This document shows, in pieces, positions 1 to 64,000 of a stretch of 64,000 nt of DNA. The stretch's first letter is position 1, and each line of letters begins with the position of its first letter. The stretch is from Mesorhizobium sp. GTDB lineage: Bacteria > Pseudomonadota > Alphaproteobacteria > Rhizobiales > Rhizobiaceae. The notes under the pieces are model-generated. The model had not been told where the DNA came from, made no database searches, and saw only the letters and a program-made list of their open reading frames with translations. Where the stretch lies: assembly GCA_004963905.1 (NCBI GenBank), contig SUGL01000023.1, positions 56,852-120,851 on the forward strand. Reading direction: 5' to 3'. Made by a program: the position numbers and the translations under genes.

Positions 1-684
1 GACGGCAATGAGGATGTCGCCGACGCCGCGGTTCTTCAATTCGTTCATCACGCGCAGCCAGAACTTGGCGCCTTCGGTCTGCTCGATCCAGATGCCCAGA
101 ATCTCCTTGTTGCCGTCGGGTAGAATGCCGAGCGCGATGTAGACGGCTTTGTTGCGCACAAAGCCCTCGTCCCGGATCTTGACCCGGATCGCGTCGAAGA
201 AGACGAGGGGATAGACCGCGTCGAGCGGCCTGTTCTGCCATTCCGCCACCTCCTCCAGGACCGCGTCGGTGACGGCCGAGATCAGGTCCGGCGACACGTC
301 GATGCCGTAGAGCTCCTCCAGATGCCCGCGGATCTCGCGCACGCTCATCCCGCGCGCATACATGGAGATGATCTTGTCGTCGAAATCGGGAAAGCGCCGC
401 TGGTATTTGGCGATCAGCTTCGGATCGAAGCTCCCGGCCCGGTCGCGCGGGATCGAAAGCGTCATCTTCGACGTGCCCGTCAGAACCGATTTCTTCGAAT
501 GGCCGTTGCGGCGATTGGCAGCGCCACCGGCGCGTTCGTCCTCGAGATGCTCGTCGAGTTCGGCGTCCAGAATGCGCTCCGAAAGCGCCTTCTTCAGGTC
601 GTCGAGCAGCCCGTCCGTGGCGAACACCTCGTTGGGATCGCGGCCGGCAAGCAGTTGGTCCAGAAGTTCCTTGTCGATAGCCAT
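1..684 (-). CDS. IS256-family (mutator-type) transposase, cut by window edge
   Basis: The reading frame is open on the minus strand from an ATG at 684 to base 1, giving 228 residues with no stop. The N-terminus MAIDKELLDQLLAG, the segment RRNGHSKKSVLTGTSKM, the phrase YARGMSVREIRGHLEELYG and the catalytic-core opening PLVFFDAIRVKIRDEG are typical of IS256/mutator DDE transposases, where the first catalytic Asp lies in the FFDAI segment. The full protein is usually about 400 residues, so the C-terminal half lies outside the window. Nothing in the visible part is broken, so the element may be intact and active. Confidence 0.93.
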   Translation of the reverse strand, partial: MAIDKELLDQLLAGRDPNEVFATDGLLDDLKKALSERILDAELDEHLEDERAGGAANRRNGHSKKSVLTGTSKMTLSIPRDRAGSFDPKLIAKYQRRFPDFDDKIISMYARGMSVREIRGHLEELYGIDVSPDLISAVTDAVLEEVAEWQNRPLDAVYPLVFFDAIRVKIRDEGFVRNKAVYIALGILPDGNKEILGIWIEQTEGAKFWLRVMNELKNRGVGDILIAV

Positions 685-745
685 GTGATGATTCTCTCCT
701 TTCCATCATCATGGCCTCAGGCACAGAATTCCTGACAGTCCCACC
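1..745 (-). mobile_element. IS256-family element, right part only
   Basis: The transposase gene is followed outward by about 60 bp ending near 745. Read into the element, the sequence there (GGGACTGTCAGGAATTCTGT) resembles the terminal inverted repeats of rhizobial IS256 elements. The exact end is inferred by eye; the other end is outside the window. Confidence 0.6.
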
Positions 746-828
746 CCGATCTGATCGATCATTTGCCCATGCGGTTCTTGCCTTCCTCACATCCCCGACG
801 TACCGGCTTCAGGTGTGCTGCTGAATGA

Positions 829-1857
829 TCATGCGGGCACCATCGCCGGATTCCGGTAATCCTCTTGTTTCGTCAGCATGGCCCAGATCCCCCGCGCCAT
901 CTTGTTCGCTAGCGCGATTGCCACCAGCATGCGCGGCTTCTTCGCCATCATGCGGGCAAGCCAGGAACCCTCGGACGCACCCTTCCGGGATGCCCATTGC
1001 ACCACAGCCATGGCGCCGACGATGAGCAACCGCCGAATGTCGCGCTGGCCCATCTTCGAGGTCTTGCCTAATCGTTGCTTGCCGCCGGTCGACTTCTGCA
1101 GCGGGACCAGCCCAAGCCAGGCGGCAAAGTCGCGCCCGCACTTGAACGTCTCCATCGGGGGCGCAAAGGTTTCGATGGCAAGGGCGGCGATGGGGCCGAC
1201 ACCGGGCATGGTCTGCAAGCGTTGCGATGTTTCACCTTTCCTGGACAGCACGTCGATCGTCTTCTTCAGTGCGTCGAGCCGGCCAGTCAGCTGGTCGATC
1301 TGGCCCAACAGATCGCCGCAGATCTCGCGGACCAGATCCGGCAGTTCCGTGTTCTCGTCCTCAACGACCTCTGCCAGACGCCTCAGGTGGCCGATGCCTT
1401 GCGGAGCAACATGGCCGAACTCGTAAAGGTGCGCGCGCAAGGCGTTGACCAACTCGGTGCGCTGATTGACCAGCTGTTCGCGGGTGCGAAACACAATCGC
1501 CCGGGACTGCTGCTCCTCGCTCTTGGTCTCGACGAAGCGCATCGTTGGCCGCTGCGCAGCCTCGACGATCGCCTCCGCATCCGCTGCGTCGTTCTTCTGC
1601 CGCTTGATGAACGGTTTGACATAGCCAGGGGCAATCAGTTTCGGCCGATGGCCAAGCCGGGCCATCTCGCGAGACCAGTAGTGGGAACTGCCGCACGCTT
1701 CCATCGCCACGATACATGTCGGATGACCCGCCATGAACTTGCAAAACTGCAGGCGCGACAGCTTCTTGCGGAACACAACCGATCCATCAGCTGCCGCCCC
1801 GTGCAGCTGAAAGGCGTTCTTTGCCAGATCGACCCCGATGATGGTAACCTTTTCCAT
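829..1857 (-). CDS. IS110-family transposase (DEDD)
   Basis: This 342-residue protein matches IS110-family transposases in length and layout. The N-terminal DEDD domain starts MEKVTIIGVDLAKNAFQLHG, with catalytic Asp in GVDLAK, and continues through EACGSSHYW and KNDAADAEAIVEAA. The C-terminal IS116/IS110/IS902 domain carries MPGVGPIAALAI and GRDFAAWLGLVP. The ATG at 1857 is chosen over one 27 codons upstream because homologues begin just before the GVDLAK motif. No frameshift or internal stop is seen. The element has landed inside an IS481-type transposase gene read on the same strand. Confidence 0.93.
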   Translation of the reverse strand: MEKVTIIGVDLAKNAFQLHGAAADGSVVFRKKLSRLQFCKFMAGHPTCIVAMEACGSSHYWSREMARLGHRPKLIAPGYVKPFIKRQKNDAADAEAIVEAAQRPTMRFVETKSEEQQSRAIVFRTREQLVNQRTELVNALRAHLYEFGHVAPQGIGHLRRLAEVVEDENTELPDLVREICGDLLGQIDQLTGRLDALKKTIDVLSRKGETSQRLQTMPGVGPIAALAIETFAPPMETFKCGRDFAAWLGLVPLQKSTGGKQRLGKTSKMGQRDIRRLLIVGAMAVVQWASRKGASEGSWLARMMAKKPRMLVAIALANKMARGIWAMLTKQEDYRNPAMVPA

Positions 1858-1949
1858 GGATGCCTGCCTCTCCTTTGCGTGGCTGTAACACCACAAACTT
1901 GGCACATTGCGATGCCGTCGGAGAAGGCTGGCATCCACCCCATCTGCTT

Positions 1950-2162
1950 GGCACGCACAATCAGCTTCTCGATTTGGAAAGGAAGCTGATTGGCGTGCCG
2001 GTAAGGTCGGCGCGAGCGATCCGTCAGCCCTTCCAGCCCGCTGTCATTGTAGCGCTTGAGGATCTTATAGCCGGTCTTGCGCGAGATGCCGAAATCCCGG
2101 CACAGCACCGCCATCTTCTCTCCATCCAGAACCCGCGCGACGAACTTCAGCCGCTCATCCAT
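1950..2162 (-). pseudogene. IS481-type transposase, N-terminal fragment
   Basis: About 70 codons from an ATG at 2162 encode a helix-turn-helix N-terminus (MDERLKFVARVLDGEKMAVL, then CRDFGISRKTGYKILKRY and GLEGLTDRSRRPYRHANQLP) typical of IS481 integrase-type transposases. Homology stops after IEKLIVRAK at about 1950, where the IS110 upstream sequence begins, so the DDE core is missing. The terminal sequence TGTAACCCATGTCTCCGG near 2216-2233 fits an IS481-type inverted repeat. The rest of this element is not present beyond the IS110 copy. Confidence 0.8.
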
Positions 2163-2260
2163 TTGGCTACACTCCTTCCAAGGCACCCTTGCTCTCCTTG
2201 CAAAGGGCCAAAAGTGTAACCCATGTCTCCGGAATGAACTGTCACCCATCTCTCGGGAAG

Positions 2261-2428
2261 GGCATTATACAGCCCGACAATGGCGGTCAGGATGTTTTCG
2301 TCCACATTTCCGCTGTCGAACGCGCGGGCCTCTCGACGCTGAATGACGGCCAGAAGATCAACTATGAGATCGAACAGGACCGCCGCACTGGCAAGTCCTC
2401 TGCCGGCAGCCTCAGCAAAGCTGGCTGA
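2261..2428 (+). pseudogene. Cold-shock protein (CspA-type), 5' end replaced by IS
   Basis: In-frame codons from about 2261 encode GIIQPDNGGQDVFVHISAVE followed by RAGLSTLNDGQKINYEIEQD and a short basic tail, which is the nucleic-acid-binding OB fold of a CspA protein (RNP2-like motif VFVHIS). The first 15-18 residues, including RNP1 (KGFGFI), are replaced by the end of the IS481-type element. The stop at 2426-2428 is natural. The original start and promoter are lost, so this copy is unlikely to be made unless it reads from the IS. Confidence 0.85.
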
Positions 2429-2560
2429 ATTTCCCTGTGTCCCGGCAAGATCGAATGAACGCGAGCTAAGGCGGGGAGGATTGGTCCCCGCCATTTCTTA
2501 TGCCGCGCGGATCATGCCGGCAGCAGCTGCGCGGTGGAAAACGACCCTTGAGAGATAAAG

Positions 2561-3025
2561 TCAGGCTGCGACCTTCTTGCGGGTCCGCGTCGCCGGCGCC
2601 GGCGTTTCCGACTCTTTTGGTTTGCGGCCGAGACCGATTGTCTTGGCCAGCACCGAGCGCGCCGCAGCGTAGTTCGGCGCGACCATCGGATAATCTGCCG
2701 GCAGGCCCCATTTGGTACGATATTCGTCCGGGGTAAGCCCATAGTGGGTTGAAATATGGCGCTTTAGCGATTTGAATTTCTTGCCGTCCTCAAGGCAGAT
2801 GATGTAGTCCGCCGACACCGACTTCTTGATCGGGACCGCAGGCTTGAGAGCCTCCGGCTCTGCTGCGGCGACGCCTCCGGCAGTGCTTTTCAAAGCCGCG
2901 TGCACTTGGCCGATCAGGGCGGGGAGATCGCCCACTGGGACTGGATTATTCGAGATATAGGCTGAGACGACATCAGCGGTAAGCTCGATGAGGCTGTCGA
3001 GATTGTGATCGGCTTCTTCTGTCAT
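2561..3025 (-). CDS. mucR: MucR/Ros-family transcriptional regulator
   Basis: The 154-residue protein has the Ros/MucR prokaryotic zinc-finger domain at about residues 72-135 (ADYIICLEDGKKFKSLKRHI, then STHYGLTPDEYRTKWGLP). The likely zinc ligands are C77, D80, H90 and H94, in the C-x2-D-x9-H-x3-H spacing known from Ros. The lysine- and arginine-rich C-terminal tail is usual. MucR proteins are global regulators of exopolysaccharide, motility and cell-cycle genes in rhizobia and bind AT-rich DNA. The gene stands alone, and a GAAACTCTCC-type purine-rich site precedes the ATG on the coding strand. It may be a silencer carried by the mobile element, which is inference. Confidence 0.93.
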   Translation of the reverse strand: MTEEADHNLDSLIELTADVVSAYISNNPVPVGDLPALIGQVHAALKSTAGGVAAAEPEALKPAVPIKKSVSADYIICLEDGKKFKSLKRHISTHYGLTPDEYRTKWGLPADYPMVAPNYAAARSVLAKTIGLGRKPKESETPAPATRTRKKVAA

Positions 3026-3303
3026 GAAACTCTCCGGGTGGCTTGAAAGACAGCAGGCGAAGTCCTGCTACATACCGGTGGGCGCCGCCGAAAGCAATAA
3101 ATGTCTCGGCAGCTTAAGTATCGCCACAAGCTAATTCTAATACGCGACGGGCTCCGTAATCGTCGGCTGCAAGGCGCCTGAACCGACGTCTAGCCGTGCC
3201 ATCTTGAGTTTTTGTAGTTCCGAAAACAACATGACGAAATTCCGCGCACCATGAAAACACAGCCAGGTGAATGGAACGTGGCATTCGTTCGTCAGTGACA
3301 AGT

Positions 3304-3909
3304 CTATTCCTGGCGTCTTCCAGGGATGACTGCTTGTCTTTCTTGTGAACTGATCGGGTTTCCGCCGGAGCTTGGTCCGAGAAAGAATTCAAACACGACT
3401 TGGGGCTGACCGAGCGATGTTGCCTGCAGGGCTGCCGGGGTCCTTGCCGCGGCTTCGGCGTGTTCAGCGAGCGCTGCGGGTGACATGCCGAGCGCACGCA
3501 CGAAGCTATGATCGGCCGTGTTCATCAGCCGACGAAGGAGCGTCGCGGCGCGTCCGGCATGACGCATCGCCGCCGCCTGCTTGCTCTCGCGGATCTTCAC
3601 GCCGGCGGCCGATAACAGGATCAATCCTTTGAAGAGCATCCGAAGCGGAGCGCCTCGGTCTGCAACTTGCCACAGGCCTTCCCAAGCCTCATGGGCTTCC
3701 CAGTAATAGCCGTGGTTGAAGAGGTCGAGACCCCAGCGGAATGTGTCTGAATCAACCGAGATCTCTGCCGCCAACGGCATGGCTTGGCTGTTGTAGCTGT
3801 GTCCCGCGGGATCACGTACCGGATGTGGCTGCCTGCCCGGCAGATACGCATAGGATGGAAAGCTCTTTTCCGGCAGCCAGCGCCGGCGCAACATCGAACC
3901 AATAGCCAT
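3304..3909 (-). CDS. DUF309 domain protein
   Basis: The protein contains the DUF309 signature in the segment LDLFNHGYYWEAHEAWEGLW, followed by FKGLILLSAAGVKIRESKQA, a small all-alpha fold with conserved H, Y, W and E residues of unknown function. An upstream segment YLPGRQPHPVRDPAGHSY also occurs in family members, so a start at 3909 (or 3894) is preferred over the more distal 4005. The C-terminal 30 residues look unlike the family. A shorter, decayed copy of the central HGYYWEAHE coding segment lies at 10121-10198. Confidence 0.75.
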   Translation of the reverse strand: MAIGSMLRRRWLPEKSFPSYAYLPGRQPHPVRDPAGHSYNSQAMPLAAEISVDSDTFRWGLDLFNHGYYWEAHEAWEGLWQVADRGAPLRMLFKGLILLSAAGVKIRESKQAAAMRHAGRAATLLRRLMNTADHSFVRALGMSPAALAEHAEAAARTPAALQATSLGQPQVVFEFFLGPSSGGNPISSQERQAVIPGRRQE

Positions 3910-4005
3910 CAAAGCCGTATAGCACACCCGTGACATCCTGAACGGATGATCACTCCGGAGCGCCCGCCGGCAAAAATGAGGTTTTGGGCAAACGCCCGGG
4001 CTCAC

Positions 4006-4475
4006 AAGCGCAAGTGCACCAAGATGATCAGGCCTCGTGGTCTACTGGCATGTCGTTGAGATGTCATCCGTGCTGACCTATATGCCAACGTGCGTCGGGC
4101 GTTCTCCTCCCATTGCGTCCGGCGCGTTCCCCTCTGGAGGTTTTGACCTCTTGCTTGGCCGGGTGCTGCAAGCCCGGCCTTTTTCTTGCGCGCCTGAGGC
4201 GATGAAGCGGCTGACTGGCCGCTGTGAACATGGCTTGACCCGTCCAACTTGCGAGCTGCAAGGGATCGCTCCTTGGGCGTGCGTTTGGGCACTGCCACGT
4301 CGCCGGGGCTTCGATAGGCGACGGTGCGGCCAGCAGAGGAAGAGGGCAGGCAGGGATTTCGGTGGGCGGACGAAGGTCCGGGAGAGAGACTCTCGGCGTC
4401 CGCCGCAGAGCAAACCCATGACACAGATGGAAGTTCAGGCACCGACGCTCGCGTCGCTCCCAAGGAGCTATCACG
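4006..4475. other. Non-coding region before a small ORF and ardC, with a terminator-like hairpin
   Basis: I see no convincing gene here. A factor-independent terminator-like hairpin lies at 4157-4184: GGCCGGG pairs with CCCGGCC across a 9-nt loop and is followed by five T on the plus strand. Just before it is a smaller hairpin (GAGGT with ACCTC, 4136-4149). No plus-strand gene ends upstream of it, so it may end a short untranslated RNA or act as an attenuator. Confidence 0.5.
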
Positions 4476-4691
4476 ATGTCTTCCAGGGTGCATTCCGAAG
4501 CCCGTGCCGACATTTGCACGCGCATCACCCCCGAGATCAAAGCTGCGGCCGTCGCGGACCTGAGTGGCGCCCGCGCGCCTGAAGGCGCGCGCCGGGTGCT
4601 CGTGAACCGTGCCCGCTTTTCTTCGGCAAGCTCAGGCGGTCTCGGCCCTTCGGCTTCGCCCCCTGGCGCGGGGCAGCCTTTCGGCTGCTGA
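4476..4691 (+). CDS. Small ORF (71 aa), possibly a relic of an ArdC N-terminus
   Basis: An AAGGAG Shine-Dalgarno at 4462-4467 lies 8 nt before ATG 4476, and the frame ends five bases before a strong terminator, which supports real expression. The N-terminal part (MSSRVHSEARADICTRITPE) faintly resembles the start of ArdC antirestriction proteins, whose N-terminus usually reads as an R-x-D-x-Y-x-x-V/I-T segment. The C-terminal half is Ala/Gly/Ser/Pro-rich and looks like an out-of-frame readthrough. It could be a decayed second ardC copy or a leader peptide. The function is unknown. Confidence 0.35.
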   Translation: MSSRVHSEARADICTRITPEIKAAAVADLSGARAPEGARRVLVNRARFSSASSGGLGPSASPPGAGQPFGC

Positions 4692-4695
4692 CGGT

Positions 4696-4724
4696 CGCCG
4701 GCCTGTGGGCCGGCGTCGTTTTTT
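4696..4724 (+). terminator. Rho-independent terminator upstream of ardC
   Basis: CGCCGGCC (4696-4703) pairs perfectly with GGCCGGCG (4708-4715) across a TGTG loop. TCG and a run of six T (4719-4724) follow. It sits after the small ORF and 210 bp before ardC, so transcripts from upstream would stop here unless antitermination operates. Confidence 0.75.
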
Positions 4725-4936
4725 GTACTGGCCATCCCCCGGTGGCGCGCGGTGGGCGGCTCTCCCTTCTAGGCCCGCTGCGGCATCCCGCAACCCTTCG
4801 CTGCCGCTCAGGGTCCTCCTCTTCGTTCCGGTCCTTCGGATGCGGTCTGCCTTCGGCAGCGGGCCTTTCCGGTCGTTCTCGCCGCCCACCCCGCTTCCCG
4901 GGGAGGGCGCGCGATTGAAGAGCGGAGGACCAAACG
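4725..4936 (+). promoter_or_regulatory. GC-rich structured leader of ardC
   Basis: This untranslated stretch contains several short hairpins with TTCG tetraloops, for example CTGCC-TTCG-GGCAG near 4850-4862 and a cttcgg-rich series from 4790 to 4890. It ends at the ArdC ribosome site (GAGCGGAGGACC, 8 nt before ATG 4937). The architecture recalls the leaders in front of both DUF736 genes in this window. Regulation by RNA structure is inference. Confidence 0.4.
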
Positions 4937-5899
4937 ATGCGTGCAAACAACAAGCGTAGTGCCAGCCGGCAGGCCGGCGCAGGCAAGGGCGGGCGCCCCG
5001 GCGCCAGCCTGTATCAGGAGATCACCGACCGCATCATCGCCGAGCTGGAGCGCGGCACCGTGCCATGGGTCAAGCCATGGGGCCGCGCAAGGGCTGGCCT
5101 CGGCCTGCCCAAGAATGCGGCCACCGGCCGGCTCTATTCCGGCATCAACATCCTGATCCTTTGGGGCGCCGTCTTCGAGCGCAGCTATGCCAGCCAGAAC
5201 TGGCTCACCTTCCGGCAGGCGCTTGCGCTTGGCGGCAATGTCCGGAAGGGCGAGCACGGCACCACCATCGTGCATGCCGACCGCTTTGTTCCCAAGGAGG
5301 AAAAGGAACGCGCCAAGACCGATGGCGACGAACCGCACGCCGTTCCCTTCCTGAAGCGCTTCACCGTCTTCAATGTCGCGCAGTGCGACGGGCTGCCCGA
5401 CCACCTCCATGCCGCCGCCGAGCCGCTGCCCGAGCGTCAGATCGTCCCGCGGGCCGAGGGGCTTATTAACGCAAGCGGCGCTGATTTCCGCATCGGCGGC
5501 GATCGCGCTTTCTACATGCCCGGCAGCGACTTCATTCAGGTGCCGCCGCAGCCCGCTTTCTTTCACCAGATCGACTATTACCGCACCTGCTTCCACGAGC
5601 TTGGCCACTGGACCGGCCATCCGACCCGGCTTGCGCGCGACCTTTCCGGCTCGTTCCGCTCCAAGACCTATGCGCGCGAGGAACTTGTCGCTGAAATTTG
5701 CGCCGCCTTCGTCTGCAGCTCTCTCGCCATCGAGCCGACCGTGCGCCATGCCGACTACATCGGCTCATGGCTCACCGTGCTGCGCGAGGACAGCCGCGCC
5801 ATTTTCCGCGCCGCCAGCCAAGCTTCCAAAGCCGCCGATTTCCTGCTCGGCCCTCACAGCAACGCCGAAGCCTCGGACCGTGAGGAGATCGCGGCGTGA
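4937..5899 (+). CDS. ardC: ArdC-like antirestriction protein (zincin)
   Basis: The 320-residue protein has the two-domain ArdC layout. The N-terminal ssDNA-binding domain runs over about residues 23-150 (LYQEITDRIIAELERGTVPW, NWLTFRQALALGGNVRKGEH). The C-terminal metallopeptidase domain carries HELGHWTGH at residues 220-228, in which H220, E221, H224 and H228 form the HExxHxxxH zinc site. ArdC proteins protect incoming single-stranded plasmid DNA from host restriction during conjugation, which fits the transfer genes further along. It starts a tight operon: its TGA overlaps the GTG of the next gene. Confidence 0.92.
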   Translation: MRANNKRSASRQAGAGKGGRPGASLYQEITDRIIAELERGTVPWVKPWGRARAGLGLPKNAATGRLYSGINILILWGAVFERSYASQNWLTFRQALALGGNVRKGEHGTTIVHADRFVPKEEKERAKTDGDEPHAVPFLKRFTVFNVAQCDGLPDHLHAAAEPLPERQIVPRAEGLINASGADFRIGGDRAFYMPGSDFIQVPPQPAFFHQIDYYRTCFHELGHWTGHPTRLARDLSGSFRSKTYAREELVAEICAAFVCSSLAIEPTVRHADYIGSWLTVLREDSRAIFRAASQASKAADFLLGPHSNAEASDREEIAA

Positions 5900-6099
5900 A
5901 GGCGCGCGATCCCCAGGCGCTGCCGACCGAGACGACGCCGGAAGGCGAGCAGACCCTCATTCCCGGTGTCCGGCCTGTCACCACGCGCGACCGGCTTTGC
6001 CTTCTCACGGACGCGCCCATGCGGCCACGCAAGGCGCAAAAGCCGCTCGATATCGGCCTGTTCGACGACTGCACCCGCAACCAGCTCGACCTGTTTTGA
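5896..6099 (+). CDS. Small conserved-looking protein downstream of ardC
   Basis: This 67-residue frame begins at a GTG that overlaps the ardC stop (GTGA), so it is translationally coupled. The sequence is polar (MKARDPQALPTETTPEGEQT) and ends in DDCTRNQLDLF, a hydrophobic and acidic tail that could be a short docking motif. The C-terminal QLDLF resembles a beta-clamp-binding motif (QxxLxF-like), so contact with the sliding clamp is possible; this is inference only. No known family is recognised. Confidence 0.6.
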   Translation: MKARDPQALPTETTPEGEQTLIPGVRPVTTRDRLCLLTDAPMRPRKAQKPLDIGLFDDCTRNQLDLF

Positions 6100-6113
6100 C
6101 AAGGAGTTTTGCC

Positions 6114-6533
6114 ATGATCCTCATTACCGACGACCTTCGCGCCCGGCTGCTCGCCAATGGCGCGGCCGAAACAGAAACCGACCATCACCCGGTCGTCAAA
6201 CTGTTCGATCCCACCAGGCCCGCGACCTGGCTCTTGAGCGAACTCGACGCCGACGGCGACACGCTGTTCGGCCTGTGCGACCTCGGCCTCGGCTTCCCGG
6301 AACTGGGCAGCGTCAGCCTTGCCGAGCTTGAAAGCGTCAAGGGACGGCTTGGCCTCGGCATCGAGCGCGACCGCTATTTCAAGGCCGAGTTTGCGCTCTC
6401 CGTCTATGCCGAAGCCGCTCGGCTGTCCTGCCACATCACCGAGGACGAGCGGCTTTTGCGACAGGCAGCGGAAGCACTTGCCAAATCCGGTTCCGAGCTT
6501 CCGCCGGACACGGCGGAACAACCGCGCCGCTAG
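6114..6533 (+). CDS. DUF2958 domain protein
   Basis: The 139-residue protein starts at ATG 6114 behind an AAGGAG site at 6101-6106. It shows the DUF2958 core: HHPVVKLFDPTRPATWLLSE, DGDTLFGLCDLGLGFPELG and LGLGIERDRYFKA. The family occurs on plasmids and conjugative elements next to ardC and parB genes, as here, and its role is unknown. The same frame is open far upstream inside ardC, but that extension is an overlap artefact because the good ribosome site decides the start. Confidence 0.88.
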   Translation: MILITDDLRARLLANGAAETETDHHPVVKLFDPTRPATWLLSELDADGDTLFGLCDLGLGFPELGSVSLAELESVKGRLGLGIERDRYFKAEFALSVYAEAARLSCHITEDERLLRQAAEALAKSGSELPPDTAEQPRR

Positions 6534-6608
6534 GCGTGGAAAACCGTCCCGCCGCTCGGCCTGCGGCCTCGCGGCGGGCAACTCAACCCCAGACGAAGGA
6601 GACTAACC

Positions 6609-8335
6609 ATGCAGCTTGCCCACATTCCGATTGATAAGCTCAACATTTCTGCCGCCAACATGCGGCACGCAAAACGCGCGCCCGACTTGTCCGACATTCT
6701 GCCGTCCGTGCGCGCGCGCGGCGTGCTGGTGCCGCTTCTGGTGCGGCCCAACGGGACGCCCGAAAGCTTCGAGATCGTCGCCGGTCGGCGACGCTATTTC
6801 GCCGCCAAATCGCTCGCCGAGGAGCGCGGCGAGGGCGATCCCTTGCCCTGCGCCATCATGGAAGACGGCGACGACGCCGATGCGCTCGAAGCCTCGCTCA
6901 TCGAAAACATCGCCCGCCTCGATCCCGACGAAGTCTCCCAATGGGAGACGTTTTCGCGGCTGATCAGGGAAGGCCGCTCAATTGCCGACATCGCCGCCAC
7001 CTTCGGCATCACCGAGCTGATGGTGAAGCGCTCGCTGGCGCTTGGCGACTTGTTGCCCAAGATCCGTGAAGCCTATCGGCGCGAGGAGATCGACGCCGAG
7101 ACGGCGCGCTATCTCACCATGGCTTCGAAAGCGCAGCAGAAGGACTGGCTGGCCCTTTATGCCGATCCCGAGCAATACGCGCCGCGCGGCTACCAGCTGA
7201 AGCAATGGCTGTTCGGCGGCCAGTCGATCTCCACCAAGGTCGCCCTGTTCGCCATCGAGGACTATCCCGGCCTGATCGTCTCCGATCTGTTCGGCGAGGA
7301 GAGCTATTTCGCCGATGCCGATCTGTTCTGGCTTAAGCAGAACGAGGCAATCGTTGCTAGGCGCGACGCCTATCTCGAGGCCGGATGGAGTGACGTGAGA
7401 CTGCTCGAAACCGGCCAGCATTTCCACTCATGGGACCACGAGAAGACGCCGAAGAAGAAAGGCGGCAAGGTCGTCATCACCGTGTCGCATCGCGGCGAGG
7501 TCGAGTGCCACGAAGGCTGGCTGTCGCGCAAGCCCGTCGCGCTCGCGACCAATGCGAGGGTAGCGATCAGGAAGAAACGACCGCCAAGCCGTCGCGTCCC
7601 GAACTCAGCGGCCCGATGCAGAACTATGTCGATCTGCACCGTCATGCCGCCGTGCGCGCCGGGCTGCTTGATCATCCAGGCACAGCGCTTCGCCTGATGG
7701 TGGCGCATGCGATTGCCGGCTCAAGCCTGTGGCAGGTGCGCTGCGAGCCGCAGCGCGCCGCCAAGGAGACGGTCGCGGCAAGCCTCGCCGCCTGCAAGGC
7801 CGAGGCGGCATTCGCCGAAAAGAGGCGGGCGGTTCTGGCCCTGCCCGGGCAACCGGACGAGGACGTCACCGTCGTCGGTCGCTATGGCGACGGCTATGAC
7901 ACGGCGCATGTCTTTGCCCGTTTGCTGACGCTGTCCGACGACGATGTCATGCGCGTTCTCACCATCGTGATGGCCGAAACGCTCGAAGCCGGCAGCGCCG
8001 TGATCGAGGCGCTTGGGCATCATTTGAAGGTCGACATGGCTGCTTGCTGGCAGCCGGACGACGCCTTCTTCGAGCTTCTGCGCGACAAGGAAATCGCCAA
8101 TGCCATGCTTGGCGAGATCGGCGGCAAGCATGTCGCCGATGGCAATGTCGCCGAAAAGGTCAAGACGCAAAAGAAGATCATCCGCGACTTCCTTGCCGGC
8201 GAGAACGGCCGCGAGAAGGTCGAGGCATGGCTGCCGCGCTGGATGAAATTCCCGGTCGAAAGCTACACGGCGCGCGGCGGCTTCCGCACCGCCGACCAGT
8301 GGGCCCGCGTTCAGCCGCTGTTTGCGGGGCAATGA
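6609..8335 (+). pseudogene. ParB/Spo0J-type nuclease-domain protein, frameshifted
   Basis: From ATG 6609 the protein has a ParB N-terminal domain (residues 1-110, with GRRRYFAAKSLAEERGEGDP and ASLIENIARLDPDEVSQWE) and a helix-turn-helix (SIADIAATFGITELMVKRSL). At about 7555-7580 the coding frame moves by -1 (or +2). The frame-0 tail is nonsense and ends at 7697, while homologous sequence resumes as KPSRPELSGPMQNYVDLHRH and runs to 8335. The joined product would be about 575 residues, the usual size of plasmid-borne ParB/RepB-like proteins found after ardC in rhizobia. The shift is a single-base deletion or a sequencing error; no classical slippery heptamer is present there. Confidence 0.85.
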
Positions 8336-8345
8336 TCTAACCAAG

Positions 8346-8379
8346 CCCAGGCGGCGGCTCTTAAAAGCCGCCGCCTGGG
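8346..8379. terminator. Strong stem-loop after the ParB-like gene
   Basis: A perfect 14-bp stem (CCCAGGCGGCGGCT, 8346-8359, with its complement at 8366-8379) encloses a 6-nt CTTAAA loop, 10 bp after the gene's stop. There is no T-run, so it may protect the 3' end of the mRNA or act with Rho rather than be a classical terminator. Confidence 0.6.
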
Positions 8380-8569
8380 GGACCATCTCCCGGGACGGCG
8401 CCGGCTGCACTTTTGCGGCCTTTGAGCCGCGCCGCGACCGGCGCGGGGCTCACGGGCAGCTGAGAGGGAAGGTGCTTGCGCACCGCAGTGGCGCGCAAGA
8501 TTGCACGGCAGGGTTGCAAATTGGGTGAGCTGTGATAAGAAAATGTGAAGTCAGAAGAGGCCCATTGAA

Positions 8570-9082
8570 ATGAAGCGCATGCAAGAAAAAGACATTCCCG
8601 CATTCGTGCAGGACGTGGTCGCAACGGGCTGCGATATCTGCGCCGTCGGTCCGAGTTGTTACTCCCTGGGCGATACCGATGTTCCGCGCGACAAGCGTAG
8701 GGGATTGTACAAGAAGCTCGGCGAAATCGATGCGCGCTACGGGAGCCGCGATCACCTGCGTTACCAGATTGCGGCGCACCTGGCGTCGATTGGCCGCTAC
8801 ATCGACGCGCCCCCAAAGGAGGAGGAGTCCTGGATCGATAATGAAACACCCGAGTTGGCCGAGGTCACGCCTTATGACGTGGCGCACTTTCAGACTTACG
8901 CCGTCCTGCTGATGTCGGAGGCGATGGGCCTCGACTGGCGCAAGGTGGCACGAGCCATCTTGAACATTGACGCAGAGCGCCAGCCGGAACGGGCACGTCG
9001 GGCTTGGACATCCCACCTGGCGCGGGCACGGTGGCTAGCGACGAGCGGCTGCGGGCAGCTTCAGAGCGATCGGTTGCAATAG
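8570..9082 (+). CDS. Hypothetical protein (170 aa)
   Basis: The ATG at 8570 follows AGAAGAGGCCC. The product is soluble and mostly alpha-helical by composition, with three cysteines near the N-terminus (C28, C31, C37 in GCDICAVGPSC) that could bind metal. The middle part (RYQIAAHLASIGRYIDAPPK) and ELAEVTPYDVAHFQTYAVLL look like genuine protein. The last 25 residues may be extended past the original end. I recognise no family. It lies between the ParB-like gene and an AT-richer gap. Confidence 0.6.
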   Translation: MKRMQEKDIPAFVQDVVATGCDICAVGPSCYSLGDTDVPRDKRRGLYKKLGEIDARYGSRDHLRYQIAAHLASIGRYIDAPPKEEESWIDNETPELAEVTPYDVAHFQTYAVLLMSEAMGLDWRKVARAILNIDAERQPERARRAWTSHLARARWLATSGCGQLQSDRLQ

Positions 9083-9650
9083 CCGCCCCGTACGGGAAGC
9101 TCGCATGACCAAGCCAGCCGTTGCCCAGGCGAACATGGAACTTTTCGAGCGGCGGCGCGGCGAAAAAACTGCAAGCTTTTTTCGTTTATACGCTAATCGA
9201 GTACTAGATCGCCACGTCCAGGACGGCTTGGCAACATCAGGATGTAAGGTTCGTTACGCTGCTCAACGCCGTCCTTGTGATGGCGTTGAGCAGAAGGCGA
9301 GCTCCAGACCTTAGGCGTTAGCTAGCGTTTCGCGGCTGGCTTCTTGATTGGAGTTGACTTCTCTTCCCATGCCAAGTTGCCGCCGATTAACTCCGCGCAG
9401 CCGTCCTTTGCCAAACGGCATGGCCGACAGTTCTTGCGCGTTCGGAAGGTTAGTCGTCCGATTTATCGTTTCCGTTCCTCAGTAGTCGCGAGGAGATTGG
9501 GAGGGCAACGGTATTCATCTAGAAGCTAGGATGCGCTGCTTTGCCCCTGCCGGACGAATCCCCATTTTTTTGGCGTCCACAATCATTGCATATATTGGTG
9601 CTACGGAGGGTCCGAACTAGGAAACAAAACAAATCGGGCGAGGCTTGATC
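9083..9650. other. Gap with a perfect stem-loop and a possible gene tail on the minus strand
   Basis: CTGCTCAACGCC (9259-9270) pairs perfectly with GGCGTTGAGCAG (9282-9293) across 11 nt. On the minus strand from about 9462 down to a TAG at 9322-9324, 46 codons without an ATG read like a protein end: RKNCRPCRLAKDGCAELIGG, then NLAWEE and KPAAKR, with a CxxC pair. This could be the tail of a broken small zinc-binding protein. A weak 69-codon plus frame at 9105-9314 is not convincing. Confidence 0.35.
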
Positions 9651-10115
9651 ATGACGACCCCCAGCCGAGGGAAATCGCCCGCACAGCTTTTCCGGCATCT
9701 ATCGGCAAAGTGGCCTGCGGCGTTCAATCCGAAAGCGCCCAAGCCGCTTAGGATCGGCATCCATCATGACATTCGCGTGCTGGACGGCGAACTGTCAGAT
9801 GATGAATTGAGGAAAGCCCTGCGCGCCTATACCAGCATGCCCAGGTACTTGGCGAGACTGAATGCTGGCGCTGTACGGGTCAATCTTGATGGCGAGCCGG
9901 CCGGCGAGGTATCGGATGCGGAGGCGGCGAGCGCCAAGGCTTTGCTGTGCGCCCGCAAGAACAAAGAAGAGACCAAGAAAACGCCGGAGCCAAGGGCGCC
10001 TGATGCCCCGCCCCAACCGAAGCCGAAGCAAACGGCCGCGCTCACCGCGAAGAATACGGCTGGAATAGTCGTCGAGACGAAGCGTCGCCGGTCTTTCCGA
10101 AAGCCGATGGCTTGA
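9651..10115 (+). CDS. ProQ/FinO-domain RNA-binding protein
   Basis: The 154-residue protein has a ProQ/FinO domain at residues 9-95: SPAQLFRHLSAKWPAAFNPK, APKPLRIGIHHDI, LSDDELRKALRAYTSMPRYL and NAGAVRVNLDGEPAGEVSDA. A disordered, Lys/Pro-rich tail ends in KRRRSFRKP, as in ProQ proteins with basic tails. The family binds structured sRNAs and mRNA ends; FinO members control plasmid conjugation by stabilising an antisense RNA. A role as RNA chaperone for transfer or host genes is inferred. The ATG at 9651 is used; an in-frame TTG lies 6 bp upstream. Confidence 0.88.
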   Translation: MTTPSRGKSPAQLFRHLSAKWPAAFNPKAPKPLRIGIHHDIRVLDGELSDDELRKALRAYTSMPRYLARLNAGAVRVNLDGEPAGEVSDAEAASAKALLCARKNKEETKKTPEPRAPDAPPQPKPKQTAALTAKNTAGIVVETKRRRSFRKPMA

Positions 10116-10120
10116 GCGGC

Positions 10121-10198
10121 ATAGGTCTTCCCAAGACTCATGGGCTTCCCAGCAATAGCCATGATGAAGAGGTCTATGCCCCAGAGGAACATTTCTGA
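10121..10198 (-). pseudogene. Fragment of a DUF309 gene (copy of 3672-3750)
   Basis: About 78 bp closely resemble the central part of the DUF309 gene at 3304-3909, including the segment encoding FNHGYYWEAHEAWE, in the same minus orientation. Several substitutions and a small shift break the frame. It begins directly after the ProQ stop codon and ends where the flavin-reductase remnant begins. Confidence 0.75.
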
Positions 10199-10200
10199 GC

Positions 10201-10380
10201 GGCGGGCGCGCCGGTTGGAACATCGTCACCACGGGCGAGGAGTCCGCGGTCGATTGCACGGTCGAGGACACGATTGTGCGCCACAGCCACGCGCTCGTCC
10301 TCGGCAGCGTCCGGCATGTGGCCAGCGGAGAGCCGGGTCCGGCTCTGATCTATCATCATGGCGCTTACGGATCGTCTTGA
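10201..10380 (+). pseudogene. C-terminal fragment of a flavin-reductase-like protein
   Basis: Sixty codons with no start, ending at TGA 10378-10380, read GGRAGWNIVTTGEESAVDCT, then VEDTIVRHSHALVLGSVRHV and GPALIYHHGAYGS. The HSHALVLGSV and ALIYHHGAY parts match the C-terminal half of the FMN-binding flavin reductase (NTA monooxygenase component B) domain. The N-terminal flavin-binding half is missing. It lies next to other gene debris. Confidence 0.65.
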
Positions 10381-10452
10381 GCGAGCGGTACACCAGTGAG
10401 TGGGCCGCAGTCACGCGCTTTTATTCTCCTTCTGGCCCGTTGAACGGTCAAC

Positions 10453-10878
10453 CTACCGCTCGGCCCGGCTCTGGCGCAGCACCCACGGCAGGCGCCGCTT
10501 CCATCGTTCACTTCGCGGCAAAGGCACATCTTTCTGCCACCGCTTCTTGCGGCGTGTTCGTCCGTCTACAGGCGATGCGTGCGGCGCATCCGAAACCGGC
10601 GCCTCCTCAACAGTTGCGGGCTCAGGAAGCGATGCGTCGGGCATGATCATGTCCTTGGCGTCGGATACTGCTTCAGCGGTGGTGAACACGGGCTGGGAAA
10701 GATTTTCGCCAGGACCAATCGGCTGCCGCGTCGCCTCAGCGACCGCACCTTTCGTGTTCGCTTTCGCGACATCGTACGCGATGGCGGCCAGGTCGATGCC
10801 GGCCCAGATCGACTCTGGCCGCTTTACGAGGCCACGCTTCTGTTTGATCTCGACGACAAAGGGTCGCTGCTGCTTCAT
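10453..10878 (-). CDS. Hypothetical protein with disordered basic tail
   Basis: The ATG at 10878 starts MKQQRPFVVEIKQKRGLVKR, a form I associate with short conserved rhizobial proteins of unknown role (weak recollection). The middle is Ala/Pro/Glu-rich (MIMPDASLPEPATVEEAPVS) and the C-terminus strongly basic (RTRRKKRWQKDVPLPRSERW). No domain is recognised. The frame stays open upstream to 11175, but that part has a different composition. Confidence 0.5.
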   Translation of the reverse strand: MKQQRPFVVEIKQKRGLVKRPESIWAGIDLAAIAYDVAKANTKGAVAEATRQPIGPGENLSQPVFTTAEAVSDAKDMIMPDASLPEPATVEEAPVSDAPHASPVDGRTRRKKRWQKDVPLPRSERWKRRLPWVLRQSRAER

Positions 10879-11175
10879 AGTGCTCTCGGCGGACTTGGGG
10901 GATTGCGAACGTCGTCTAAGCCCATCGCGCGACTTCGTCCACCCGCCCCCACGCATTGTCCACATCCATCCAGCACCCTCATGGTGTCCGCTTCCGGCAC
11001 ACTGTAGAAGCCAGGTCCTGACCGGATGAAATTGGTCTTTGGCTCCTGTCGCGGACACACGATAATTGCGTACCCACTGGCGCGTGACAGCCTCTTGCAC
11101 ATCTGCGCCGCTGACATCGAATCCCCGTGGTTGTTCCGCGTTCGCCACGACCATTAGCAGTACCAAAATTAGCAA
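10879..11175 (-). pseudogene. Possible broken exported protein
   Basis: Two overlapping minus-strand frames each show protein-like pieces. One starts MLILVLLMVVANAEQPRG, which looks like a signal peptide. The other reads SRASGYAIIVCPRQEPKTNF followed by IRSGPGFYSVPEADTMRVLD. Joining them would need a frameshift near 11080-11110. I cannot name a family, and the call is tentative. Confidence 0.3.
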
Positions 11176-11204
11176 TCGCGGTGCCTAGACGTGACGGTCA
11201 GGCT

Positions 11205-12854
11205 TCAATGACGGGGAAGTGGGAGGATTGCGCGTTTACGAGGCGAGCTGGTCGGCCGTTCAATCGAAAGCGTCAACTGAGGCGCTTCCTCGCCCGCCTG
11301 CAACTGGGAGACACGCTCGTCCAGTTCCTTGTCCACTTCCGTCAGGCGGTGGTTCAGGCGAAGGTAGTCCGTCCAGGTCGGCGTGCGGAATGTCTCTGTC
11401 CATTGCATGGGCTTCTGCAGGTTGCGCTGAAGCGTCCAGTTCCGAGCACCGACGCGGCTGTGGATATGCCTGCGCTGCCGCATGAGCTCGAGGAAGGCCT
11501 CGACATTTCTCTCGGCTATCAGATATTCGACCTTGACCACGATAGGACCGCTTCTCGGCTTCAAATTGAGAGCGACAGCCGGGGCGTCGAATTCCTCCAA
11601 AGGATCGGGCTCGGACTCGTGGCGCTCGCGCAAAGGAAACAGCACGCCAGCTGCGGCGACGAGCAGCAGCGCTCCAGCGGAACCCTCCAGCGCCCATGTC
11701 AGGGAATGGCTTTGGGAGACCGTGCCCCATACCCAGCTGCCGGCCGCGATGCCGCCATCTATCAATGCATAGTAGATCGAAATCGTGCGCCCCACGACCC
11801 AGCGCGGGCTCGCCAGCTGCACGCTCACGCCAACCCCGGACCAGGCGGTGACCCAGCCGGCGCCGCCCAAGGCGAGCGCAAGTGCGGCCACCGGAATCGA
11901 AGAGGTCAGTGCAAGGGAGAGGGAGCAGGCCGCGCAGGCGACGCACGCGAGCTTCATCAGACGTTCTTGCGACAAGCTCCGTCTGAATGTGCCGTTGGAG
12001 ATGCCGGCGAAGACGGCGCCTGTGCCGAAGCCGGCCATGAGCGTGCCATAGGCGAGCGGTCCGCCTCCCAGATGATCACGGACAACCAGCGGCAGCAGTG
12101 CAAGAATGGCGATGCTTGCCAGGCCAAACAGCGTTCCGCGTGCGATCGCCGCCTTGATTTCCGAAGACATCGCCGTGAAGCGCAGCCCGTCATAGATCGC
12201 CGTTCTCATCGACTCACGCGGGAGAGGCGAAGAGCGAACCTTCCACTTGCAGCGCCATATCGTGCCCAAAGGAACCAAATAGGTGAGGGTAGTCACGGTA
12301 AAAGCTGCCAAAAGCCCAAACGAGGCAACCACGATGCCGCCGAGTGCCGGGCCCACGGTCCGGACCGTGTTGAAGCCGACGGAGAGCAGGGTCACGGCGG
12401 CCGGGACATCGCGGCGGTCGACGATATCGCCAACCGAGGCCTGCCAGGCGGGATCGTGAAGAGCACCCCCGCATGCGATCAGGAAGCTGAAGCCGAGGAT
12501 CATCCACGGACTGACATAGCCCAGCGCCACAACCGCCGTCAGCATTGCAGATCCTATCACCATCAGGCAGCGGCCGGCGAACATGACCCGGCGACGGCTG
12601 AAATTGTCGGCGAGAGCCCCCGCGAATACTGACAAGATGAACGCGGGCAGGTTCGATGACGCCTGGACCAGCGCAACCATCAGATCGGAAGTCGAGATCG
12701 TTGCCATCAGCCAGCTGATGGCAACAGTCTGCATCAGCCAGCCGAGAGAAGAGACCTGGGTGGCGAGCCAGATCGAACGAAAGGTCGGCTGCACGAGGGG
12801 CGCAAAGGTCTTTGGTGCAGCCAAATCTTCGACTGATCCAGCTGCTTTACTCAT
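11205..12854 (-). CDS. MFS exporter (EntS-like, MFS_3) with C-terminal ferredoxin-like domain
   Basis: This 549-residue protein starts at ATG 12854. Residues 1-420 contain about 12 hydrophobic helices and MFS features (GALADNFSRRRVMFAGRCLM between helices 2 and 3; LLSVGFNTVRTVGPALGGIV). Residues about 435-520 (VVKVEYLIAERNVEAFLELM, TETFRTPTWTDYLRLNHRLT) resemble the small ABM-like dimeric alpha/beta domain that some members of this MFS group carry at the C-terminus. Relatives are annotated as enterobactin or drug exporters. The gene stands alone and its substrate is unknown. Confidence 0.82.
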   Translation of the reverse strand: MSKAAGSVEDLAAPKTFAPLVQPTFRSIWLATQVSSLGWLMQTVAISWLMATISTSDLMVALVQASSNLPAFILSVFAGALADNFSRRRVMFAGRCLMVIGSAMLTAVVALGYVSPWMILGFSFLIACGGALHDPAWQASVGDIVDRRDVPAAVTLLSVGFNTVRTVGPALGGIVVASFGLLAAFTVTTLTYLVPLGTIWRCKWKVRSSPLPRESMRTAIYDGLRFTAMSSEIKAAIARGTLFGLASIAILALLPLVVRDHLGGGPLAYGTLMAGFGTGAVFAGISNGTFRRSLSQERLMKLACVACAACSLSLALTSSIPVAALALALGGAGWVTAWSGVGVSVQLASPRWVVGRTISIYYALIDGGIAAGSWVWGTVSQSHSLTWALEGSAGALLLVAAAGVLFPLRERHESEPDPLEEFDAPAVALNLKPRSGPIVVKVEYLIAERNVEAFLELMRQRRHIHSRVGARNWTLQRNLQKPMQWTETFRTPTWTDYLRLNHRLTEVDKELDERVSQLQAGEEAPQLTLSIERPTSSPRKRAILPLPRH

Positions 12855-14542
12855 TCTTGCGAACCTTTGCTTTGCGTTATCGGCCGTCTCGCATGTAATC
12901 TCGACTGAACAGTGGCGGCTGGCAAACTTGAGAGAAACTCTTTTGCCTCCGACGAATGCAGCCGCAGTTCCTCTCAGCAGCATTTTTTCGGCCGAGACGC
13001 AGACCCGAGCCGGCTCGCCTCGCCTTGGAAGACTTCATCTGGGTGGAGCCCGGATTCTTGCTTGTGGTTTGACGCGGCATGCTTCATCAACGGGCACTTT
13101 GCCGAGCGATGCCTTTTCGCGAGACGCGACCGTGTTCTTTCGTTGAAAACTCACTCACCGGCGGCGTCCGATGCGGCTGAGTGTGGCTTGGGGAGAGTGA
13201 GGGCGCTTGCAGATCCTTGACAGGCTTGACGCATTGATAGACGCAGACGATTGCCCGGCCGGGATCGAAGAGGCGCGCGCCTTGCTGCTTCAATTCAAAC
13301 CAAGGTCTGATGCGCTCACACATGCGATCGACGACTTTCTGCTCGATCTAATGACGCTGTCTTTCGTTGTTGAGTGTTACGGACGTGGCTTTGAACTTCT
13401 GGCGCGAACGCTTGCCCGCAGACGGCTGGCGAAGGTCAGACTTTTGTCGGGACGGGTCGATACAGCCAGGCAGAAATGACACCCAAAGCCTCTGATGGCT
13501 AAAGCGGCGATCACGCCGCGTTCCGCACAGTGACGAAGGATGACGTTGCGACCATCGGAAAAGCGAGGGCCCTTTAGATGTGAAGGTCAAAATCTCCAGA
13601 GGGGAACAGCCGATTGCGATGCTCCTGGGAGGAAACCATCTCGTCTTCAGCTTTAGCCTTGATGGCTAAACGCTTGGCGATGCGCAAACACATTTTGTGC
13701 GATGCAGCTATGCAGGAACGCCGAGCATCCCTCTCACCTCCAAAATGCCGAGGCGGCCATGCCCAGCGTGCGTCAACTATCTGCATGATCTCCACCCGAA
13801 TGCGCGATCGCGGAGGCTGCATGATGCTGCATTCTCCGATCCATGTCGGGGTGGCGCAGAGCCATTCCTATCTTGCAGCCGGCGGTAGTGTGCTGAGGAT
13901 CCGCCATTGGCACCCGGTCAATTCGGGTAGTACCCCGGCGGGCCGAGCCAAATCAGCGGCCCCTGCCGACGTCCCGCTCGGGATAGGTATCTCCGTGTGT
14001 TCGCGGTCATCCATCCTTAAGCGGCAGACGCCGGACCCTCGGAGTCTCGCCAGACGGCCCGGTCGTCAATCGACCGAAGTGATCGGGCGGGTGCGTCCTT
14101 TTCCGGCTGTGGTTGTCGGTAGTTTTGCCATGATGCGTGACGGCGACGACCGGGCTTGATCGCGCCTCACCGTGGCTGCGGTTGCAGTGATCGTGCCGCT
14201 AGGGTTCGCCTGTCGTCTGGCCGGCGGTTTCATAGAAGGGCGCACCACCTGCGTCCTCGATGGGGCTGGTCTGACCGAAGGCCGTCTTCGCTACGCTGCG
14301 CCTCGCTCTCAAGCCCGCAACAGCCGGCCGCGACTTTCTTCCCCTGCTGGCTTCGCCATCATTCCGCGCGGAACAAGAAAGCCTCGTCCTGGCTGCCCTT
14401 CACTGTCGTTCCGGCCCTAAGGACCACCCCACTGCGCACCCGCAACGGGGACCCCGGTGAGTGCGGGCCGATCGCCTCCGGTCTGTCGACCGCTATCGAG
14501 GTCGCGGTGGTCGCGGCCCGAGAAACTCACGGAGACGACATC
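12855..14542. other. 1.7-kb gene-poor stretch
   Basis: I see no gene I can support. A 90-codon plus frame with a TTG start at 13207-13479 (LDALIDADDCPAGIEEARAL, LTHAIDDFLLDLMTLSFVVE) has a protein-like acidic, helical composition and may be a gene or a relic. The last 300 bp form the leader of the DUF736 gene: motifs at 14337-14390 and the sequence CGACCGCTATCGAGG near 14489 recur in front of the second DUF736 gene. Confidence 0.4.
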
Positions 14543-14854
14543 ATGGCTACCATCGGCACTTTCACCTCAAACGGCAACGCCGGCTTTTCCGGCGCCATCA
14601 AGACACTCAACCTCAACGTCAAGGCCAAGCTGATCCGCGTCGAGAACCCTTCCGACAAAGGCCCTCACTTCCGCGTCTACTCGGGTAGCGTCGAACTGGG
14701 AGCCGCCTGGCAGAAGGTCTCCAACGAGGGCCGCGACTACCTCTCGGTCAAGCTGGACGACCCGAGCTTCCCTGCTCCGATCTACGCCACCTTGATCGAG
14801 GTGGAAGGCGAGGAAGGCCTGCGGCTGATCTGGTCTCGCCCCAACCGGGACTGA
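14543..14854 (+). CDS. DUF736 family protein, intact copy
   Basis: The 103-residue protein begins [20 protein letters not shown] behind a GGAG site and shows the family pattern: a GxFxxxxNGFxGxIxTL start, then [40 protein letters not shown] and [19 protein letters not shown]736 proteins are small beta-rich proteins abundant on alphaproteobacterial plasmids and conjugative elements. Their function is unknown. Its long leader and a second, frameshifted paralogue at 16633 suggest a duplicated cassette. Confidence 0.9.
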
Positions 14855-15214
14855 TCGCCGCGACGAGGGCTCCGCCGCACGGCGGGGCCTTCGGCCGTTC
14901 CCAAGCGAACGTCGGCAGGCGGAAGGAGCACCAAGCGCCGCCTTTCGGGGGTGCTGCTCCTCTCGCCATCGAGCCGAGACGGCAAGCGGACGCGGGCTAT
15001 CGGATTCTCGATGTTCCTCGCTGTTGCCTGCCCGCCGCAACATTCTGCTACGCACGTTTGATGCCCTGATCCTGCCACCGTCCCCCAGGCACCTGCACCA
15101 ACGAGAAATCTTCCATCGCGCCCCCTTGAACCGTTTCGGTCCGGACAGCACATTTGCGATGCTTGCCGGGCGGAATGCTCGTCCAAAGCGGTGGTTCGTG
15201 ACTGGGAGGAGCGC
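14855..15214. other. Intergenic stretch between DUF736 and DUF982 genes
   Basis: No gene is seen. The first 40 bp hold complementary GC-rich runs (GCTCCGCCGCACGGCGGGGC, 14870-14889) that can form a terminator-like hairpin after the DUF736 stop. The Shine-Dalgarno GGGAGGA of the DUF982 gene lies at the end. Confidence 0.4.
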
Positions 15215-15505
15215 ATGGATGCGGAGGAGTTCGGCAGCCCCATTTTCGTGAAGCGTGCGCCCTATATCGTGCAAGAGATTGCGAGCCTCGCGGACGCCAT
15301 CGATTTCCTCAGCGACTGGCCCGAGGATCAAAGAGATCTGATCCACCAGACCGCCCTTCAGGCCTGCTATGACGCAGAGGATGGGCACAAACCGTTAAGC
15401 GCCGCACACCATGCTTTTGTCGATTTCGCCAGGCAGGTCGCCATCCTAGAAGATCCAATCTCCGCCATGCAGTGGATCGCCGCCTGCAAAAAGCGGCGCG
15501 CGTAG
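15215..15505 (+). CDS. DUF982 domain protein
   Basis: The 96-residue protein starts at ATG 15215, 4 nt after a GGGAGGA ribosome site (an in-frame GTG at 15191 lacks one). It matches the rhizobial DUF982 pattern: IVQEIASLADAIDFLSDWPE, then LIHQTALQACYDAEDGHKPL and SAAHHAFVDFARQVAIL. DUF982 proteins are small, of unknown function, and expanded on rhizobial symbiotic replicons. The C-terminal tail KKRRA is basic. Confidence 0.85.
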   Translation: MDAEEFGSPIFVKRAPYIVQEIASLADAIDFLSDWPEDQRDLIHQTALQACYDAEDGHKPLSAAHHAFVDFARQVAILEDPISAMQWIAACKKRRA

Positions 15506-15684
15506 GGACAGGTTGGGTTGTAGCTAAGCTTGGGGGCATTCCGTTCAGATTTTTCACCGATCGCGGACAAGAGCGGAAGAACCTCCATTATCGCCGGTAA
15601 TTCCGGAAAACAGGGAGCGGCTGGCCGCCGAGGCATGGAGTTGGCCTTTCGGGCCTGCGATCTTTTGCGCGATGTCGTCAGCCG

Positions 15685-15928
15685 CTAGTCCGGATCACAG
15701 TCGCGATATCCGCGCCGGCGCTTGGAACGCTGAAGCTTCATTGATGCGGTGGCCGCACTGTCTTCGCTATCGAAGGTTTCCATCATCGACTGGCCGCTGG
15801 CCCCAGTTGCGAATGAAGGATGCTCCGCCGAACAAGGTCGGTTGGATCGCAACCATATAAAACCGCCGCATGTTCTGCGATGGGTCGATGCGTCGAAGAT
15901 GAACAGGCCCTGCCTCTTCGTTTTCCAT
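15685..15928 (-). pseudogene. WGR-domain protein, frameshifted
   Basis: From ATG 15928 the frame encodes MENEEAGPVHLRRIDPSQNM, then RRFYMVAIQPTLFGGASFIR and NWG, the start of a WGR domain. After NWG the match jumps to another frame (GQSMMETFDSEDSAATASMK, then LQRSKRRRGYRD) ending at 15685. A few bases that would encode the R-I-G-x-R turn after NWG appear lost near 15800-15810. Intact homologues of about 85 residues are common on rhizobial plasmids; WGR domains are thought to bind nucleic acid. Confidence 0.8.
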
Positions 15929-15938
15929 GGCCGCAGTC

Positions 15939-16082
15939 TCACTTGGCTTGGAAGCGGCGTCCAACGAGTTCTTTGAATCCAACCGGCTCGACCGATTCAT
16001 TGCGGTTATGGGTGCGGCGCGGTCGCTTCAGGAAGGTCATGATCACCGCGGTGGCCAGCAAGCTCGTCGCCGCACTGTGCAT
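15939..16082 (-). CDS. Possible small membrane peptide (47 aa)
   Basis: A minus-strand frame starting MHSAATSLLATAVIMTFLKR has one hydrophobic stretch followed by a basic, polar tail (RPRRTHNRNESVEPVGFKEL). It ends 10 bp before the WGR gene start. No clear ribosome site is visible. It could be real, or a relic. Confidence 0.25.
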   Translation of the reverse strand: MHSAATSLLATAVIMTFLKRPRRTHNRNESVEPVGFKELVGRRFQAK

Positions 16083-16632
16083 GATCGAAGGCGCACGCGT
16101 CGGACCGTCACGACGTAAGCGCGCAGCAATTCGGCCCCCGAGCCTATCAGACCGCCGGAACCAGGTGGGCGGCCCCTTTGCGGGGGTTAATCGTCGTCAT
16201 CAAGACTCCTCTCATCGCCTGAACCTTTGGACCGCGTGGCGGGATCATGTGCGGCCGTTTGAGCGGCGACCGGACAGGGCCTAGACCTCGTGCCTCTGGT
16301 TTCGTGGCGGCATCGATCGTGCCGCTTGTGCCGGATGCATGGCGGACATTCCGATATCTCCAGTATCGTTCTTCTGGAACGGATGCCCGGACCCTCCCTG
16401 AACGGCCTCTCTTAAGATTGGTCTGACGCCGGTCCGGCCTTTGCCTGCAACGGCTTCGCCGACCTTCTTCCCCTGCGGCTTCGCCGCATTCCTCGCGGAA
16501 CAACAAGCTCGGCTTCCGCCGTCCTCCGCTCCGCTGCGGCCCAGTGGATGCAGTCGGCCGGACCGTCGTCTCACGACCGCTATCGAGGCCGCACAGGGCG
16601 GCTTCGGACAAACCAGTCAGGAGCACACGAAC
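16083..16632. other. Leader region of the second DUF736 gene
   Basis: No supported gene. On the minus strand an AGGAG site precedes a 17-codon frame (MTTINPRKGAAHLVPAV) near 16150-16203, perhaps a truncated gene start. From 16440 to 16620 the plus strand repeats motifs of the first DUF736 leader: CTTCTTCCCCTG(ct)GGCTTCG, a GCGGAACAA element and CGACCGCTATCGAGG. A GGCGGCTTCGG(a/g)CAAACC motif at about 16603 recurs at about 17032. Confidence 0.45.
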
Positions 16633-16957
16633 ATGGCTACTATCGGCAACTTCCAGCTGGCCGGCGAAGAATTCAACGGCGAGATCGTCACGCTTTCCCT
16701 TCAGGCCAAGAAGGTCCGGATCGTCCCCGATACGCGCGCCAGCGGCGAAAAACGCACCCAGCCACCGCGTGCTCGTTGGTCGAGTCGAGTTCGGTGCCGG
16801 CTGGTCCAAAAAGTCCAACGAGGGCCGCGCCTATCTGGGCCTCAAGCTCGACGATCCGAGCTTCACCGCCCCAATCTACGCCAACCTCGTCGCCGACGAA
16901 GGCGGTCAGAGCTACAGCCTCATCTGGTCTCGGCCGAACCGTCGCAACGGCGACTGA
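16633..16957 (+). pseudogene. DUF736 family protein, frameshifted copy
   Basis: From ATG 16633 the protein reads MATIGNFQLAGEEFNGEIVT, LSLQAKKVRIVP and then DTRASGE. At 16758-16762 a run of five A shifts the frame. With four A the family sequence continues as NAPSHRVLVGRVEFGAGWSK, SNEGRAYLGLKLDDPSFTAP and IYANLVADEGGQSYSLIWSR, ending at 16957. One inserted A in a homopolymer therefore explains everything, either as a true mutation or as a sequencing error. Without it the product would be about 107 residues. Confidence 0.85.
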
Positions 16958-17367
16958 CGAACACCAAATGGGGCGTCATTCAGATCGCCCAGCTACTCAG
17001 CGCCTCAGATCGATAGCTTGACGCGCCATGGGGCGGCTTCGGGCAAACCGTAAGAAATACGAACGTCAGGCATCCCCGCGCGATTCTTGCCTGCCGGGCG
17101 GCGATCTCAACGACCCGCTCGCGGATTTTTTGATACTTTACTTTGTATACTCCGCCTTGCAATCATGCCGAGTGAGTCTGAGCGGAGGAAAAATCGAGCA
17201 CAAAAAAACCGGCGCGGAGGCCGGCTTTTTCCAGGGAATAGGCTACAGGAGTTGGCGCTCCTGATCTCGCCCGAAGATTTTGTGAGACCGTAGCCCGTCT
17301 TTCCCGGCATTGCAAGAAAAATGCGCTTCCGCGCCACGGCTTTGCACGGCCTGGCGAGAGGAAAGAA
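16958..17367. other. Intergenic region with a transfer-motif half-site and a terminator
   Basis: A copy of the 17-bp motif found at transfer-gene promoters lies at 17130-17146 (TTGATACTTTACTTTGT, 15 of 17 matches to the consensus). A terminator-like hairpin lies at about 17204-17230: AAAACCGGC pairs with GCCGG(C)TTTTT around a short loop, with A and T tracts on both sides, so it could work in both directions. A GGCGGCTTCGGGCAAACC leader motif appears at 17032 without a DUF736 gene after it. Confidence 0.5.
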
Positions 17368-18117
17368 ATGGATCTCTATTCAACGTTGAGCCTATGGCTC
17401 ACGAACATTCGGTCATTGGCCGAGCTGCACGATTTTTGCCGGCGGATATGGAAGCTCTACGGCGAGGAGTTGCTGGGCGAGGCCGATGCGGAGCGGCTTT
17501 GCGAGAAGGCTGAGCGACAACGCGCCAACCTCAAGAAGGCCCCTGCGGATGGTCGCGCACTACCCCGCTCCTCTTATCCGCAACGCCCTCACAGTGAGCG
17601 AGGCCGGCGCGAAGCTGCCTGCGGCTTGCGAGATCCCGTGCGATGGAGACGCAAGCGGCGTCTCGCTCGCATGCAGGCTATCCGGCCCGAATTCGCCGGC
17701 GAGTTCACCGAAGGGGAGAGCGCGGCGCTCTACATCGTCATGTGCGACTGCCGGCAGCACGGCAAATGCGACCGATCCGTAAAAGAAATTGGCGATCGGG
17801 CCGGCGTCGGGGCGAGCACGGTTCGCAATGCGCTGCGCAAAGCCGGCAGGCTCGGCTTGCTGCGCGTCACCGAGCGCAGGCAATGGCGAGCCAGGAACCT
17901 CACCAATCACATTGTTGTCGTGCATCGGCGTCAGATCGCCTGGATTGCGAAATTTCGGCCCAATCTCGGTCTTAAATTTTATCCGACTGCCTTCAAAAAA
18001 GCGGCGTCCACAGGAAGCTCCCGCAATAAATATAGCAAAAGACCGTTTAGCAGCCGATCCGACTGGCCCCCGGACGGGTCGAAGCCATTCCCCAGTCACG
18101 CATCGCCGACCGGCTGA
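17368..18117 (+). CDS. Winged helix-turn-helix protein
   Basis: The 249-residue protein starts at ATG 17368 after GAGAGGAAAG. Residues about 100-170 form a likely winged HTH: GESAALYIVMCDCRQHGKCD, RSVKEIGDRAGVGASTVRNA and LRKAGRLGLLRVTERRQWRA. The next part (NLTNHIVVVHRRQIAWIAKF) recalls the helix-turn-helix proteins found near replication or transfer genes of rhizobial plasmids. The N-terminal 50 residues are helical and the C-terminus is Ser/Pro-rich. It may control replication or transfer, but the function is unknown. Confidence 0.7.
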   Translation: MDLYSTLSLWLTNIRSLAELHDFCRRIWKLYGEELLGEADAERLCEKAERQRANLKKAPADGRALPRSSYPQRPHSERGRREAACGLRDPVRWRRKRRLARMQAIRPEFAGEFTEGESAALYIVMCDCRQHGKCDRSVKEIGDRAGVGASTVRNALRKAGRLGLLRVTERRQWRARNLTNHIVVVHRRQIAWIAKFRPNLGLKFYPTAFKKAASTGSSRNKYSKRPFSSRSDWPPDGSKPFPSHASPTG

Positions 18118-18209
18118 CGCGTTAGCCGCCAAAACCACGTAGCCGCGGAACCCCTAAAGGCTGCACGAGGGCTGTTCTTGAAGCAGCCTTGGCGATCGGT
18201 CGCGCCAAA

Positions 18210-18734
18210 TCAGGCCGGTTGGTGCTGGCTGTCGGGTTCCTGAAACAGGAAGGTTGCCGGATCGCGGCCGAGCGCCTCGCCGACGGCGGCGATCGTGTCG
18301 ACACTGATATTGCCGCTCGCGCGCTCGAGCTTGGTGAAAGTGATCTCAGACACACCCAGCAGCTCCGCCATTTGATAGCGGACCAGGTTGCGGCGCTTAC
18401 GCTCGCTGTCGATGATGGCGGCGAGGCGCGCGCGGATCGATTTTTCGGTGAGCTTGTGCGCCCATGGTTCCACCGCCGCGCCGCCGACCAGAAGTGTCGC
18501 GATCGACACCTCGAGCGCCTGGGCCATCTGTTCGACCGTGCGCAGGGTCACGTTGTTTCGTTTTCTCATGGTGCGGATGTAGGTGCGGTATGCCAGCCCT
18601 TGACCAGGCGACGTCTTGAACAGTTCCGCCATGTGTTGATGGCGAAGCTTTCGCTTACGGCGCTCCGCTTCGAGGAACCACGCGATATTGTCCCGAAGCG
18701 GGTTGTTCACCTCGCCCGCTTCGTTTGGCTGCAT
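18210..18734 (-). CDS. Double XRE-type helix-turn-helix regulator
   Basis: From ATG 18734 the 174-residue protein contains two HTH_XRE-like domains. The first (about residues 10-85) reads LRDNIAWFLEAERRKRKLRH then TLRTVEQMAQALEVSIATLL. The second (about residues 98-160) reads IRARLAAIIDSERKRRNLVR, YQMAELLGVSEITFTKLERA and NISVDTIAAVGEALGRDPAT. It is divergent from the exported protein at 18839, and one copy of the 17-bp transfer motif lies between them at 18793-18809. It is therefore the best local candidate for the protein that binds this motif and regulates transfer. The frame stays open to 18911, but that part looks like leader. Confidence 0.82.
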   Translation of the reverse strand: MQPNEAGEVNNPLRDNIAWFLEAERRKRKLRHQHMAELFKTSPGQGLAYRTYIRTMRKRNNVTLRTVEQMAQALEVSIATLLVGGAAVEPWAHKLTEKSIRARLAAIIDSERKRRNLVRYQMAELLGVSEITFTKLERASGNISVDTIAAVGEALGRDPATFLFQEPDSQHQPA

Positions 18735-18792
18735 GAATCTATGTATTCGCACGAACCCGCCTGTTCGGTCGGCCCTTTTCCCTGAGCAAAAT

Positions 18793-18809
18793 CCGTAGTA
18801 AAGTGTCAA
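18793..18809 (-). promoter_or_regulatory. Transfer-motif half-site
   Basis: CCGTAGTAAAGTGTCAA on the plus strand is the reverse complement of a 15/17 match to TTGACACTTTACTTTGG. It lies between the divergent XRE gene and the exported protein, 29 nt before the GTG at 18839. Confidence 0.6.
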
Positions 18810-18838
18810 AAACGTCAGAGAGAAAAAGGGACGCGACC

Positions 18839-19414
18839 GTGCTGAAAACTCTCGTTGTGGGCGCTGCCGCTGTCGCGAGCGCGACGTCTCTTCCGTCCAA
18901 ATCATTCGCATCCGAGTGGGGGTGTCAGGTCATCCTTTGTCTGTCTGGTGACTGGCAGGGCACGCCCTCTTGTCATCCACCCATTGACCGGCTGATCGAC
19001 GCCATGGGATTGCCGGGCTTTTCGTGGCCGACTTGTCCGCAGGCCAATTCGTCCGGCGCCGGCTACGATCCGTACGAGGCCTGCCCGCAGGGGTGGATGC
19101 CTTACGCGCCGGCTAGCGACCGGCCGGGACAAGGCCAGGCCAGCATGTGCCGAATCGCGGCTGGCAATCTCGGTCAGCCTGCCAACTTTGGAGCGCGGCA
19201 TGGTCAGGCCGACGGAAGTCCGACGGGAACCATCCAGCTCGGCGACCGCACCGTGCCGGTCCAGCTTACTCATGTCTCCAGCGGAGCACATAACGATCGA
19301 ACGACCACCTATTACGACATTCAACGCCCGCGCCGCGCGAAGCCTTACTACATCGATTACGACGACGCGAACGGGCTGCGGCAGCGCACCTGGTTCAACC
19401 TTAGCAGACCGTGA
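18839..19414 (+). CDS. Exported protein of the transfer region
   Basis: A GTG at 18839 follows AAAAAGGGA and begins a signal peptide (VLKTLVVGAAAVASATSLPS, with cleavage likely after KSFA). The mature protein of about 165 residues is cysteine-rich near its start (WGCQVILC, TPSCHP, PTCPQ), which suggests disulfides in the periplasm, and ends in a Tyr/Asp-rich part (TTTYYDIQRPRRAKPYYIDY). No family is recognised. Its place beside the transfer motif suggests co-regulation with the secretion system. The frame also opens at GTG 18803, but that lacks a ribosome site. Confidence 0.7.
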   Translation: MLKTLVVGAAAVASATSLPSKSFASEWGCQVILCLSGDWQGTPSCHPPIDRLIDAMGLPGFSWPTCPQANSSGAGYDPYEACPQGWMPYAPASDRPGQGQASMCRIAAGNLGQPANFGARHGQADGSPTGTIQLGDRTVPVQLTHVSSGAHNDRTTTYYDIQRPRRAKPYYIDYDDANGLRQRTWFNLSRP

Positions 19415-19469
19415 TCCCGAGTCACCCCGGGCGGCTAAATTAGTGGTAGGAAATGAGGGAGTTACCCCG

Positions 19470-19784
19470 ATGAAAAGCGTCAACAGGTTCACCATTCATG
19501 GCAATGTCGGGTCGGTAGCGCCCTTCGACAAAAGCACGAAGGTCAACATTGCCACCAATCGCAATTGGAAGGACGAGCAAGGCCATCCCAAGGAAGCCAC
19601 TGATTGGGTCCAGGTGACGGTCCTGGAGGAGAAGCAAGCCGCCTGGGTGGCGGAGAACGCCAAGCCCGGCGATGTCGTCTTCGTCGAAGGCCGCATCAGC
19701 AACAACTCTTTCAAACGCAACGGCGAGACCGTCTATACGACGGACCTTATCGCGTCGACGTTCAACGTCTTTCCGAAGCCGTAA
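19470..19784 (+). CDS. ssb: Single-stranded DNA-binding protein (OB fold)
   Basis: The 104-residue protein starts at ATG 19470 after GAGGGAG. It is a short SSB: MKSVNRFTIHGNVGSVAPFD, VNIATNRNWKDEQGHPKEAT, DWVQVTVLEEKQAAWVAENA and PGDVVFVEGRISNNSFKRNG. The W at DWVQV and the KPGD turn match the SSB OB fold. The usual acidic C-terminal tail that recruits partners is absent (it ends FNVFPKP), so it is probably a dedicated plasmid SSB coating transferred single strands. It lies 2 bp before the next gene. Confidence 0.9.
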   Translation: MKSVNRFTIHGNVGSVAPFDKSTKVNIATNRNWKDEQGHPKEATDWVQVTVLEEKQAAWVAENAKPGDVVFVEGRISNNSFKRNGETVYTTDLIASTFNVFPKP

Positions 19785-19786
19785 TC

Positions 19787-20158
19787 ATGTTCAATGCGGG
19801 GGCCCTTATCATGGCGGCGGCATCCGGAACATTGGTCGGCATAGGCGGCACGCTCGCATTCTATCCGGCTCAAGGCCAGCTCTCCGCGGCGATTGCGTCC
19901 GAGCCGGCACTGTGTGCGAAATTGGCCGCGGCCGGCCTTGAGATTCCATCGCCGGCCGAGGCTTTGGACGCTTTCCGGCGAGCAAAGAACACTGATCAAG
20001 CGACGTTGCGCATCGGAGAGTGCTCGAAGAACGCCGTGGGACCTGGCGTGCAGTGCACCGTGAAGTACAAGCTTCGCACCGCCTGGAAAGACGAAGGTGA
20101 TGGCGTGGTCGCGTTCTCCAGGGGACCTGATGGCTGGCAAGCGGTACAGCTGCAATAA
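19787..20158 (+). CDS. Membrane-anchored or exported small protein
   Basis: The 123-residue protein has an N-terminal hydrophobic segment (MFNAGALIMAAASGTLVGIG) and a periplasmic part with three Cys (in EPALCAKLAAAG, RIGECSKN and VQCTVKYK). The pattern of a helix followed by CTVKYKLRTAWKDEGDGVVA and FSRGPDGWQAVQL looks like a small alpha/beta domain. Start and stop lie just after ssb, so the two are probably co-transcribed. I recognise no family. Confidence 0.65.
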   Translation: MFNAGALIMAAASGTLVGIGGTLAFYPAQGQLSAAIASEPALCAKLAAAGLEIPSPAEALDAFRRAKNTDQATLRIGECSKNAVGPGVQCTVKYKLRTAWKDEGDGVVAFSRGPDGWQAVQLQ

Positions 20159-20447
20159 TTGTCTGCTAGCGAACATCTGGTTTTGTTCAGTTCCGGCGTC
20201 GATCAGCAAACCCTCGAAACCCTTCCTGCAGTGATCATCTCGCGAGCGGCACCGAGCCTATCTGACCCGCCATCAGGTCCGTCGAAGCATCTTCTTTTGT
20301 GTCGCCGCAATTCCCATGCCCAAAGAGCCGGAGCCGGAGCGCGCCTCCAATAGCGCCGTAGGGACGGCGGAGGCCGGAGAGAACGGGCCGCTGGCGGTTC
20401 CGGCGCTACAGAAGCCGTGCCCCTGGCGCGGGCCCGGTTCGCGGCGC

Positions 20448-20897
20448 TCACTTGTGTGGGGTGCAATAGACGCCTTGGGATTCCAAAAGGACGGCGCCAC
20501 CCTTCAATTCAGTGAGGGCACCCACCCAGGCGTCGGAATAGGTGCGACTGGCGTCCACCGCCGTCAGCCAGATGACGCGGTTGTCGGCAAGCTCCACCTT
20601 GACCTCGCTTTGGAGAGGGCTTGCCTGCACCGTTTGCTGATAATGCCGCTTGATGCGCACATCGCCGCTCGCAAACTCGATATTGTTGTTGTCGTAGTTG
20701 AGCAGGAATGAAGCATCCCCTTTTGCGACCTTGCAGGAGCCGTCGCGTTCACACACGATTTTTGCTGCCGTGGCGCAATCCCATCGCAGTCCCGCAGGCC
20801 ACATCGGATTGCTGCTCGTCCCATTGGACTGATCACCTGGAGCGGCGGCGCCGAGGCTCGCCGCCGCCGCTACGGCCACCAATACTGCCCTAATCAT
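20448..20897 (-). CDS. Exported protein of the transfer region
   Basis: The 149-residue protein has a signal peptide ([20 protein letters not shown]). The mature part contains paired cysteines ([17 protein letters not shown] and VYCTPHK) and beta-rich segments ([20 protein letters not shown]). It overlaps the stop of the gene at 20890-21090 by 8 bp, so the two form an operon running from the motif at 21094. No family is recognised; periplasmic location is inferred. The region 20159-20447 on its 3' side has no gene. Confidence 0.7.
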
Positions 20898-21090
20898 CCG
20901 TTCCGCACACCTTACTGTTCGGCACCATCAAGATCAGCTCGCGCTGGCGCATCATGCCGACGGAGGCAAGCGCGCTGTAATGCGCCAGCGTGGCGGCTGC
21001 CGCATCAAGCGCGGCCTCGAATCCGTCGCGCGTCGAGATCTCGGCCAAAGCTGCCCTGAATATCACTGTCCTGTCCGGTTGATCGCTCAT
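20890..21090 (-). CDS. Small protein, first gene of a two-gene operon
   Basis: The 66-residue frame starts at ATG 21090, only 3 bp from a copy of the 17-bp transfer motif. It is Ala-rich and helical ([40 protein letters not shown]), and its downstream neighbour overlaps it. The RxxEL and LILMVP segment may be a short strand. The function is unknown. Confidence 0.6.
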
Positions 21091-21093
21091 AAA

Positions 21094-21110
21094 TTGACAC
21101 TACACTTTGG
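21094..21110 (+). promoter_or_regulatory. Transfer-motif half-site between divergent operons
   Basis: TTGACACTACACTTTGG matches the consensus TTGACACTTTACTTTGG at 15 of 17 positions. It separates the minus-strand pair 20448-21090 from the plus-strand virC1-like gene. On the plus strand, TTGACA and TTATGA 17 bp apart could also be a promoter for virC1. Confidence 0.6.
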
Positions 21111-21177
21111 GTTCAGTTATGACAATTGCCGGGCAGGCGGTTGGCATAAAAGCGGTTCATCGAAGGTCCCCCGAGCT

Positions 21178-21858
21178 ATGATCATATCTGCCGCTATCGC
21201 CAAAGGTGGCACTGGCAAATCGACCCTGCTGCGCGCGCTGGCATCCGTCGCCCTTAAGCGCGGCTACGCGGTGACACTCATCGACGGCGACGTTCGCCAG
21301 AACATGAGCCGGTGGGCTCAGATGCTCAAGGAGGCCGGCAATCGCCCCGAGACACTCCAGCTGGTCAGCGCCACGACGCCGCGCGAGATCCTGAAGGCGG
21401 CAGAACTGCAAAATGGCGAGCGCAGCGTGGTGCTGATCGACACCGAAGGCACCACGAACGACAATCTCATGGCCGGGCTATTTGCTTCTGATATCGTCGT
21501 GGTGCCCATCTTCTTCGCGCTCGATGACGTGACCGCCGCAATCCAGATCACCGACCACTACATCCCGCTCGCGGTCGAAACACGCGGCCGGCCGCTGCCA
21601 GCCGTGTTTGTCCTGACAAAACAGACCATCATCGATGCGAAGGCGAGAGCCTTGAGCGAACTGCGCGCAATCATTCAGGCGAACGGCACGCCGATCGCCC
21701 AACATGCGCTGCAAAACCGTGTCGCCTATCGGGACCTGCAAAGCGGCCAGACACTCTACAGCCCAGATCAGCCCGACGCGAAGGCGATTGCCGAAAGTGA
21801 AGGGGTCTTCGACGATGTCCTGAAGACCTTCACCGAAGCAATGAGGCAGGCCGCATGA
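21178..21858 (+). CDS. ParA-family ATPase (VirC1-like)
   Basis: The 226-residue protein starts MIISAAIAKGGTGKSTLLRA with a deviant Walker A (KGGTGKST), a Walker A' segment TLIDGD and a Walker B-like VVLIDTEGTTND. In length and position, beside an oriT-like region, a relaxase and a small ribbon-helix-helix partner, it resembles Agrobacterium VirC1, which binds near the transfer origin and brings the relaxosome to the cell pole and the VirD4 coupling protein. Simple plasmid partition is the alternative, but no replication genes are seen nearby. Its TGA overlaps the next ATG. Confidence 0.85.
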   Translation: MIISAAIAKGGTGKSTLLRALASVALKRGYAVTLIDGDVRQNMSRWAQMLKEAGNRPETLQLVSATTPREILKAAELQNGERSVVLIDTEGTTNDNLMAGLFASDIVVVPIFFALDDVTAAIQITDHYIPLAVETRGRPLPAVFVLTKQTIIDAKARALSELRAIIQANGTPIAQHALQNRVAYRDLQSGQTLYSPDQPDAKAIAESEGVFDDVLKTFTEAMRQAA

Positions 21859-22265
21859 CCGACAAGAGCCTCCCGGAGTCACAGGACGACAAGAAGGCTC
21901 GCATGATGAGAGCGATCTCCACTGAGCCGCCGGCGCTTCCGAGCATGTTCATCGCTCCCAAGTCCGATCCCGCCCATCAGCCGCTTGCCGCCGCATCCGC
22001 GGCGGCATCGGAGGCCGAAGCTGCGCCCGCGTCACCTCGGCCGGACTTCCGCAAAATGCTGCGACAGGGCCAGAAGAAGGATCCGGTTGCCGGCAGGAAG
22101 ATTCGCGACGAGGAAATGGTGCGCTGCGGCTATTACCTTACGGCCGGGGAGCAGCGCCAATTCAAGCTGCTCGCGATCAGCAACGGCCACAGCATGACCG
22201 AGTTGCTGCGCCAGGCGGTGCAGGACTACATCAGGATCCATAAGCACAAGCTGCCCAACGATTAG
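21855..22265 (+). CDS. Ribbon-helix-helix partner protein (VirC2-like)
   Basis: The ATG overlaps the virC1-like stop (ATGA). The 136-residue protein has a disordered Ala/Pro-rich N-terminus and a C-terminal DNA-binding segment (MVRCGYYLTAGEQRQFKLLA then HSMTELLRQAVQDYIRIHKH) that fits a ribbon-helix-helix, as in VirC2, which binds the overdrive sequence next to a T-DNA border. By analogy it may bind the DNA right after it (22266-22766). Alternatively it is a ParB- or CopG-type partner of the ATPase. Confidence 0.7.
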   Translation: MTDKSLPESQDDKKARMMRAISTEPPALPSMFIAPKSDPAHQPLAAASAAASEAEAAPASPRPDFRKMLRQGQKKDPVAGRKIRDEEMVRCGYYLTAGEQRQFKLLAISNGHSMTELLRQAVQDYIRIHKHKLPND

Positions 22266-22766
22266 GTCAGCCCGCTCCGCGGCATCCGCCGCGTTGAGGG
22301 TTGCAGAGAACGCTGGAGGCCCATCGGTAAGGCCGCGCCATCGATGCTCGGCCCGGCGCAAGTCGGCCGTGCCTGTCGGCCTCGGTCGCGTGGCTCAGCT
22401 TGTCCGCCTTACCTAACCCACGGGGGTCGCGGCGATCCCGATCGCACGAGCTCATGTTCCCTGCTCGTTGCGAGCTGTCTCCATGTTAGCATGATGATTC
22501 CGCAGCAAGGCCACCTTTTGAGACAGAAACATGTCGCAAAGTTGGCTTGTCGATAAGTTGACGATGCAAGATGTTTCCGAGGCGGCATGTTTCCTTGCTA
22601 ACATGTGCAGATGATTTGGAAATGAAAGCTGGGGTTAGTTAGAGTACCACCGCAAAGATATTTTGGTGATGTTGTTTTTGTCTTTGGCAGGATAGCCTTT
22701 TTTGTGTTACACACGAAAAGAGACGGCGCGGCCCAAGGGCCTTAGCGCCCGCAAGCGGGCTTGAAG
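22266..22766. other. oriT: Probable origin of transfer (oriT) region
   Basis: This 500-bp gene-free stretch lies between the virC2-like gene and the mobC-relaxase pair and is clearly richer in A+T than its surroundings from about 22470. It contains an exact 10-bp inverted repeat (CATGTTAGCA 22482-22491; TGCTAACATG 22596-22605), nested AAACATG and CATGTTT, and a TATCCTG core on the minus strand at 22686-22697. Position, composition and repeats fit an oriT. Confidence 0.65.
22686..22697 (-). other. Candidate nick site (nic) of oriT
   Basis: The minus strand reads GGCTATCCTGCC. The core TATCCTG followed by C is the consensus nick region used by MOBP relaxases such as RP4 TraI, and resembles the T-DNA border core cut by VirD2. 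The relaxase encoded 480 bp away looks like that class. The cut would fall between G and C of CTG/CC. Confidence 0.5.
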
Positions 22767-23174
22767 ATGAGACCCAACAGTGGCCAAACAGAAACCCAGG
22801 ACGCATCCGGGCGCTATGGCGAAATCCTGCATGTGCGCTTCTCAAACGTCGAACTGGAGCGGCTGCGCGCCATGGCTGACGGGGAGTCGGTGACGGTCAG
22901 CGAAGTCGTTCGCCGCCTTGTTCGGAGCGAGGCAGGCTTTCTTCCGACAGCAACGGGGGAGCTGCGACCCGCCATTGAGGAGGCCACGGACCAGCTTCGC
23001 CGCGTCGGTGTGAATTTCAACCAGGCGGTCCGCGCGATGAACGAAGGCCGGGTACCGTATGACGAAGACCTCGAGCGCGCCTTGATCGCCGTTGGCGAAC
23101 TCGTGCGTCGGTTCCGCGAAGAGTTAAAGGCGATGATTGCGAGGCCGCGCAAGCGAAGCGAGGTCAAGTCATGA
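22767..23174 (+). CDS. mobC: MobC-like relaxosome accessory protein
   Basis: The 135-residue protein begins at ATG 22767 (a TTG is 6 bp upstream). It has a ribbon-helix-helix start (EILHVRFSNVELERLRAMAD, SVTVSEVVRRLVRSEAGFLP) and the MobC pattern ATDQLRRVGVNFNQAVRAMN followed by a helical, basic end (RRFREELKAMIARPRKRSEV). MobC proteins bind oriT and open the strands at nic for the relaxase. The stop overlaps the relaxase ATG (ATGA), so the two are coupled. Confidence 0.85.
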   Translation: MRPNSGQTETQDASGRYGEILHVRFSNVELERLRAMADGESVTVSEVVRRLVRSEAGFLPTATGELRPAIEEATDQLRRVGVNFNQAVRAMNEGRVPYDEDLERALIAVGELVRRFREELKAMIARPRKRSEVKS

Positions 23175-25426
23175 GCGGTCGTCTCGCCGGCTATGCTGCC
23201 GAGATCGAACGCTATTTGCGGATGCCGGGCGCTGCGGATCTCGACGACACTGATGATAAGCTTCTGCAATCGGCCGGCCGGGAGATGGCCGATCGTCAAG
23301 CGATGAACATCCGTGCGAGCGGCATCGCCGCAGGCCGCTGGTCTCCGCCCCACGCCGGCGGGCAATGGTCGAGCGCGAAGCACTCAGGAGCGAGCCTTCG
23401 CGTCGCAACGGCCCCGGTTTCGTCCGCAGGCCGAGGAGGGGCCGCCACCACGATACCGCTGTCTGCTCGGCCGCAAGGCGCCAGTGGGAGCATGCGTTCA
23501 TCCAGCGACGCAAAAGGGGCGATAGCCATTTTCGACCTCGCACTCGGCGCTTTCGTCAAGGAAGAGGAAGAAGAATGGCGGCGCCGTGGCGGGGGTGGCG
23601 GAAGGTCTGGCGCGCTCCCGTCCACTCGACACTTCGCGCGGTCGACGCGAGAGGCGAGGGCGGTTGCGGCGCGGGCGGCCTACGCCGCCGGCGCGCAGCC
23701 TGCCGTGTTCAAGGTCCTTTCGAGCGCGGCCAATGGTAAGCAGGCCGGCGCCCTGCTCGCCTATATCGGCACACGCGCCAACGAACAGGGCGAGAAGCGC
23801 GACATCGAGGTCTTCACCGATAGCGGACAGGGGCTTGTCAATGCCCAGGACCGTCGCGTCTTTCTCCACCAATTCACCCAGACATTCGAGCCGCAGCTCG
23901 AGAATACGAATTTCATCGAAGTACGTTTCGATCTCGCCGGCGACGTCAGGGACGAAGCGCTTTCCGCTGCCCTGAATTCGGCCTTCGGATCGAAGCCGTT
24001 CGTCTATGCTCGCACGGGCAACAGCGTTGACGTTTATGGTCACGCGGAGGAACGCGCCGGACCACTTGCCAAGATCTTAGCCGCCGGGCGGGCAAATTCA
24101 CGCAGCAAGGCGCTCGACAACATCGAAGCCGGCTTGGGCGAAGCCATGGGGAAGGCCGGCATTCGCGCGGCAGCGGAAGTGACGGCTGCCGTCGGCAATG
24201 AGCGTAAGGCGCAATACTTCCTGCAAAAGTTTATCCGGGCGCACGAGCAGGTTCGCTACGCGGATGGGCAGGCGGTTTGCAGCAAACAGCCAACGAAGGC
24301 GGCCGCGGCGATTTTTGAGGACTGGCGGCCACAACTTTCCGGCCGGGAGCGGCGCAATGCCTATCACCTGCTTTTCTCGGCCCGGGCTGGTACGGACGCG
24401 CAAGCGGTCTTGGCGGCCGCGCGGGCCGTGCTCGAGGAGCGGGCGCCCGGGCACAAATTCGTGCTCGCACACCATGCCGAGACGAAGCACGTCCATATCC
24501 ACGCCATGGTGCAGGCGTGGTCGGCCGACGGCGAGCGGCTGACATTCTACAAGGCGGATCTCCATGCCTGGCGCGAAGCGTACGCGGAGAAGGCGCGCGA
24601 ACACGGCATCGCGATGGTCGCAACCCGCCGGTACGATCACGCAATGAGCCGACCGTACACGAAGGAACATGCGGGCGCCTACAAGCGCGCAAAGGACGAC
24701 CCGCGCTACCAGGTCAGTGAAAAGACGGTCGCGCGTGTGGAGGACAAACGACAGCGTCGAATGGATAGCGGATTGCTCGTCGCCAATGGCGGAGCGATCG
24801 CCGGCGTGTGGCAGCAGACGGCCGCCGTTATGCGGTCGGCTGGCGTGACCGGCCAAGCTCTGACTGCGGCCGGGGCGATCGGCCACACTGTCCTCCAGGT
24901 TCATGCGCGTAGGGGAGGCGAGAAGCCGGCCGCTGGCGTCTCCAAAGATGGCGGGGGACCGGGGCGGACCCCATCGTTCTTGTCCCATCCCGGCATGAAA
25001 GAATTGACCAGGCTGATAGGAGCTACCGAAATGGCGCAGACACCTTTGGAAATGCGGCAGAAGATGGCGCGTGTGAATCAAGCATTGGATGAGATGCGGG
25101 ACACGCTTCCCAATGCTGAGCAACCCCGTTTCGAGCAATACCGCGATGGCGTGAACGACAAGATGCACGATCGTCTCGCCCGGCTCCAGTTCGAGCAGCA
25201 AAAGGGTGCAGGCGGAGGCGGCGAGGCCGCGCCCCAAAGAGAGGCGCGCGACCGCGATTTGCCGGCCCGAGACGACACGCGTCAACTCGAGGCTTCGGGG
25301 CCGCAGGCTGAGAAGGCGCGACAACGCGTTCAGCAGCAAAAAGACTCAGCCAAGCAAAAGGGCCGGCAGGCCGACGAACAGGACCGCAAGGCGCAGCGCA
25401 GCCAGGACGACGAATACGAGCGCTGA
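23171..25426 (+). CDS. Conjugative relaxase (MOBP / VirD2-like)
   Basis: The 751-residue protein has an atypical Ser/Gly/Ala-rich N-terminal 170 residues, then a relaxase domain at about 180-490. Candidate catalytic Tyr is Y198 in GALLAYIGTR, and the metal triad is H440, H442 and H444 in KHVHIHAMVQ, preceded by GHKFVLAHHAET. The C-terminal 230 residues are helical and Gln/Arg-rich (KARQRVQQQKDSAKQKGRQA), a likely translocation signal for VirD4. It nicks oriT and pilots the strand into the recipient. The Tyr lies unusually far from the N-terminus compared with VirD2 (Tyr29), so the long leading domain is notable. Confidence 0.88.
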   Translation: MSGRLAGYAAEIERYLRMPGAADLDDTDDKLLQSAGREMADRQAMNIRASGIAAGRWSPPHAGGQWSSAKHSGASLRVATAPVSSAGRGGAATTIPLSARPQGASGSMRSSSDAKGAIAIFDLALGAFVKEEEEEWRRRGGGGGRSGALPSTRHFARSTREARAVAARAAYAAGAQPAVFKVLSSAANGKQAGALLAYIGTRANEQGEKRDIEVFTDSGQGLVNAQDRRVFLHQFTQTFEPQLENTNFIEVRFDLAGDVRDEALSAALNSAFGSKPFVYARTGNSVDVYGHAEERAGPLAKILAAGRANSRSKALDNIEAGLGEAMGKAGIRAAAEVTAAVGNERKAQYFLQKFIRAHEQVRYADGQAVCSKQPTKAAAAIFEDWRPQLSGRERRNAYHLLFSARAGTDAQAVLAAARAVLEERAPGHKFVLAHHAETKHVHIHAMVQAWSADGERLTFYKADLHAWREAYAEKAREHGIAMVATRRYDHAMSRPYTKEHAGAYKRAKDDPRYQVSEKTVARVEDKRQRRMDSGLLVANGGAIAGVWQQTAAVMRSAGVTGQALTAAGAIGHTVLQVHARRGGEKPAAGVSKDGGGPGRTPSFLSHPGMKELTRLIGATEMAQTPLEMRQKMARVNQALDEMRDTLPNAEQPRFEQYRDGVNDKMHDRLARLQFEQQKGAGGGGEAAPQREARDRDLPARDDTRQLEASGPQAEKARQRVQQQKDSAKQKGRQADEQDRKAQRSQDDEYER

Positions 25427-25678
25427 AGCGTGGGCCGCAACCGCAGCCCGTTGCGAGATAGAGACATGCCTGAATTCAGCAATGGACTTGGGCGCTCAAG
25501 GTCGTCTTCGACCGGCTACGCAGCAGCGAGTAGCAGCACTGGAGGTGTGGCACCCCGAAGGGACCGAAATTCACGATCCTTTATGACGCCAACGGCCATC
25601 AGTTCCAAGGTTTGACCAATGAGAAATAGGCCTCGTCCGCAAAGCTGCTGAAACGAAACCTTTCCGCTCGTGGGAGCC

Positions 25679-28606
25679 TCAGAATTTGATCTGCAGCCTT
25701 CGTGCGCGATCGCGGAATGCGGCCTCCCCGCCTTCGAGGATGTCGCACACCGTTTTGCGGATATCCGCCTCATCGAGACCACCAGACCGGTAGGTTATGC
25801 CCGGGAGGCCGCTGCCGCTCATCTCCGAGACGTTGGCGATGATCACCTGGTCCGCGTCAGTGTTAATGACCAGATTGGCGTTATGCGTGACCATGATCAC
25901 CTGACGATTGCGCTTAGCGCTCCGGAAAAGTGGGACCAGTTCATCGTAGATGGATTTGGGGTCCAGATTCTCCTCCGGCTGGTCAATGACCAAAGGCTTG
26001 TCATCAGCATCATCCAACGCGAGGTACAGGAGGATCAGGACAATCCCGCGGGTTCCGGGGGAAAGCTTTTGGATGTCGACGCCGTCGTACTTGATGCCGT
26101 ACTCGATGGAGATGTGGTCCGAGCTGTAGAGCCACTGCGCAAACGTTTTCAACCATTTGCGTTGTTCCACTGGATCTCGCGGGCTCGGTTCGAGCAACTC
26201 CTCCCGATGTTTGTCCCAGAAACCTTCGACCGCACTGGCGATCGTGTCCGCATTCTGAGACTCCCAAGCGCCCTTCAGCTCCTTTGTGGCATCGTCAAGC
26301 AGCGTGCCTTTCCTCCGAAAAGGGCCGGTGCGCAGGTCAAAGAGTTCCTTCTCGGCCTTGTCAGCCCACGCCTTCACATCGGCGACCCTCGAGACCGTGA
26401 ATGAGAGCTTACCCAAGGTCCCGCCCTGGGTGGCCAGTCTCACCATGAGCGGCGCGTAGAGATCCCGTAGCACACCTTCTTCGGCGAGAATGGCCTCAAA
26501 ACAGCGCCTGTAACCTTTCTTGCGCGACTCTATCAAATCACTACGGCGCATCGAGGCCGTCTCGCAGTCTGTCAGCTTCTCTTTCAGAGCAGCAAGTTTG
26601 GCGGTCTCCTCCGCGATCCGCTTTGCGTTGAGAGCAAGTTTGTCGGCAGTCTGCCGGTCGGCAGCGACGACCTTCTGAATCCGCTCGATCTCCGCCTCCA
26701 AAACCGCCAGGGGGATCCTCACCAGGTCGGCATCGTCAGCGACATAGCTTCCGTTTTCCAGCAGCTTGGGCGCAGAGCCCTTCCAGTAGGCAAGCTCTTT
26801 GGTGGATTGGGCGGCTTTCGCTTTGATGGCGTCATCCACATCGCCGCTGAAGTCGAGAAGGAACCTCTCCCAAGCAGCTTCATCGAGCTTGCTCGCGGCA
26901 TGTGCCTCTTTCAGGTCGCGAAGATGCTGGGGCGCCCGGTTCTGCCGCTGATCAACGACGTCGTTCTGAAGGTTCTCAAGTCCAGCCTGTTGTTTGGCGT
27001 AATACCGGAGGTAACCCCGGACCTTGTCGGCGGCACTAAGGAGACCCTGGAGCCTTTGGGCTACCGCAGCGCTGGTCGTCGAAGGGACCAAGGCGGATCG
27101 GTCCTTCTCATACCCTTTGATGACGGTTTCCTTCTCGGCAATCTGCTTCTTGAGACCGTCGACGGCCAGAATCTTTTCCCGCTCCAGCGCGATTTGTTCA
27201 GACATCGCGCTGATGGCAGACTCTTCTCGCTGCCGCGATTCCCGAAGTCCTTGGGCGCGGAGCTCCAGCAGCTCGTGGAAATTCACCGCGCCGTCGCGAT
27301 CCGTGTGGGCTTCGAAGATGACCCGCTCAATTTCCTTGATCATCTGAGGCATGCCCTCTGGAGAGCAAAGCCGGTCGACGAACTGCTGCGACAGATAGCG
27401 GACCCGCGGAGAACTATCCCAGTCTGCGCCAGGTTGATCCAGACGCTTCGCCGAAGTTGCTTCCCCACTCAACCAGTGGACCAAGACCTTAGCGTTCTTC
27501 AGATGCTCACCTGCCCTTTCGAGAAACGACGGGCGTTCTTCGTCCTCAACATAGGCGTCGCATCCGGCTGCGATCATATCGGCAAGCGCTGTCTTACCGG
27601 ACCCCCTCGCCCCAATGATGGTTACCAGTCCCGGATTCAGGCCGATGGCCGGGGTGCGGGCCCACGGCGCATCCAGAATCTCGATGTGACTGATTGTCTG
27701 CGACTCTGATGACCATGCAGGCGGATTCGGGCCTACATAGGCCCTATCGGGATCGATACAGGCCTGCCGCAGGCCGTCAAACGTTGCCTTGCCCTTGATC
27801 CAGCAAAGGCGATCTTCCGCAGGCTTGCTAACGAGCGACATTTCATGGGCATCACATCCCCATAGGCAAGGTTTGAGGGCGCCATAGTCGTCTTGGATCT
27901 CCTGGGGCGTTGCTGCAGGGCCTAAGCCAAGCCAGAAATCCCGCTGCTTGGGGCTGCTGGCAAAGATAACCTGGGCAAATTTTTCAATCTCTTGTCTGAC
28001 CGCCCGGTCGGCGGCCTCCCGGACGCCTGAGGTCCCATCGGCATTGCCCGATACGGCAACGATGATGTTGTCGCGAGCCCACTCCATGCTCCTGAAGGCT
28101 GCCTGCAGTCCGCTGCGGGAAACCTTGAACTGGGTGACCCCCGCCCGCAACGCCGCGGCGTTGTCAGTGATCGACCGATCCATACGCTTGCCGAGCTTCA
28201 TCAGGTCGTCGGGCGTACAGCTGTATTCATCATCCGCGGTCGAGAACTTCAGATGCCGCAGAAACCTGTTCAGCTCCTCAACGTGCCCCGGATCCTCGGG
28301 ACTGACGAGGAGATGGATGTTGACGAAATGGCCCCTGACGGTCCCTATCTCGAGCCTCAACTCGACATTGGGGAAGAGAAGATCGCATTGCTTCAGGCGG
28401 CCGGCATCCTTGGCCGCTTTTACCCGCTCGTAGGACGCGGTGACGCAATAGTCGGTGATGCCAATCGCGCGCATCGCCGGCGTCGCAGACTCAAGGGCAT
28501 TGAGATAGGCCTCAAATCCCTCGGCCGGATAGCGGTCTTCCAAAACGGTACCTGGCGCGTGGATATGTGGCTCCCACCGCAGCCAGTCAGAACCTTTTGA
28601 CAACAT
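25679..28606 (-). CDS. PHP-domain SMC-like ATPase (TrlF family), probable defence protein
   Basis: The 975-residue protein starts with a PHP phosphoesterase domain: HxH in EPHIHAPG (H14, H16), D52 in GITDYC, H98 in VNIHLL and DxH in GCDAHE (D252, H254). Next comes an ABC/SMC-type ATPase with Walker A IGARGSGKT (332-339), a coiled-coil middle (about 440-740), the signature SPGTRGIVLILLYLALDD, Walker B LVIDQPEENLDP and the switch VTHNANLV. Proteins of this architecture are annotated as TrlF-like and are suspected or shown in several systems to act in defence against phages or plasmids. It lies in the transfer region between relaxase and virD4, like cargo. Its target is unknown. Confidence 0.85.
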   Translation of the reverse strand: MLSKGSDWLRWEPHIHAPGTVLEDRYPAEGFEAYLNALESATPAMRAIGITDYCVTASYERVKAAKDAGRLKQCDLLFPNVELRLEIGTVRGHFVNIHLLVSPEDPGHVEELNRFLRHLKFSTADDEYSCTPDDLMKLGKRMDRSITDNAAALRAGVTQFKVSRSGLQAAFRSMEWARDNIIVAVSGNADGTSGVREAADRAVRQEIEKFAQVIFASSPKQRDFWLGLGPAATPQEIQDDYGALKPCLWGCDAHEMSLVSKPAEDRLCWIKGKATFDGLRQACIDPDRAYVGPNPPAWSSESQTISHIEILDAPWARTPAIGLNPGLVTIIGARGSGKTALADMIAAGCDAYVEDEERPSFLERAGEHLKNAKVLVHWLSGEATSAKRLDQPGADWDSSPRVRYLSQQFVDRLCSPEGMPQMIKEIERVIFEAHTDRDGAVNFHELLELRAQGLRESRQREESAISAMSEQIALEREKILAVDGLKKQIAEKETVIKGYEKDRSALVPSTTSAAVAQRLQGLLSAADKVRGYLRYYAKQQAGLENLQNDVVDQRQNRAPQHLRDLKEAHAASKLDEAAWERFLLDFSGDVDDAIKAKAAQSTKELAYWKGSAPKLLENGSYVADDADLVRIPLAVLEAEIERIQKVVAADRQTADKLALNAKRIAEETAKLAALKEKLTDCETASMRRSDLIESRKKGYRRCFEAILAEEGVLRDLYAPLMVRLATQGGTLGKLSFTVSRVADVKAWADKAEKELFDLRTGPFRRKGTLLDDATKELKGAWESQNADTIASAVEGFWDKHREELLEPSPRDPVEQRKWLKTFAQWLYSSDHISIEYGIKYDGVDIQKLSPGTRGIVLILLYLALDDADDKPLVIDQPEENLDPKSIYDELVPLFRSAKRNRQVIMVTHNANLVINTDADQVIIANVSEMSGSGLPGITYRSGGLDEADIRKTVCDILEGGEAAFRDRARRLQIKF

Positions 28607-28910
28607 GGTGACTTCTGCCCCCCGCCAGAACTGTGCAATGCAGTCGGCACTTCAGCAAGTGATTCGCATCTGCTCCACTCGCGTTTATGCTTGCTGGCGG
28701 CTCAGCACATTGTCCATTCCAATTACATAGATCGCCTTTCGTCCGGGACGACCTCGGCTTCTCGGTCGGCGACGGACTTTGGTCGACAATCGGGTTTGTT
28801 CGCCGCTTCGCTGCTGGTTTCGGCACCCTATGCAACCCGGACATCCAACTTTGGCTGAGATGTTGCGCCTTGCATGGATTGACATCGCCTCGCTACGCTT
28901 GTCGGCGGAA
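28607..28910. other. Gap between the TrlF-like gene and virD4
   Basis: No firm gene. A minus-strand frame of 79 codons (28685-28924) overlapping the end of virD4 contains a CPGCIGC cysteine cluster and a basic middle (RRRPRSRGRPGRKAIYVIGM); I cannot tell whether it is used. The gap must also hold the promoter of the TrlF-like gene if that gene is not read from virD4. Confidence 0.3.
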
Positions 28911-31076
28911 TTAATCATCCACAACGTCCGGCAATTCTTCTGCGACGACGCTTAAATTGCGGTCGAACGTCTCGGGGTCGGTCGACTGCGGACGGAAGGA
29001 TTTGGCCTGAGCAAGAATGGCCGCAATCACAGCCTCTTTTTGCGGCGAGATCCTGGTCGACGCCGCCCGGGCGGCCAAAGCCGAAAAGTCGACAGCCTGT
29101 GGCGCAACGGGCGCCGCCGTTGCCGACGGGATATGGGTCGCCTCAAGCTCATTCTTTTGCCCGGCGGGCAAGCGACGGCGAGCGACTGGGGGCTCGGCAC
29201 GCCCAACCTTTGCAGCGAACGTCGCACCGCGCTGCAGCCGCGACCGTGTGATGCCGGAGCGATAACGAGGCCCGACCGGCACGATCGACTGGACGGGTGG
29301 GGAGGGGAGGGGAGCGGCGGCAGCGATTGGTTTGGCGTGCTTTGCGTTCGCCCTTTCCGGGACCGCCATGAAAGCGCGCTTGGAGAGCTGCCGATCAGCG
29401 AAATAGAAATTCCGGGTTGCAAGGATTGCGTTCTCGCCACGCGGCAGAATGACGACCTTGCTCTTGTCCATGGTTCGGATTTCGTCCGGCCGCATGAGCG
29501 GCCGTCGTACTAGCTTGCTATGAACGGAGCGCGTGTAATAGGTGTCGAAAAGGCTCGCCTGCGTCCTGGTGACGTCTTTCTGAGGTTCGGACGTTTCGCC
29601 TATCTGCTCGGAGACGTAGCGGAGATCGTCGGTCTCCTGGGCGCCGAAGAAGATCTGGACACGGGCAGCGTTGATGAGCGTTTCACGGCTTTCCTTCCGG
29701 TAGATCTCGTCGACCGATTTGAGCGACTGCACGAAAAACCACATCGGCACGCCGTGGCCGCCAAGGACGGTCGCCATGTCCGTGACCTTCTCGAGCTTGC
29801 CGAGGTTCTGAAATTCATCGAGCAGGACAAGCACCTGGTGCTCGCCGGGGCGTGGCATGGATTCGGACATGAAGTTCATCATCTGCGTGATGAGCACGTT
29901 GAACAGCGGGCCGAGCGAAGCCATCTGCTCGCGCCGAAAATCGAGATAGAGCGAGACCCGCTCGGTCTTGAGATTGCGGATGTCGAAGGAGCTGCGCGAG
30001 GTGGCCCGCATCAATCGCTCGTTCAGGAAGGGCGCCATGCCGGTGCGCACGCCGGCATAGAGACCGGAAAACTGCTTCTCCGCCATATCCGCATAGGGCA
30101 GCAGCGTCTGCAGCGTAAAATCGGAAACTTCATGCCGGCGGGTGTCGCGCAGGCTTGCCAGGAACTCCAGGATCGGCTCGTCGGCGCCGTTCATGATCTT
30201 GAGGATGGTGGCGAAGCTGCGGTTCTCGTCGGCGATCCGCGTGGACTCCATGACGTAAGAGGCAATGCCGGTGAAGAGGAGGCGCGCATCGTTGACCCAG
30301 TAAGGATCGGCATTCGCAGGCGGCCGCGGAAAGAGTGCGGCCGCCATGTTGCGCAGGTCGATGTCCCGCTGAGCCGAATCAAGCGAAATGAAGTCCATCG
30401 GGTTATACAAGGCGGTGTTGCCGTCGCGGTCGGCCGGCGCGAAGCGGACGACCTGGCTGAAGGTGGCCCGGTGGCCGGCTGTCGCCTCATAGGTCTCGCC
30501 GCGCAGATCGAGCACGACCAGCGAATGTGGCCACATCAGCGCGTTGGGGATGATTAGCGCTGCGCCCTTGCCCGACCTTGGCGGTCCGATGACGAAGCCG
30601 CCCACGTCATCGCCGTCGATCCACAGTTTCTTGCCGCCGCGAACTCTGGGGCGCGTCAGGCGCAATTTGCCGGTGCGCCGATCGCGGTGCGGGGCAAAGA
30701 CGTTGACCAGTCTGCCGCCGGCGCGTCCGATGAAGATGCCCCTCGGCTTCAGCAGGCCAGCCCGGCGAACGTCCGCCATCGACATGAATTTTGCGTCGTT
30801 GCGCTTGGGTGGCCGCATCAAGAATGCGATGACGAGCTGCAGGACGAAGCCGAAGAGGGCCGCGGCACCGGCGTATTGAAGCCTTGCGAAGCGTCCAGCT
30901 TTCAGGTCCGTCCAGGCGTAGCCGAAGACTGGCCGCGGGTCCGCGTTGATGCTGTCGAAGAGAAAATGCGATCCGGTCCTGTACCAGTCGGTCGCCGCGT
31001 ATGCGACCACAAACAGCAACGCGCCCAGCGCCACCGCCATCAACGCCAGAAAAATCCTGCCGGCGACCTTTTCCAT
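28911..31076 (-). CDS. virD4: VirD4/TraG type IV coupling protein
   Basis: The 721-residue ATPase has two N-terminal membrane helices (about residues 6-27 and 69-87), Walker A GPPRSGKG (164-171), Walker B VLVLLDEFQNLG (near 417) and the family phrase VVLDLRGETYEATAGHRATF. The last 150 residues are a Pro/Ala-rich extension ending in an acidic tail (LPDVVDD). It sits in the inner membrane as a hexamer, recognises the relaxase-DNA substrate and hands it to the VirB channel. It follows virB11 by 12 bp and ends the operon. Confidence 0.96.
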   Translation of the reverse strand: MEKVAGRIFLALMAVALGALLFVVAYAATDWYRTGSHFLFDSINADPRPVFGYAWTDLKAGRFARLQYAGAAALFGFVLQLVIAFLMRPPKRNDAKFMSMADVRRAGLLKPRGIFIGRAGGRLVNVFAPHRDRRTGKLRLTRPRVRGGKKLWIDGDDVGGFVIGPPRSGKGAALIIPNALMWPHSLVVLDLRGETYEATAGHRATFSQVVRFAPADRDGNTALYNPMDFISLDSAQRDIDLRNMAAALFPRPPANADPYWVNDARLLFTGIASYVMESTRIADENRSFATILKIMNGADEPILEFLASLRDTRRHEVSDFTLQTLLPYADMAEKQFSGLYAGVRTGMAPFLNERLMRATSRSSFDIRNLKTERVSLYLDFRREQMASLGPLFNVLITQMMNFMSESMPRPGEHQVLVLLDEFQNLGKLEKVTDMATVLGGHGVPMWFFVQSLKSVDEIYRKESRETLINAARVQIFFGAQETDDLRYVSEQIGETSEPQKDVTRTQASLFDTYYTRSVHSKLVRRPLMRPDEIRTMDKSKVVILPRGENAILATRNFYFADRQLSKRAFMAVPERANAKHAKPIAAAAPLPSPPVQSIVPVGPRYRSGITRSRLQRGATFAAKVGRAEPPVARRRLPAGQKNELEATHIPSATAAPVAPQAVDFSALAARAASTRISPQKEAVIAAILAQAKSFRPQSTDPETFDRNLSVVAEELPDVVDD

Positions 31077-31088
31077 AATGCGACCTCG

Positions 31089-32111
31089 TCAGATCGTCTC
31101 AGCCTTCGTGAACTTGATTTCGCTGATCGACCGGCGTCCGCCGTCGCCGCGCACCATCTGCACGACCACCGGGATCACCTCGCGCAGATAGTCGAGGATC
31201 TCGCTGCGAGAGAGCCCGACATTGCCTTGCATGACCATGAGGGCCAGGCGCTCATAGGCCGAGCGGGCCGAATTGGCGTGAACGGTTGTCAGCGAACCCG
31301 GATGGCCGGTGTTGATGGCTTGCAGGAAGGAAAATGTCTCGGCACCGCGCAGCTCGCCGAGCAGCAGCCGGTCGGGCCGCATGCGCAGCGACGCCTCGAG
31401 CAGCTGTTGCGGCGTAACCCTGGCAAGGCCCTGGTCGCCTTTCGAGGCAAGCAGCGTCACGGTGTTTTGCGTCGCCGGCTTGAGTTCCCGCGTATCCTCG
31501 ATGGTTATGATGCGCTCATCAGAGGGGATGATCTTCAGCAACGCATTGAGGAAGGTTGTCTTGCCGGTTGATGTGCCGCCGGAGACAATGAGCGAAATCC
31601 GATTGCGCACCGCGTATTGCAGAAATTCCAACGGCGAGGTGTCGTTGAGCATCTCGGCGAGCCGCTTTTCTTCGGCCGAGAGCGCCAGGCCGCTGCCCAT
31701 CTCCGTCTGTTCGAACGCGCCCATCTTGGCGTAGTCGCCAAGGGTCATGTCCATGATGACCTGCTTGCGGATGGAGATGGCGCCGCCATCGGGTGCCGCC
31801 GGCGGCAGCACACATTGAAAGCGCTCGCCTGAGGGGAGAGCGGCCGACAGGACCGGGGTGACTTCGTTGACAACCTGGTTGGTGGACGAAGCGACGCCGA
31901 CCGAGACCGAGCGAATCCAGTTTCTGGTGAGCTCGCGTTTGACGATGTGCTCCATCTCCTTCGCACCCAGGCGCTCGATGAAAACTTCGCCGGGTCGGTT
32001 GATGGCGATTTCGGAAACCGCTTCTTCCTCCATGTAGGGCCAGATCGGTTCTAGTTCGGCGCGCAGCACCGGTGCGCGCGCCCAGGGGTTCGGCACAGGC
32101 TGCACATTCAT
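31089..32111 (-). CDS. virB11: VirB11 secretion ATPase
   Basis: The 340-residue traffic ATPase has Walker A GGTSTGKT (178-185), an Asp box (ITIEDTREL), Walker B RPDRLLLGELRGAE and a His box (GHPGSLTTVHANSA), in the order typical of VirB11/TrbB. It forms a cytoplasmic hexameric ring that switches the system between pilus building and DNA export. Its ATG overlaps the virB10 stop (ATGA), so translation is coupled. Confidence 0.96.
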   Translation of the reverse strand: MNVQPVPNPWARAPVLRAELEPIWPYMEEEAVSEIAINRPGEVFIERLGAKEMEHIVKRELTRNWIRSVSVGVASSTNQVVNEVTPVLSAALPSGERFQCVLPPAAPDGGAISIRKQVIMDMTLGDYAKMGAFEQTEMGSGLALSAEEKRLAEMLNDTSPLEFLQYAVRNRISLIVSGGTSTGKTTFLNALLKIIPSDERIITIEDTRELKPATQNTVTLLASKGDQGLARVTPQQLLEASLRMRPDRLLLGELRGAETFSFLQAINTGHPGSLTTVHANSARSAYERLALMVMQGNVGLSRSEILDYLREVIPVVVQMVRGDGGRRSISEIKFTKAETI

Positions 32112-33580
32112 CTGGCCGGATTTCCGTAGCCTGGATAATCCGGATCAGCCTCCGACTTCGGCGTCATGAAGAGCGGCGTCGGATCGAGCGCTCTTGCCGG
32201 CTTGCCGCCGCGCTTCAGTCGAGCCAGCTCCTCTTCTACCGGATCGGCATAGAGCTCGGAAAAATCCAGATCCCGGCGCACGAACACGACGATCGGCGTG
32301 CCCTGGTCGACGGAGATGGTCGGCGGGATGTTCTGCGTGTCGCGGAATGCCTCTTGCGCCAGCTGCTGCAGCGCCGTCGAGGATTTGTCGAAGGCGATGC
32401 CGCGGGCATCGCGTTGTGAACCCGAGCCGCCATAGGTGGTCGTGACCGTCTGCCCCGTGACGGGGTCGACAGTTGTCACCTGTTGTTGCTGGCTGTCGCT
32501 GCCATTGTCGGCGAGGGAGGACAGATATTCCGAAGCGCCGCCCACAACCGAAAGCATGATCGCATTGCCATAGCGTTCGAGCCAATGCGTATCGACGCGG
32601 CCACCGAGACCGCCCCGTCCGAGACGGTCGGCGCCAGGCGAGGCAATGTCGACCGACACGCCGTCGGAACGGATGACGCGGTTCCAGACGATGAACACAC
32701 GCTTTTGCCCGCGCGCGATCCCCGAACGATATTCGCCGGTGAGCCGAGAGCCTTTCGGGATCAGAATGCGTCGGCCATCGAGCGAATAGACGTCTTCGCG
32801 CGCCACCGCGCGAACCATGCCGGGCAGATCGGTGTTGATGGCGGTCTCCAGAAATCCGCGGATCATCGTGCCTTCGGGGATCAACGCATCGGTGCGGCGG
32901 AAAACCCGCGCCTTCGCCATCGCGTTCGAATGTGTTTCCGATTGCGCGAGGAAATCCTTGTTCGGATCGTTGTCGGCGCCCGGCACCGGGACAAGCTGAC
33001 CGTCGGCGGTGATTTGCGCCTGGGCCGGCTGATCGTGCCCGGTGGCCGAGTTTGGTTGCTCACTGGTAATCATCTGGTTCGACCGCAGCCGCTCCCACAT
33101 TGCCTTTTGTCGCTCAGCCTCCTCGGCCTTCCGGCGGGCCTCCTCTTCGGCCGCTTGCTTGCGGCGCGACTCTTCTTCTTCGGATTTGCGGCGAGCCTGC
33201 TCGGCTGCCAATTGGGCTTCGATGGCGCGCCGCTGCGCATCGAGATCGGCGCCCTGCTCAACCGTCTGATCGACATTGTCGGCCTGTTGCTTGTTGGCTT
33301 CCCCTTCCGCAGGCGGCGGAACGACGATCTGATCGATTGTCTTGTCGGCCGCTTGTGGCGTCTCGGCCAGCGCCGGCGGGCGAAATTCAGGCGGGTTGAA
33401 ATTGTCGCTCGCGTCCGAGGCCGCATCACGAGAACGCGGCTCGCGGGGCCAATTGATCCAGATCAGCGCGGTCGCAACGATCAGCGCTGCGGCGACCATG
33501 GCGACTTTCGTGCCCACTCCGGCATAGCGTCGAGCAACAGCCGGGCCGCCATCAAGCTCGTTATAGTCGATGTTGCTCAT
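32108..33580 (-). CDS. virB10: VirB10 core channel protein
   Basis: The 490-residue protein has a short cytoplasmic start, one membrane helix (VAMVAAALIVATALIWINW, about residues 28-47), a periplasmic Pro/Glu/Arg-rich linker with coiled-coil character (QRRAIEAQLAAEQARRKSEE) and a C-terminal beta-barrel TrbI domain (LIPEGTMIRGFLETAINTDL, RILIPKGSRLTGEYRSGIAR, TPIVVFVRRDLDFSELY). It spans both membranes and passes energy signals to the outer-membrane pore with VirB7 and VirB9. Confidence 0.95.
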   Translation of the reverse strand: MSNIDYNELDGGPAVARRYAGVGTKVAMVAAALIVATALIWINWPREPRSRDAASDASDNFNPPEFRPPALAETPQAADKTIDQIVVPPPAEGEANKQQADNVDQTVEQGADLDAQRRAIEAQLAAEQARRKSEEEESRRKQAAEEEARRKAEEAERQKAMWERLRSNQMITSEQPNSATGHDQPAQAQITADGQLVPVPGADNDPNKDFLAQSETHSNAMAKARVFRRTDALIPEGTMIRGFLETAINTDLPGMVRAVAREDVYSLDGRRILIPKGSRLTGEYRSGIARGQKRVFIVWNRVIRSDGVSVDIASPGADRLGRGGLGGRVDTHWLERYGNAIMLSVVGGASEYLSSLADNGSDSQQQQVTTVDPVTGQTVTTTYGGSGSQRDARGIAFDKSSTALQQLAQEAFRDTQNIPPTISVDQGTPIVVFVRRDLDFSELYADPVEEELARLKRGGKPARALDPTPLFMTPKSEADPDYPGYGNPAR

Positions 33581-34384
33581 CTATCGTCCGCTCGCGCTCG
33601 GGGAGGAGAAGGGGCCGGCCCCGCGCACCAGCTTCCTCGGTCCGTAGACGACGGAGACAGGGTCCGCCTTCGACGGCCGGGTTCGATTGTAGAGGCAGAG
33701 CGTTTTGCCGTCGGCCCTCAGCGTGAATTGCCGGCCGATCTTGTCGACGATCGTGTATTTTCCGTGGGTGCGCTGATTGACCAGCGATTCCTGACCTTTT
33801 TCGTCGACGACGAAGATGGCCGGAATGTCGCCGGTGAACTCCAGGAACATCTTGGTACCGTCGTCGAATGCGACGCGCGGCTTCAGGCTGTCATCGCCGA
33901 CATAGACGTAATTGTAGTTGAGAACGGCATGGTTGAGGTTCTTGAGATCGGGATCGGCAGCGCTTTTCTGGGCCTCGGAAAGCAAGCGCGCGTCTTGATA
34001 CTCATCCGCGTATCTGAACCGGACCTGGAAGGAGGCACGGTCGCGATCGCTGTCGGTGGATTTGAGCAAGAGCGAATAGACGCGCCGGTCGGTAATGACG
34101 TTGACATTCGTCCAGGCATCCCGTTCGAGCGGCTTGATGAACAGAAAGCGCGAGCCGCGTTTGGGCACAATCGACCAGCCCTTCGTGTCGCCGGCTGAAA
34201 CTGTTTCGATCACCTCGGACGGGCTGAGCTCGATCATCGTGGAGACGCCGAGCGCGGCATTGACCGTCGTCACATTGTCGTTGTCGAAAGGCACGTAGCG
34301 GATACGATAGTCGCGCGCGGCAGCGTAGCTGGTCGAGCCGAGCAAAATCAGCAGGGAGAGAGCGGCCCCAAGGTGGGTCTTCAT
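33581..34384 (-). CDS. virB9: VirB9 outer-membrane core protein
   Basis: The 267-residue protein starts at ATG 34384 with a signal peptide ([20 protein letters not shown], cleavage after AAA). It has the VirB9/CagX pattern: [54 protein letters not shown] and a C-terminal domain with [20 protein letters not shown] and [20 protein letters not shown]. It forms the outer-membrane ring with VirB10. The start overlaps the virB8 stop (ATGA), so the longer open frame is not used. The last residues are short and polar. Confidence 0.95.
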
Positions 34385-35091
34385 TGCGCGCTCCCGGCCG
34401 TTGGTGCGGACTCCTGATCGCGACGGTATTCGATCACCTGGAAGCCAAGCGGATTGTCGAAGCGCCATTCGTTCTTGATCGGCGTCGTCGTGTAACGGAA
34501 CTTGACCACGGCCACCCAATTGTCGGTCGTGGAAGAATTCTCGCGACGCGTCGTGGTCGAAAACCGCACCGACGCCGTCGTGCTGTTGAGCAGTGAAACC
34601 GACTTGACGTCGACGGAAATGGTGACGTTGCGCCCGTACACCTTGTCGAGGGATTGCGCGTTGGACGGCGTGTAAGCCCAAGTCAAATCCCTGGACGCCG
34701 TTCCCGTCGAATAAAGCTGCGCAAGATCGTAGTTCTGCTTGATCTCGCGCGCGTCATAGGTTTCGCGGGCGCGAATATAGCGAACGAGATTGGCGGCCGT
34801 GACCGCCTCATTCTGCGACAGATCGCCGGGTTTCAGCGCGCGCGCAACTTCGAGATATCCGGTCGTCTTGTCGACCTCAATCACATAGGGCTCGAATTGC
34901 TTGAGCGGAAGGATGAGCACGAGCGTCAGCAACGAAAGGCCTGCAACGACACTGGCAGCGCCGCTGACAAGCCAGGCCAGCGTGCGCGAACGTCTCAGAG
35001 ACCGGTGCGTGTCGTCCTCCCACGTCGCGCCGGCCCGATAGTAGCGCTCGTCAACGAGGTTGCCGGTTGCGGCGGGGATGCTTGCCTGCAT
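34381..35091 (-). CDS. virB8: VirB8 inner-membrane assembly protein
   Basis: The 236-residue protein has a cytoplasmic N-terminus, one membrane helix ([20 protein letters not shown]) and the NTF2-like periplasmic VirB8 domain ([60 protein letters not shown]). It nucleates channel assembly. The ATG at 35091 is chosen because it follows the transfer motif by 2 bp and yields a normal start; a GTG at 35100 lies inside the motif. It begins the second part of the operon. Confidence 0.95.
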
Positions 35092-35093
35092 TT

Positions 35094-35110
35094 TTGTCAC
35101 TTTACTTTAG
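35094..35110 (+). promoter_or_regulatory. Transfer-motif half-site before virB8
   Basis: TTGTCACTTTACTTTAG matches TTGACACTTTACTTTGG at 15 of 17 positions. It lies in the 72-bp gap between virB6 and virB8, only 2 bp before the virB8 ATG, so it may mark an internal regulated start for virB8-B11-D4. Confidence 0.6.
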
Positions 35111-35172
35111 CCTCATGTCCAAGCTCCCACTGCGGCGCTCAAGCAGCACTTCTCAGGCGGTTGCCTGCAGGT

Positions 35173-36180
35173 CTAGGCCAATGGCCTCGCGTTATCGCGC
35201 GCCGCTTGCTGAATGGATGATCGCGCCGCCTCGCTGCTGCGGGATGATCTCAGCCGCTGCCATCGGTTTGCGACCAACCGCGCGCCGGAATAGCGGGCGA
35301 CATTGCCGGGCACATTGCCATAGGAGCGGTATGCACCGACTGTGCTGAGATAGCCGCCGCCGTTGAGGATCGAGGCAATCGCCGGGATTTGCATCAGCAC
35401 ATAGATGCCGATGATCGTGACCAGGACGAGCGGCAGGACCATCGACATTTTGTTGTCGACGCTGGCGCCTCCCGAGGTGGCAGTGTGCAAGGCAAGATTT
35501 ACGAGCGAAAAGTAAAAGCCGAGGAAGCCGTAGATGAGGATTTGCTGGATGATCAGATAGGTGGTCAGCGAAAGGAAGCCCTCGCTCATCCGCGTTGACC
35601 ACCGGTAGAGCCAAAGCACAATCCACACCGGCGCCAGCGCCAAAGTGATGAACAGCATGATCTTGGCCGCGATGATTGCCGCGATCGCAAGCGCCGAAAA
35701 GATGATGGCGGCCAGAAGCACGATGGTGGAAAGCAGCGCGCCGAATATGTCGTAGAAAGTGCCGCTGTAGACCTGATTGGCAACGTCCTGGGCGCCGCGG
35801 TAGAGATTGTCGATGAGTGCTGGAATGGCATCTTGGTCCGAGAGCTGGTTGCCGGTGGCGCGCGAGACGGCCCCGACGATGATCTTGCCGATTTCGCTCG
35901 GCACGGCCTGCACCAGCCTGTAGATCGTCTCGGAGAACGTGCCCCACCCATTCAGCAGCAGATAAATGACCACCGCGCGTCCGAGGCGATATGCCGACTC
36001 GATCGGGGAGATCGTCTCGCGGCCGCTGAGGATCGAGTAACCCCACCAAATTATGTAAATGGTGAGCATGAGCGCGTAGACATTCCCCAGCGCGTGGCCA
36101 AGCTGCATGTAGACGCTGGAGACAAAGCCCTTTCCGACGTCGTCGATGCCTCCCAGAATGCTTGTCGCCAGGCCGTTCAT
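35173..36180 (-). CDS. virB6: VirB6 polytopic channel protein
   Basis: From ATG 36180 the 335-residue protein has five to six strong membrane helices (for example VYALMLTIYIIWWGYSILSG, IVLLAAIIFSALAIAAIIAA and MVLPLVLVTIIGIYVLMQIP) and the conserved LALAPVWIVLWLYRWSTRMS segment of VirB6/TrbL proteins. The tail is basic and soluble. VirB6 lines the inner-membrane path of the DNA. The frame is open far upstream into other genes, but that is an overlap artefact; the ATG overlaps the lipoprotein stop. Confidence 0.93.
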   Translation of the reverse strand: MNGLATSILGGIDDVGKGFVSSVYMQLGHALGNVYALMLTIYIIWWGYSILSGRETISPIESAYRLGRAVVIYLLLNGWGTFSETIYRLVQAVPSEIGKIIVGAVSRATGNQLSDQDAIPALIDNLYRGAQDVANQVYSGTFYDIFGALLSTIVLLAAIIFSALAIAAIIAAKIMLFITLALAPVWIVLWLYRWSTRMSEGFLSLTTYLIIQQILIYGFLGFYFSLVNLALHTATSGGASVDNKMSMVLPLVLVTIIGIYVLMQIPAIASILNGGGYLSTVGAYRSYGNVPGNVARYSGARLVANRWQRLRSSRSSEAARSSIQQAARDNARPLA

Positions 36181-36389
36181 CCATCCTCGACAACACGATC
36201 GAAGGGCGGGGCGTTGACCGGCTTCAAGGGCCCGCAGCTCGCATCGCCCACATAAGCCAGCGGCGCGCACGGCGCTTTGAGCTCGCGACCTGGCTTGGCG
36301 CACCCGGCCACTGTGACGCTCATCGCCCCCAAGGCGACCACGGCGGCCCAGCGCCACAAATCTGGCATTCTTTTCGCTTTTGACGACAA
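36177..36389 (-). CDS. Small lipoprotein (VirB7- or Eex-like)
   Basis: The 70-residue protein has a basic start, a hydrophobic helix (WRWAAVVALGAMSVTVAGC) and a lipobox VAGC, then a short mature part with two more Cys (LKAPCAPLAYVGDASCGPLK). In pKM101-like systems the lipoprotein between virB5 and virB6 is the entry-exclusion protein Eex, while VirB7 lies after virB6. Here no gene lies after virB6, so this one may be VirB7 that bonds VirB9, or Eex. The two extra Cys would allow a disulfide. Confidence 0.75.
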   Translation of the reverse strand: MSSKAKRMPDLWRWAAVVALGAMSVTVAGCAKPGRELKAPCAPLAYVGDASCGPLKPVNAPPFDRVVEDG

Positions 36390-36392
36390 CGA

Positions 36393-37127
36393 TCAGTTCC
36401 CGCTTGTGCCGAAGTTCTGGAACGGATTGACTTGCGCCGGCGTCATCAGCTTTTGCACCTGGCTTTGCCGCAAAAGCCGCGTCTTCATTTCCTCGTTGAG
36501 CGCGGCGACGGCACCATTCTGGACGCCGATGAGCTCGTTGACCGCACGCGCGTTCTCGAGCTGCATGCGCGTGTTCTGATCGACCGAGCCTTTGACATCC
36601 TCGGACTGGCCGATCTGGCCGCTGGCCGACTGCAACGACTGTTCGCGTTGGGCGACGCCTTGGGAGGCCTGCGAGGTGAGGGCGCTCAACAGCGACGCGA
36701 CGTTGACGCTGCCGCCATAGGCTGTGTTGACGGCACTGCTGCCATTGCCGGTGATCTGCTGGAGCTGTTTGACCAGCTGCAGGCCGTTGATGACCGCCCC
36801 GGCTATTTTCTGGATTTCCGGAGACAGCCCGCCGAAGGAGAGGGCGCCGCCATTGAGGATCGATCCGAAGCTCGGCGCTTGCGCAATCGACATATTGCCG
36901 CCCAGGCCCATTTGGCCGATGCCGAGAGAGCCGTTGCGACTGCCTGTCAGGGCTTGCAGGATCTGATTGCTCTTTTCGAGGATGTCCTTGTTGGAGCCCA
37001 TGATCGAATTGGTATTGTCGGCGTTCTGGCGGGCAATGTCCAAATTCGCATTGTCGATGACGGCGATTTGCGCGTGAGCGGCGCTCGCCAAAAGTGCCGC
37101 CCCCGCTGCGATAGCGATTTTTCTCAC
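36393..37127 (-). CDS. virB5: VirB5-type pilus-tip protein
   Basis: A GTG at 37127 follows a perfect AGGAGG site. The 244-residue product has a signal peptide (VRKIAIAAGAALLASAAHA) and a mature start QIAVIDNANLDIARQNADNT, then a mostly helical protein (QKIAGAVINGLQLVKQLQQI, SLLSALTSQASQGVAQREQS, RAVNELIGVQNGAVAALNEE). This is the VirB5/TraC pattern, minor pilus components at the pilus tip that touch the recipient. Its first mature residues nearly equal those of the transglycosylase just upstream. Confidence 0.88.
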   Translation of the reverse strand: MRKIAIAAGAALLASAAHAQIAVIDNANLDIARQNADNTNSIMGSNKDILEKSNQILQALTGSRNGSLGIGQMGLGGNMSIAQAPSFGSILNGGALSFGGLSPEIQKIAGAVINGLQLVKQLQQITGNGSSAVNTAYGGSVNVASLLSALTSQASQGVAQREQSLQSASGQIGQSEDVKGSVDQNTRMQLENARAVNELIGVQNGAVAALNEEMKTRLLRQSQVQKLMTPAQVNPFQNFGTSGN

Positions 37128-37138
37128 TCTCAGACCTC

Positions 37139-38299
37139 CTATTCCTGGATTGCTTCGATCGCGCGCGCCGCGCCGCTTGGATCGGCGTTGATCTGTACGG
37201 ACGTCGCGTCCTGAGAGACACTCCCAGCGCTCCGGCTCGCGCAGGGTAGCCATTGGCTGCGATCGAGCCGCAGCCGTTGCAGCTCGGCCGGGTCGCATGA
37301 AAATGGATTTGGGGATCCACCTTGCGGCGCGGCAATGATCCGCGCGGTCTGCGAGGCCCCGACGTTGTTCAACGACAGGAACTGTCCGAGCAGGGCGGTG
37401 AAGTCCGAGGCCTGGTTGATATATTGGCCGGTCACGTCGGCATTGAGACTTCGAGCGGACGAGTTGAGCTCCCAGGCATCCTTGTATTCGCCAACTTGTC
37501 CGACGCCGCCGGCGAGCGCGTCGATCTGCGAGGAATTGGTCGTCATCTGTGCGGAGCTGGTGTCGAGGTCGGCCGCGGCTTTGGAGACGGAATCGAGAGC
37601 GCCGCTTTGAGCGGCGCCGCCCGGTCCGCTAGAGGTCACGATGCTGATCGCCGGCGGGGACGCCGCCGGCGCCCGTCCGCTGGAGACGTAATTGTCGAAG
37701 GTGCCGTGCCATCGGCCGACGCCCGAAGCCCACTCAGCCTGTTCGGCGGCATTCGAGCCGTTATAGAAACTCGCCAGGCAGCTGTAGTTGCTGGCGCCAC
37801 ATTGTGCGACGCCTTTGCCGAGATATTTGACGCCACCCTCGATGTTTTGCTCGTTGATGTCGCGATCGAAGCCGAGCTGTCTGCCCGTTCCCTTTGTCAG
37901 TTGCATCACGCCCTTGACGCCAGTGTGCGAGCCAGCACAGCTGTCGAGGCGGGATTCCTGGTAGGCGACGGACAGCGCCAGGCCCCCCGGAACGCCATAT
38001 TTTTGCGCATAGTAACGAATGAGCTTTGCGTTTTCGGCGTCGCGGCTCAGCGCCTCGCCAGGGGAGCGGCTGAACATTTGCGACCTGTACTTGTTCGTAT
38101 AGGTGCAAACGAGGCTCTTCTTCTTCTCCTTCTCGTCGGATTTGGTTTCCTCCGACTTCGTGCTGTGCTCTTCGTCCTGCGCGCGCTGATCCAGATTGGA
38201 ATTATCGATAACTGCGATCTGGGCCAGCGCCGGGAGAGCCGCGATCTGCCCAGGCATCATCACGGCAGCGGCGATCACGCTGCTAAGCCGCTTCTTCAT
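37139..38299 (-). CDS. Lytic transglycosylase fused to a VirB5-like segment
   Basis: The 386-residue protein has a signal peptide (MKKRLSSVIAAAVMMPGQIA, cleavage after ALA) and a mature N-terminus QIAVIDNSNLDQRAQDEEHS, almost identical to VirB5. Then follows an SLT domain at about 90-200 (RYYAQKYGVPGGLALSVAYQ, ESRLDSCAGSHTGVKGVMQL, likely catalytic E in YQESR) and a C-terminal helical half with no clear family. It sits between virB4 and virB5 and overlaps virB4. A second wall-opening enzyme besides VirB1, or a pilus-tip protein carrying an enzyme, are both possible. Confidence 0.85.
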   Translation of the reverse strand: MKKRLSSVIAAAVMMPGQIAALPALAQIAVIDNSNLDQRAQDEEHSTKSEETKSDEKEKKKSLVCTYTNKYRSQMFSRSPGEALSRDAENAKLIRYYAQKYGVPGGLALSVAYQESRLDSCAGSHTGVKGVMQLTKGTGRQLGFDRDINEQNIEGGVKYLGKGVAQCGASNYSCLASFYNGSNAAEQAEWASGVGRWHGTFDNYVSSGRAPAASPPAISIVTSSGPGGAAQSGALDSVSKAAADLDTSSAQMTTNSSQIDALAGGVGQVGEYKDAWELNSSARSLNADVTGQYINQASDFTALLGQFLSLNNVGASQTARIIAAPQGGSPNPFSCDPAELQRLRLDRSQWLPCASRSAGSVSQDATSVQINADPSGAARAIEAIQE

Positions 38300-40685
38300 G
38301 CTCGCTCTCCCATCCGCAAAGGTAAGGCAGCCACGCTTCCGGCTCTTGTCCGTAAATCTCGCGCAGCCGTTCGCATTCCTTGATGCTGGCTTCGTTGGTC
38401 GACAGAACCTTGATGAGATCGGGCATGCCCGACAGATCGAGCTTGGCCACGATGGAATCGCTGTCGTGCTTGACCAGGAACGTGCGTGTTTCCTTGGCGG
38501 TGCGGCGCACGAACTCGAACTCTTTCGCCGTCAGCGAGAAGCGCGCCATGTAGGAATCCTTGCTCGCCTTCGGATTGGGGAAAAAGATGTTGGTTTTCGT
38601 CTGCTCGATCAGCGAGGACGAGACCGACGAGTTCACCACATCCTCGGCCGTCTGCGTGCCAAAGCCGACGACGCCGTTGCGCCGGCGGATCGTTTTCAGC
38701 GTCTCGTTGATGAAGGCGGCAAACACCTCGTCATCGAGCAGCTTCCAGCCTTCATCGAGGAACATCAGAAGCGGCGTGCCGTCGATGATCTCTTCCAGCC
38801 GATGGAAGATGTAAAGCAGAGCGGCCGAGCGCAATTTTTTGTCGGCCAGGATCTTGGTCATGTCGAACCCGACCACCGGCTTCGAAAAATCGACGAGATC
38901 GACGGGGTTATTGAAAAGCCAGCCCTTGTCGCCAGGGTCGAGCCACGGTTCAATGCGCGCCGCGAGATCGTTCATTCCGGGCGCCAGCGAGCCGCGCAGC
39001 ACCTCCGGCAGCAGCTCGAACGTGCGTTGTTGGCGCGGAACCTTGTAAACCTTGTCGACGGCCGTGTTGATCACGCGCATTTCAGCCACGTCGAGCGAAC
39101 CGTCGTCAGGGGTGAGCAAGTAGCGCAGCAGCCCTTCGAGAAACGTCCGGTTTTCTGCGGTGTCTTCCAGCTGGAGCGGCGCAAAGCCGGTGGCCTGCAT
39201 CGGCTCCATCACCTCATAGCGGCCGCCGAGCGCGCGAATAAAGAGCTCGGCGCCGCGCATATAATCGAAGTAGACGCATCGCGGTCGCGGCGAAATCCGC
39301 ATTGCCTGGGCCATCAGGAATGACAGCACGACCGTCTTGCCCGAACCGGTCGGTCCGAAAACCGTGAAATGACCGACGTCATGAACGTGAAAGTTGAAAT
39401 AATAGGCTGTCTGGCTTGTCGTCTCGAGGAGCGCGATCGGCCGCTTCCAATGCAGTCCCTCACGCTGGCCTGAGGGAAAATTGTGGCCCGAGAACAGCCC
39501 GGCAAAGTTCAGCGACGAGATCAGGGCGCGGCGCGCAATGTAGCTGAAATTGCCGGGCAGCTGTGCCCAAAACGCAAGTTCGGTGTTGAGCGTTTCCCGC
39601 ACCGGCACGATCGACATGCGCGACAGTTCGGCGGTGGTGTCGGACAAGGAGCGGTTGAGCCCTTGAACGTCGGCAGCCAGCGCCATCACAGTCATGTGGT
39701 GCTGGCCGAAAACAACCTCGCCACCGGCAAGCTTGTCGGCGCCAGCGTGCACGGAATCCTCGACCGTGGTTCCGGCCTCATCCGAACCGCTGACCTGGTT
39801 CGAGATGGTGTTGATGCGGCGCATGGCCGTCACGCGATCCTCAATCGCAAACGACTGCGTGAGGATGAATTCGTGCGGCAGCCGCAACAGGCCATCCAGC
39901 GACCCGGGTGCCGTGAAGGGCGGGTATTCCTTGATCGACACCATGGCGCCGATCTTGCTTGTCTGCGCTCCCCTGATCTCCAGAGCGGATTTGCCGAAGA
40001 AGATTTGCCGGGTCGCACAGGCGCTCGCCAAGCTCATGCGCGGCAGCGGCATTTCGACGTCCGCGCCGCCGGCAAGGATCTTGGCGATGAATTCGGCAGG
40101 TTCGGAAAACACGCCGTCGCGTCGCGTCACCACGCCCAGGAGCCGCGCGCCATAGGCCGAAAAGTCCTTCACCACGCCATTGAGGACATCGTGCAGTTCG
40201 GCCATGGCCTCTTCACGCGTCTCTTCGACGGCCGTGCTGATGCGGAACGCGTTGAGCGCCTTGTCGACCCAGCCGACACGCCCGACCATCGGCCGGCGGA
40301 TGAGCGTCAAAAAGGCCTCGTTGACGAACAGGTTCTTCGAGCCCAACTCGTCCATGTAGCGGGCATCGAGCTCCGCCACGAAAGGGTTTTCGAAATCTCC
40401 TTCGATCTCTGGTGTCACGTGACGCCGGATGATGGTCGCATAGGCGGCAAAACGGGACGTGGAGAGGTTGCGGAATGTCGTGTTGCGATTGAACAGCCGG
40501 TTGTTGAGCTCTGCCTGATCCATGGTCTGGAAAGGCAGGCCGCTAAGCTGAATGACCCCGACGAGAAAGCCGCTTTTGGTGACGACCAGGTTGTCGTCGA
40601 CATGGCGCAAATAGGGGACATGGGCCTCGACAGGCTTTTCCCGTTTGCGCGCTTTCGTGAATTTCAGGTCGGCGTTCACGCTCAC
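38283..40685 (-). CDS. virB4: VirB4 ATPase
   Basis: The 800-residue ATPase starts at GTG 40685, overlapping the virB3 stop (GTGA), which gives the usual VirB4 length; the longer open frame would run into virB3. It has the CagE/TrbE N-terminal domain, Walker A GPTGSGKT (444-451), Walker B LLMFLDEGWKLLDD and a GFGTQTAEDVVNS motif, as in all VirB4 proteins. It powers pilus assembly and substrate transfer at the inner membrane. Confidence 0.96.
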   Translation of the reverse strand: MSVNADLKFTKARKREKPVEAHVPYLRHVDDNLVVTKSGFLVGVIQLSGLPFQTMDQAELNNRLFNRNTTFRNLSTSRFAAYATIIRRHVTPEIEGDFENPFVAELDARYMDELGSKNLFVNEAFLTLIRRPMVGRVGWVDKALNAFRISTAVEETREEAMAELHDVLNGVVKDFSAYGARLLGVVTRRDGVFSEPAEFIAKILAGGADVEMPLPRMSLASACATRQIFFGKSALEIRGAQTSKIGAMVSIKEYPPFTAPGSLDGLLRLPHEFILTQSFAIEDRVTAMRRINTISNQVSGSDEAGTTVEDSVHAGADKLAGGEVVFGQHHMTVMALAADVQGLNRSLSDTTAELSRMSIVPVRETLNTELAFWAQLPGNFSYIARRALISSLNFAGLFSGHNFPSGQREGLHWKRPIALLETTSQTAYYFNFHVHDVGHFTVFGPTGSGKTVVLSFLMAQAMRISPRPRCVYFDYMRGAELFIRALGGRYEVMEPMQATGFAPLQLEDTAENRTFLEGLLRYLLTPDDGSLDVAEMRVINTAVDKVYKVPRQQRTFELLPEVLRGSLAPGMNDLAARIEPWLDPGDKGWLFNNPVDLVDFSKPVVGFDMTKILADKKLRSAALLYIFHRLEEIIDGTPLLMFLDEGWKLLDDEVFAAFINETLKTIRRRNGVVGFGTQTAEDVVNSSVSSSLIEQTKTNIFFPNPKASKDSYMARFSLTAKEFEFVRRTAKETRTFLVKHDSDSIVAKLDLSGMPDLIKVLSTNEASIKECERLREIYGQEPEAWLPYLCGWESEHEEAA

Positions 40686-40975
40686 GGCGAATAGCTCCTC
40701 GCGCCCCAAAAGCCCGAGTTCGCGACCGCGTCCCGTTTCGACAGTCGGCGTTCGACTATGTGGAAGATGTACGGGTCGCGCTGGCACAGATAGGCGCTGA
40801 TCAGATGGGTCGCGCTGAATAGACCGAGGCCGAGCGTGAAGCTGCTGGTCGCGATGAATCCGATGACGGCAGCCATGCCGTTAAGCGCGAACACCTCGTA
40901 GCGCACACCCCATTTCATCGGCGGGCGCGTCAGAGGCAGGCTGACCGGCTCGACATAGACCTCTTCGTCCTCCAT
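40682..40975 (-). CDS. virB3: VirB3 membrane protein
   Basis: The 97-residue protein from ATG 40975 begins MEDEEVYVEPVSLPLTRPPM and has two membrane helices (about 32-75) and the conserved RDPYIFHIVERRL end typical of VirB3/TrbD. It overlaps virB4 and lies 5 bp after virB2. It stabilises VirB4 in the membrane. The longer frame reaching 41032 would overlap virB2 and is not used. Confidence 0.92.
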   Translation of the reverse strand: MEDEEVYVEPVSLPLTRPPMKWGVRYEVFALNGMAAVIGFIATSSFTLGLGLFSATHLISAYLCQRDPYIFHIVERRLSKRDAVANSGFWGARSYSP

Positions 40976-40979
40976 CGGC

Positions 40980-41294
40980 TCACGCGCCTCCAGCGGTGGA
41001 GCGGATGGAATCGACCAGAGCTGCGGCGCCAAACACCAGAGCGATGCCGATGATGATGGAAAGCGCCATCATCCACACCAGTCTGCCGGTCATGGCGAGG
41101 AAGCCGAGAAAGCAAACCGCTATGATCCCGAAAGATCGGGCAATGCTGCCCTGCAGGACACCGACGAACCATTCCAGCACGCCCTCGACCGGAGCGGCTG
41201 ACTGCGCGTATGCGCTCGCCGGCGCGAGCGCCATTCCGATCGCCGCAGCGGCCATAAACTGGACTGCGAATTTGCCCGCCTTTTTATAATCCAT
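40980..41294 (-). CDS. virB2: VirB2 major pilin
   Basis: The 104-residue prepilin has a long signal peptide (MDYKKAGKFAVQFMAAAAIG, cleavage after YAQ or later) and two hydrophobic segments (IARSFGIIAVCFLGFLAMTG, MALSIIIGIALVFGAAALVD), as in VirB2/TrbC. It forms the transfer pilus. It is followed by virB3 after 5 bp. Confidence 0.93.
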   Translation of the reverse strand: MDYKKAGKFAVQFMAAAAIGMALAPASAYAQSAAPVEGVLEWFVGVLQGSIARSFGIIAVCFLGFLAMTGRLVWMMALSIIIGIALVFGAAALVDSIRSTAGGA

Positions 41295-41308
41295 CGTCGT
41301 CTCACCTT

Positions 41309-41986
41309 TCAGTTGCCAAAATCCATGACGTGACCATCTTGCCAGGCGACGCCATCGCCCCCGCCGGTCGCGGCTGCGCGATGATCGTCAACACGGTTGG
41401 GAATGGGAGCCTTGATCAGCTTGCCGAGCTTCCAGCGATTGAGCACCTTGACCACGTATTTCGTGGTCTCGTCGTTCACGGGGATGCCGTTGGCTTTGTA
41501 GACGTTCTCTTCGCCTGCATTGTAGGCGGCCAACATCAGCAGCGGATCATGGAACTCGTCATAAAGCGCTTTCAGATAGCGGACGCCCGCACGGACATTG
41601 GCTTTGGCGTCACATCTGTCGGCCACACCGAGACGCGACGCTGTCGCCGGCATGAGCTGCATGATGCCGAGAGCGCCCGCGCGAGACGGACCTTGATTGC
41701 CGCCCATGTCGCTTTCTGCCCAGGCAACCGCCTCGGTCAGATCGGGATCGAAGCCTTCTTCTTCGGCGATCTGCCGCACCATGGCCGCGGCCCGCCCGCG
41801 ATCTGCCGGCGCACACCCGCCGCCGATCGTCGAACCGTGATCAGCATCGGGAACGCTCGTAACCGCCGGGCGGGCCCGCAGAGCAAACGCCGCCGCGATG
41901 GGTGTCGAGCTCGTGTTGTCGGCATATGCGCCGAATGGCGCCATGACGGCTGAGAGAGAAAGCGCAAGCGCGATCCGGTTTTTCAT
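41309..41986 (-). CDS. virB1: VirB1 lytic transglycosylase
   Basis: The 225-residue protein has a signal peptide (MKNRIALALSLSAVMAPFGA) and an SLT domain (EAVAWAESDMGGNQGPSRAG, ALGIMQLMPATASRLGV, LMLAAYNAGEENVYKANGIP), with the catalytic Glu in WAESD. It cuts peptidoglycan locally so the channel can be built. It is the first gene of the virB operon and starts 14 bp from the dyad at 42000-42043. Confidence 0.93.
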   Translation of the reverse strand: MKNRIALALSLSAVMAPFGAYADNTSSTPIAAAFALRARPAVTSVPDADHGSTIGGGCAPADRGRAAAMVRQIAEEEGFDPDLTEAVAWAESDMGGNQGPSRAGALGIMQLMPATASRLGVADRCDAKANVRAGVRYLKALYDEFHDPLLMLAAYNAGEENVYKANGIPVNDETTKYVVKVLNRWKLGKLIKAPIPNRVDDHRAAATGGGDGVAWQDGHVMDFGN

Positions 41987-41999
41987 TGCGCTACCGATT

Positions 42000-42043
42000 T
42001 TGACATTTTACTATGGGTACATGGTGCCAAAGTAAAGTGTCAA
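42000..42043. promoter_or_regulatory. Near-perfect dyad operator between virB1 and the divergent operon
   Basis: TTGACATTTTACTATGG (42000-42016) and CCAAAGTAAAGTGTCAA (42027-42043) are inverted copies with 15 of 17 matching positions across a 10-bp spacer. Each arm ends close to a start codon (41986 on the minus strand, 42054 on the plus strand). Half-sites of the same sequence recur at 17130, 18793, 21094 and 35094. A dimer of a dimer-binding regulator could control both directions. Confidence 0.75.
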
Positions 42044-42053
42044 TACGAGAAGC

Positions 42054-42695
42054 ATGATCGAGGCCAATTTTCCGATGAAGCAGTTTTTGTTCCTCGCGGC
42101 ATTGTTGCTCCACAGCACCGTCCTAGGCGCCGCCGATCTGGGCACGAACGAGCCGCATCCGTTCGAGCAGCCGTCGACCGCGTATCTGCAGAAGTTCGCC
42201 AAACCTGGCGAAAAGACGTTCCTCTACGAGCGCTACGACGCGCGCGGAGGCCTTTTTCAGCGCGACGTAACAGCGCTAACCAAGCCGGTGGAGATCAAGT
42301 CCGCGACCGAACGCGTCATAAACGGCGTCACCTATGGGCTGCGCGGCCTCGCGGCCTGTCCGAAGCCCAAGATCACCTACAAGGCTGAGGAGTGGGATTG
42401 CACGAAGGCCGTGCGGGACTACAACGACGCTGTCTATAACACCCGCGCATCCGTCGTGTTGTGCAAGACGCTGGTCCTCAAAAGCCAGCCCGGCGTTCCG
42501 GACGCGGTTTCGTGCTTTGCGCTCGTCGGGGCCGGCAATGCCAACGATCCCTATTCGGTCGCTTACGACGACGATTCCATGGTCTTCTTTGACATGGCTG
42601 CGATCGGCCGCAATGAGGAGGGCAGGTCCCTGCGGCCGGATCTCGAACATGCCTCCGATCTCGGCAAACAGTTCCAGACCGATGAAGCGAACTAG
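42054..42695 (+). CDS. Exported protein of the transfer region
   Basis: The frame opens at ATG 42054, 10 bp after the dyad; ATG 42075 gives a cleaner signal peptide (MKQFLFLAALLLHSTVLGAA). The mature protein of about 185 residues has a Cys-rich middle (LAACPKPK, EEWDCTKAVRDYND, VVLCKTLVLK, AVSCFALVG) and ends in acidic helical sequence. No family is recognised. Its overlap with the next gene indicates one operon, probably linked to the secretion system. Confidence 0.7.
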   Translation: MIEANFPMKQFLFLAALLLHSTVLGAADLGTNEPHPFEQPSTAYLQKFAKPGEKTFLYERYDARGGLFQRDVTALTKPVEIKSATERVINGVTYGLRGLAACPKPKITYKAEEWDCTKAVRDYNDAVYNTRASVVLCKTLVLKSQPGVPDAVSCFALVGAGNANDPYSVAYDDDSMVFFDMAAIGRNEEGRSLRPDLEHASDLGKQFQTDEAN

Positions 42696-43233
42696 CCTCG
42701 CCGCGCTTATGACACTCGCGACCGCCCACGCCGTGAGCGCCGAAGGCGCCGCGCCACCAAACGCGACAGCCACTCCCTTCCTCGTGTCGAAAAGCGTCGA
42801 ACTGCTGACGGGAGATACGTGGCGCGACGATGGCAAGCTCTACCGGCTTTATGGTGTGCAATCATGCTTGCGCGGCACGATCGCCATGGATGCCAATGGC
42901 AAGGAGGTCGATTGCGGCAACGTCTCGCTCGCCCACCTGGCCGCCTTGTTTTCGACAGCGGCCGTAACCTGTCAACCTATCGCCTTGGCCCTGGACAATG
43001 CGACGTTTGTGGTATGTGGCGCGAAACTCGGCGGCAATACGATCGACCTTGGGACCGCCCTTATCGCGGCCGGCTACGCGTTCGCCGCCACCGATGCGAA
43101 GGGCAACGCCGTCAGCGCCAATTATCTGGTGGCTGAGCTCAACGCGAAGATGAAAACTGATGGTCTTTGGGCGACGAAGTTTCAACATCCCATCGAACTT
43201 CTGCTGAAGGGGGCAGGGGAGCGCAATCAATGA
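42682..43233 (+). CDS. Exported thermonuclease-like protein without its full active site
   Basis: The 183-residue protein overlaps the previous gene by 14 bp and has a signal peptide (MKRTSLAALMTLATAHAVSA). The core (VELLTGDTWRDDGKLYRLYG, CGNVSLAHLAALFSTAAVTC, LGTALIAAGYAFAATDAKGN) resembles the SNase/thermonuclease OB fold. In SNase the loop after the RLxG strand brings a catalytic Glu; here the equivalent reads VQSCLRGT, so nuclease activity is doubtful. It could be a structural or inhibitory relative in the periplasm. Confidence 0.65.
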   Translation: MKRTSLAALMTLATAHAVSAEGAAPPNATATPFLVSKSVELLTGDTWRDDGKLYRLYGVQSCLRGTIAMDANGKEVDCGNVSLAHLAALFSTAAVTCQPIALALDNATFVVCGAKLGGNTIDLGTALIAAGYAFAATDAKGNAVSANYLVAELNAKMKTDGLWATKFQHPIELLLKGAGERNQ

Positions 43234-43394
43234 ACCACGAGGATCAATCGAACCGCTACTACTACCCTGTCGAGGGTCGCACAGACGGTGCGATAGCCGG
43301 GGCGTTCGCATTCATCACCATCATCGCGGTGCCGGCGTTGGCCTATGCCGCTTGGCAAACGCTCGCGTCTTGGATTTCCGCCCTCCTTTCTTAG
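43230..43394 (+). CDS. Small membrane protein (54 aa)
   Basis: The ATG overlaps the stop of the previous gene (ATGA). The peptide has a polar N-terminus (MNHEDQSNRYYYPVEGRTDG) and one long hydrophobic helix (AIAGAFAFITIIAVPALAYA) followed by a short amphipathic end. Its size and position, in an operon divergent from virB1, suggest an inner-membrane accessory of the transfer system. Confidence 0.65.
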   Translation: MNHEDQSNRYYYPVEGRTDGAIAGAFAFITIIAVPALAYAAWQTLASWISALLS

Positions 43395-43735
43395 ACCGGC
43401 AAATCGAGGAAAGATCGCAGCAGCTCATGCAGGTCGCCCGCATCCACGTCGCACCAACCGTCGTTCATGAGCCGCGCGAAATATTCGGCCTTCATTTTCA
43501 GCTCGCCGAAATCGGCCACCGGCGCCATCGCTGCCTGGCGGCGGACAAGCGCCTCGTCCGCCATCACGGCGTCAAGCCGTGGTCCGATCAGCGCGGCCTC
43601 GGCCTCTTCGGCCTGCATCAACCGTTTCCCGAGACTCTCCACCTTTGCCACGGCATGGCGGTGCGCCGCGATCAGATCCGCGACTGCGTCCGTCTCCTGC
43701 GCTTCTTCGTCGCTGCACGCCAGGTCAATAGCCAT
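43391..43735 (-). CDS. Hypothetical helical protein
   Basis: The ATG at 43735 starts MAIDLACSDEEAQETDAVAD, followed by a largely helical, charged protein of 114 residues (HAVAKVESLGKRLMQAEEAE, LGELKMKAEYF-type end with WCDVDAGDLHELLRSF). It converges on the operon to its left and overlaps its last gene by 4 bp. No family is recognised. The frame stays open to 43780. Confidence 0.55.
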   Translation of the reverse strand: MAIDLACSDEEAQETDAVADLIAAHRHAVAKVESLGKRLMQAEEAEAALIGPRLDAVMADEALVRRQAAMAPVADFGELKMKAEYFARLMNDGWCDVDAGDLHELLRSFLDLPV

Positions 43736-43866
43736 TTTCCTGCTCCGAGTGATCCGCGCCCGCCCGCTCGCCCGTTTCACCGAGTTGATAAACAGTTGAT
43801 CAGGGGCGATGGCACGATAGGATACGAAGACTAGCGAAACGAAGCGAAACCAGAGCTTGTAAGTAG

Positions 43867-45480
43867 TTGTTCAAGAACGGAAAGTTATTTCTCCCCCCAC
43901 CAAGAGACGGGAGCGATTTCAAAGAATTATTCAAACGATTAGCCGCTGCGGGTGCGGGTCGGCCATTGGGCAAAGATGGATTTCCTGCAGGCCCATGGAC
44001 GCCCGAGCTTCTCGCAGAAGCGATTTCACAAATTGATTCCAACCGGATTGGAGTCGATCTGCGAACAGTGCAGCTTTGGTTTCAAGAGAACGAGAAGGGA
44101 ATTAGCACTGCCAACATCCGTTGGCTGGCGAGGGTTTTTGGGTGCGATGATCCGGTGGCAACCAGCGAATGGCAGATTGAGCTTAGTGCGGCGCAATCGC
44201 GGTTATCGGCCAAGAGACGAGAATGGAAGAGAGCCGGAAGCAGCGTTGCACAGGAGATTCCAGATACAGCACTGGCTGCGACCTTCGATGACGACACAGC
44301 GTCTCCGGCAGAGCTAAAACGGGATACTGACGCCAAGGGGCCGGGGCGGCGTTTTAGTTTGGCGAGGAAATCGGAGGCGTTTTTTAGTCACGGATCTCCC
44401 CTGAATTTACCGGCGTCGGTGTTTGCGGGTGTCACCGCTCTTGGGTTTTTGTCGTATATTACCGGGATTCACAGCGTGACATATGGCCGGGCCGATGGCG
44501 TCGTCAAGCAGGTTGGGTTTCTTTGGACGGCGAATTGGACATTCGTCTTCATGGTATTTTTGCCACTGTTTTTTGCCTTCTTGACCGAGCTAGTGACCTT
44601 TTGGAAAGATGAAGGCCGCCCAAAGCTTGTAGCGCAGGGCGACAAGATGAAAAGCGACGATGCCTGGGCGCGCAGCGTTGAAGCTTCTTCGTATTCATAT
44701 TGGGCGGTGTTTTTGATTTGTGTGCTGTTCGCCGGTCTTTTTCAGTGGATCGGCGTGTGTTTGATCCCGTTGATGCAAGGTGGTGGCAACTATGCGACGG
44801 ATTGGGGCTCGTTAGCGATTGTGCGCCCTGAGGTTATATCGGTGCCGGAAGCGGTCGTATTCACGGGGCTCGCTTACCTATACATGTGCCTCTGTTTTTA
44901 TCTATTCTTCGTAGGTCTTATTTTGCTTTATACGGTGATCCATGATCTTTGGAGAATTGGAGAAGAAGCGAGTAATCGACCGGAGGCGGATTATCAACAC
45001 GAGCTCAATGAAGCCAGCCTCAGGGTTATGCGTGGGATCTTTCGGTGTACTGTTTTGGGGGTTCTGATTGCCATAGTCATGAAGGTCCAGAGTGCTTACC
45101 TGACATCGGGTGGAGAGAATATTGTGGCTTGGTTGGTCGGCGATATGTCTTCCGCCTTCTATGGGCGCAATGATGTGAGCGCCGGGATCAGCTATCGTAG
45201 GCCGACCCATTACAGCAGCCTTCTTATCGCTATTTCGACCTGTGTTGTATTTCTGTACGGCTCCATCCGTTTAGGTGCCGAACGTCGGTTTTGTATGCCT
45301 TTGTGGAGGATGTCAGCGATCGTAGCGTTACTCGTGGCTGGCTACTTGCTGATCGATGCATTTGCTGGCTTTTCGATCCTTCTAGGCATTGGAGTGCTGC
45401 TCGCGATATACAGCCTGGTTGATCCAGGGTTTGGTCGATGGCGAGCAAGTGAGTTAGGAAACAATCAGAGTGTATCATAG
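43867..45480 (+). CDS. rcgA: RcgA-like membrane protein
   Basis: The 537-residue protein has a soluble N-terminal half with a DNA-binding-like segment (LAEAISQIDSNRIGVDLRTV then QLWFQENEKGISTANIRWLA) and about eight membrane helices from residue 183 on (TANWTFVFMVFLPLFFAFLT, ISVPEAVVFTGLAYLYMCLC, YSSLLIAISTCVVFLYGS). It matches what I recall as the RcgA family of rhizobial plasmids, described as a putative transporter linked to control of conjugation, next to rcgR. Its base composition is lower in GC than the virB genes, a sign of separate origin. The rcgR GTG overlaps its stop region. Confidence 0.65.
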   Translation: MFKNGKLFLPPPRDGSDFKELFKRLAAAGAGRPLGKDGFPAGPWTPELLAEAISQIDSNRIGVDLRTVQLWFQENEKGISTANIRWLARVFGCDDPVATSEWQIELSAAQSRLSAKRREWKRAGSSVAQEIPDTALAATFDDDTASPAELKRDTDAKGPGRRFSLARKSEAFFSHGSPLNLPASVFAGVTALGFLSYITGIHSVTYGRADGVVKQVGFLWTANWTFVFMVFLPLFFAFLTELVTFWKDEGRPKLVAQGDKMKSDDAWARSVEASSYSYWAVFLICVLFAGLFQWIGVCLIPLMQGGGNYATDWGSLAIVRPEVISVPEAVVFTGLAYLYMCLCFYLFFVGLILLYTVIHDLWRIGEEASNRPEADYQHELNEASLRVMRGIFRCTVLGVLIAIVMKVQSAYLTSGGENIVAWLVGDMSSAFYGRNDVSAGISYRRPTHYSSLLIAISTCVVFLYGSIRLGAERRFCMPLWRMSAIVALLVAGYLLIDAFAGFSILLGIGVLLAIYSLVDPGFGRWRASELGNNQSVS

Positions 45481-46474
45481 CTGGCTTGATCGTTGGGATG
45501 AGCGGCGGGCGCGACGCGGTGAGGAAGGGAAAAAAACAACGGATTTCGTCCTTGACGCGGAACGCGCGTTTCCAGGTGCGAAGAAGATAACAAGTATCGA
45601 GGAATTCTGTGCCCTTGCGGACCAAGCCGTGGCTTCAGCCTTTTTCGACGAGCCGAGTGTGAGCGATCAGGGTTTTGAAAGGCAAGATGGGTGGCTCAAA
45701 TTTCCATCGGACATTTCTACTGATATCGAACAGAACAATGTCGTCTCGGCGAAAATCACAGAAAGCGGGTCGTTCGATCAGGCGATGGTGATTTTTCACC
45801 ATTGGAATGCAAGCGCCCGGAATCGTCAGATTGCCAACTTTTTCTCGCATCGTGGCATCACGGTTGTCGAGATTGCTATGCCTTATCACTTCGAACGCAG
45901 CCGTCCCGGCTCCGTGCACGCCGACTATATGCTTAGCCCTAATCTCGGTCGAACGATCCAATCTGTAAGGCAGGCAGTGTTGGATGGGCGAAAACTCATA
46001 CGTTGGTTGAAAAGCGAAGGCTATCGAGAGATTTCGGTTCTCGGAATGAGCTTAGGTTCCTGGGTTGCGGCCATAGTCGCGGCACACGACTTGGCTGTGT
46101 CAAAAGCCTCGTTGTTTCTGACGGCGGGGAGTCTAGCGGATATGGTTTGGACGGGCCGGGCGACACGATCGATACGCGATAGCCTTGAGCCTGAGATTGA
46201 GCTGACCGATCTCAGAAGGGCCTGGGGTCCACTTAACTTGGAGAATTACGCGCATAGTTTGGCACGGCCTGATCTCGATCTCCATGTTGTGTTGGCTAAG
46301 AGAGACAAAGTGGTGTTGCCAGAGCTATCGGAGAGGTTCATGCAGAGGCTGAAGGACGCCGGGGCTAGGCCAAATATTGTGGAATTAAACTGTGGTCACT
46401 ATTCGCTCGCCATGCCGCCTTACATTTTGTTGGCCGGTTTGAGCTTGAAGCGGTTACTAAGGCGCGGCCGTTGA
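45470..46474 (+). CDS. rcgR: RcgR-like alpha/beta hydrolase
   Basis: The 334-residue protein starts at GTG 45470, inside the end of rcgA, so the two are coupled. It has an alpha/beta-hydrolase layout: a QAMVIFHHWNASA loop, the nucleophile elbow GMSLGSW (EISVLGMSLGSWVAAIVAAH), an acidic residue in VLAKRDKVV and a late His in LNCGHYSLAMPP. The RcgR family is annotated as a putative quorum-lactone hydrolase that modulates plasmid transfer; hydrolysis of acyl-homoserine lactones here is inference. Confidence 0.65.
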   Translation: MYHSWLDRWDERRARRGEEGKKTTDFVLDAERAFPGAKKITSIEEFCALADQAVASAFFDEPSVSDQGFERQDGWLKFPSDISTDIEQNNVVSAKITESGSFDQAMVIFHHWNASARNRQIANFFSHRGITVVEIAMPYHFERSRPGSVHADYMLSPNLGRTIQSVRQAVLDGRKLIRWLKSEGYREISVLGMSLGSWVAAIVAAHDLAVSKASLFLTAGSLADMVWTGRATRSIRDSLEPEIELTDLRRAWGPLNLENYAHSLARPDLDLHVVLAKRDKVVLPELSERFMQRLKDAGARPNIVELNCGHYSLAMPPYILLAGLSLKRLLRRGR

Positions 46475-46627
46475 GCGGTTTCTGTCGTCTGCTGACAAGT
46501 CGGCCCGGCGAGCATGAGTTTGGCGTTGGCCGGTCAGTTCACCAGCAAATTCTTTGGTAGGCGTCACAACACGAAAGTGATGAATCTGGGGTCGCCCCCC
46601 TACCGGAACCGACCCGTGCCGCTAATC

Positions 46628-47027
46628 CTCGCTTCAATCATCGCCGAACCAGCTCCTTCAAGTCCAGCACGATATCGGCTAACGGCAGCAGGTATCGCTG
46701 GAAATAGTCGGCAATCTTCTGGGTGACGGTCCCATCCGGCGCGCCGGGAAGGACCGGTTCATATTACCCCTATCGATCGGCGAAGTTCGGGTACCGCTGA
46801 GAAACGCCGGATAATTCATGGCCGGCACGATGATGACAGCCCCGGTTACGTCTTCAGCTTTCAGAGAACGCGCCAAGTCGAAGAGCGCAATCGGTCCCTC
46901 ATATTCGTCTCCATGGTTGCCGCCGGTGAGTAGAGCCGGCCCCTCGCCGTTCCGTAGGACCGTGACTGGGATCATCACGGACCCCAGGCAGAGTCGTCGC
47001 GGCTGAAAGGCAGGCGCAGAAAGCCAT
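46628..47027 (-). pseudogene. doeB: DoeB-like deacetylase (ectoine degradation), truncated
   Basis: The minus strand reads GFLRLPFSRDDSAWGSVMIP, then VTVLRNGEGPALLTGGNHGD, EYEGPIALFDLARSLKAEDV and IIVPAMNYPAFLSGTRTSPI, as in aspartoacylase-like DoeB/EutE, with the zinc-binding HGDEYEG. After MNRSFP the frame shifts (near 46755) and continues as APDGTVTQKIADYFQRYLLP, LADIVLDLKELVRR and a stop. The first residues and the C-terminal two-thirds are missing. It lies in operon order after the doeA relic. Confidence 0.8.
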
Positions 47028-47100
47028 GCTGTGTTCCTTTAGACGAAAAATCAACCGTGGGCGCGATCGGCGACTGGCGGAGAGGGCGGTCCAGCATGAT

Positions 47101-47629
47101 TCATTCCTTCACGAGAAGTTTGCGTGGCACGTTGGCCAGGCACTCGACTCCGGTCTCGGTAATCAAAATGCTTTCAGTGATCTCGAAACCCATGTCCTCC
47201 AGCCAAAGACCTGTCATGAAGTGGAAAGTCATACCCGGCCGCAATTCCGTGCGGTCGCCGGGACGTAAGCTCATAGTGCGCTCACCCCAATCCGGCGGAT
47301 AGCTGACACCGATGCCATAACCCGTACGGCTGTCTTTGATATCGATTATGGCATCCCGCAATTTCAAAAAAGGTGCCTTCTCCCGCACGCATTGGTCGGT
47401 CATCCCAGGTCAGGTGCGGCGCACTGGCCTCCGCCCCGGAGGGCAACATTGGAACGATAGCTGGATAGTCACCGCCCGCGCCTTCCGCCCCACGAGTTAC
47501 AGCGTCATAGATTTCGGCAACAAGATCGCATTTGCGCATGCCGACCTCGATCTTGGTGGCAATACGCTGGTGCATAGCCTCCACAATGCGCGCGGCGCTG
47601 CGCATATATTTTATCTCGGTCGGGCTTTT
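47101..47629 (-). pseudogene. doeA: DoeA-like ectoine hydrolase, fragment with internal deletion
   Basis: Codons from about 47629 read KSPTEIKYMRSAARIVEAMH, CDLVAEIYDAVTRGAEGAGG, DYPAIVPMLPSGAEASAPHL and GTFFEIAGCHNRY, then join in another frame to IKDSRTGYGIGVSYPPDWGE, RTMSLRPGD and MTFHFMTGLWLEDMGFEITE, ending at 47101. This is the peptidase_M24-like DoeA (EutD) with its N-terminal part and about 60 middle residues lost at a short direct joint near 47380. A second DoeA piece covering the same middle segment occurs in the gene at 55461. Confidence 0.82.
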
Positions 47630-47802
47630 GACCGCCCGCTGCCAGTGCTGCGGGCGATCCCAAGCATGGTGGCAATGTCGCGAACGCTTATGCCGCCCGC
47701 GCTTAGCCGAAATAGTTGTCTCAATTGATGTGGTGGAACGGCCCGCTACCGTCAGAGTGCTAAACGTGGTCATCATTAACGCCATAAGATAGGAGCCGTT
47801 CC

Positions 47803-48830
47803 GTGAAGCAGATTGCCACCATCGGGCTGGATTTGGCCAAACGTGTTTTTCAGATCCCCGGTGCAGACGCCGCTGGTTCACCGGTTTTCAACCGGAAGCT
47901 CCGTCGTTCCGAGGTACTACGGTTTTTTGAGAAGCAGCCTGCATGTCTGGTAGGGCTTGAGGCCTGCGGCGGTTCGCATTACTGGGCACGCGAAATCGCA
48001 GCGCTCGGTCACGAGGTGAGATTGATCCCGCCGGCTTAAGTCAAGCCGTTCGTCAAACGCGGAAAGACCGATGCCGCTGACGCCGAGGCTATCAGCGAGG
48101 CCGTGATCCGCAAGACGATGCGTTTTGTCCCGGTTAAAACGGCAGAGCAACAAGCAGCAGCGATGGTGCTGAAGACGCGCGCCCTTCTGGTTCGCCAGCG
48201 AACCCAAGCGATCAATGCGCTGCGCGCACATTTATCGGAATTAGGCATCGTCGCCAGCCTGGGCTCAGCAAAACTTGTAGAGCTAATCGAGGTCGTGCGC
48301 GATGAAACCGATGCTCGCTTACCGAGAGCTGCGCGCTTCGCTCTTGCTGCCATCGCCGATCAGATCGACGCGTTAATGCAACAAATCAATGACCTTGAGC
48401 GGGAGATAGTTTGTGAGGCGAAACGTGATCAGGATATGCGGCGCCTGGCTACTATACCAGGTGTCGGAGCGATCAGCGCCGCGTCTATCAAAACGCTTGT
48501 TCCAGATCCCGGCGGGTTCAAATCCGGCCGTCACTTTGCTGCCTGGTTGGGGTTAACGCCCAAGTCCCATTCGAGCGGAGGTAAAGAGCGGGCTGGGAGG
48601 AATATGGGGAACTTCGCTCTCTGCGGGTGCTCGGTGCAACTGCTGTTCTGCGGCACATGCGACGTAACGACAAGGCGCCGAAATGGCTAAGCGCTCTTCT
48701 CGCGCGGCGTCCTTGCAAGGTGGTGGCCGTCGCGCTTGCCAAGAAGATGGCCCGGATCATTTGGGTGCTCCTGACAAGGGGCGGGACGTATCGAGGCCTT
48801 GAAGCGGCAAACAGCGCAGCGAGCGCCTGA
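47803..48830 (+). pseudogene. IS110-family transposase with stop codon and frameshift
   Basis: The frame starts MKQIATIGLDLAKRVFQIPG and matches IS110 transposases, but a TAA at 48037-48039 replaces a conserved Tyr codon (in the A-Y-VKPF position of the intact copy at 829). It continues from about 48040 as VKPFVKRGKTDAADAEAISE and RLATIPGVGAISAASIKTLV. Near 48600-48625 the frame shifts again, and the end reads LGATAVLRHMRRNDKAPKWL to 48830. The element is inactive. It lies between the doeA relic and the carbamoyltransferase. Confidence 0.88.
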
Positions 48831-49773
48831 GCCGACGGCGAACTCAACGAACTGTCCGGTGCGGTAGCCGGCAGAGGCGAGGTGCACGAAACAGACGATG
48901 ATCCCACGGGACAAAATCCCGATGCAGGACAGGCCTTATGAGACAATGCGCTCCCAGCGCGCTCAATTGATTAGCCCCTGGCATCGCGGACTTCATCAAG
49001 GCCAGCGGTCCAGAACCGCGCAGAAAGGCCGGACATATGACCGCACCGTTCCCGTGTGAAGAACCGCCTGAAGAAAGCACTTGCCTGAAGGGCCGTTCCA
49101 CATATGTCTCATAGTCAGCCTTCTTCTCTTCGGCATGCATCTCTCCTCTACCGTCGAGAAAATGCATGCCCAGGTTGCTGACCCAAAGGCACTATCGAGG
49201 CTTCAAAACTGTCCGGTTTTTGATTGCCGTCCGGTAAATCGTCGGAATCCACACTGCTCCCTAAGGATAGCGGTTCGCGGGCAGCAATCTTATCCGCGAA
49301 GGACCGCAAGAACACGGTTGAGCTTCGCTCTGATCCCACCGTCAGTGGCGCGCGAATCCGCAGTCGTACGCCCGTATTTCATTCCTGTTGGGGGGGCAGC
49401 CACCCTTTCAACGCATCACAACCGCGCCGGTTTCCCAACCCTGCGATTACCCTATGTAATCGAAAGCGCCACCGGACGGATACGGCTTATGAGGCCGTTC
49501 CGCAGAAGCGAGGATCTCGAGCTGTTCGGGGGTCAGTCTGGCGCGCAGCGCCGCGATCGCCTCCCTCAGCTTGCCGGCCGACGCCGAGCGTCTAGTGATG
49601 TCGTTGGCCAGCTTTCCCTGGAAGGCGAAGGGATCGCGAGGGCTGGCCGCGCCGGGACTACCCGAGCCATGATCGGGCCCGTGGCGGCGTCGGCGTTGCC
49701 TGCAGCGCATTGGTATAGTCGGCCAAGCGTCGAGTTGCTCGGCCTTGATGATGTCGATGCGGGTCTGCCGGAT
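48831..49773. other. Degenerate stretch between IS110 relic and carbamoyltransferase
   Basis: I see no intact gene. The minus strand at 49447-49710 has protein-like sequence (KLREAIAALRARLTPEQLEI then LASAERPHKPYPSGGAFDYI) that ends in a natural stop and probably belongs to a broken gene I cannot name. The first 250 bp look like IS110-end and flanking DNA. A long plus-strand frame over 49081-50172 is antisense and not coding. Confidence 0.4.
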
Positions 49774-51342
49774 CTACGCCGCACGGGGTGCTGTCTTGAG
49801 GAGATAAAAAGCATCGTTGATAACAAATCCATCGAGACCTGTGGCCTTGGCATAGGTCAGCAAATCGCTTGCACGATTGATGAAGCCGGTGCCATTGAAG
49901 TTCAGCGATGTGTTGCAAAGGACGCCGACCCCGCTTTTCGCCTTGAACGAGGTAAGCAGTTGAAACAGGTGCGGGTTCTGCTCCCGGGAAACGGTCTGAG
50001 CCCGCGCTGTGCCGTCAACATGCGTAACAGCCTCCAATCGGCTATCGAGAACCTTCTGGAAAAGAAGCATGTAGGGCGACGAGCGTGCCAAGTCGAAGTG
50101 GAGCGCGACGTCCTCTTCCAGGCAAACCGGCGCGATCGGGCGGAAACCCTCCCGCTTCTTGATGCGGTTTAACCGCTCATGGGTTGTCTTTGAGAAAGGC
50201 GCCGCGAGAATTGACCGATTGCCGAGCGCCCGTGGCCCGATTTCGCAATTCCCCTGTACCCAGCCGATGACCTGGCCACTGAGCAAAGCCGAGGCCACTT
50301 GGCCGTAGTCGAGTGGATAGACGTCGAGCCCGGTGCGGTCAATTTCGTCAAGTATGTATGGCTGGCCTGAATAGACGTTCCATTTGATCTTAGCATTGCC
50401 GGTGAAATGCCGCATAGCGTCGACTGCAGTCCCGATCGCCGAGCCTGTATCGTTTGTACATGGCGGAATGAAAACATCGGAAAAAAGATTTGTTTCGAGC
50501 CATCTGCGGTTCCACTCACAATTCAACCCGCACCCGCCGGAAATCAGCAGCGGGTGGCCCTTTGTCAGGTTCTTCTTCGCGAAAGTGTGGAACGAATCGA
50601 AGATGGCATCTGAAACGCGCCTGGCGAGGTTGGTGAACTTCTGATGGGTTACGCCAATGTTATAGTAGGGCGAATCCTGCAAATCCTCCTTGCTTAGCTG
50701 GTACAGATCGCTTGGAAGCAGGAAATCGATTAGCGCCTGCTCGTCCCTGTCGGGCGAACCAGTCTGCCCATAGGCGCAAAGCGCCATTATCTTGCCGGCG
50801 TCTTCGAAGCGCGTTGTTCCTTTGGGCAACGTATATTTCGGATCGGCGAGCGCATACAGGAAAGAATATTTCTCGCCAGGCCCCGGCATTACTTTTCCTA
50901 AGTGCACGACCTGCAGTCGCTCATCGATTTCGTAGAAATCGCCGAGTATCCCTTCCCAGATCAGCACATAACAGGCCATTCCGGCGGGAAATGGCGACAT
51001 GCTATAGGTGCCCCAAAGATGGGAGCGCTCGTGCGTTGAGGAATAAAAATTCACCTTCTTGCCGAAGAAGGTCTTCTCGCTGATCAACTCCGAGCCTTGG
51101 CCTATGCCGTGGTAGCCTGCCGCGACGGAGTGCGCGATTGTGGTCTCCCACCCACCGACAGCAATCACATCCGGAATGGCGTCCAGCCTGCCAGCGGCGT
51201 CCAGGACCGTCGTCGGAGTGACGGTCGAATATCTGGGGAAGCTATCTTTCTCAGCCTCGTATGAATAAATCAACTCGGCCGCTGATTCATCCAGTGCTGC
51301 AATCGTGCCATCATGGCCTGGTTTGAACGAAATTATCATCAT
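49774..51342 (-). CDS. Carbamoyltransferase of the NodU/CmcH/TobZ family
   Basis: The 522-residue enzyme has a Kae1-like N-terminal domain (MMIISFKPGHDGTIAALDES, with metal-binding HERSH in SSTHERSHLWGTYSMSPF) and the YrdC-type or C-terminal domain motif GPRALGNRSILAAP with HERLNRIKKREGFRPIAPVC. It transfers a carbamoyl group from carbamoyl phosphate to a hydroxyl. NodU and NolO of rhizobia decorate Nod factors, but are about 560-680 residues; this length fits CmcH-type enzymes better, so a different substrate is quite possible. An AGGAG site lies 8 nt before the ATG, and the upstream DNA is AT-rich. Confidence 0.82.
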   Translation of the reverse strand: MMIISFKPGHDGTIAALDESAAELIYSYEAEKDSFPRYSTVTPTTVLDAAGRLDAIPDVIAVGGWETTIAHSVAAGYHGIGQGSELISEKTFFGKKVNFYSSTHERSHLWGTYSMSPFPAGMACYVLIWEGILGDFYEIDERLQVVHLGKVMPGPGEKYSFLYALADPKYTLPKGTTRFEDAGKIMALCAYGQTGSPDRDEQALIDFLLPSDLYQLSKEDLQDSPYYNIGVTHQKFTNLARRVSDAIFDSFHTFAKKNLTKGHPLLISGGCGLNCEWNRRWLETNLFSDVFIPPCTNDTGSAIGTAVDAMRHFTGNAKIKWNVYSGQPYILDEIDRTGLDVYPLDYGQVASALLSGQVIGWVQGNCEIGPRALGNRSILAAPFSKTTHERLNRIKKREGFRPIAPVCLEEDVALHFDLARSSPYMLLFQKVLDSRLEAVTHVDGTARAQTVSREQNPHLFQLLTSFKAKSGVGVLCNTSLNFNGTGFINRASDLLTYAKATGLDGFVINDAFYLLKTAPRAA

Positions 51343-51398
51343 GTGTGAAGCTCCTAAAAGATCACGCTAGACTGCCGGAATAAATGTGTATCTTCAGG

Positions 51399-51416
51399 AA
51401 TATCCATGTGGATATT
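51399..51416. repeat. Perfect palindrome upstream of the carbamoyltransferase
   Basis: AATATCCA and TGGATATT flank TG, giving an 18-bp exact palindrome 57 bp before the carbamoyltransferase start in an AT-rich stretch. It may be an operator. I see no nod box or NifA-type TGT-N10-ACA site in this region. Confidence 0.5.
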
Positions 51417-51639
51417 TCGTCGAAGAAAGCAACTTCGCCTGCGGCACGTCATAACATTTAGCACACGGGGCCATCTTAGAAGCAGAATTTCTATTAAGAT
51501 TCGAACAATGTACATGAACTTTATATTTCAAATATACCGGCGAATTTATGTTCAATAACAATTCCGAATGAATCATAGGTGAAGCGTTTCTGACATTGCC
51601 CCTTGGCTAATCGGTTTGAAGTCGATCTGGTCCAACGCG

Positions 51640-52120
51640 AGGACCAGAGAAGCGCGCCTTTAAGTGAAGAGCAGCTTCATCGGGTTGTGAAGGAGCACGA
51701 GGCCGGAGTCTCGATGGCCGATCAATTCCGCAAGCCGGGGCTAGCGACGCCAGCATCTACAATGGAAGGCGAAGTATGGCGGCTTGTACGAGGATGAGAA
51801 CACTCGTCTGAAGCGGCTTCTGGCGGAAGTCATGCTCGACATGCCGCGTTGCAAGATCTTTCGGAAAAAATGGTGACGCCCGCTGCGGAGCGAGGGGCTG
51901 TCGCATCTTCGAACGGCATTTCGAGATGAGCGCGGCGGGAGTGCAAGACGATCGGCTGCTGCCGGATGACGGTTCGCCACAAGGCGAGCCGTGACGACGA
52001 TGGTGACCTTCGGGGCGGATGAAGGCGATCGCGCATGAGCGCCGGCGCTTCGGCTATCGCCGCCTGCACGTGTTGCTGCGGGCGGACGCAAGCGGGCCAT
52101 TGGAACGCGGGGCACCGATG
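51640..52120 (+). pseudogene. IS3-family remnant (orfA and start of orfB)
   Basis: Decayed coding sequence on the plus strand resembles IS3 orfA (KEHEAGVSMADQFRKPGLAT, then LKRLLAE-type text in another frame, MLDMPRCKIFRKKW) and the start of orfB (MKAIAHERRRFGYRRLHVLL). Several frameshifts and a missing DDE core show it is dead. It separates the carbamoyltransferase from hupE. Confidence 0.7.
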
Positions 52121-52211
52121 ATGCTCCCCGTTTTGCCGATTCCGACCGAAGCCGGCCACTATTCCGACGTGAAGCCGGCCAACTGTAGCGATCAAATCCC
52201 GGTCGGCATTT

Positions 52212-52817
52212 CTAGACCGCGCCGACCATCAACCCAAGGCCGGCCACTGCGGTCGCGGCGCCCGCCAGCCGCACGAGGCCGCGAATGCGCTGGCCCGGCA
52301 ACAGACCGAAGCCGATACCTGCGCCGTGCAGGAATGCAGTTGCAAGGGCAAAGCCGGCGAGATATTCGAGACCACCCGCGGTCTCAGGGATCTCTGTGCC
52401 ATGCGCGTGACCGTGGAAAAGCGCAAAGAAGCCGATAATGACTGCCCCTGTTGCTACAGGCAGGTCCACCGCGGTGGCGATTAACAGGCCCAGCGCCACA
52501 ATCGAGGCGAGGATGACGGGCTCTACGAGGGGAACTGGCACGCCGGCGATGCCCAGCGCGCCGCCAGCAAGCATCAGGCTGACGAATGCCGCCGGCAAAG
52601 CCCAGAGCGCGCGTCCGCCCTTCAGCGCCGCCCACAGACCGACCGCGACCATCACTATGATGTGGTCAATCCCGAAGAACGGATGCGCAAGGCCTGCCGC
52701 GAACGAATTAGCTGAGCCGACACCAATATGGGACAATGCCGGCTTGCATGCAGCTGCAAGCATAATTGCCACGAAGGCTAGTTTGGTGGGATTGCTTCTA
52801 ATCATCGGGTTGTCCAT
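52212..52817 (-). CDS. hupE: HupE/UreJ-like membrane protein
   Basis: From ATG 52817 (GGAG site upstream) the 201-residue protein has a signal-like start and about six membrane helices, with the family motif GLAHPFFGIDHIIVMVAVGL and the HGHAHGTEIP loop carrying several His. HupE and UreJ proteins import nickel for hydrogenase or urease. No hydrogenase or urease genes lie nearby, so it may serve enzymes elsewhere or take up another metal. It follows the CehA-like gene at 52867 on the same strand. Confidence 0.88.
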   Translation of the reverse strand: MDNPMIRSNPTKLAFVAIMLAAACKPALSHIGVGSANSFAAGLAHPFFGIDHIIVMVAVGLWAALKGGRALWALPAAFVSLMLAGGALGIAGVPVPLVEPVILASIVALGLLIATAVDLPVATGAVIIGFFALFHGHAHGTEIPETAGGLEYLAGFALATAFLHGAGIGFGLLPGQRIRGLVRLAGAATAVAGLGLMVGAV

Positions 52818-52866
52818 AGGGCGTTTCTCCTTCAAAAACCTGCGCGCGATTATCGTGTAATTACCA

Positions 52867-55464
52867 TTAATCATGTTCAGAATGGTGCGCGCCAACAGTA
52901 TGTGTGTGGTCAAACCCCATTTGATGCATTCGGTTGTGTAGCCGCCGATGCGCCGACTCAAGCAGGAGCCGCATTTCCTTATACCGTTTCACCTCGGCGC
53001 GGGTTCCGATTGTGTCGATGTAGGCCATCGACCCCTCGATCTGGTCCAGGATTGCGAGCGCGTCGGCTGCGGCAAATAACTGAGAGCCCTCGACATCGAT
53101 CATGACTGCCGACGAGTGAGCGGCAATCATCTCAGGTTTGTCGTCGTATTTCGCGCGAACAAGCAACGCGATCCAAGAACTCTTGTCGACACGTATCGAC
53201 CAGCTTCCGGCATCCTGCCACGTTTTGAGGGTGCGGCTTTCTCTGACCTCTCCATTGACGACAAGGTCAACCCTGGTCATCGGCACGATCACACTCGCGA
53301 CGTTCCATGAGCCGTTGATCGTCCCGCCCGACGAGGGCAGACTGATGCGGCTGCCCATGGGTTTCCCATCAACATTAAGATCCATCAGAGGGCCATAGGT
53401 CACAAACGTATGGCCTGCGCGAACAGCATCCATCCACGTCTTGTATGAGAACTCCCGATTATAGGCAATTTTTGCGTAAGTCCGGATCGTTCCCACCGCG
53501 AACTCGGCTGACATCTTGTCTGTTCCGGCCACTGCTGGAACGAGGTATCCGTTGTTCAGGTAGCGATACCAGTCGGAAAGAGAGTAGGCATCGATGCCAC
53601 TGTACAAGTTTCTGAAGGAAGTCATTTCGACGGCGTCCGCTTCCCCAAGGACAATAGTTGCGGCGTTCTCTAATCTGGGATCCGGAAAGTGAGGCAGCAC
53701 AACCAGGCCACCCTGCTTACGACATTTCTGGGCCCATTCGGTTAGGAGCACATTGACAGGATCGCCGATTGCAGATTCATCGGCACCACCAGAGCACAGC
53801 GGCAAGATCATGTTCCCCGAATAGCCAAGTAGGGAAATGTGACCGAGAACGTGTTGGCGGTTTTCGGTACCAACCCGCACCAAGAATTCGCCAGTGCCGC
53901 CGGCCGCCCTCGTGCCGAAGGTTGTGTGCCCATCGAAATCCCCAACATTGGTCATCAGTTCTCCCCACTGGCTGGCCAAGAGATTGATGACGTTTACGCC
54001 TTCCGCGGCACCCTCCAGCATGGCTGTTGCCGGCGAAAGGAAATGGACGTGGGTATCGGCCGTGACCCAGCCATTTTCGCGCCAATGAAGAGCCTTTTCG
54101 ATCTCCACGGTAATTTGCTTGGTGTCCCGGGTAATTGTGAATGTTTTCCGGACTGGATTGATCTCAAATCCTTTGGTGATCTCTACGTAAACGTTACCAA
54201 GCGGCAGATCGATCGTCGTCTCTCCAGAGATGTAGGTGGAGATGTGATTGCCGTGGCAAAAATCCGGGCTGTAATTCTCGAACCATAGTGGATTTGGGTT
54301 TCGACTTCGGTCGACTGGAGCGAGGTACTCCCCCATCCTACCATGGACGTGAAGTTTGACGGGGACTACCATATTGGTTCCTGCCTCAACGACACGAAGG
54401 CTCACAGGCTGGTCCGCAGCCTCTATTGTCTCTAGTATGACACCGTCTCCAGAACTGGTGCATTCCAAGTTGCGGAGAGCGACGCGGGTACCGCCTGCCA
54501 GATGGAATTCAGCATCCTCGTGAGCGGCGTATTCCACCAGCACTTCATCTGACGCCATCTTCGGCTGCAGATTTTGACGTGTCTTTTCCCATTCTTCCCT
54601 AGGGTATACGACCCCCGGGCGGGCGGCGATAACTTGGCCCAAATCGAGCTGGATCTGGTCTAACAGACTGTGCTCATCGAGAGCGGGATCGAAGCTCAGT
54701 TCGGTCGACGTCCTGACCAGTACCTTCTTGCGCTTCCTCCAGCGAAGAGGCGTGGAGGAGGTATCCCCGACGGACAAAGCAGACACTATCAAGGCGCCGC
54801 AGACCGGCTCAAACCTAAGTGCCTCGACTGCTTTCTCCGGATGTGGATTCTCGAAGGCCCAAACGAAGTTAACCCACGGCCCGTCATCCTCGAAAACCAA
54901 CTGCTTCTGCCGGGAACCCCACCCGATGGGATGGCGGTGACCGACCGAATCGGCTGTCCATTCGGGCTGATTTGTAGCTCTGAACGAAAGAGGGCGGGGC
55001 TTTATGGCCGGTACAGCCTCGGTGCATTGCTCCCCCCATCGCGATAGTAGGGATCCTACCTGATGTCGCCGCCGGATCTTCACCCTCTCCTCAGAGCCAT
55101 CATCATAAATCAGGACGTAGTCCGCCGCATGTTCGCCGAGCTGCCCGATTCCTCGCATGGGAGAAATGAGCCCATTTTGATCGGAGGAAAGCGGACGAAC
55201 ATCAGAGGCGTGCAGGAATACGAACCATCGAGCTGAACACGACGAAATCTTGACTGTAACCGCCTGATCCTTGAGAAAAACCGGGCGTCCGATTTCAAAT
55301 GGGATGCCCCAAGCCACACACGAGCCTGAATGCGCGAAGGGGACTGCTTGCGTCAGCTCGGCTGACACGTCTGAATGCTGTGCAAGCTCCTCGAATGAGA
55401 GCGTGCCGTCAAAACTGACTGGCCGGAACAGGGGTGAAGCTGGGCCGTCTCGGTGCATGCTCAT
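52867..55464 (-). CDS. CehA/McbA-type PHP metallohydrolase
   Basis: The 865-residue protein starts at ATG 55464, which overlaps the stop of the chimeric gene upstream (ATGA). A long N-terminal part of beta-rich domains (about residues 1-480) precedes a PHP-like metallohydrolase domain: HxH in TADTHVHFLSP, QGGLVVLPHFPDPR, DAVEMTSFRNLYSG, VPAVAGTDKMSAEFAVGTIR and GHTFVTYGPLMDL. CehA and McbA proteins hydrolyse carbaryl-like esters or carbamates; most family members have unknown natural substrates. The His-rich tail (HQMGFDHTHTVGAHHSEHD) probably binds metal. A downstream hupE gene may be in the same transcript. Confidence 0.8.
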   Translation of the reverse strand: MSMHRDGPASPLFRPVSFDGTLSFEELAQHSDVSAELTQAVPFAHSGSCVAWGIPFEIGRPVFLKDQAVTVKISSCSARWFVFLHASDVRPLSSDQNGLISPMRGIGQLGEHAADYVLIYDDGSEERVKIRRRHQVGSLLSRWGEQCTEAVPAIKPRPLSFRATNQPEWTADSVGHRHPIGWGSRQKQLVFEDDGPWVNFVWAFENPHPEKAVEALRFEPVCGALIVSALSVGDTSSTPLRWRKRKKVLVRTSTELSFDPALDEHSLLDQIQLDLGQVIAARPGVVYPREEWEKTRQNLQPKMASDEVLVEYAAHEDAEFHLAGGTRVALRNLECTSSGDGVILETIEAADQPVSLRVVEAGTNMVVPVKLHVHGRMGEYLAPVDRSRNPNPLWFENYSPDFCHGNHISTYISGETTIDLPLGNVYVEITKGFEINPVRKTFTITRDTKQITVEIEKALHWRENGWVTADTHVHFLSPATAMLEGAAEGVNVINLLASQWGELMTNVGDFDGHTTFGTRAAGGTGEFLVRVGTENRQHVLGHISLLGYSGNMILPLCSGGADESAIGDPVNVLLTEWAQKCRKQGGLVVLPHFPDPRLENAATIVLGEADAVEMTSFRNLYSGIDAYSLSDWYRYLNNGYLVPAVAGTDKMSAEFAVGTIRTYAKIAYNREFSYKTWMDAVRAGHTFVTYGPLMDLNVDGKPMGSRISLPSSGGTINGSWNVASVIVPMTRVDLVVNGEVRESRTLKTWQDAGSWSIRVDKSSWIALLVRAKYDDKPEMIAAHSSAVMIDVEGSQLFAAADALAILDQIEGSMAYIDTIGTRAEVKRYKEMRLLLESAHRRLHNRMHQMGFDHTHTVGAHHSEHD

Positions 55465-56090
55465 AAGTTGATCCTCGTGCGCGACAGTGCGCAATGGTAG
55501 CGGTTGTAGCAGCCGGCGATCTCGAAGAACGTCCGTTCGCCCCGCTTCATCGGCCGGTCGTCCCAGGTCAGGTGCGGCGCAGAAGCATTGGCAGCCGACG
55601 GCAGCAGCGGCACGATCGCCGGATAGTCGCCGCCGAACTCCGGCGTGCCGCGAATGCCAGCATCGTAGATCTTCCGCAGGCCCACCTTGGCCTTTTCGAC
55701 GATGCGCGCATGGATGGTCTCAACGATTCGTGCTGCCTTGCGCATGTAGTCGATCTCGGTCCGGCTCTTCACGATATCTAGCATCTCGTTGTGGCCTTTC
55801 ACGAAGAAATGGTGGTGGTCGGACACGTTGGTGTCGAAGTAGGTTTTGGCGCTTTCCACGGCGAGAACGCGGATCATGCCCGCTTCGGTGAACTGGTGCA
55901 GCGTGTTGTAGATGGTGGCCAGCGATACCGGAACATTCGCAGAAACGGCTTCCTCGTGGAGCTCTTCGACCGTCAGGTGGCGGTCACCCTTGGCAAACAG
56001 TAGATCGGCCAAGGCAACGCGTTGCCGCGTCGGGCGCAGGCCCGCCATCATCAGTCTGGTCTCGATTGCCAATTCGGCAGCTACAGCCAT
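55461..56090 (-). CDS. Chimeric gene: Irr-type Fur regulator fused to a DoeA fragment
   Basis: Residues 1-108 are the N-terminal and middle parts of Irr, the rhizobial iron-response regulator (RPTRQRVALADLLFAKGDRH, LTVEELHEEAVSANVPVSLA, YFDTNVSDHHHFFVKGHNEM, with the heme or metal HHH motif). From about residue 109 the sequence becomes DoeA-like (KSRTEIDYMRKAARIVETIH, FGGDYPAIVPLLPSAANASA, GERTFFEIAGCYNRYHCALS) and ends at 55461. The C-terminal dimerisation part of Irr is lost. Whether the hybrid still binds DNA is uncertain, but its frame is uninterrupted and it overlaps the next gene, so it may be made. Confidence 0.85.
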   Translation of the reverse strand: MAVAAELAIETRLMMAGLRPTRQRVALADLLFAKGDRHLTVEELHEEAVSANVPVSLATIYNTLHQFTEAGMIRVLAVESAKTYFDTNVSDHHHFFVKGHNEMLDIVKSRTEIDYMRKAARIVETIHARIVEKAKVGLRKIYDAGIRGTPEFGGDYPAIVPLLPSAANASAPHLTWDDRPMKRGERTFFEIAGCYNRYHCALSRTRINL

Positions 56091-56203
56091 AAAGGGAACT
56101 CCAATCCCTACCGGTATTCCTAAATGGGCCGATCTGGCGCATGCCTAGTTCATGCGCTTATGATCTCGCCTCACCTGCATTCCAAAGTCCCCTTGGCATA
56201 TAG

Positions 56204-56272
56204 GGAACGGTACGGGGAGATTTCTGGCTCTGACCCAGAACCAGAAATCTCCGCATCGTCCCGTATGGTTCC
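56204..56272. repeat. Long imperfect palindrome (hairpin)
   Basis: GGAGATTTCTGG (56216-56227) pairs perfectly with CCAGAAATCTCC (56241-56252), and the outer arms GGAACGGTACGG and CCGTATGGTTCC match at 10 of 12 positions. It lies between the stop of the PhyH gene and the start of the chimeric irr gene, both read leftward, and may end the PhyH transcript or be a protein site. Confidence 0.6.
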
Positions 56273-56312
56273 ATCGTAGCCTGCTCAAGGTGCTCAGGCT
56301 GCGACCGACCAG

Positions 56313-57113
56313 CTAGGCTCTCCCGACGATCGGGTTCATCGTGTCGTCGCAGAGCCTGTCGCCGACTTTCAGGCTTTCGAAGTAAGCCGTGGGCAGGATG
56401 TTCTGGCGCCCATTAAAGGTGGAGCCATCGGGCATGAAGCCCGCCGTCATCGCGATCCGGCGGCGGCGGGTCATGTTGGCCCCGGCGCCATGCGCTGTTA
56501 GGCCGTTGTGAAAGCTGCAATCGCCTGCGGGCATTGGCACCGCGACAGGGTCCGTCTCTGCCATCCTGGGGTAAACCTTGAAGAGTCCCGCGAGCTCTTT
56601 CCCGATGTCGGTGTTGTCGTAGCCGGCGAGCCTGTGGCTGCCCGGCACGAACGACAGGCAGCCGTTGAGGGGCGTCGCATCCTCGAGCGCGATCCAGATC
56701 GAAATCGCGTCGCGCGAATAGAATGACCAGTAGGGATTGTCCAAGTGCCATGCGGTCGGGTTGCCGTAGGGCTCCTTGATCAACGCCTGGTCGAGCCAGA
56801 TGCGCATCGCGGGCTGGCGGGCAAGGGAGCTGGCCATGTTCCCGATCTCGGGGCCGCGGATGTAACGGTGGATCGTCTGATTAAGTTTCGAGACGTTGAT
56901 CCGCTGGGTAAACACCTGGTCGTAGTAGCGGTCGTCGCCGTCGGGCCGGTCGATACCGCCTGGGGCGATCTTGCGGCCAGCCATCATCTCAACAGCCTCG
57001 AGGACGGCAGCTTTGAGTTCGGCCACCTCGGCCGGCGACAAAAGGCCTGGGATGTGCACGAACCCTCGTTCCTGGTATTCTCGGACCTGATCCTCGGTAA
57101 CTTCACTTTTCAT
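56313..57113 (-). CDS. PhyH-type Fe(II)/2-oxoglutarate dioxygenase
   Basis: The 266-residue protein has the jelly-roll PhyH pattern: HxD in TAWHLDNPYWSF (H123, D125), the phrase CLSFVPGSHRLAGYDNTDIG, distal His in FHNGLTAHGAGANMTRRRRI (H208, with H202 nearby) and the Arg that binds 2-oxoglutarate (in RRRRIAMTAGF). It would hydroxylate a small substrate. It lacks the EctD signature FxWHxEDG, so ectoine hydroxylase is unlikely. Its ATG overlaps the stop of the SBP fragment upstream. Confidence 0.88.
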   Translation of the reverse strand: MKSEVTEDQVREYQERGFVHIPGLLSPAEVAELKAAVLEAVEMMAGRKIAPGGIDRPDGDDRYYDQVFTQRINVSKLNQTIHRYIRGPEIGNMASSLARQPAMRIWLDQALIKEPYGNPTAWHLDNPYWSFYSRDAISIWIALEDATPLNGCLSFVPGSHRLAGYDNTDIGKELAGLFKVYPRMAETDPVAVPMPAGDCSFHNGLTAHGAGANMTRRRRIAMTAGFMPDGSTFNGRQNILPTAYFESLKVGDRLCDDTMNPIVGRA

Positions 57114-57114
57114 T

Positions 57115-57237
57115 GCGTGTTCCTTCGCCTGCTAATCCAATCAACGTTCCCAGCTTGGGTCATGGCCTTCACCTTAGCCCACTGCTCGCCTTGGCCCGCC
57201 GCCACCGACTTAATTTTCACCCCGGTCAATTGTTCAT
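57115..57237 (-). pseudogene. Fragment of a polyamine-type ABC substrate-binding protein
   Basis: After the shared leader and ATG, the minus strand reads EQLTGVKIKSVAAGQGEQWA and KVKAMTQAGNVDW in a frame that ends at the PhyH start. This segment is typical of PotD-like spermidine/putrescine-binding proteins (the part after the first strand). The ATG is out of frame with it, so a deletion has joined leader and body. The gene is dead. Confidence 0.7.
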
Positions 57238-57280
57238 GCGAATCCTCCTGATTATTCTTTGATGCCCGACATCGCGACCA
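57235..57280 (-). repeat. 46-bp inverted repeat, copy 1
   Basis: The minus strand here is identical over 46 bp to the plus strand at 61953-61998. Both contain a GCATCAAAGAATAATC segment, an AGGAGGA ribosome site and end in an ATG. Copy 1 leads into the dead SBP fragment. Confidence 0.92.
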
Positions 57281-57359
57281 AGCCGCAAAGAAGCAGAGAC
57301 ACTATAACCGATTTCTTGCAAGAGCGTCCCGAGTATTGCGACCCACTAACGCCTCCAGT

Positions 57360-58676
57360 TCACGCATCTACACCACAAGGGTTGTTCGGGAAGAATTGGT
57401 GCGCATTCCCTCGCATGATCTGTTCGATCAGCGTCGGCATGTCCTCGGCAGCGAGCCACCCGCTCGCCACGAGTTCGTGTACAGCCTCGACGATACCGCG
57501 CCGTGCCAAAATAGCATGCCCGTAAATGGGTTCCGCGGCTACAAGATCCCCACCAAAGGTAAAGATCTTGTTCGACGGTACTGCGACCAAAAAATCGGTC
57601 AAAAAGCGGGTACTCGCAACAGGATTTAGCATCCATGCCCAGCACATATCGATGTACACATTTGGGTATTGTTTCGCCAGCGCAATAAACTCATGTTCGT
57701 ATGGATATCCAATATGCATCAACACGAATTTTACGTCAGGATAATCCTGCAACAATAGACATAGGTCGGTTGCATTGCTTCGGACACGGGCGATTTGCAT
57801 GATGCCGACTGAGGCCAAATATCCGGTGTGCAACTTTACTGGCAACCCATACTCTTCAGCCTTACCTATACAATACCGAAACAAAAAATCCTGAATTGCT
57901 TTCAGATCATCTGCGCCGAGCGAATGACGAGCGCCAGTGAGATCCGCCTGGTTCGGGAAAAGGCGAGCGGCAAGACTTTTAGTCACTGGAGCGAAGTCTA
58001 AGGCGCGAGTGTACGCGATCTGGCACTTCACCGCGACAGCCTTGGACCCGCACCTCCGGAAATAGTCATCGATGATTGAAAGCCATTCGTCGAGCGAGCT
58101 AGGGCGTAACCCCGTTTCTTCCTCGATCCGCGTGAAATCGGCGGCACTGCACCGACAAAGACTTAGAATACTAAGGTCTTGCGCAAGGATATTAGGTGTA
58201 GTACTGTCCATAAAAGAACTTTGCAACGAGTTTACGTGGCAATATTCGATATTCGAACGCCTTAGAATATCCGCGTAAAAGCCAGGCCTAATGAACTCGT
58301 GGTACTTTTCGGCAATCTGAGGAAACGTATCGCTTGTAACGTCGATTTCGCCGTAAAGACCACGAAAAGTGTGACGAAGCGTCAGTCCGTAGCCCGTGTT
58401 CCTTATCCGTTTCCAGTACGGAGCCAGTAAGAGATATTTTTCTTCGCTCCTAAGGTTGGGGTTCAAGAAGCTCTGAAAGTCTTTCCGCGGCATACCGCAA
58501 ACGACGAGATCCTCCCCGGCATAGTCTTGGAAGAGATAAGACCAATCGTTTGATTGGAAAAATCTCGAGTGTACCACTCCATCGACGCGCTGTCGCTCGT
58601 CGATCAAATGCTCGTGAGTATCCACAAAAGGGGTCTGCTCAACGTATTCGCGAATCTTATGGCGGAGGTCAGGCAT
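57360..58676 (-). CDS. Amidohydrolase (amidohydrolase_2-like TIM barrel)
   Basis: From ATG 58676 (GAGGAAA site upstream) the 438-residue protein has the metal motif HxH in VDTHEHLIDE, a middle HTG in PVKLHTGYLASVG, a His in FVLMHIGYPYEHEFIALAKQ and a late D in FTFGGDLVAAEPIYGHAILA, in the order of amidohydrolase_2 enzymes (glucuronate-isomerase-like or carbon-nitrogen hydrolases). The substrate is unknown. It lies beside the amino-acid binding protein and is read in the same direction. Confidence 0.78.
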   Translation of the reverse strand: MPDLRHKIREYVEQTPFVDTHEHLIDERQRVDGVVHSRFFQSNDWSYLFQDYAGEDLVVCGMPRKDFQSFLNPNLRSEEKYLLLAPYWKRIRNTGYGLTLRHTFRGLYGEIDVTSDTFPQIAEKYHEFIRPGFYADILRRSNIEYCHVNSLQSSFMDSTTPNILAQDLSILSLCRCSAADFTRIEEETGLRPSSLDEWLSIIDDYFRRCGSKAVAVKCQIAYTRALDFAPVTKSLAARLFPNQADLTGARHSLGADDLKAIQDFLFRYCIGKAEEYGLPVKLHTGYLASVGIMQIARVRSNATDLCLLLQDYPDVKFVLMHIGYPYEHEFIALAKQYPNVYIDMCWAWMLNPVASTRFLTDFLVAVPSNKIFTFGGDLVAAEPIYGHAILARRGIVEAVHELVASGWLAAEDMPTLIEQIMRGNAHQFFPNNPCGVDA

Positions 58677-58781
58677 TGAATTTCCTCGGATCAAGTTCTG
58701 CGCCCAGGGATCGAACCCACTTTCGGCGTCGATCAAAGTGAAGCCCCATCGGCTGACATGTTGATCGGCGCCGAACTCCGC

Positions 58782-59819
58782 TTATTCCCAAGGAGGCGAG
58801 TACAGAAGGCCGCCGTTAACCCAGGACGCATTTGGGGTGCCGGTTCGGTCAATATCATAAGGCGTCTTTGGGCCCAGGTTGCGGTCGTACATCTCGCCGT
58901 AGTTGCCGACGGCTTTGATCATATCGGCCATGAAACTATTGGACACATGGAAGTCCTCTCCTATTCCGCCCTCCGCACCGAGAAACTTCCGGATGACTGG
59001 ATCGGGTGATTTTTTCATCTCATCCAAGTTGGCGGTGGTAATACCCCACTCCTCAGCCTGAAACAGCCCAAAGACACTCCATCTCAACAGGTTACGCCAT
59101 TTCGAGTCATTCGCCACGACGAAGCCGGCAAATGGCGATTTACCAGTTCCTTCCCTGAGGATTTTGTAGTCTTCGGGCTTGGGGAAGCTGCCGCGCCAAC
59201 TGGCCAGCGCAGTTTTGTCTGTTGCCATCGCATTGCACCGGCCGCTGCCCAAAGCCGCAAACACCTTATCGGCGGAATCGAAGGTCAAGACCTTGATATC
59301 CGTTATGTTCTGAGACTTGAATAGGTTTGCAAGGGCAACTTCAGTAGCGGTTCCCTGTGTCGTGCAAATTGTTCCGCCGGCAAGATCTTTAACCTTCTCA
59401 ACGCCTGTTGACGACTTTACCATAAATCCACCGGCATCATAAAAATATATTGGCAGAAAATCGACTGCGATCGCCGATTCACGAACAGGATAAACAGTTG
59501 TAGAGATAAAACCAACGTCTGCTTGACCTGTTGTTACAGCGCTGAAACGGCTCTTGCCTGTAACGATTACGAAATTAACTTTGTCGGGGCTCCCCAGAAC
59601 TGCAGCTGCCATAGCTCGACAAAGATCAATATCCAATCCCTCCAGCTTTGATGTTTTGGGATTGAGATAGGCGAAGCCAGGGTTTCCATCGCTGGTCGCG
59701 CAGTTGAGCACACCGCGCTGCTTGACGTCATCGAGAACCGAGGCTCGGGCGGCTGGTGCCGCCGCAAGACCAAGAGCAAGTGCAGCGCAGAAGTAACCGA
59801 TATTCGATCTTAGACGCAT
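58782..59819 (-). CDS. Amino-acid ABC transporter substrate-binding protein (AapJ-like)
   Basis: The 345-residue protein has a signal peptide (MRLRSNIGYFCAALALGLAA, cleavage after ARA) and the SBP_bac_3 pattern: VLDDVKQRGVLNCATSDGNP, GLDIDLCRAMAAAVLGSPDK, FSAVTTGQADVGFISTTVYP and GGTICTTQGTATEVALANLF, with the long size of general amino-acid binding proteins (AapJ/BztA). No permease or ATPase genes follow, so it may work with a transporter encoded elsewhere. It is divergent from the hydrolase at 60286. Confidence 0.9.
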   Translation of the reverse strand: MRLRSNIGYFCAALALGLAAAPAARASVLDDVKQRGVLNCATSDGNPGFAYLNPKTSKLEGLDIDLCRAMAAAVLGSPDKVNFVIVTGKSRFSAVTTGQADVGFISTTVYPVRESAIAVDFLPIYFYDAGGFMVKSSTGVEKVKDLAGGTICTTQGTATEVALANLFKSQNITDIKVLTFDSADKVFAALGSGRCNAMATDKTALASWRGSFPKPEDYKILREGTGKSPFAGFVVANDSKWRNLLRWSVFGLFQAEEWGITTANLDEMKKSPDPVIRKFLGAEGGIGEDFHVSNSFMADMIKAVGNYGEMYDRNLGPKTPYDIDRTGTPNASWVNGGLLYSPPWE

Positions 59820-60285
59820 CGCTTTTTATTCCCCTGATATTTAACACATTATGTGCCTTGCCTTGAGGAGGCCCCAAGGAAACGTTAGGAAAGCATGGCC
59901 TCTTTTGAGTGTACAGAATATTTCAGCGTTTCGCAGATAGGCACCGTCAATTGCTGCGATAGCTCTGACCTATTTGTCTTCGTCGGTTATGCGAGGCACC
60001 TTCCGACCGTCGGAGGGGAACCTTACATGAACCTTATCTAGGATCTCTGCTGGGCTCGATAGGCGACGCGTGCCGCTGGTCTCTAGGACAGAAATCTGCT
60101 TCGGCCGGCATTCTCAACCGAAAGATAGAAGTCTGGAACGAGAGGAAAACGTCGTCGTTGGGCATCGAACTGAGGGGCCGCACCATTCTGTGTGCCATCG
60201 ATGGGTCCGCCGCTGATCGTGTTGGCCGAGGTATCACTGGCCTGATTGGCGCCACGTGACTTCACTATTTTGGAAGAAATAATCT
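59820..60285. promoter_or_regulatory. Divergent promoter region between SBP and M20 hydrolase
   Basis: This 466-bp gap separates divergent start codons, so it must hold at least two promoters. I see AT-rich stretches near 59825-59850 and 60275-60285 but no clear operator. The frames at 60034-60265 are not convincing genes. Confidence 0.5.
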
Positions 60286-61530
60286 ATGACAATTTGCTCT
60301 GAGGCTCGTGTGTCCCTCGACCGTTTCTGGTCGACAATCGAAGCTTCCGCCAACATCGGCAAAGGCCGTCCGGGAGGCTTGTCGCGTCTGACGCTCACCG
60401 ACTCAGATCGGGACATGCGCGATCTATTTTGTGGCTGGTGCCGTGAGGCAGGCTTGAGCGTCGAGTTCGATGAACTCGGCTCAATCTTCGCGAGGCGTGA
60501 CGGCAGAAACAACGAACTGCCACCTATCCTGATCGGCAGCCATCTCGACACTCAAATCAACGGCGGACGCTTCGACGGGATTGCCGGAGTGCTTGCCGGG
60601 CTAGAGCTTGTGCGTGCGCTTAACGATCTCAGCCATGTCACTAAAAGGCCCATTGTTATAGTCGACTGGACCAACGAGGAAGGCGCGAGGTTTTCTCCGC
60701 CGATGGTGGCCTCGGGCTGTTTTGTCGGGCAGTACGAACGCGACTGGGTCTATGAACTGATTGCCGATGACGGCCAGCGTTTCGGCGATGAGCTTGAGAG
60801 AATTGGCTACAAGGGCGACAAGCCTTGCAAGGCGGGGGAGATCGATGCTTATTTCGAACTGCACATCGAGCAAGGGCCGATCCTCGATGCGGAGGGGCGC
60901 GAGGTAGGGGTTGTCACTGGCGCTTACCCGAGCCACGGTATTCGTGTCCGCTTCGACGGCCAAACCGCTCACACCGGCCCCACGCCGATGGACCTCCGTC
61001 ACAACGCCCTGATCGCCGGAGCAAGGTTTCTGACAGCCGTTGACGACATTGGTTGGGAATTCGCGATCAACGACGGCAAGGCCACTGGGTCGCGCCTCGC
61101 CGCCTGGCCGAACAAGCCGGGCATACTTTCTGAAACGGCTGAATGCGTCGCAGATGTACGACACCCCGATCCTGTCACCGCCAGGGTCATGGCCGAAAAG
61201 ATGCGTCGTGCCGCCAAGGCCAGCGCCGCCATGGCTGGCTGTGTTGCCGTGATTGAGGACGAATGGAGCTGGGGAGGTGACATATTTGACGAGGAACTTA
61301 TCAACAGCATCCGTGATGAGGCAGTCCGTCAGGGCTATAATTGGTGCGATATACGCTCTCAGGCGGGCCATGACGCCTACCACATGGCGATGCATTGCTC
61401 CAGCGCCATGATTTTTACACCCTGCAAGGATGGGATCACCCACAACAACAATGAATCCTGTGAGCCGGGAGACTTCCTCGCCGGCCTCAACATGCTTCTG
61501 CACGCCGTCGTTAAAAGGGCGGATCGTTGA
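60286..61530 (+). CDS. N-carbamoyl-L-amino acid hydrolase / allantoate amidohydrolase (M20)
   Basis: The 414-residue protein matches the M20 peptidase family of amidohydrolases: metal motif in ILIGSHLDTQINGGRFDGIA (H and D), catalytic EE in DWTNEEGARFSPPMVASGCF, substrate part ELHIEQGPILDAEGREVGVV, and the dimerisation domain with RVRFDGQTAHTGPTPMDLRH. The late motif GHDAYHMAMHCSSAMIFTPC matches the family. It releases ammonia and CO2 from carbamoyl or ureido amino acids. With the binding protein and amidohydrolase it suggests a nitrogen-scavenging pathway. Confidence 0.88.
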   Translation: MTICSEARVSLDRFWSTIEASANIGKGRPGGLSRLTLTDSDRDMRDLFCGWCREAGLSVEFDELGSIFARRDGRNNELPPILIGSHLDTQINGGRFDGIAGVLAGLELVRALNDLSHVTKRPIVIVDWTNEEGARFSPPMVASGCFVGQYERDWVYELIADDGQRFGDELERIGYKGDKPCKAGEIDAYFELHIEQGPILDAEGREVGVVTGAYPSHGIRVRFDGQTAHTGPTPMDLRHNALIAGARFLTAVDDIGWEFAINDGKATGSRLAAWPNKPGILSETAECVADVRHPDPVTARVMAEKMRRAAKASAAMAGCVAVIEDEWSWGGDIFDEELINSIRDEAVRQGYNWCDIRSQAGHDAYHMAMHCSSAMIFTPCKDGITHNNNESCEPGDFLAGLNMLLHAVVKRADR

Positions 61531-61539
61531 TGCAGCTTT

Positions 61540-61864
61540 TCGACCACGCAGAGATCGACGCACGGCGACAGGCAGGGGCTGATCGAGGAACTTCGAGCAT
61601 TCGTTGCCGCCAGGACGGTTGCGCCGGCGCGTCAGGTGCTTGAGATGGACCTGCCGGATGGCAAAAAGGCGCCGGGTAGTCCTGAAGGCGTCTATGGCGC
61701 CAACCGTGGCGCCGGCGTGATCGCATCCCACAACCCGGACAGATCCCTTTTTCCGGTATCGAGGCATATACCTTCCAACCGTCCTTGCCCATTCGCACAA
61801 CGCGCAAGACCTTCACGCCGCTGCCCGGAGCCAGTGCTTTTTCGAATGCATGGTCATCCTTCAT
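61540..61864 (-). pseudogene. ISL3-family transposase N-terminal remnant
   Basis: From ATG 61864 the minus strand reads MKDDHAFEKALAPGSGVKVL, KVYASIPEKGICPGCGMRSR and RRHGWRHRRLQDYPA, the zinc-finger start of ISL3 transposases (CPGCG). Then the frame shifts and the match continues as QVHLKHLTRRRNRPGGNECS, KFLDQPLPVAV. The core and C-terminal parts are missing. Confidence 0.75.
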
Positions 61865-61952
61865 GAGTTTTGATCTCACAGGATAATCCCGCCACACAAG
61901 GTGAGGCAGAACCCATTTAAGTGCAGTGCGACATATCACACGGCTTTGGCGG

Positions 61953-61998
61953 TGGTCGCGATGTCGGGCATCAAAGAATAATCAGGAGGATTCGCATG
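61953..61998 (+). repeat. 46-bp inverted repeat, copy 2
   Basis: Identical to the minus strand at 57235-57280. It contains the AGGAGGA site and the ATG of the nucleoside-hydrolase-like gene. The two copies flank a 4.7-kb segment and could allow its inversion by homologous recombination. Confidence 0.92.
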
Positions 61999-63027
61999 CC
62001 CATAAGACTGCTTCACCAGACCGACCTGTTTCGCCCCAGTCTCGATCCGGACGATCACTGGGACCTTGCTTGCGTCTTTGCTCTTGCCGCATCGGGCCAA
62101 CTGGAGCTCGGCGGCGTACTGGTCGACTTCCCCCCTTATGACACTCCAGGCCGCAGTCCGGACGTCACCGGCATTGCGCAGCTAAGCTACCTTACGGGGT
62201 TGCCGACCCACATGGCGGTCGGCTCCTCCGTTCCCTACACGCATGACCGGGCGTCACTTGCTGCCCTACCCAAGCGCGACCGCGCCGGCGCGGAGTTCCT
62301 CCTCGACTATCTCCGCGACAGCGAAGGGCCGGCCTACATCAGCATCGTCGGCTCCTGCCGCGATCTCGCCATTGCGGCCAAGCTTGACCCGGATCTTTTC
62401 CGTAACAAATGTGCCGGGATCTACCTCAACGCGGGCGCGGGCCATCCCGATCTCGCGAAGCAGGGAGATGTAGAGTACAATGTTGTGCTCAATGCGGCCG
62501 CTTACGCCGCCATGTTCGACATCCCGTGCCCGATTTATTGGATGCCATGCTTCGAGACGGTAACTGACGAATACCTGGACAGGAAGGTCCAAAAGTTCGG
62601 GACCTTCTATCGTTTCAAGCAGGGCGACGTTCTGACAAAGTTGTCACCCACCCTGCAAAGCTACTTCACCTATTCCCTCGAGTCCCGAACGGATGCGCGC
62701 TACCTACAGCCGCTGCTGGCCCCTCGGAGCGATGCACCGGCCTGGCGCACCATGCAGGAATACCGCAGCATGTGGTCCACCGCCGGCTTTTTCCATATGG
62801 TGTCCCAAGTCGTGGACAAGGCGGGCAAGATCATTGCGGGGTCCGACGCAGACGATGCGGTTTTTGGCTTCCGCCCCGTCGACATCAAGTGCGATCCGAG
62901 TGGCGTGACGACGTGGACGGACGCCGGTCCAGAGTCAAATCGCTTTCTGTTTGAGGTAAAGGATCTCGATAGCTATACTAGCGCAATGACTATTGCCATG
63001 GGGACGCTACTGGGGAATATTCAGTAG
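61996..63027 (+). CDS. Nucleoside-hydrolase-like protein
   Basis: From ATG 61996, behind AGGAGGA, the 343-residue protein starts MPIRLLHQTDLFRPSLDPDD and shows HWDLACVFALA, close to the Asp-rich calcium loop of nucleoside hydrolases (usually DPGxDD). Other parts (ISIVGSCRDLAIAAKLDPDL, KCAGIYLNAGAGHPDLAKQG, VEYNVVLNAAAYAAMFDIPC) fit an inosine/uridine-preferring hydrolase-like fold, with N in EYNVVLNAAA. The loop reads DPDDHWD, so the metal site may differ and the substrate is uncertain. Confidence 0.7.
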   Translation: MPIRLLHQTDLFRPSLDPDDHWDLACVFALAASGQLELGGVLVDFPPYDTPGRSPDVTGIAQLSYLTGLPTHMAVGSSVPYTHDRASLAALPKRDRAGAEFLLDYLRDSEGPAYISIVGSCRDLAIAAKLDPDLFRNKCAGIYLNAGAGHPDLAKQGDVEYNVVLNAAAYAAMFDIPCPIYWMPCFETVTDEYLDRKVQKFGTFYRFKQGDVLTKLSPTLQSYFTYSLESRTDARYLQPLLAPRSDAPAWRTMQEYRSMWSTAGFFHMVSQVVDKAGKIIAGSDADDAVFGFRPVDIKCDPSGVTTWTDAGPESNRFLFEVKDLDSYTSAMTIAMGTLLGNIQ

Positions 63028-63357
63028 CCGTGAGCTGAAACCAGTGGTCGCCCATTGCAACCAGAGGTCTTTCCGCCGCTCGTGACTGTCGCGAAGGAGC
63101 GGTCGGTTTGGGCGCAGTAGCGGCGGCCCTGGCCGTTGCCGTGAAGCCAACGATCGGGGGCTATCACCACATCTTATCCTGGCTGCGTTGCGGCGCAGAC
63201 AGGAAGCTGGTGCGCAGCGAACCTTCCAGTTGCCCACCGGCCGACGGCCCACGTCTCGAGATGCGAGGTGCCTGCGCGACCACGCCTCCTTCGTTTAAGC
63301 GATGACTCTGCGGTGGCTTCCAGCGCCAATGGAGAACCGCTAGAGCATCCGTGTTGG
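63028..63357. other. Gap between nucleoside-hydrolase-like gene and IS110 remnant
   Basis: No gene is supported here. The short frames on either strand do not look like proteins. Confidence 0.5.
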
Positions 63358-63680
63358 TCAAGTAAGGGATGGCGCCCATTTCCGGCCGTCCCTGAGGAGC
63401 ACGTTTGCGAGAACGATCAGCTTTCGCATGATGGGGGTGATAGCGACCTTCGCGGCTTTGCGGACGGCTTTGAGGCGGTCGTATTTTGCCGTGAGATCGG
63501 GATTGCACCGCATGGCAACGAGAGCGGCATGTAGAGTGCCTAGCGGACATTGGCCCGGCCGCCGCGGATGAAGGCGCGTCCGGTCCGCTTCCCGGAGCAG
63601 CAAGCTCGTGTTCCACGATTTGCGCTGACATTGCATGGCGAAAAGATCTATGCATGCGCATTGGACACGTCGTTCGCTCC
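63358..63680 (-). pseudogene. IS110-family transposase C-terminal remnant
   Basis: The minus strand ends with LGTLHAALVAMRCNPDLTAK, YDRLKAVRKAAKVAITPIMR and KLIVLANVLLRDGRKWAPSL, the end of an IS110-type transposase of the kind that carries RxAxVRSALYMAAL before it. Upstream the frame is broken several times. It is a different IS110 subtype from the copies at 829 and 47803. Confidence 0.78.
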
Positions 63681-63840
63681 ACGCCGGCCGGCTAGCTGGG
63701 CGCGCCACATGGCTTCGGGTCCCGTCCACGAACGGCTGCTGGAGGATTGAAGGCTTTGCATAGGCTATCTTGTTGTGCAATCGAGGCGAACAACGACTGC
63801 AAACCCAACGAAGTCGGATGCATTTTGCGGAGCATTCCAA

Positions 63841-64000
63841 ATGGGGACGAATGAGCTGAGCTGGAATCTCCTGCGCAGTTTTTGCATCATCGCTGAAGAG
63901 AGGAGCATCACCGGCGCCGCAAAACGTCTTCGAATGAGCCAGCCATCCGTGAGCCTTGCGCTGCAAAAACTCGAAGAGCAACTCGACTGCAAGCTCGTCT
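63841..64000 (+). CDS. LysR-family regulator, N-terminus only
   Basis: From ATG 63841 the frame stays open to the window end and encodes MGTNELSWNLLRSFCIIAEE, then RSITGAAKRLRMSQPSVSLA and LQKLEEQLDCKLV, the winged helix-turn-helix of LysR regulators. The effector domain lies beyond the window, so its target cannot be told. Confidence 0.9.
   Translation, partial: MGTNELSWNLLRSFCIIAEERSITGAAKRLRMSQPSVSLALQKLEEQLDCKLV

What the first reader, a model, noticed from the sequence alone, without database searches (positions are those of the whole stretch)
17130..42043. A shared 17-bp sequence at five sites of the conjugation module: a possible new transfer operator
TTGACACTTTACTTTGG-like sequences (15 of 17 matches or better) lie at 17130-17146, 18793-18809, 21094-21110, 35094-35110 and as an inverted pair at 42000-42016 / 42027-42043. 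All fall between 17 and 42 kb, in the transfer module. Four sites sit within 2-29 bp of start codons (virB8, the pair at 21090, the exported protein at 18839, virB1 and its divergent partner), always in the same orientation toward the gene. The double-XRE protein at 18210 is divergent from one site. I know of no described operator with this sequence.
Basis: partly seen in the sequence, partly recalled or inferred. Interest (0 to 1): 0.85.

Follow-up and report, generated by a model that had tools for sequence, protein, structure and literature searches.

The report
Operator of a double-XRE transfer regulator
A short DNA sequence repeated at six places in a plasmid's conjugation genes is very probably the landing site of a neighbouring DNA-binding protein, and comparison with related plasmids suggests that protein and site changed together.

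Summary
Of 146 genomes of the genus, 28 hold the exact motif; all 28 carry the double-XRE protein (window 18213-18734), which 36 have; the control is 0 in 146. All 53 sites belong to this transfer locus.

Six XRE loci without this T4SS or EXP beside them keep one site; a 60%-identical subtype does not. A diverged double XRE (34-38% identical) has a changed site, AGTTAAAGTATMAACT, at the same promoters. Related systems have a one-domain XRE divergent from EXP and a palindrome, TAAACTATAGTTTA, at the same promoters; at virB1 it covers the -10 of TTGACA-N17-TTAAYT.

Best reading: operator of an autoregulating XRE repressor controlling virB1, virB8 and accessory exported-protein genes. Binding and the sign of control are inferred. 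'New transfer operator' is supported; 'always the same orientation' holds for five of six sites.

The parts
17130..17146 (-). site 1, ACAAAGTAAAGTATCAA; 221 bp before gene 17368-18117, across a terminator-like leader, opposite orientation to that gene
   Evidence: conserved in L132 and L134 and, as a changed site before the homologous gene, in L117 and L122
17209..17224 (+). terminator-like hairpin in the leader between site 1 and gene 17368
   Evidence: 3 such found in 4.3 kb, 4.4 expected, so not significant alone; GC-rich hairpins in the same place in L135, L136, L166, L117, L122, by eye
17368..18117 (+). 249-aa protein with a weak HTH match (HTH_36, below cut-off); target of site 1 (inferred)
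   Evidence: homologues 48-49% in L117 and L122, 29-31% in L086 and L015
18210..18734 (-). double-XRE regulator, 174 aa, proposed binder of the sites, autoregulated
18793..18809 (+). site 2, CCGTAGTAAAGTGTCAA, between the XRE gene (58 bp) and EXP (29 bp)
   Evidence: 27 of 33 named XRE loci have a site of at least 16.9 bits just upstream of XRE
18839..19414 (+). EXP, 191 aa, exported-looking protein of unknown function, divergent from XRE
   Evidence: 264 plasmid records with a homologue
19470..19784 (+). single-strand DNA-binding protein after EXP
   Evidence: next to EXP also in L117 and L122 and annotated next to EXP in L086 and L169
20448..21090 (-). SMALL (66 aa, 20890-21090) and a 149-aa exported-looking protein (20448-20897), overlapping genes
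   Evidence: the 149-aa gene has its own site in L151, L152, L154 and a palindrome in L169 and L171
21094..21110 (-). site 3, CCAAAGTGTAGTGTCAA, between SMALL (3 bp) and the divergent parA-to-relaxase run
21178..25426 (+). DNA-processing genes: ParA/VirC1-like, RHH-like, NikA/MobC-like (below cut-off), relaxase; possible further target of site 3
34384..35091 (-). virB8
   Evidence: annotated T4SS homologues in L013, L016, L017, L018; tblastn
35094..35110 (-). site 4, CTAAAGTAAAGTGACAA, 2 bp before virB8
   Evidence: conserved in L013, L016, L017, L018 and L121, L131, L133; absent in L014 at 4 mismatches
41309..41986 (-). virB1-like lytic transglycosylase, first gene of the T4SS run 28911-41986
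42000..42016 (-). site 5, CCATAGTAAAATGTCAA, 13 bp before virB1
42027..42043 (+). site 6, CCAAAGTAAAGTGTCAA, 10 bp before DIV; inverted partner of site 5 with a 10-bp gap
   Evidence: the same gap in all 26 fetched loci in which both sites were found (5, 2, 19; some are the same plasmid fetched twice)
42054..42695 (+). DIV, 213 aa, exported-looking, divergent from virB1

Best explanation
The six sites are the operator of the plasmid's own double-XRE protein (18210-18734). The protein binds a 17-bp asymmetric site, one XRE domain on each part, next to its own gene (autoregulation) and at the promoters of virB1, the divergent exported protein DIV, virB8, the SMALL operon, EXP and gene 17368. Because five of six sites lie 2-29 bp from a start codon, and because the corresponding palindrome in related one-domain systems covers the -10 box of virB1, it most likely works as a repressor that keeps the transfer genes off by blocking RNA polymerase. 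Shown: the sites, their restriction to this locus, their link with the XRE gene, and their joint change with it. Inferred: binding, repression, autoregulation, the inducing signal (unknown), and the assignment of domains to half-sites.
For: Six sites against 0.07 expected; control level elsewhere in the genome. Genus: motif in 28 of 146 genomes, XRE in 36, every motif genome has XRE, reversed control 0 of 146. By coordinates 52 of 53 genus sites lie at the virB1/DIV pair (36), about 6.9 kb from it (11; virB8, by distance only) or at XRE/EXP (5), and the last lies before an EXP copy. 27 of 33 named XRE loci have the site just upstream of XRE. Six distinct XRE loci with no match to DIV, VirB8, gene 17368 or the 149-aa protein in the stretch read keep one site beside XRE: pMLa L080, pM0123b L081 (= L125), MesoLj131b2 L083, L123, L129, L130. 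A diverged double XRE, 34-38% identical, has AGTTAAAGTATMAACT-like sites at XRE/EXP, virB1, SMALL and the 17368 homologue. One-domain XRE systems have a palindrome at the corresponding places, covering the -10 of TTGACA-N17-TTAAYT before virB1 in 6 of 6 loci, two of which are nearly identical. Model of the XRE protein: two helical HTH-like halves, pLDDT 88.2, pTM 0.83.
Against: No binding or expression data. XRE, site and T4SS travel on one element, so co-occurrence alone cannot separate cause from linkage. Two XRE loci of a 60%-identical subtype (L082 = L124, and L128 = L161) have no site. pMLa has a more distant VirB system 11 kb from its XRE gene and no site there. Four of seven EXP regions read outside group A (L170, L172, L173, L174) show neither the divergent XRE arrangement nor the palindrome, so the group C arrangement is not general among EXP plasmids. 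No sigma-70-like promoter was found at any of the six sites, so overlap with a -10 is shown only by analogy with the one-domain systems. The first XRE domain has no Pfam match above cut-off; it rests on the model and on alignment to the one-domain proteins.
Confidence: 0.82

Rival explanations
1. The sites are operators of the XRE protein, but it activates transfer genes rather than repressing them.
For: No sigma-70-like promoter is recognisable at the window sites, as at many activator-dependent promoters; nothing tested gives the sign.
Against: Sites lie 2-13 bp before four start codons, too close for an activator unless transcripts start elsewhere; in one-domain systems the operator covers the -10 of a promoter with a full TTGACA.
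Confidence: 0.12
2. The motif is a promoter element (a -10-like box, TAAAGT) read by a special sigma factor, not an operator.
For: It is asymmetric, close to start codons and points toward the gene at five of six sites.
Against: Orientation is inverted at gene 17368 and at SMALL in L117; the same promoters carry a near-perfect palindrome in one-domain systems; the motif follows the XRE gene in loci without the transfer genes beside it. No sigma factor was sought.
Confidence: 0.06
3. The operator belongs to another regulator of the same element, and the XRE protein is only linked to it.
For: Linkage on one mobile element; another HTH-like protein, 17368-18117, is present.
Against: XRE loci in which gene 17368, DIV and VirB8 have no match in the stretch read keep the site (L080, L081, L083, L123, L129, L130); the site is changed where XRE is changed. 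Only 15-36 kb around each was read, so a second regulator elsewhere is not excluded.
Confidence: 0.07
4. Chance similarity or a repeat spread by copying.
For: None beyond the short length.
Against: 0.07 expected against 6; flanks differ between sites; found in 28 of 146 genomes with 0 in the control.
Confidence: 0.005

Closest known systems
TrbR of pRleVF39b (Rhizobium leguminosarum VF39SM), XRE regulator of a type IVa transfer system
   Same: XRE-type regulator encoded in a rhizobial transfer region; mutation raises transfer (passages in PMC7449395; PMC8628070; PMC9601222).
   Different: [quoted passage not shown] the XRE gene here lies outside them. Sequence and operator of TrbR were not available; homology untested.
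RctA of R. etli p42d and S. meliloti pSymA
   Same: Plasmid-borne regulator that binds the virB (or trb) promoter region and represses it (PMC13055273 passage).
   Different: RctA has a winged-helix domain and is divergent from virB; here Cro/C1-type HTH, and the gene divergent from virB1 is an exported-looking protein.
QseC of ICEMlSymR7A
   Same: XRE regulator of transfer in Mesorhizobium (PMC7449395 passage).
   Different: Belongs to an integrative element; no sequence or operator comparison was made.
Conjugation switch of Bacillus plasmid pLS20
   Same: Plasmid regulator acting on overlapping divergent conjugation promoters (PMC4207663, title and start of abstract in the listing).
   Different: Gram-positive plasmid; only the listing was seen.
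C.BclI and other small XRE control proteins
   Same: Best sequence match of the second XRE domain in the PDB (2b5a, E 2.2e-7, residues 96-163).
   Different: One-domain protein; no structure match with E below 0.001, and TM-score by query length at most 0.36 in the 50 rows shown.

Membership tests
XRE-family regulators | Cro/C1-type HTH domain | tested here: met
   HTH_3 32.1 bits (cut-off 23), HTH_31 32.5 (27) at residues 111-160
XRE-family regulators | second, N-terminal HTH of the same type | tested here: inconclusive
   no Pfam match above cut-off before residue 95; model shows helices 12-27, 32-37, 49-56, 64-74, 78-83 with mostly high confidence; one-domain XRE aligns to it at 27-30%
TrbR-like transfer repressors | gene between Dtr and Mpf regions | tested here: not met
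   XRE at 18210-18734; Dtr genes 21178-25426; T4SS 28911-41986
TrbR-like transfer repressors | loss of the gene raises transfer | not testable with these tools
   needs a mutant
TrbR-like transfer repressors | sequence homology to TrbR | not tested
   TrbR sequence not at hand; the 2013 paper (PMC3553830) is not held, the 2020 paper was not looked up
RctA repressors | winged-helix DNA-binding domain | tested here: not met
   Pfam gives only Cro/C1-type HTH families above cut-off
RctA repressors | gene divergent from the virB operon | tested here: not met
   DIV, without any Pfam family, is divergent from virB1
TraR / tra box quorum regulation | LuxR-type regulator with an inverted-repeat tra box | not tested
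   tra box recalled only; no search made
sigma-70 promoter | TTGACA-N16-18-TATAAT-like pair at the sites | tested here: not met
   none at 41900-42120 or 35000-35220; two at 17000-21300, neither overlapping a site

The most novel reading that the evidence does not exclude
A whole transfer regulon changed its operator together with its regulator: a one-domain XRE that reads a symmetric palindrome (TAAACTATAGTTTA) and a tandem two-domain XRE that reads an asymmetric site occupy the same divergent position before EXP and act on the same set of promoters (regulator/EXP, virB1/DIV, virB8, the 149-aa exported protein, gene 17368). Duplication inside the regulator would have removed the need for a symmetric operator, so that one monomer reads one site and the inverted pair at virB1 (fixed 10-bp gap) serves two promoters.
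Probability: 0.45. Interest if true: 0.68.

Novelty: new variant of a known kind. Interest (0 to 1): 0.58.

Why it matters
It gives a concrete regulator, operator and target list for conjugative plasmids of Mesorhizobium, for which the papers seen here describe TraR-, RctA- and TrbR-type control in other rhizobia. The three groups (two double-XRE types, one single-XRE type) that seem to regulate the same promoters through different operators are a ready-made case for studying how a regulator and all of its binding sites change together, and whether a fused pair of XRE domains frees an operator from symmetry.

Tried and rejected
Chance: rejected. Sigma-70 promoter at the sites: none found; reading TTGACA inside the motif as a -35 gave no -10 at a usable distance (by eye). 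Sigma-factor promoter element: set aside because of inverted orientation at two places and palindromes in group C. RctA and TrbR as the same thing: not filed, see membership test. Paper search for the motif letters found two unrelated immunology papers; for the palindrome, the 20 papers listed of 33 all concern malaria. Foldseek found no hit with E below 0.001 and no good match to both halves. A profile search in 397 genomes of the order found only the own genome, and the family-level search of 394 genomes one further (G165), so the double XRE looks narrow: the 33 loci are Mesorhizobium except one Aminobacter and one MAG named Hyphomicrobiales.

Rows that do not fit: loci without a site of 16.9 bits are L161 (60%-identical subtype), L163 and L164 (XRE fragment at the start of the locus, upstream DNA absent), L165 (XRE match starts at residue 55), L166 and L167 (group B, changed site, 13.0 bits). 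An earlier count said 26 of 33; the recount gives 27. EXP regions L170, L172, L173 and L174 show no palindrome and no XRE divergent from EXP. The dyad test used consensus strings that I wrote from the outputs, so it illustrates rather than tests symmetry: the best centre with seven pairs has 7 of 7 for C, 4 of 7 for B, 3 of 7 for A. The expectation of 0.0 for the palindrome is from single-base shuffles of two loci only.

They added the test for gene 17368, the 149-aa gene, DIV and VirB8 in the XRE loci without this T4SS, the promoter scan at site 4, and the finding that the second palindrome in L169 and L171 lies before the 149-aa gene homologue.
Full report
WHAT IS THERE. The six sites exist as stated. 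Read toward the neighbouring genes the sequence is CCAWAGTAAAGTGTCAA. Against dinucleotide shuffles 0.07 matches are expected and six are found. In the own genome the exact pattern WAGTRWARTGWCAA occurs five times, all in the window; with up to one mismatch it occurs twelve times, six of them in the window, and the reversed control pattern gives seven. The window is part of contig C155 of a genome whose relatives are mostly Mesorhizobium. A matrix from the six sites separates them (26-31 bits) from everything else in the window (13.3 or less).

SURROUNDINGS. The sites lie before virB1 and, as an inverted partner with a 10-bp gap, before a divergent exported-looking gene (DIV, 42054-42695); before virB8 (start 35091); before a 66-aa gene (SMALL) that overlaps a 149-aa exported-looking gene (20448-20897) and is divergent from the ParA-to-relaxase run; between a double-XRE gene (18210-18734) and an exported-looking gene (EXP, 18839-19414); and at 17130, 221 bp before gene 17368-18117, with a terminator-like hairpin between. 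'Exported-looking' is my reading of the N-termini; no signal-peptide program was run. Gaps to start codons are 2-29 bp for five sites.

CONSERVATION. Of the seven plasmids about 76% identical in the T4SS (H2-H8) four were read (L014, L016, L017, L018): all four keep the virB1/DIV pair with the same 10-bp gap and the XRE/EXP site, and three of the four the virB8 site. L013 was read around the T4SS only and showed three sites.

GENUS-WIDE TEST. Of 146 genomes of the genus, 28 hold the exact pattern CNNWAGTAAARTGTCAA (53 sites); the reversed control is zero in all 146. The XRE protein is found in 36, DIV in 29. All 28 motif genomes have XRE and DIV, and no genome lacking XRE has the motif (Fisher p about 4e-23; not corrected for kinship or for linkage on one element). 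By coordinates 29 sites face DIV, 7 face virB1, 11 lie about 6.9 kb away (virB8, by distance only) and 5 lie at XRE/EXP; the one left over lies before an EXP copy (L175). The one DIV genome without an exact motif, G507, has changed sites at virB8, virB1 and XRE/EXP, and none within 3 mismatches facing DIV (L121).

THE SITE GOES WITH THE XRE GENE. Among 33 named XRE loci found in a scan of species genomes, 27 have a site of at least 16.9 bits just upstream of XRE; the other six are listed in Tried and rejected. Six distinct XRE loci with no match to DIV, VirB8, gene 17368 or the 149-aa protein in the 15-36 kb read keep one site beside XRE: pMLa (L080), pM0123b (L081, same plasmid as L125), MesoLj131b2 (L083), L123, L129 and L130. 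Three qualifications: pMLa has a more distant VirB system in the stretch, with a virB1 match of 47% and an EXP-like gene (31%) divergent from it, and no site there; L123 seems to keep the first codons of EXP after its site (by eye); L130 also has one 3-mismatch hit elsewhere. Against: the 60%-identical subtype L082 (= L124) and L128 (= L161) has no site.

GROUP B. In G480 (L117) and G165 (L122) the XRE protein is 35-38% identical over the matched part (32-35% over the whole alignment). The XRE-EXP-SSB order is the same, and the sites are changed but related: AAGTTAAAGTATAAACT and CAGTTAAAGTATCAACT at XRE/EXP, GTAAGTTAAAGTAATAACC before virB1 (L117), TGTTAAAGTATCAACT before SMALL (L117, opposite orientation), and AAATTAAAGTAAAAAC or AAGTTAAAGTAAAAAC before the leader and hairpin of the 17368 homologue. 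The core TAAAGTRTCAA is largely shared with group A. These sites were found by ungapped comparison, weak matrix scores and by eye, not by a blind search; the virB8 promoter of group B was not read.

GROUP C. T4SS loci with DIV 41-49% identical were read in Shinella (L015, L084), Ensifer pT173b (L085), Nitratireductor (L086) and as second copies in G508 and G403 (L119, L120, nearly identical to each other). No group A site within 3 mismatches was found in any of the six. A palindrome TAAACTATAGTTTA with at most 2 mismatches lies at virB1/DIV in 5 of 6 loci (L085 has a weaker form) and just before virB8 in 5 of 6; further copies lie before another small gene of the T4SS in four loci (L015, L084, L119, L120). 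Of seven EXP regions read outside groups A and B, three (L086, L169 from the same Shinella plasmid as L015, and L171 from Ensifer pT173c) have EXP divergent from an XRE protein of 85-88 aa with TAAACTATAATTTA between them; the other four (L170, L172, L173, L174) have neither. Pfam was run on one of the three XRE proteins and shows a single HTH_3 domain (L169). In L169 and L171 a second palindrome lies before the homologue of the 149-aa gene; in L086 none within 2 mismatches. A weaker form, GTAAAATATAATTAC, lies before the leader hairpin of the 17368-type gene in L015, L084 and L086 (by eye). The promoter TTGACA-N17-TTAAYT toward virB1, with its -10 inside the palindrome, is present in 6 of 6 loci. 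The one-domain protein aligns to both halves of the window XRE (27-30% and 25-31%; two-sequence comparison without composition correction, so the E-values mean little).

THE PROTEIN. AlphaFold2 with 27 sequences gives a confident two-part helical model (pLDDT 88.2, pTM 0.83). Pfam sees Cro/C1-type HTH above cut-off only in the second half. The N-terminal half holds a constant stretch, YRTY..T, in its third helix. Structure and PDB sequence searches match one XRE domain at a time.

HOW IT LIKELY WORKS. The XRE protein is made from a promoter next to its own operator and holds down its own gene and the transfer genes. Overlap with the promoter is shown by sequence for group C virB1 and inferred for the window. 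What relieves it is unknown. The pair at virB1/DIV would switch both operons at once. Site 3 could also reach the ParA-to-relaxase run, but L018 has no site near its ParA and relaxase genes, so control of DNA processing is not general.

KNOWN SYSTEMS. XRE regulators of rhizobial transfer are known (TrbR, QseC; passages in PMC7449395, PMC8628070, PMC9601222) and RctA represses virB (passage in PMC13055273; PMC13274422 mentions a proposed RctA-binding site without giving letters in the passages seen). None of the passages seen gives this operator. The primary RctA (2005) and TrbR (2013) papers are not held; the 2020 TrbR paper was not looked up.

Noticed in passing
window 25682-28606 (-): TrlF-family AAA-like ATPase (NCBIfam NF045780, 672.9 bits, cut-off 350), with weaker matches to anti-phage ATPase models, sits between the relaxase and the VirD4-like gene.
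   Followed up: no
window 43867-46474; L016 27447-30580; L018 27634-30262: The slot near DIV holds either a 537-aa protein with a dienelactone-hydrolase-like gene (window, L013, L018; also in L170) or a response regulator, FkbM methyltransferase and histidine kinase (L014, L016, L017, L174).
   Followed up: no
window 17147-17367: Leader with a terminator-like hairpin between site 1 and gene 17368, seen also in groups B and C; possible attenuator.
   Followed up: partly
L015, L084, L086, L119, L120, L169, L171: Palindrome TAAACTATAGTTTA as the likely operator of related transfer systems with a one-domain XRE; a second regulon in its own right.
   Followed up: partly
L015 19653, L084 3137, L119 17213, L120 17497: A further palindrome copy inside the T4SS run that has no counterpart among the window sites.
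   Followed up: no
L175 (G418 C3): An EXP copy keeps its operator; beside it, where XRE would be, stand reading frames that look like IS66-type transposase genes (by eye, recalled).
   Followed up: no
L014 25613-26159: The XRE gene of M. huakuii 583 p_2 matches in two overlapping pieces and looks frame-shifted.
   Followed up: no
window 35071-35098 (+): Terminator-like pattern on the + strand overlapping site 4 and the virB8 start (3 nested hits, 0.2 expected).
   Followed up: no
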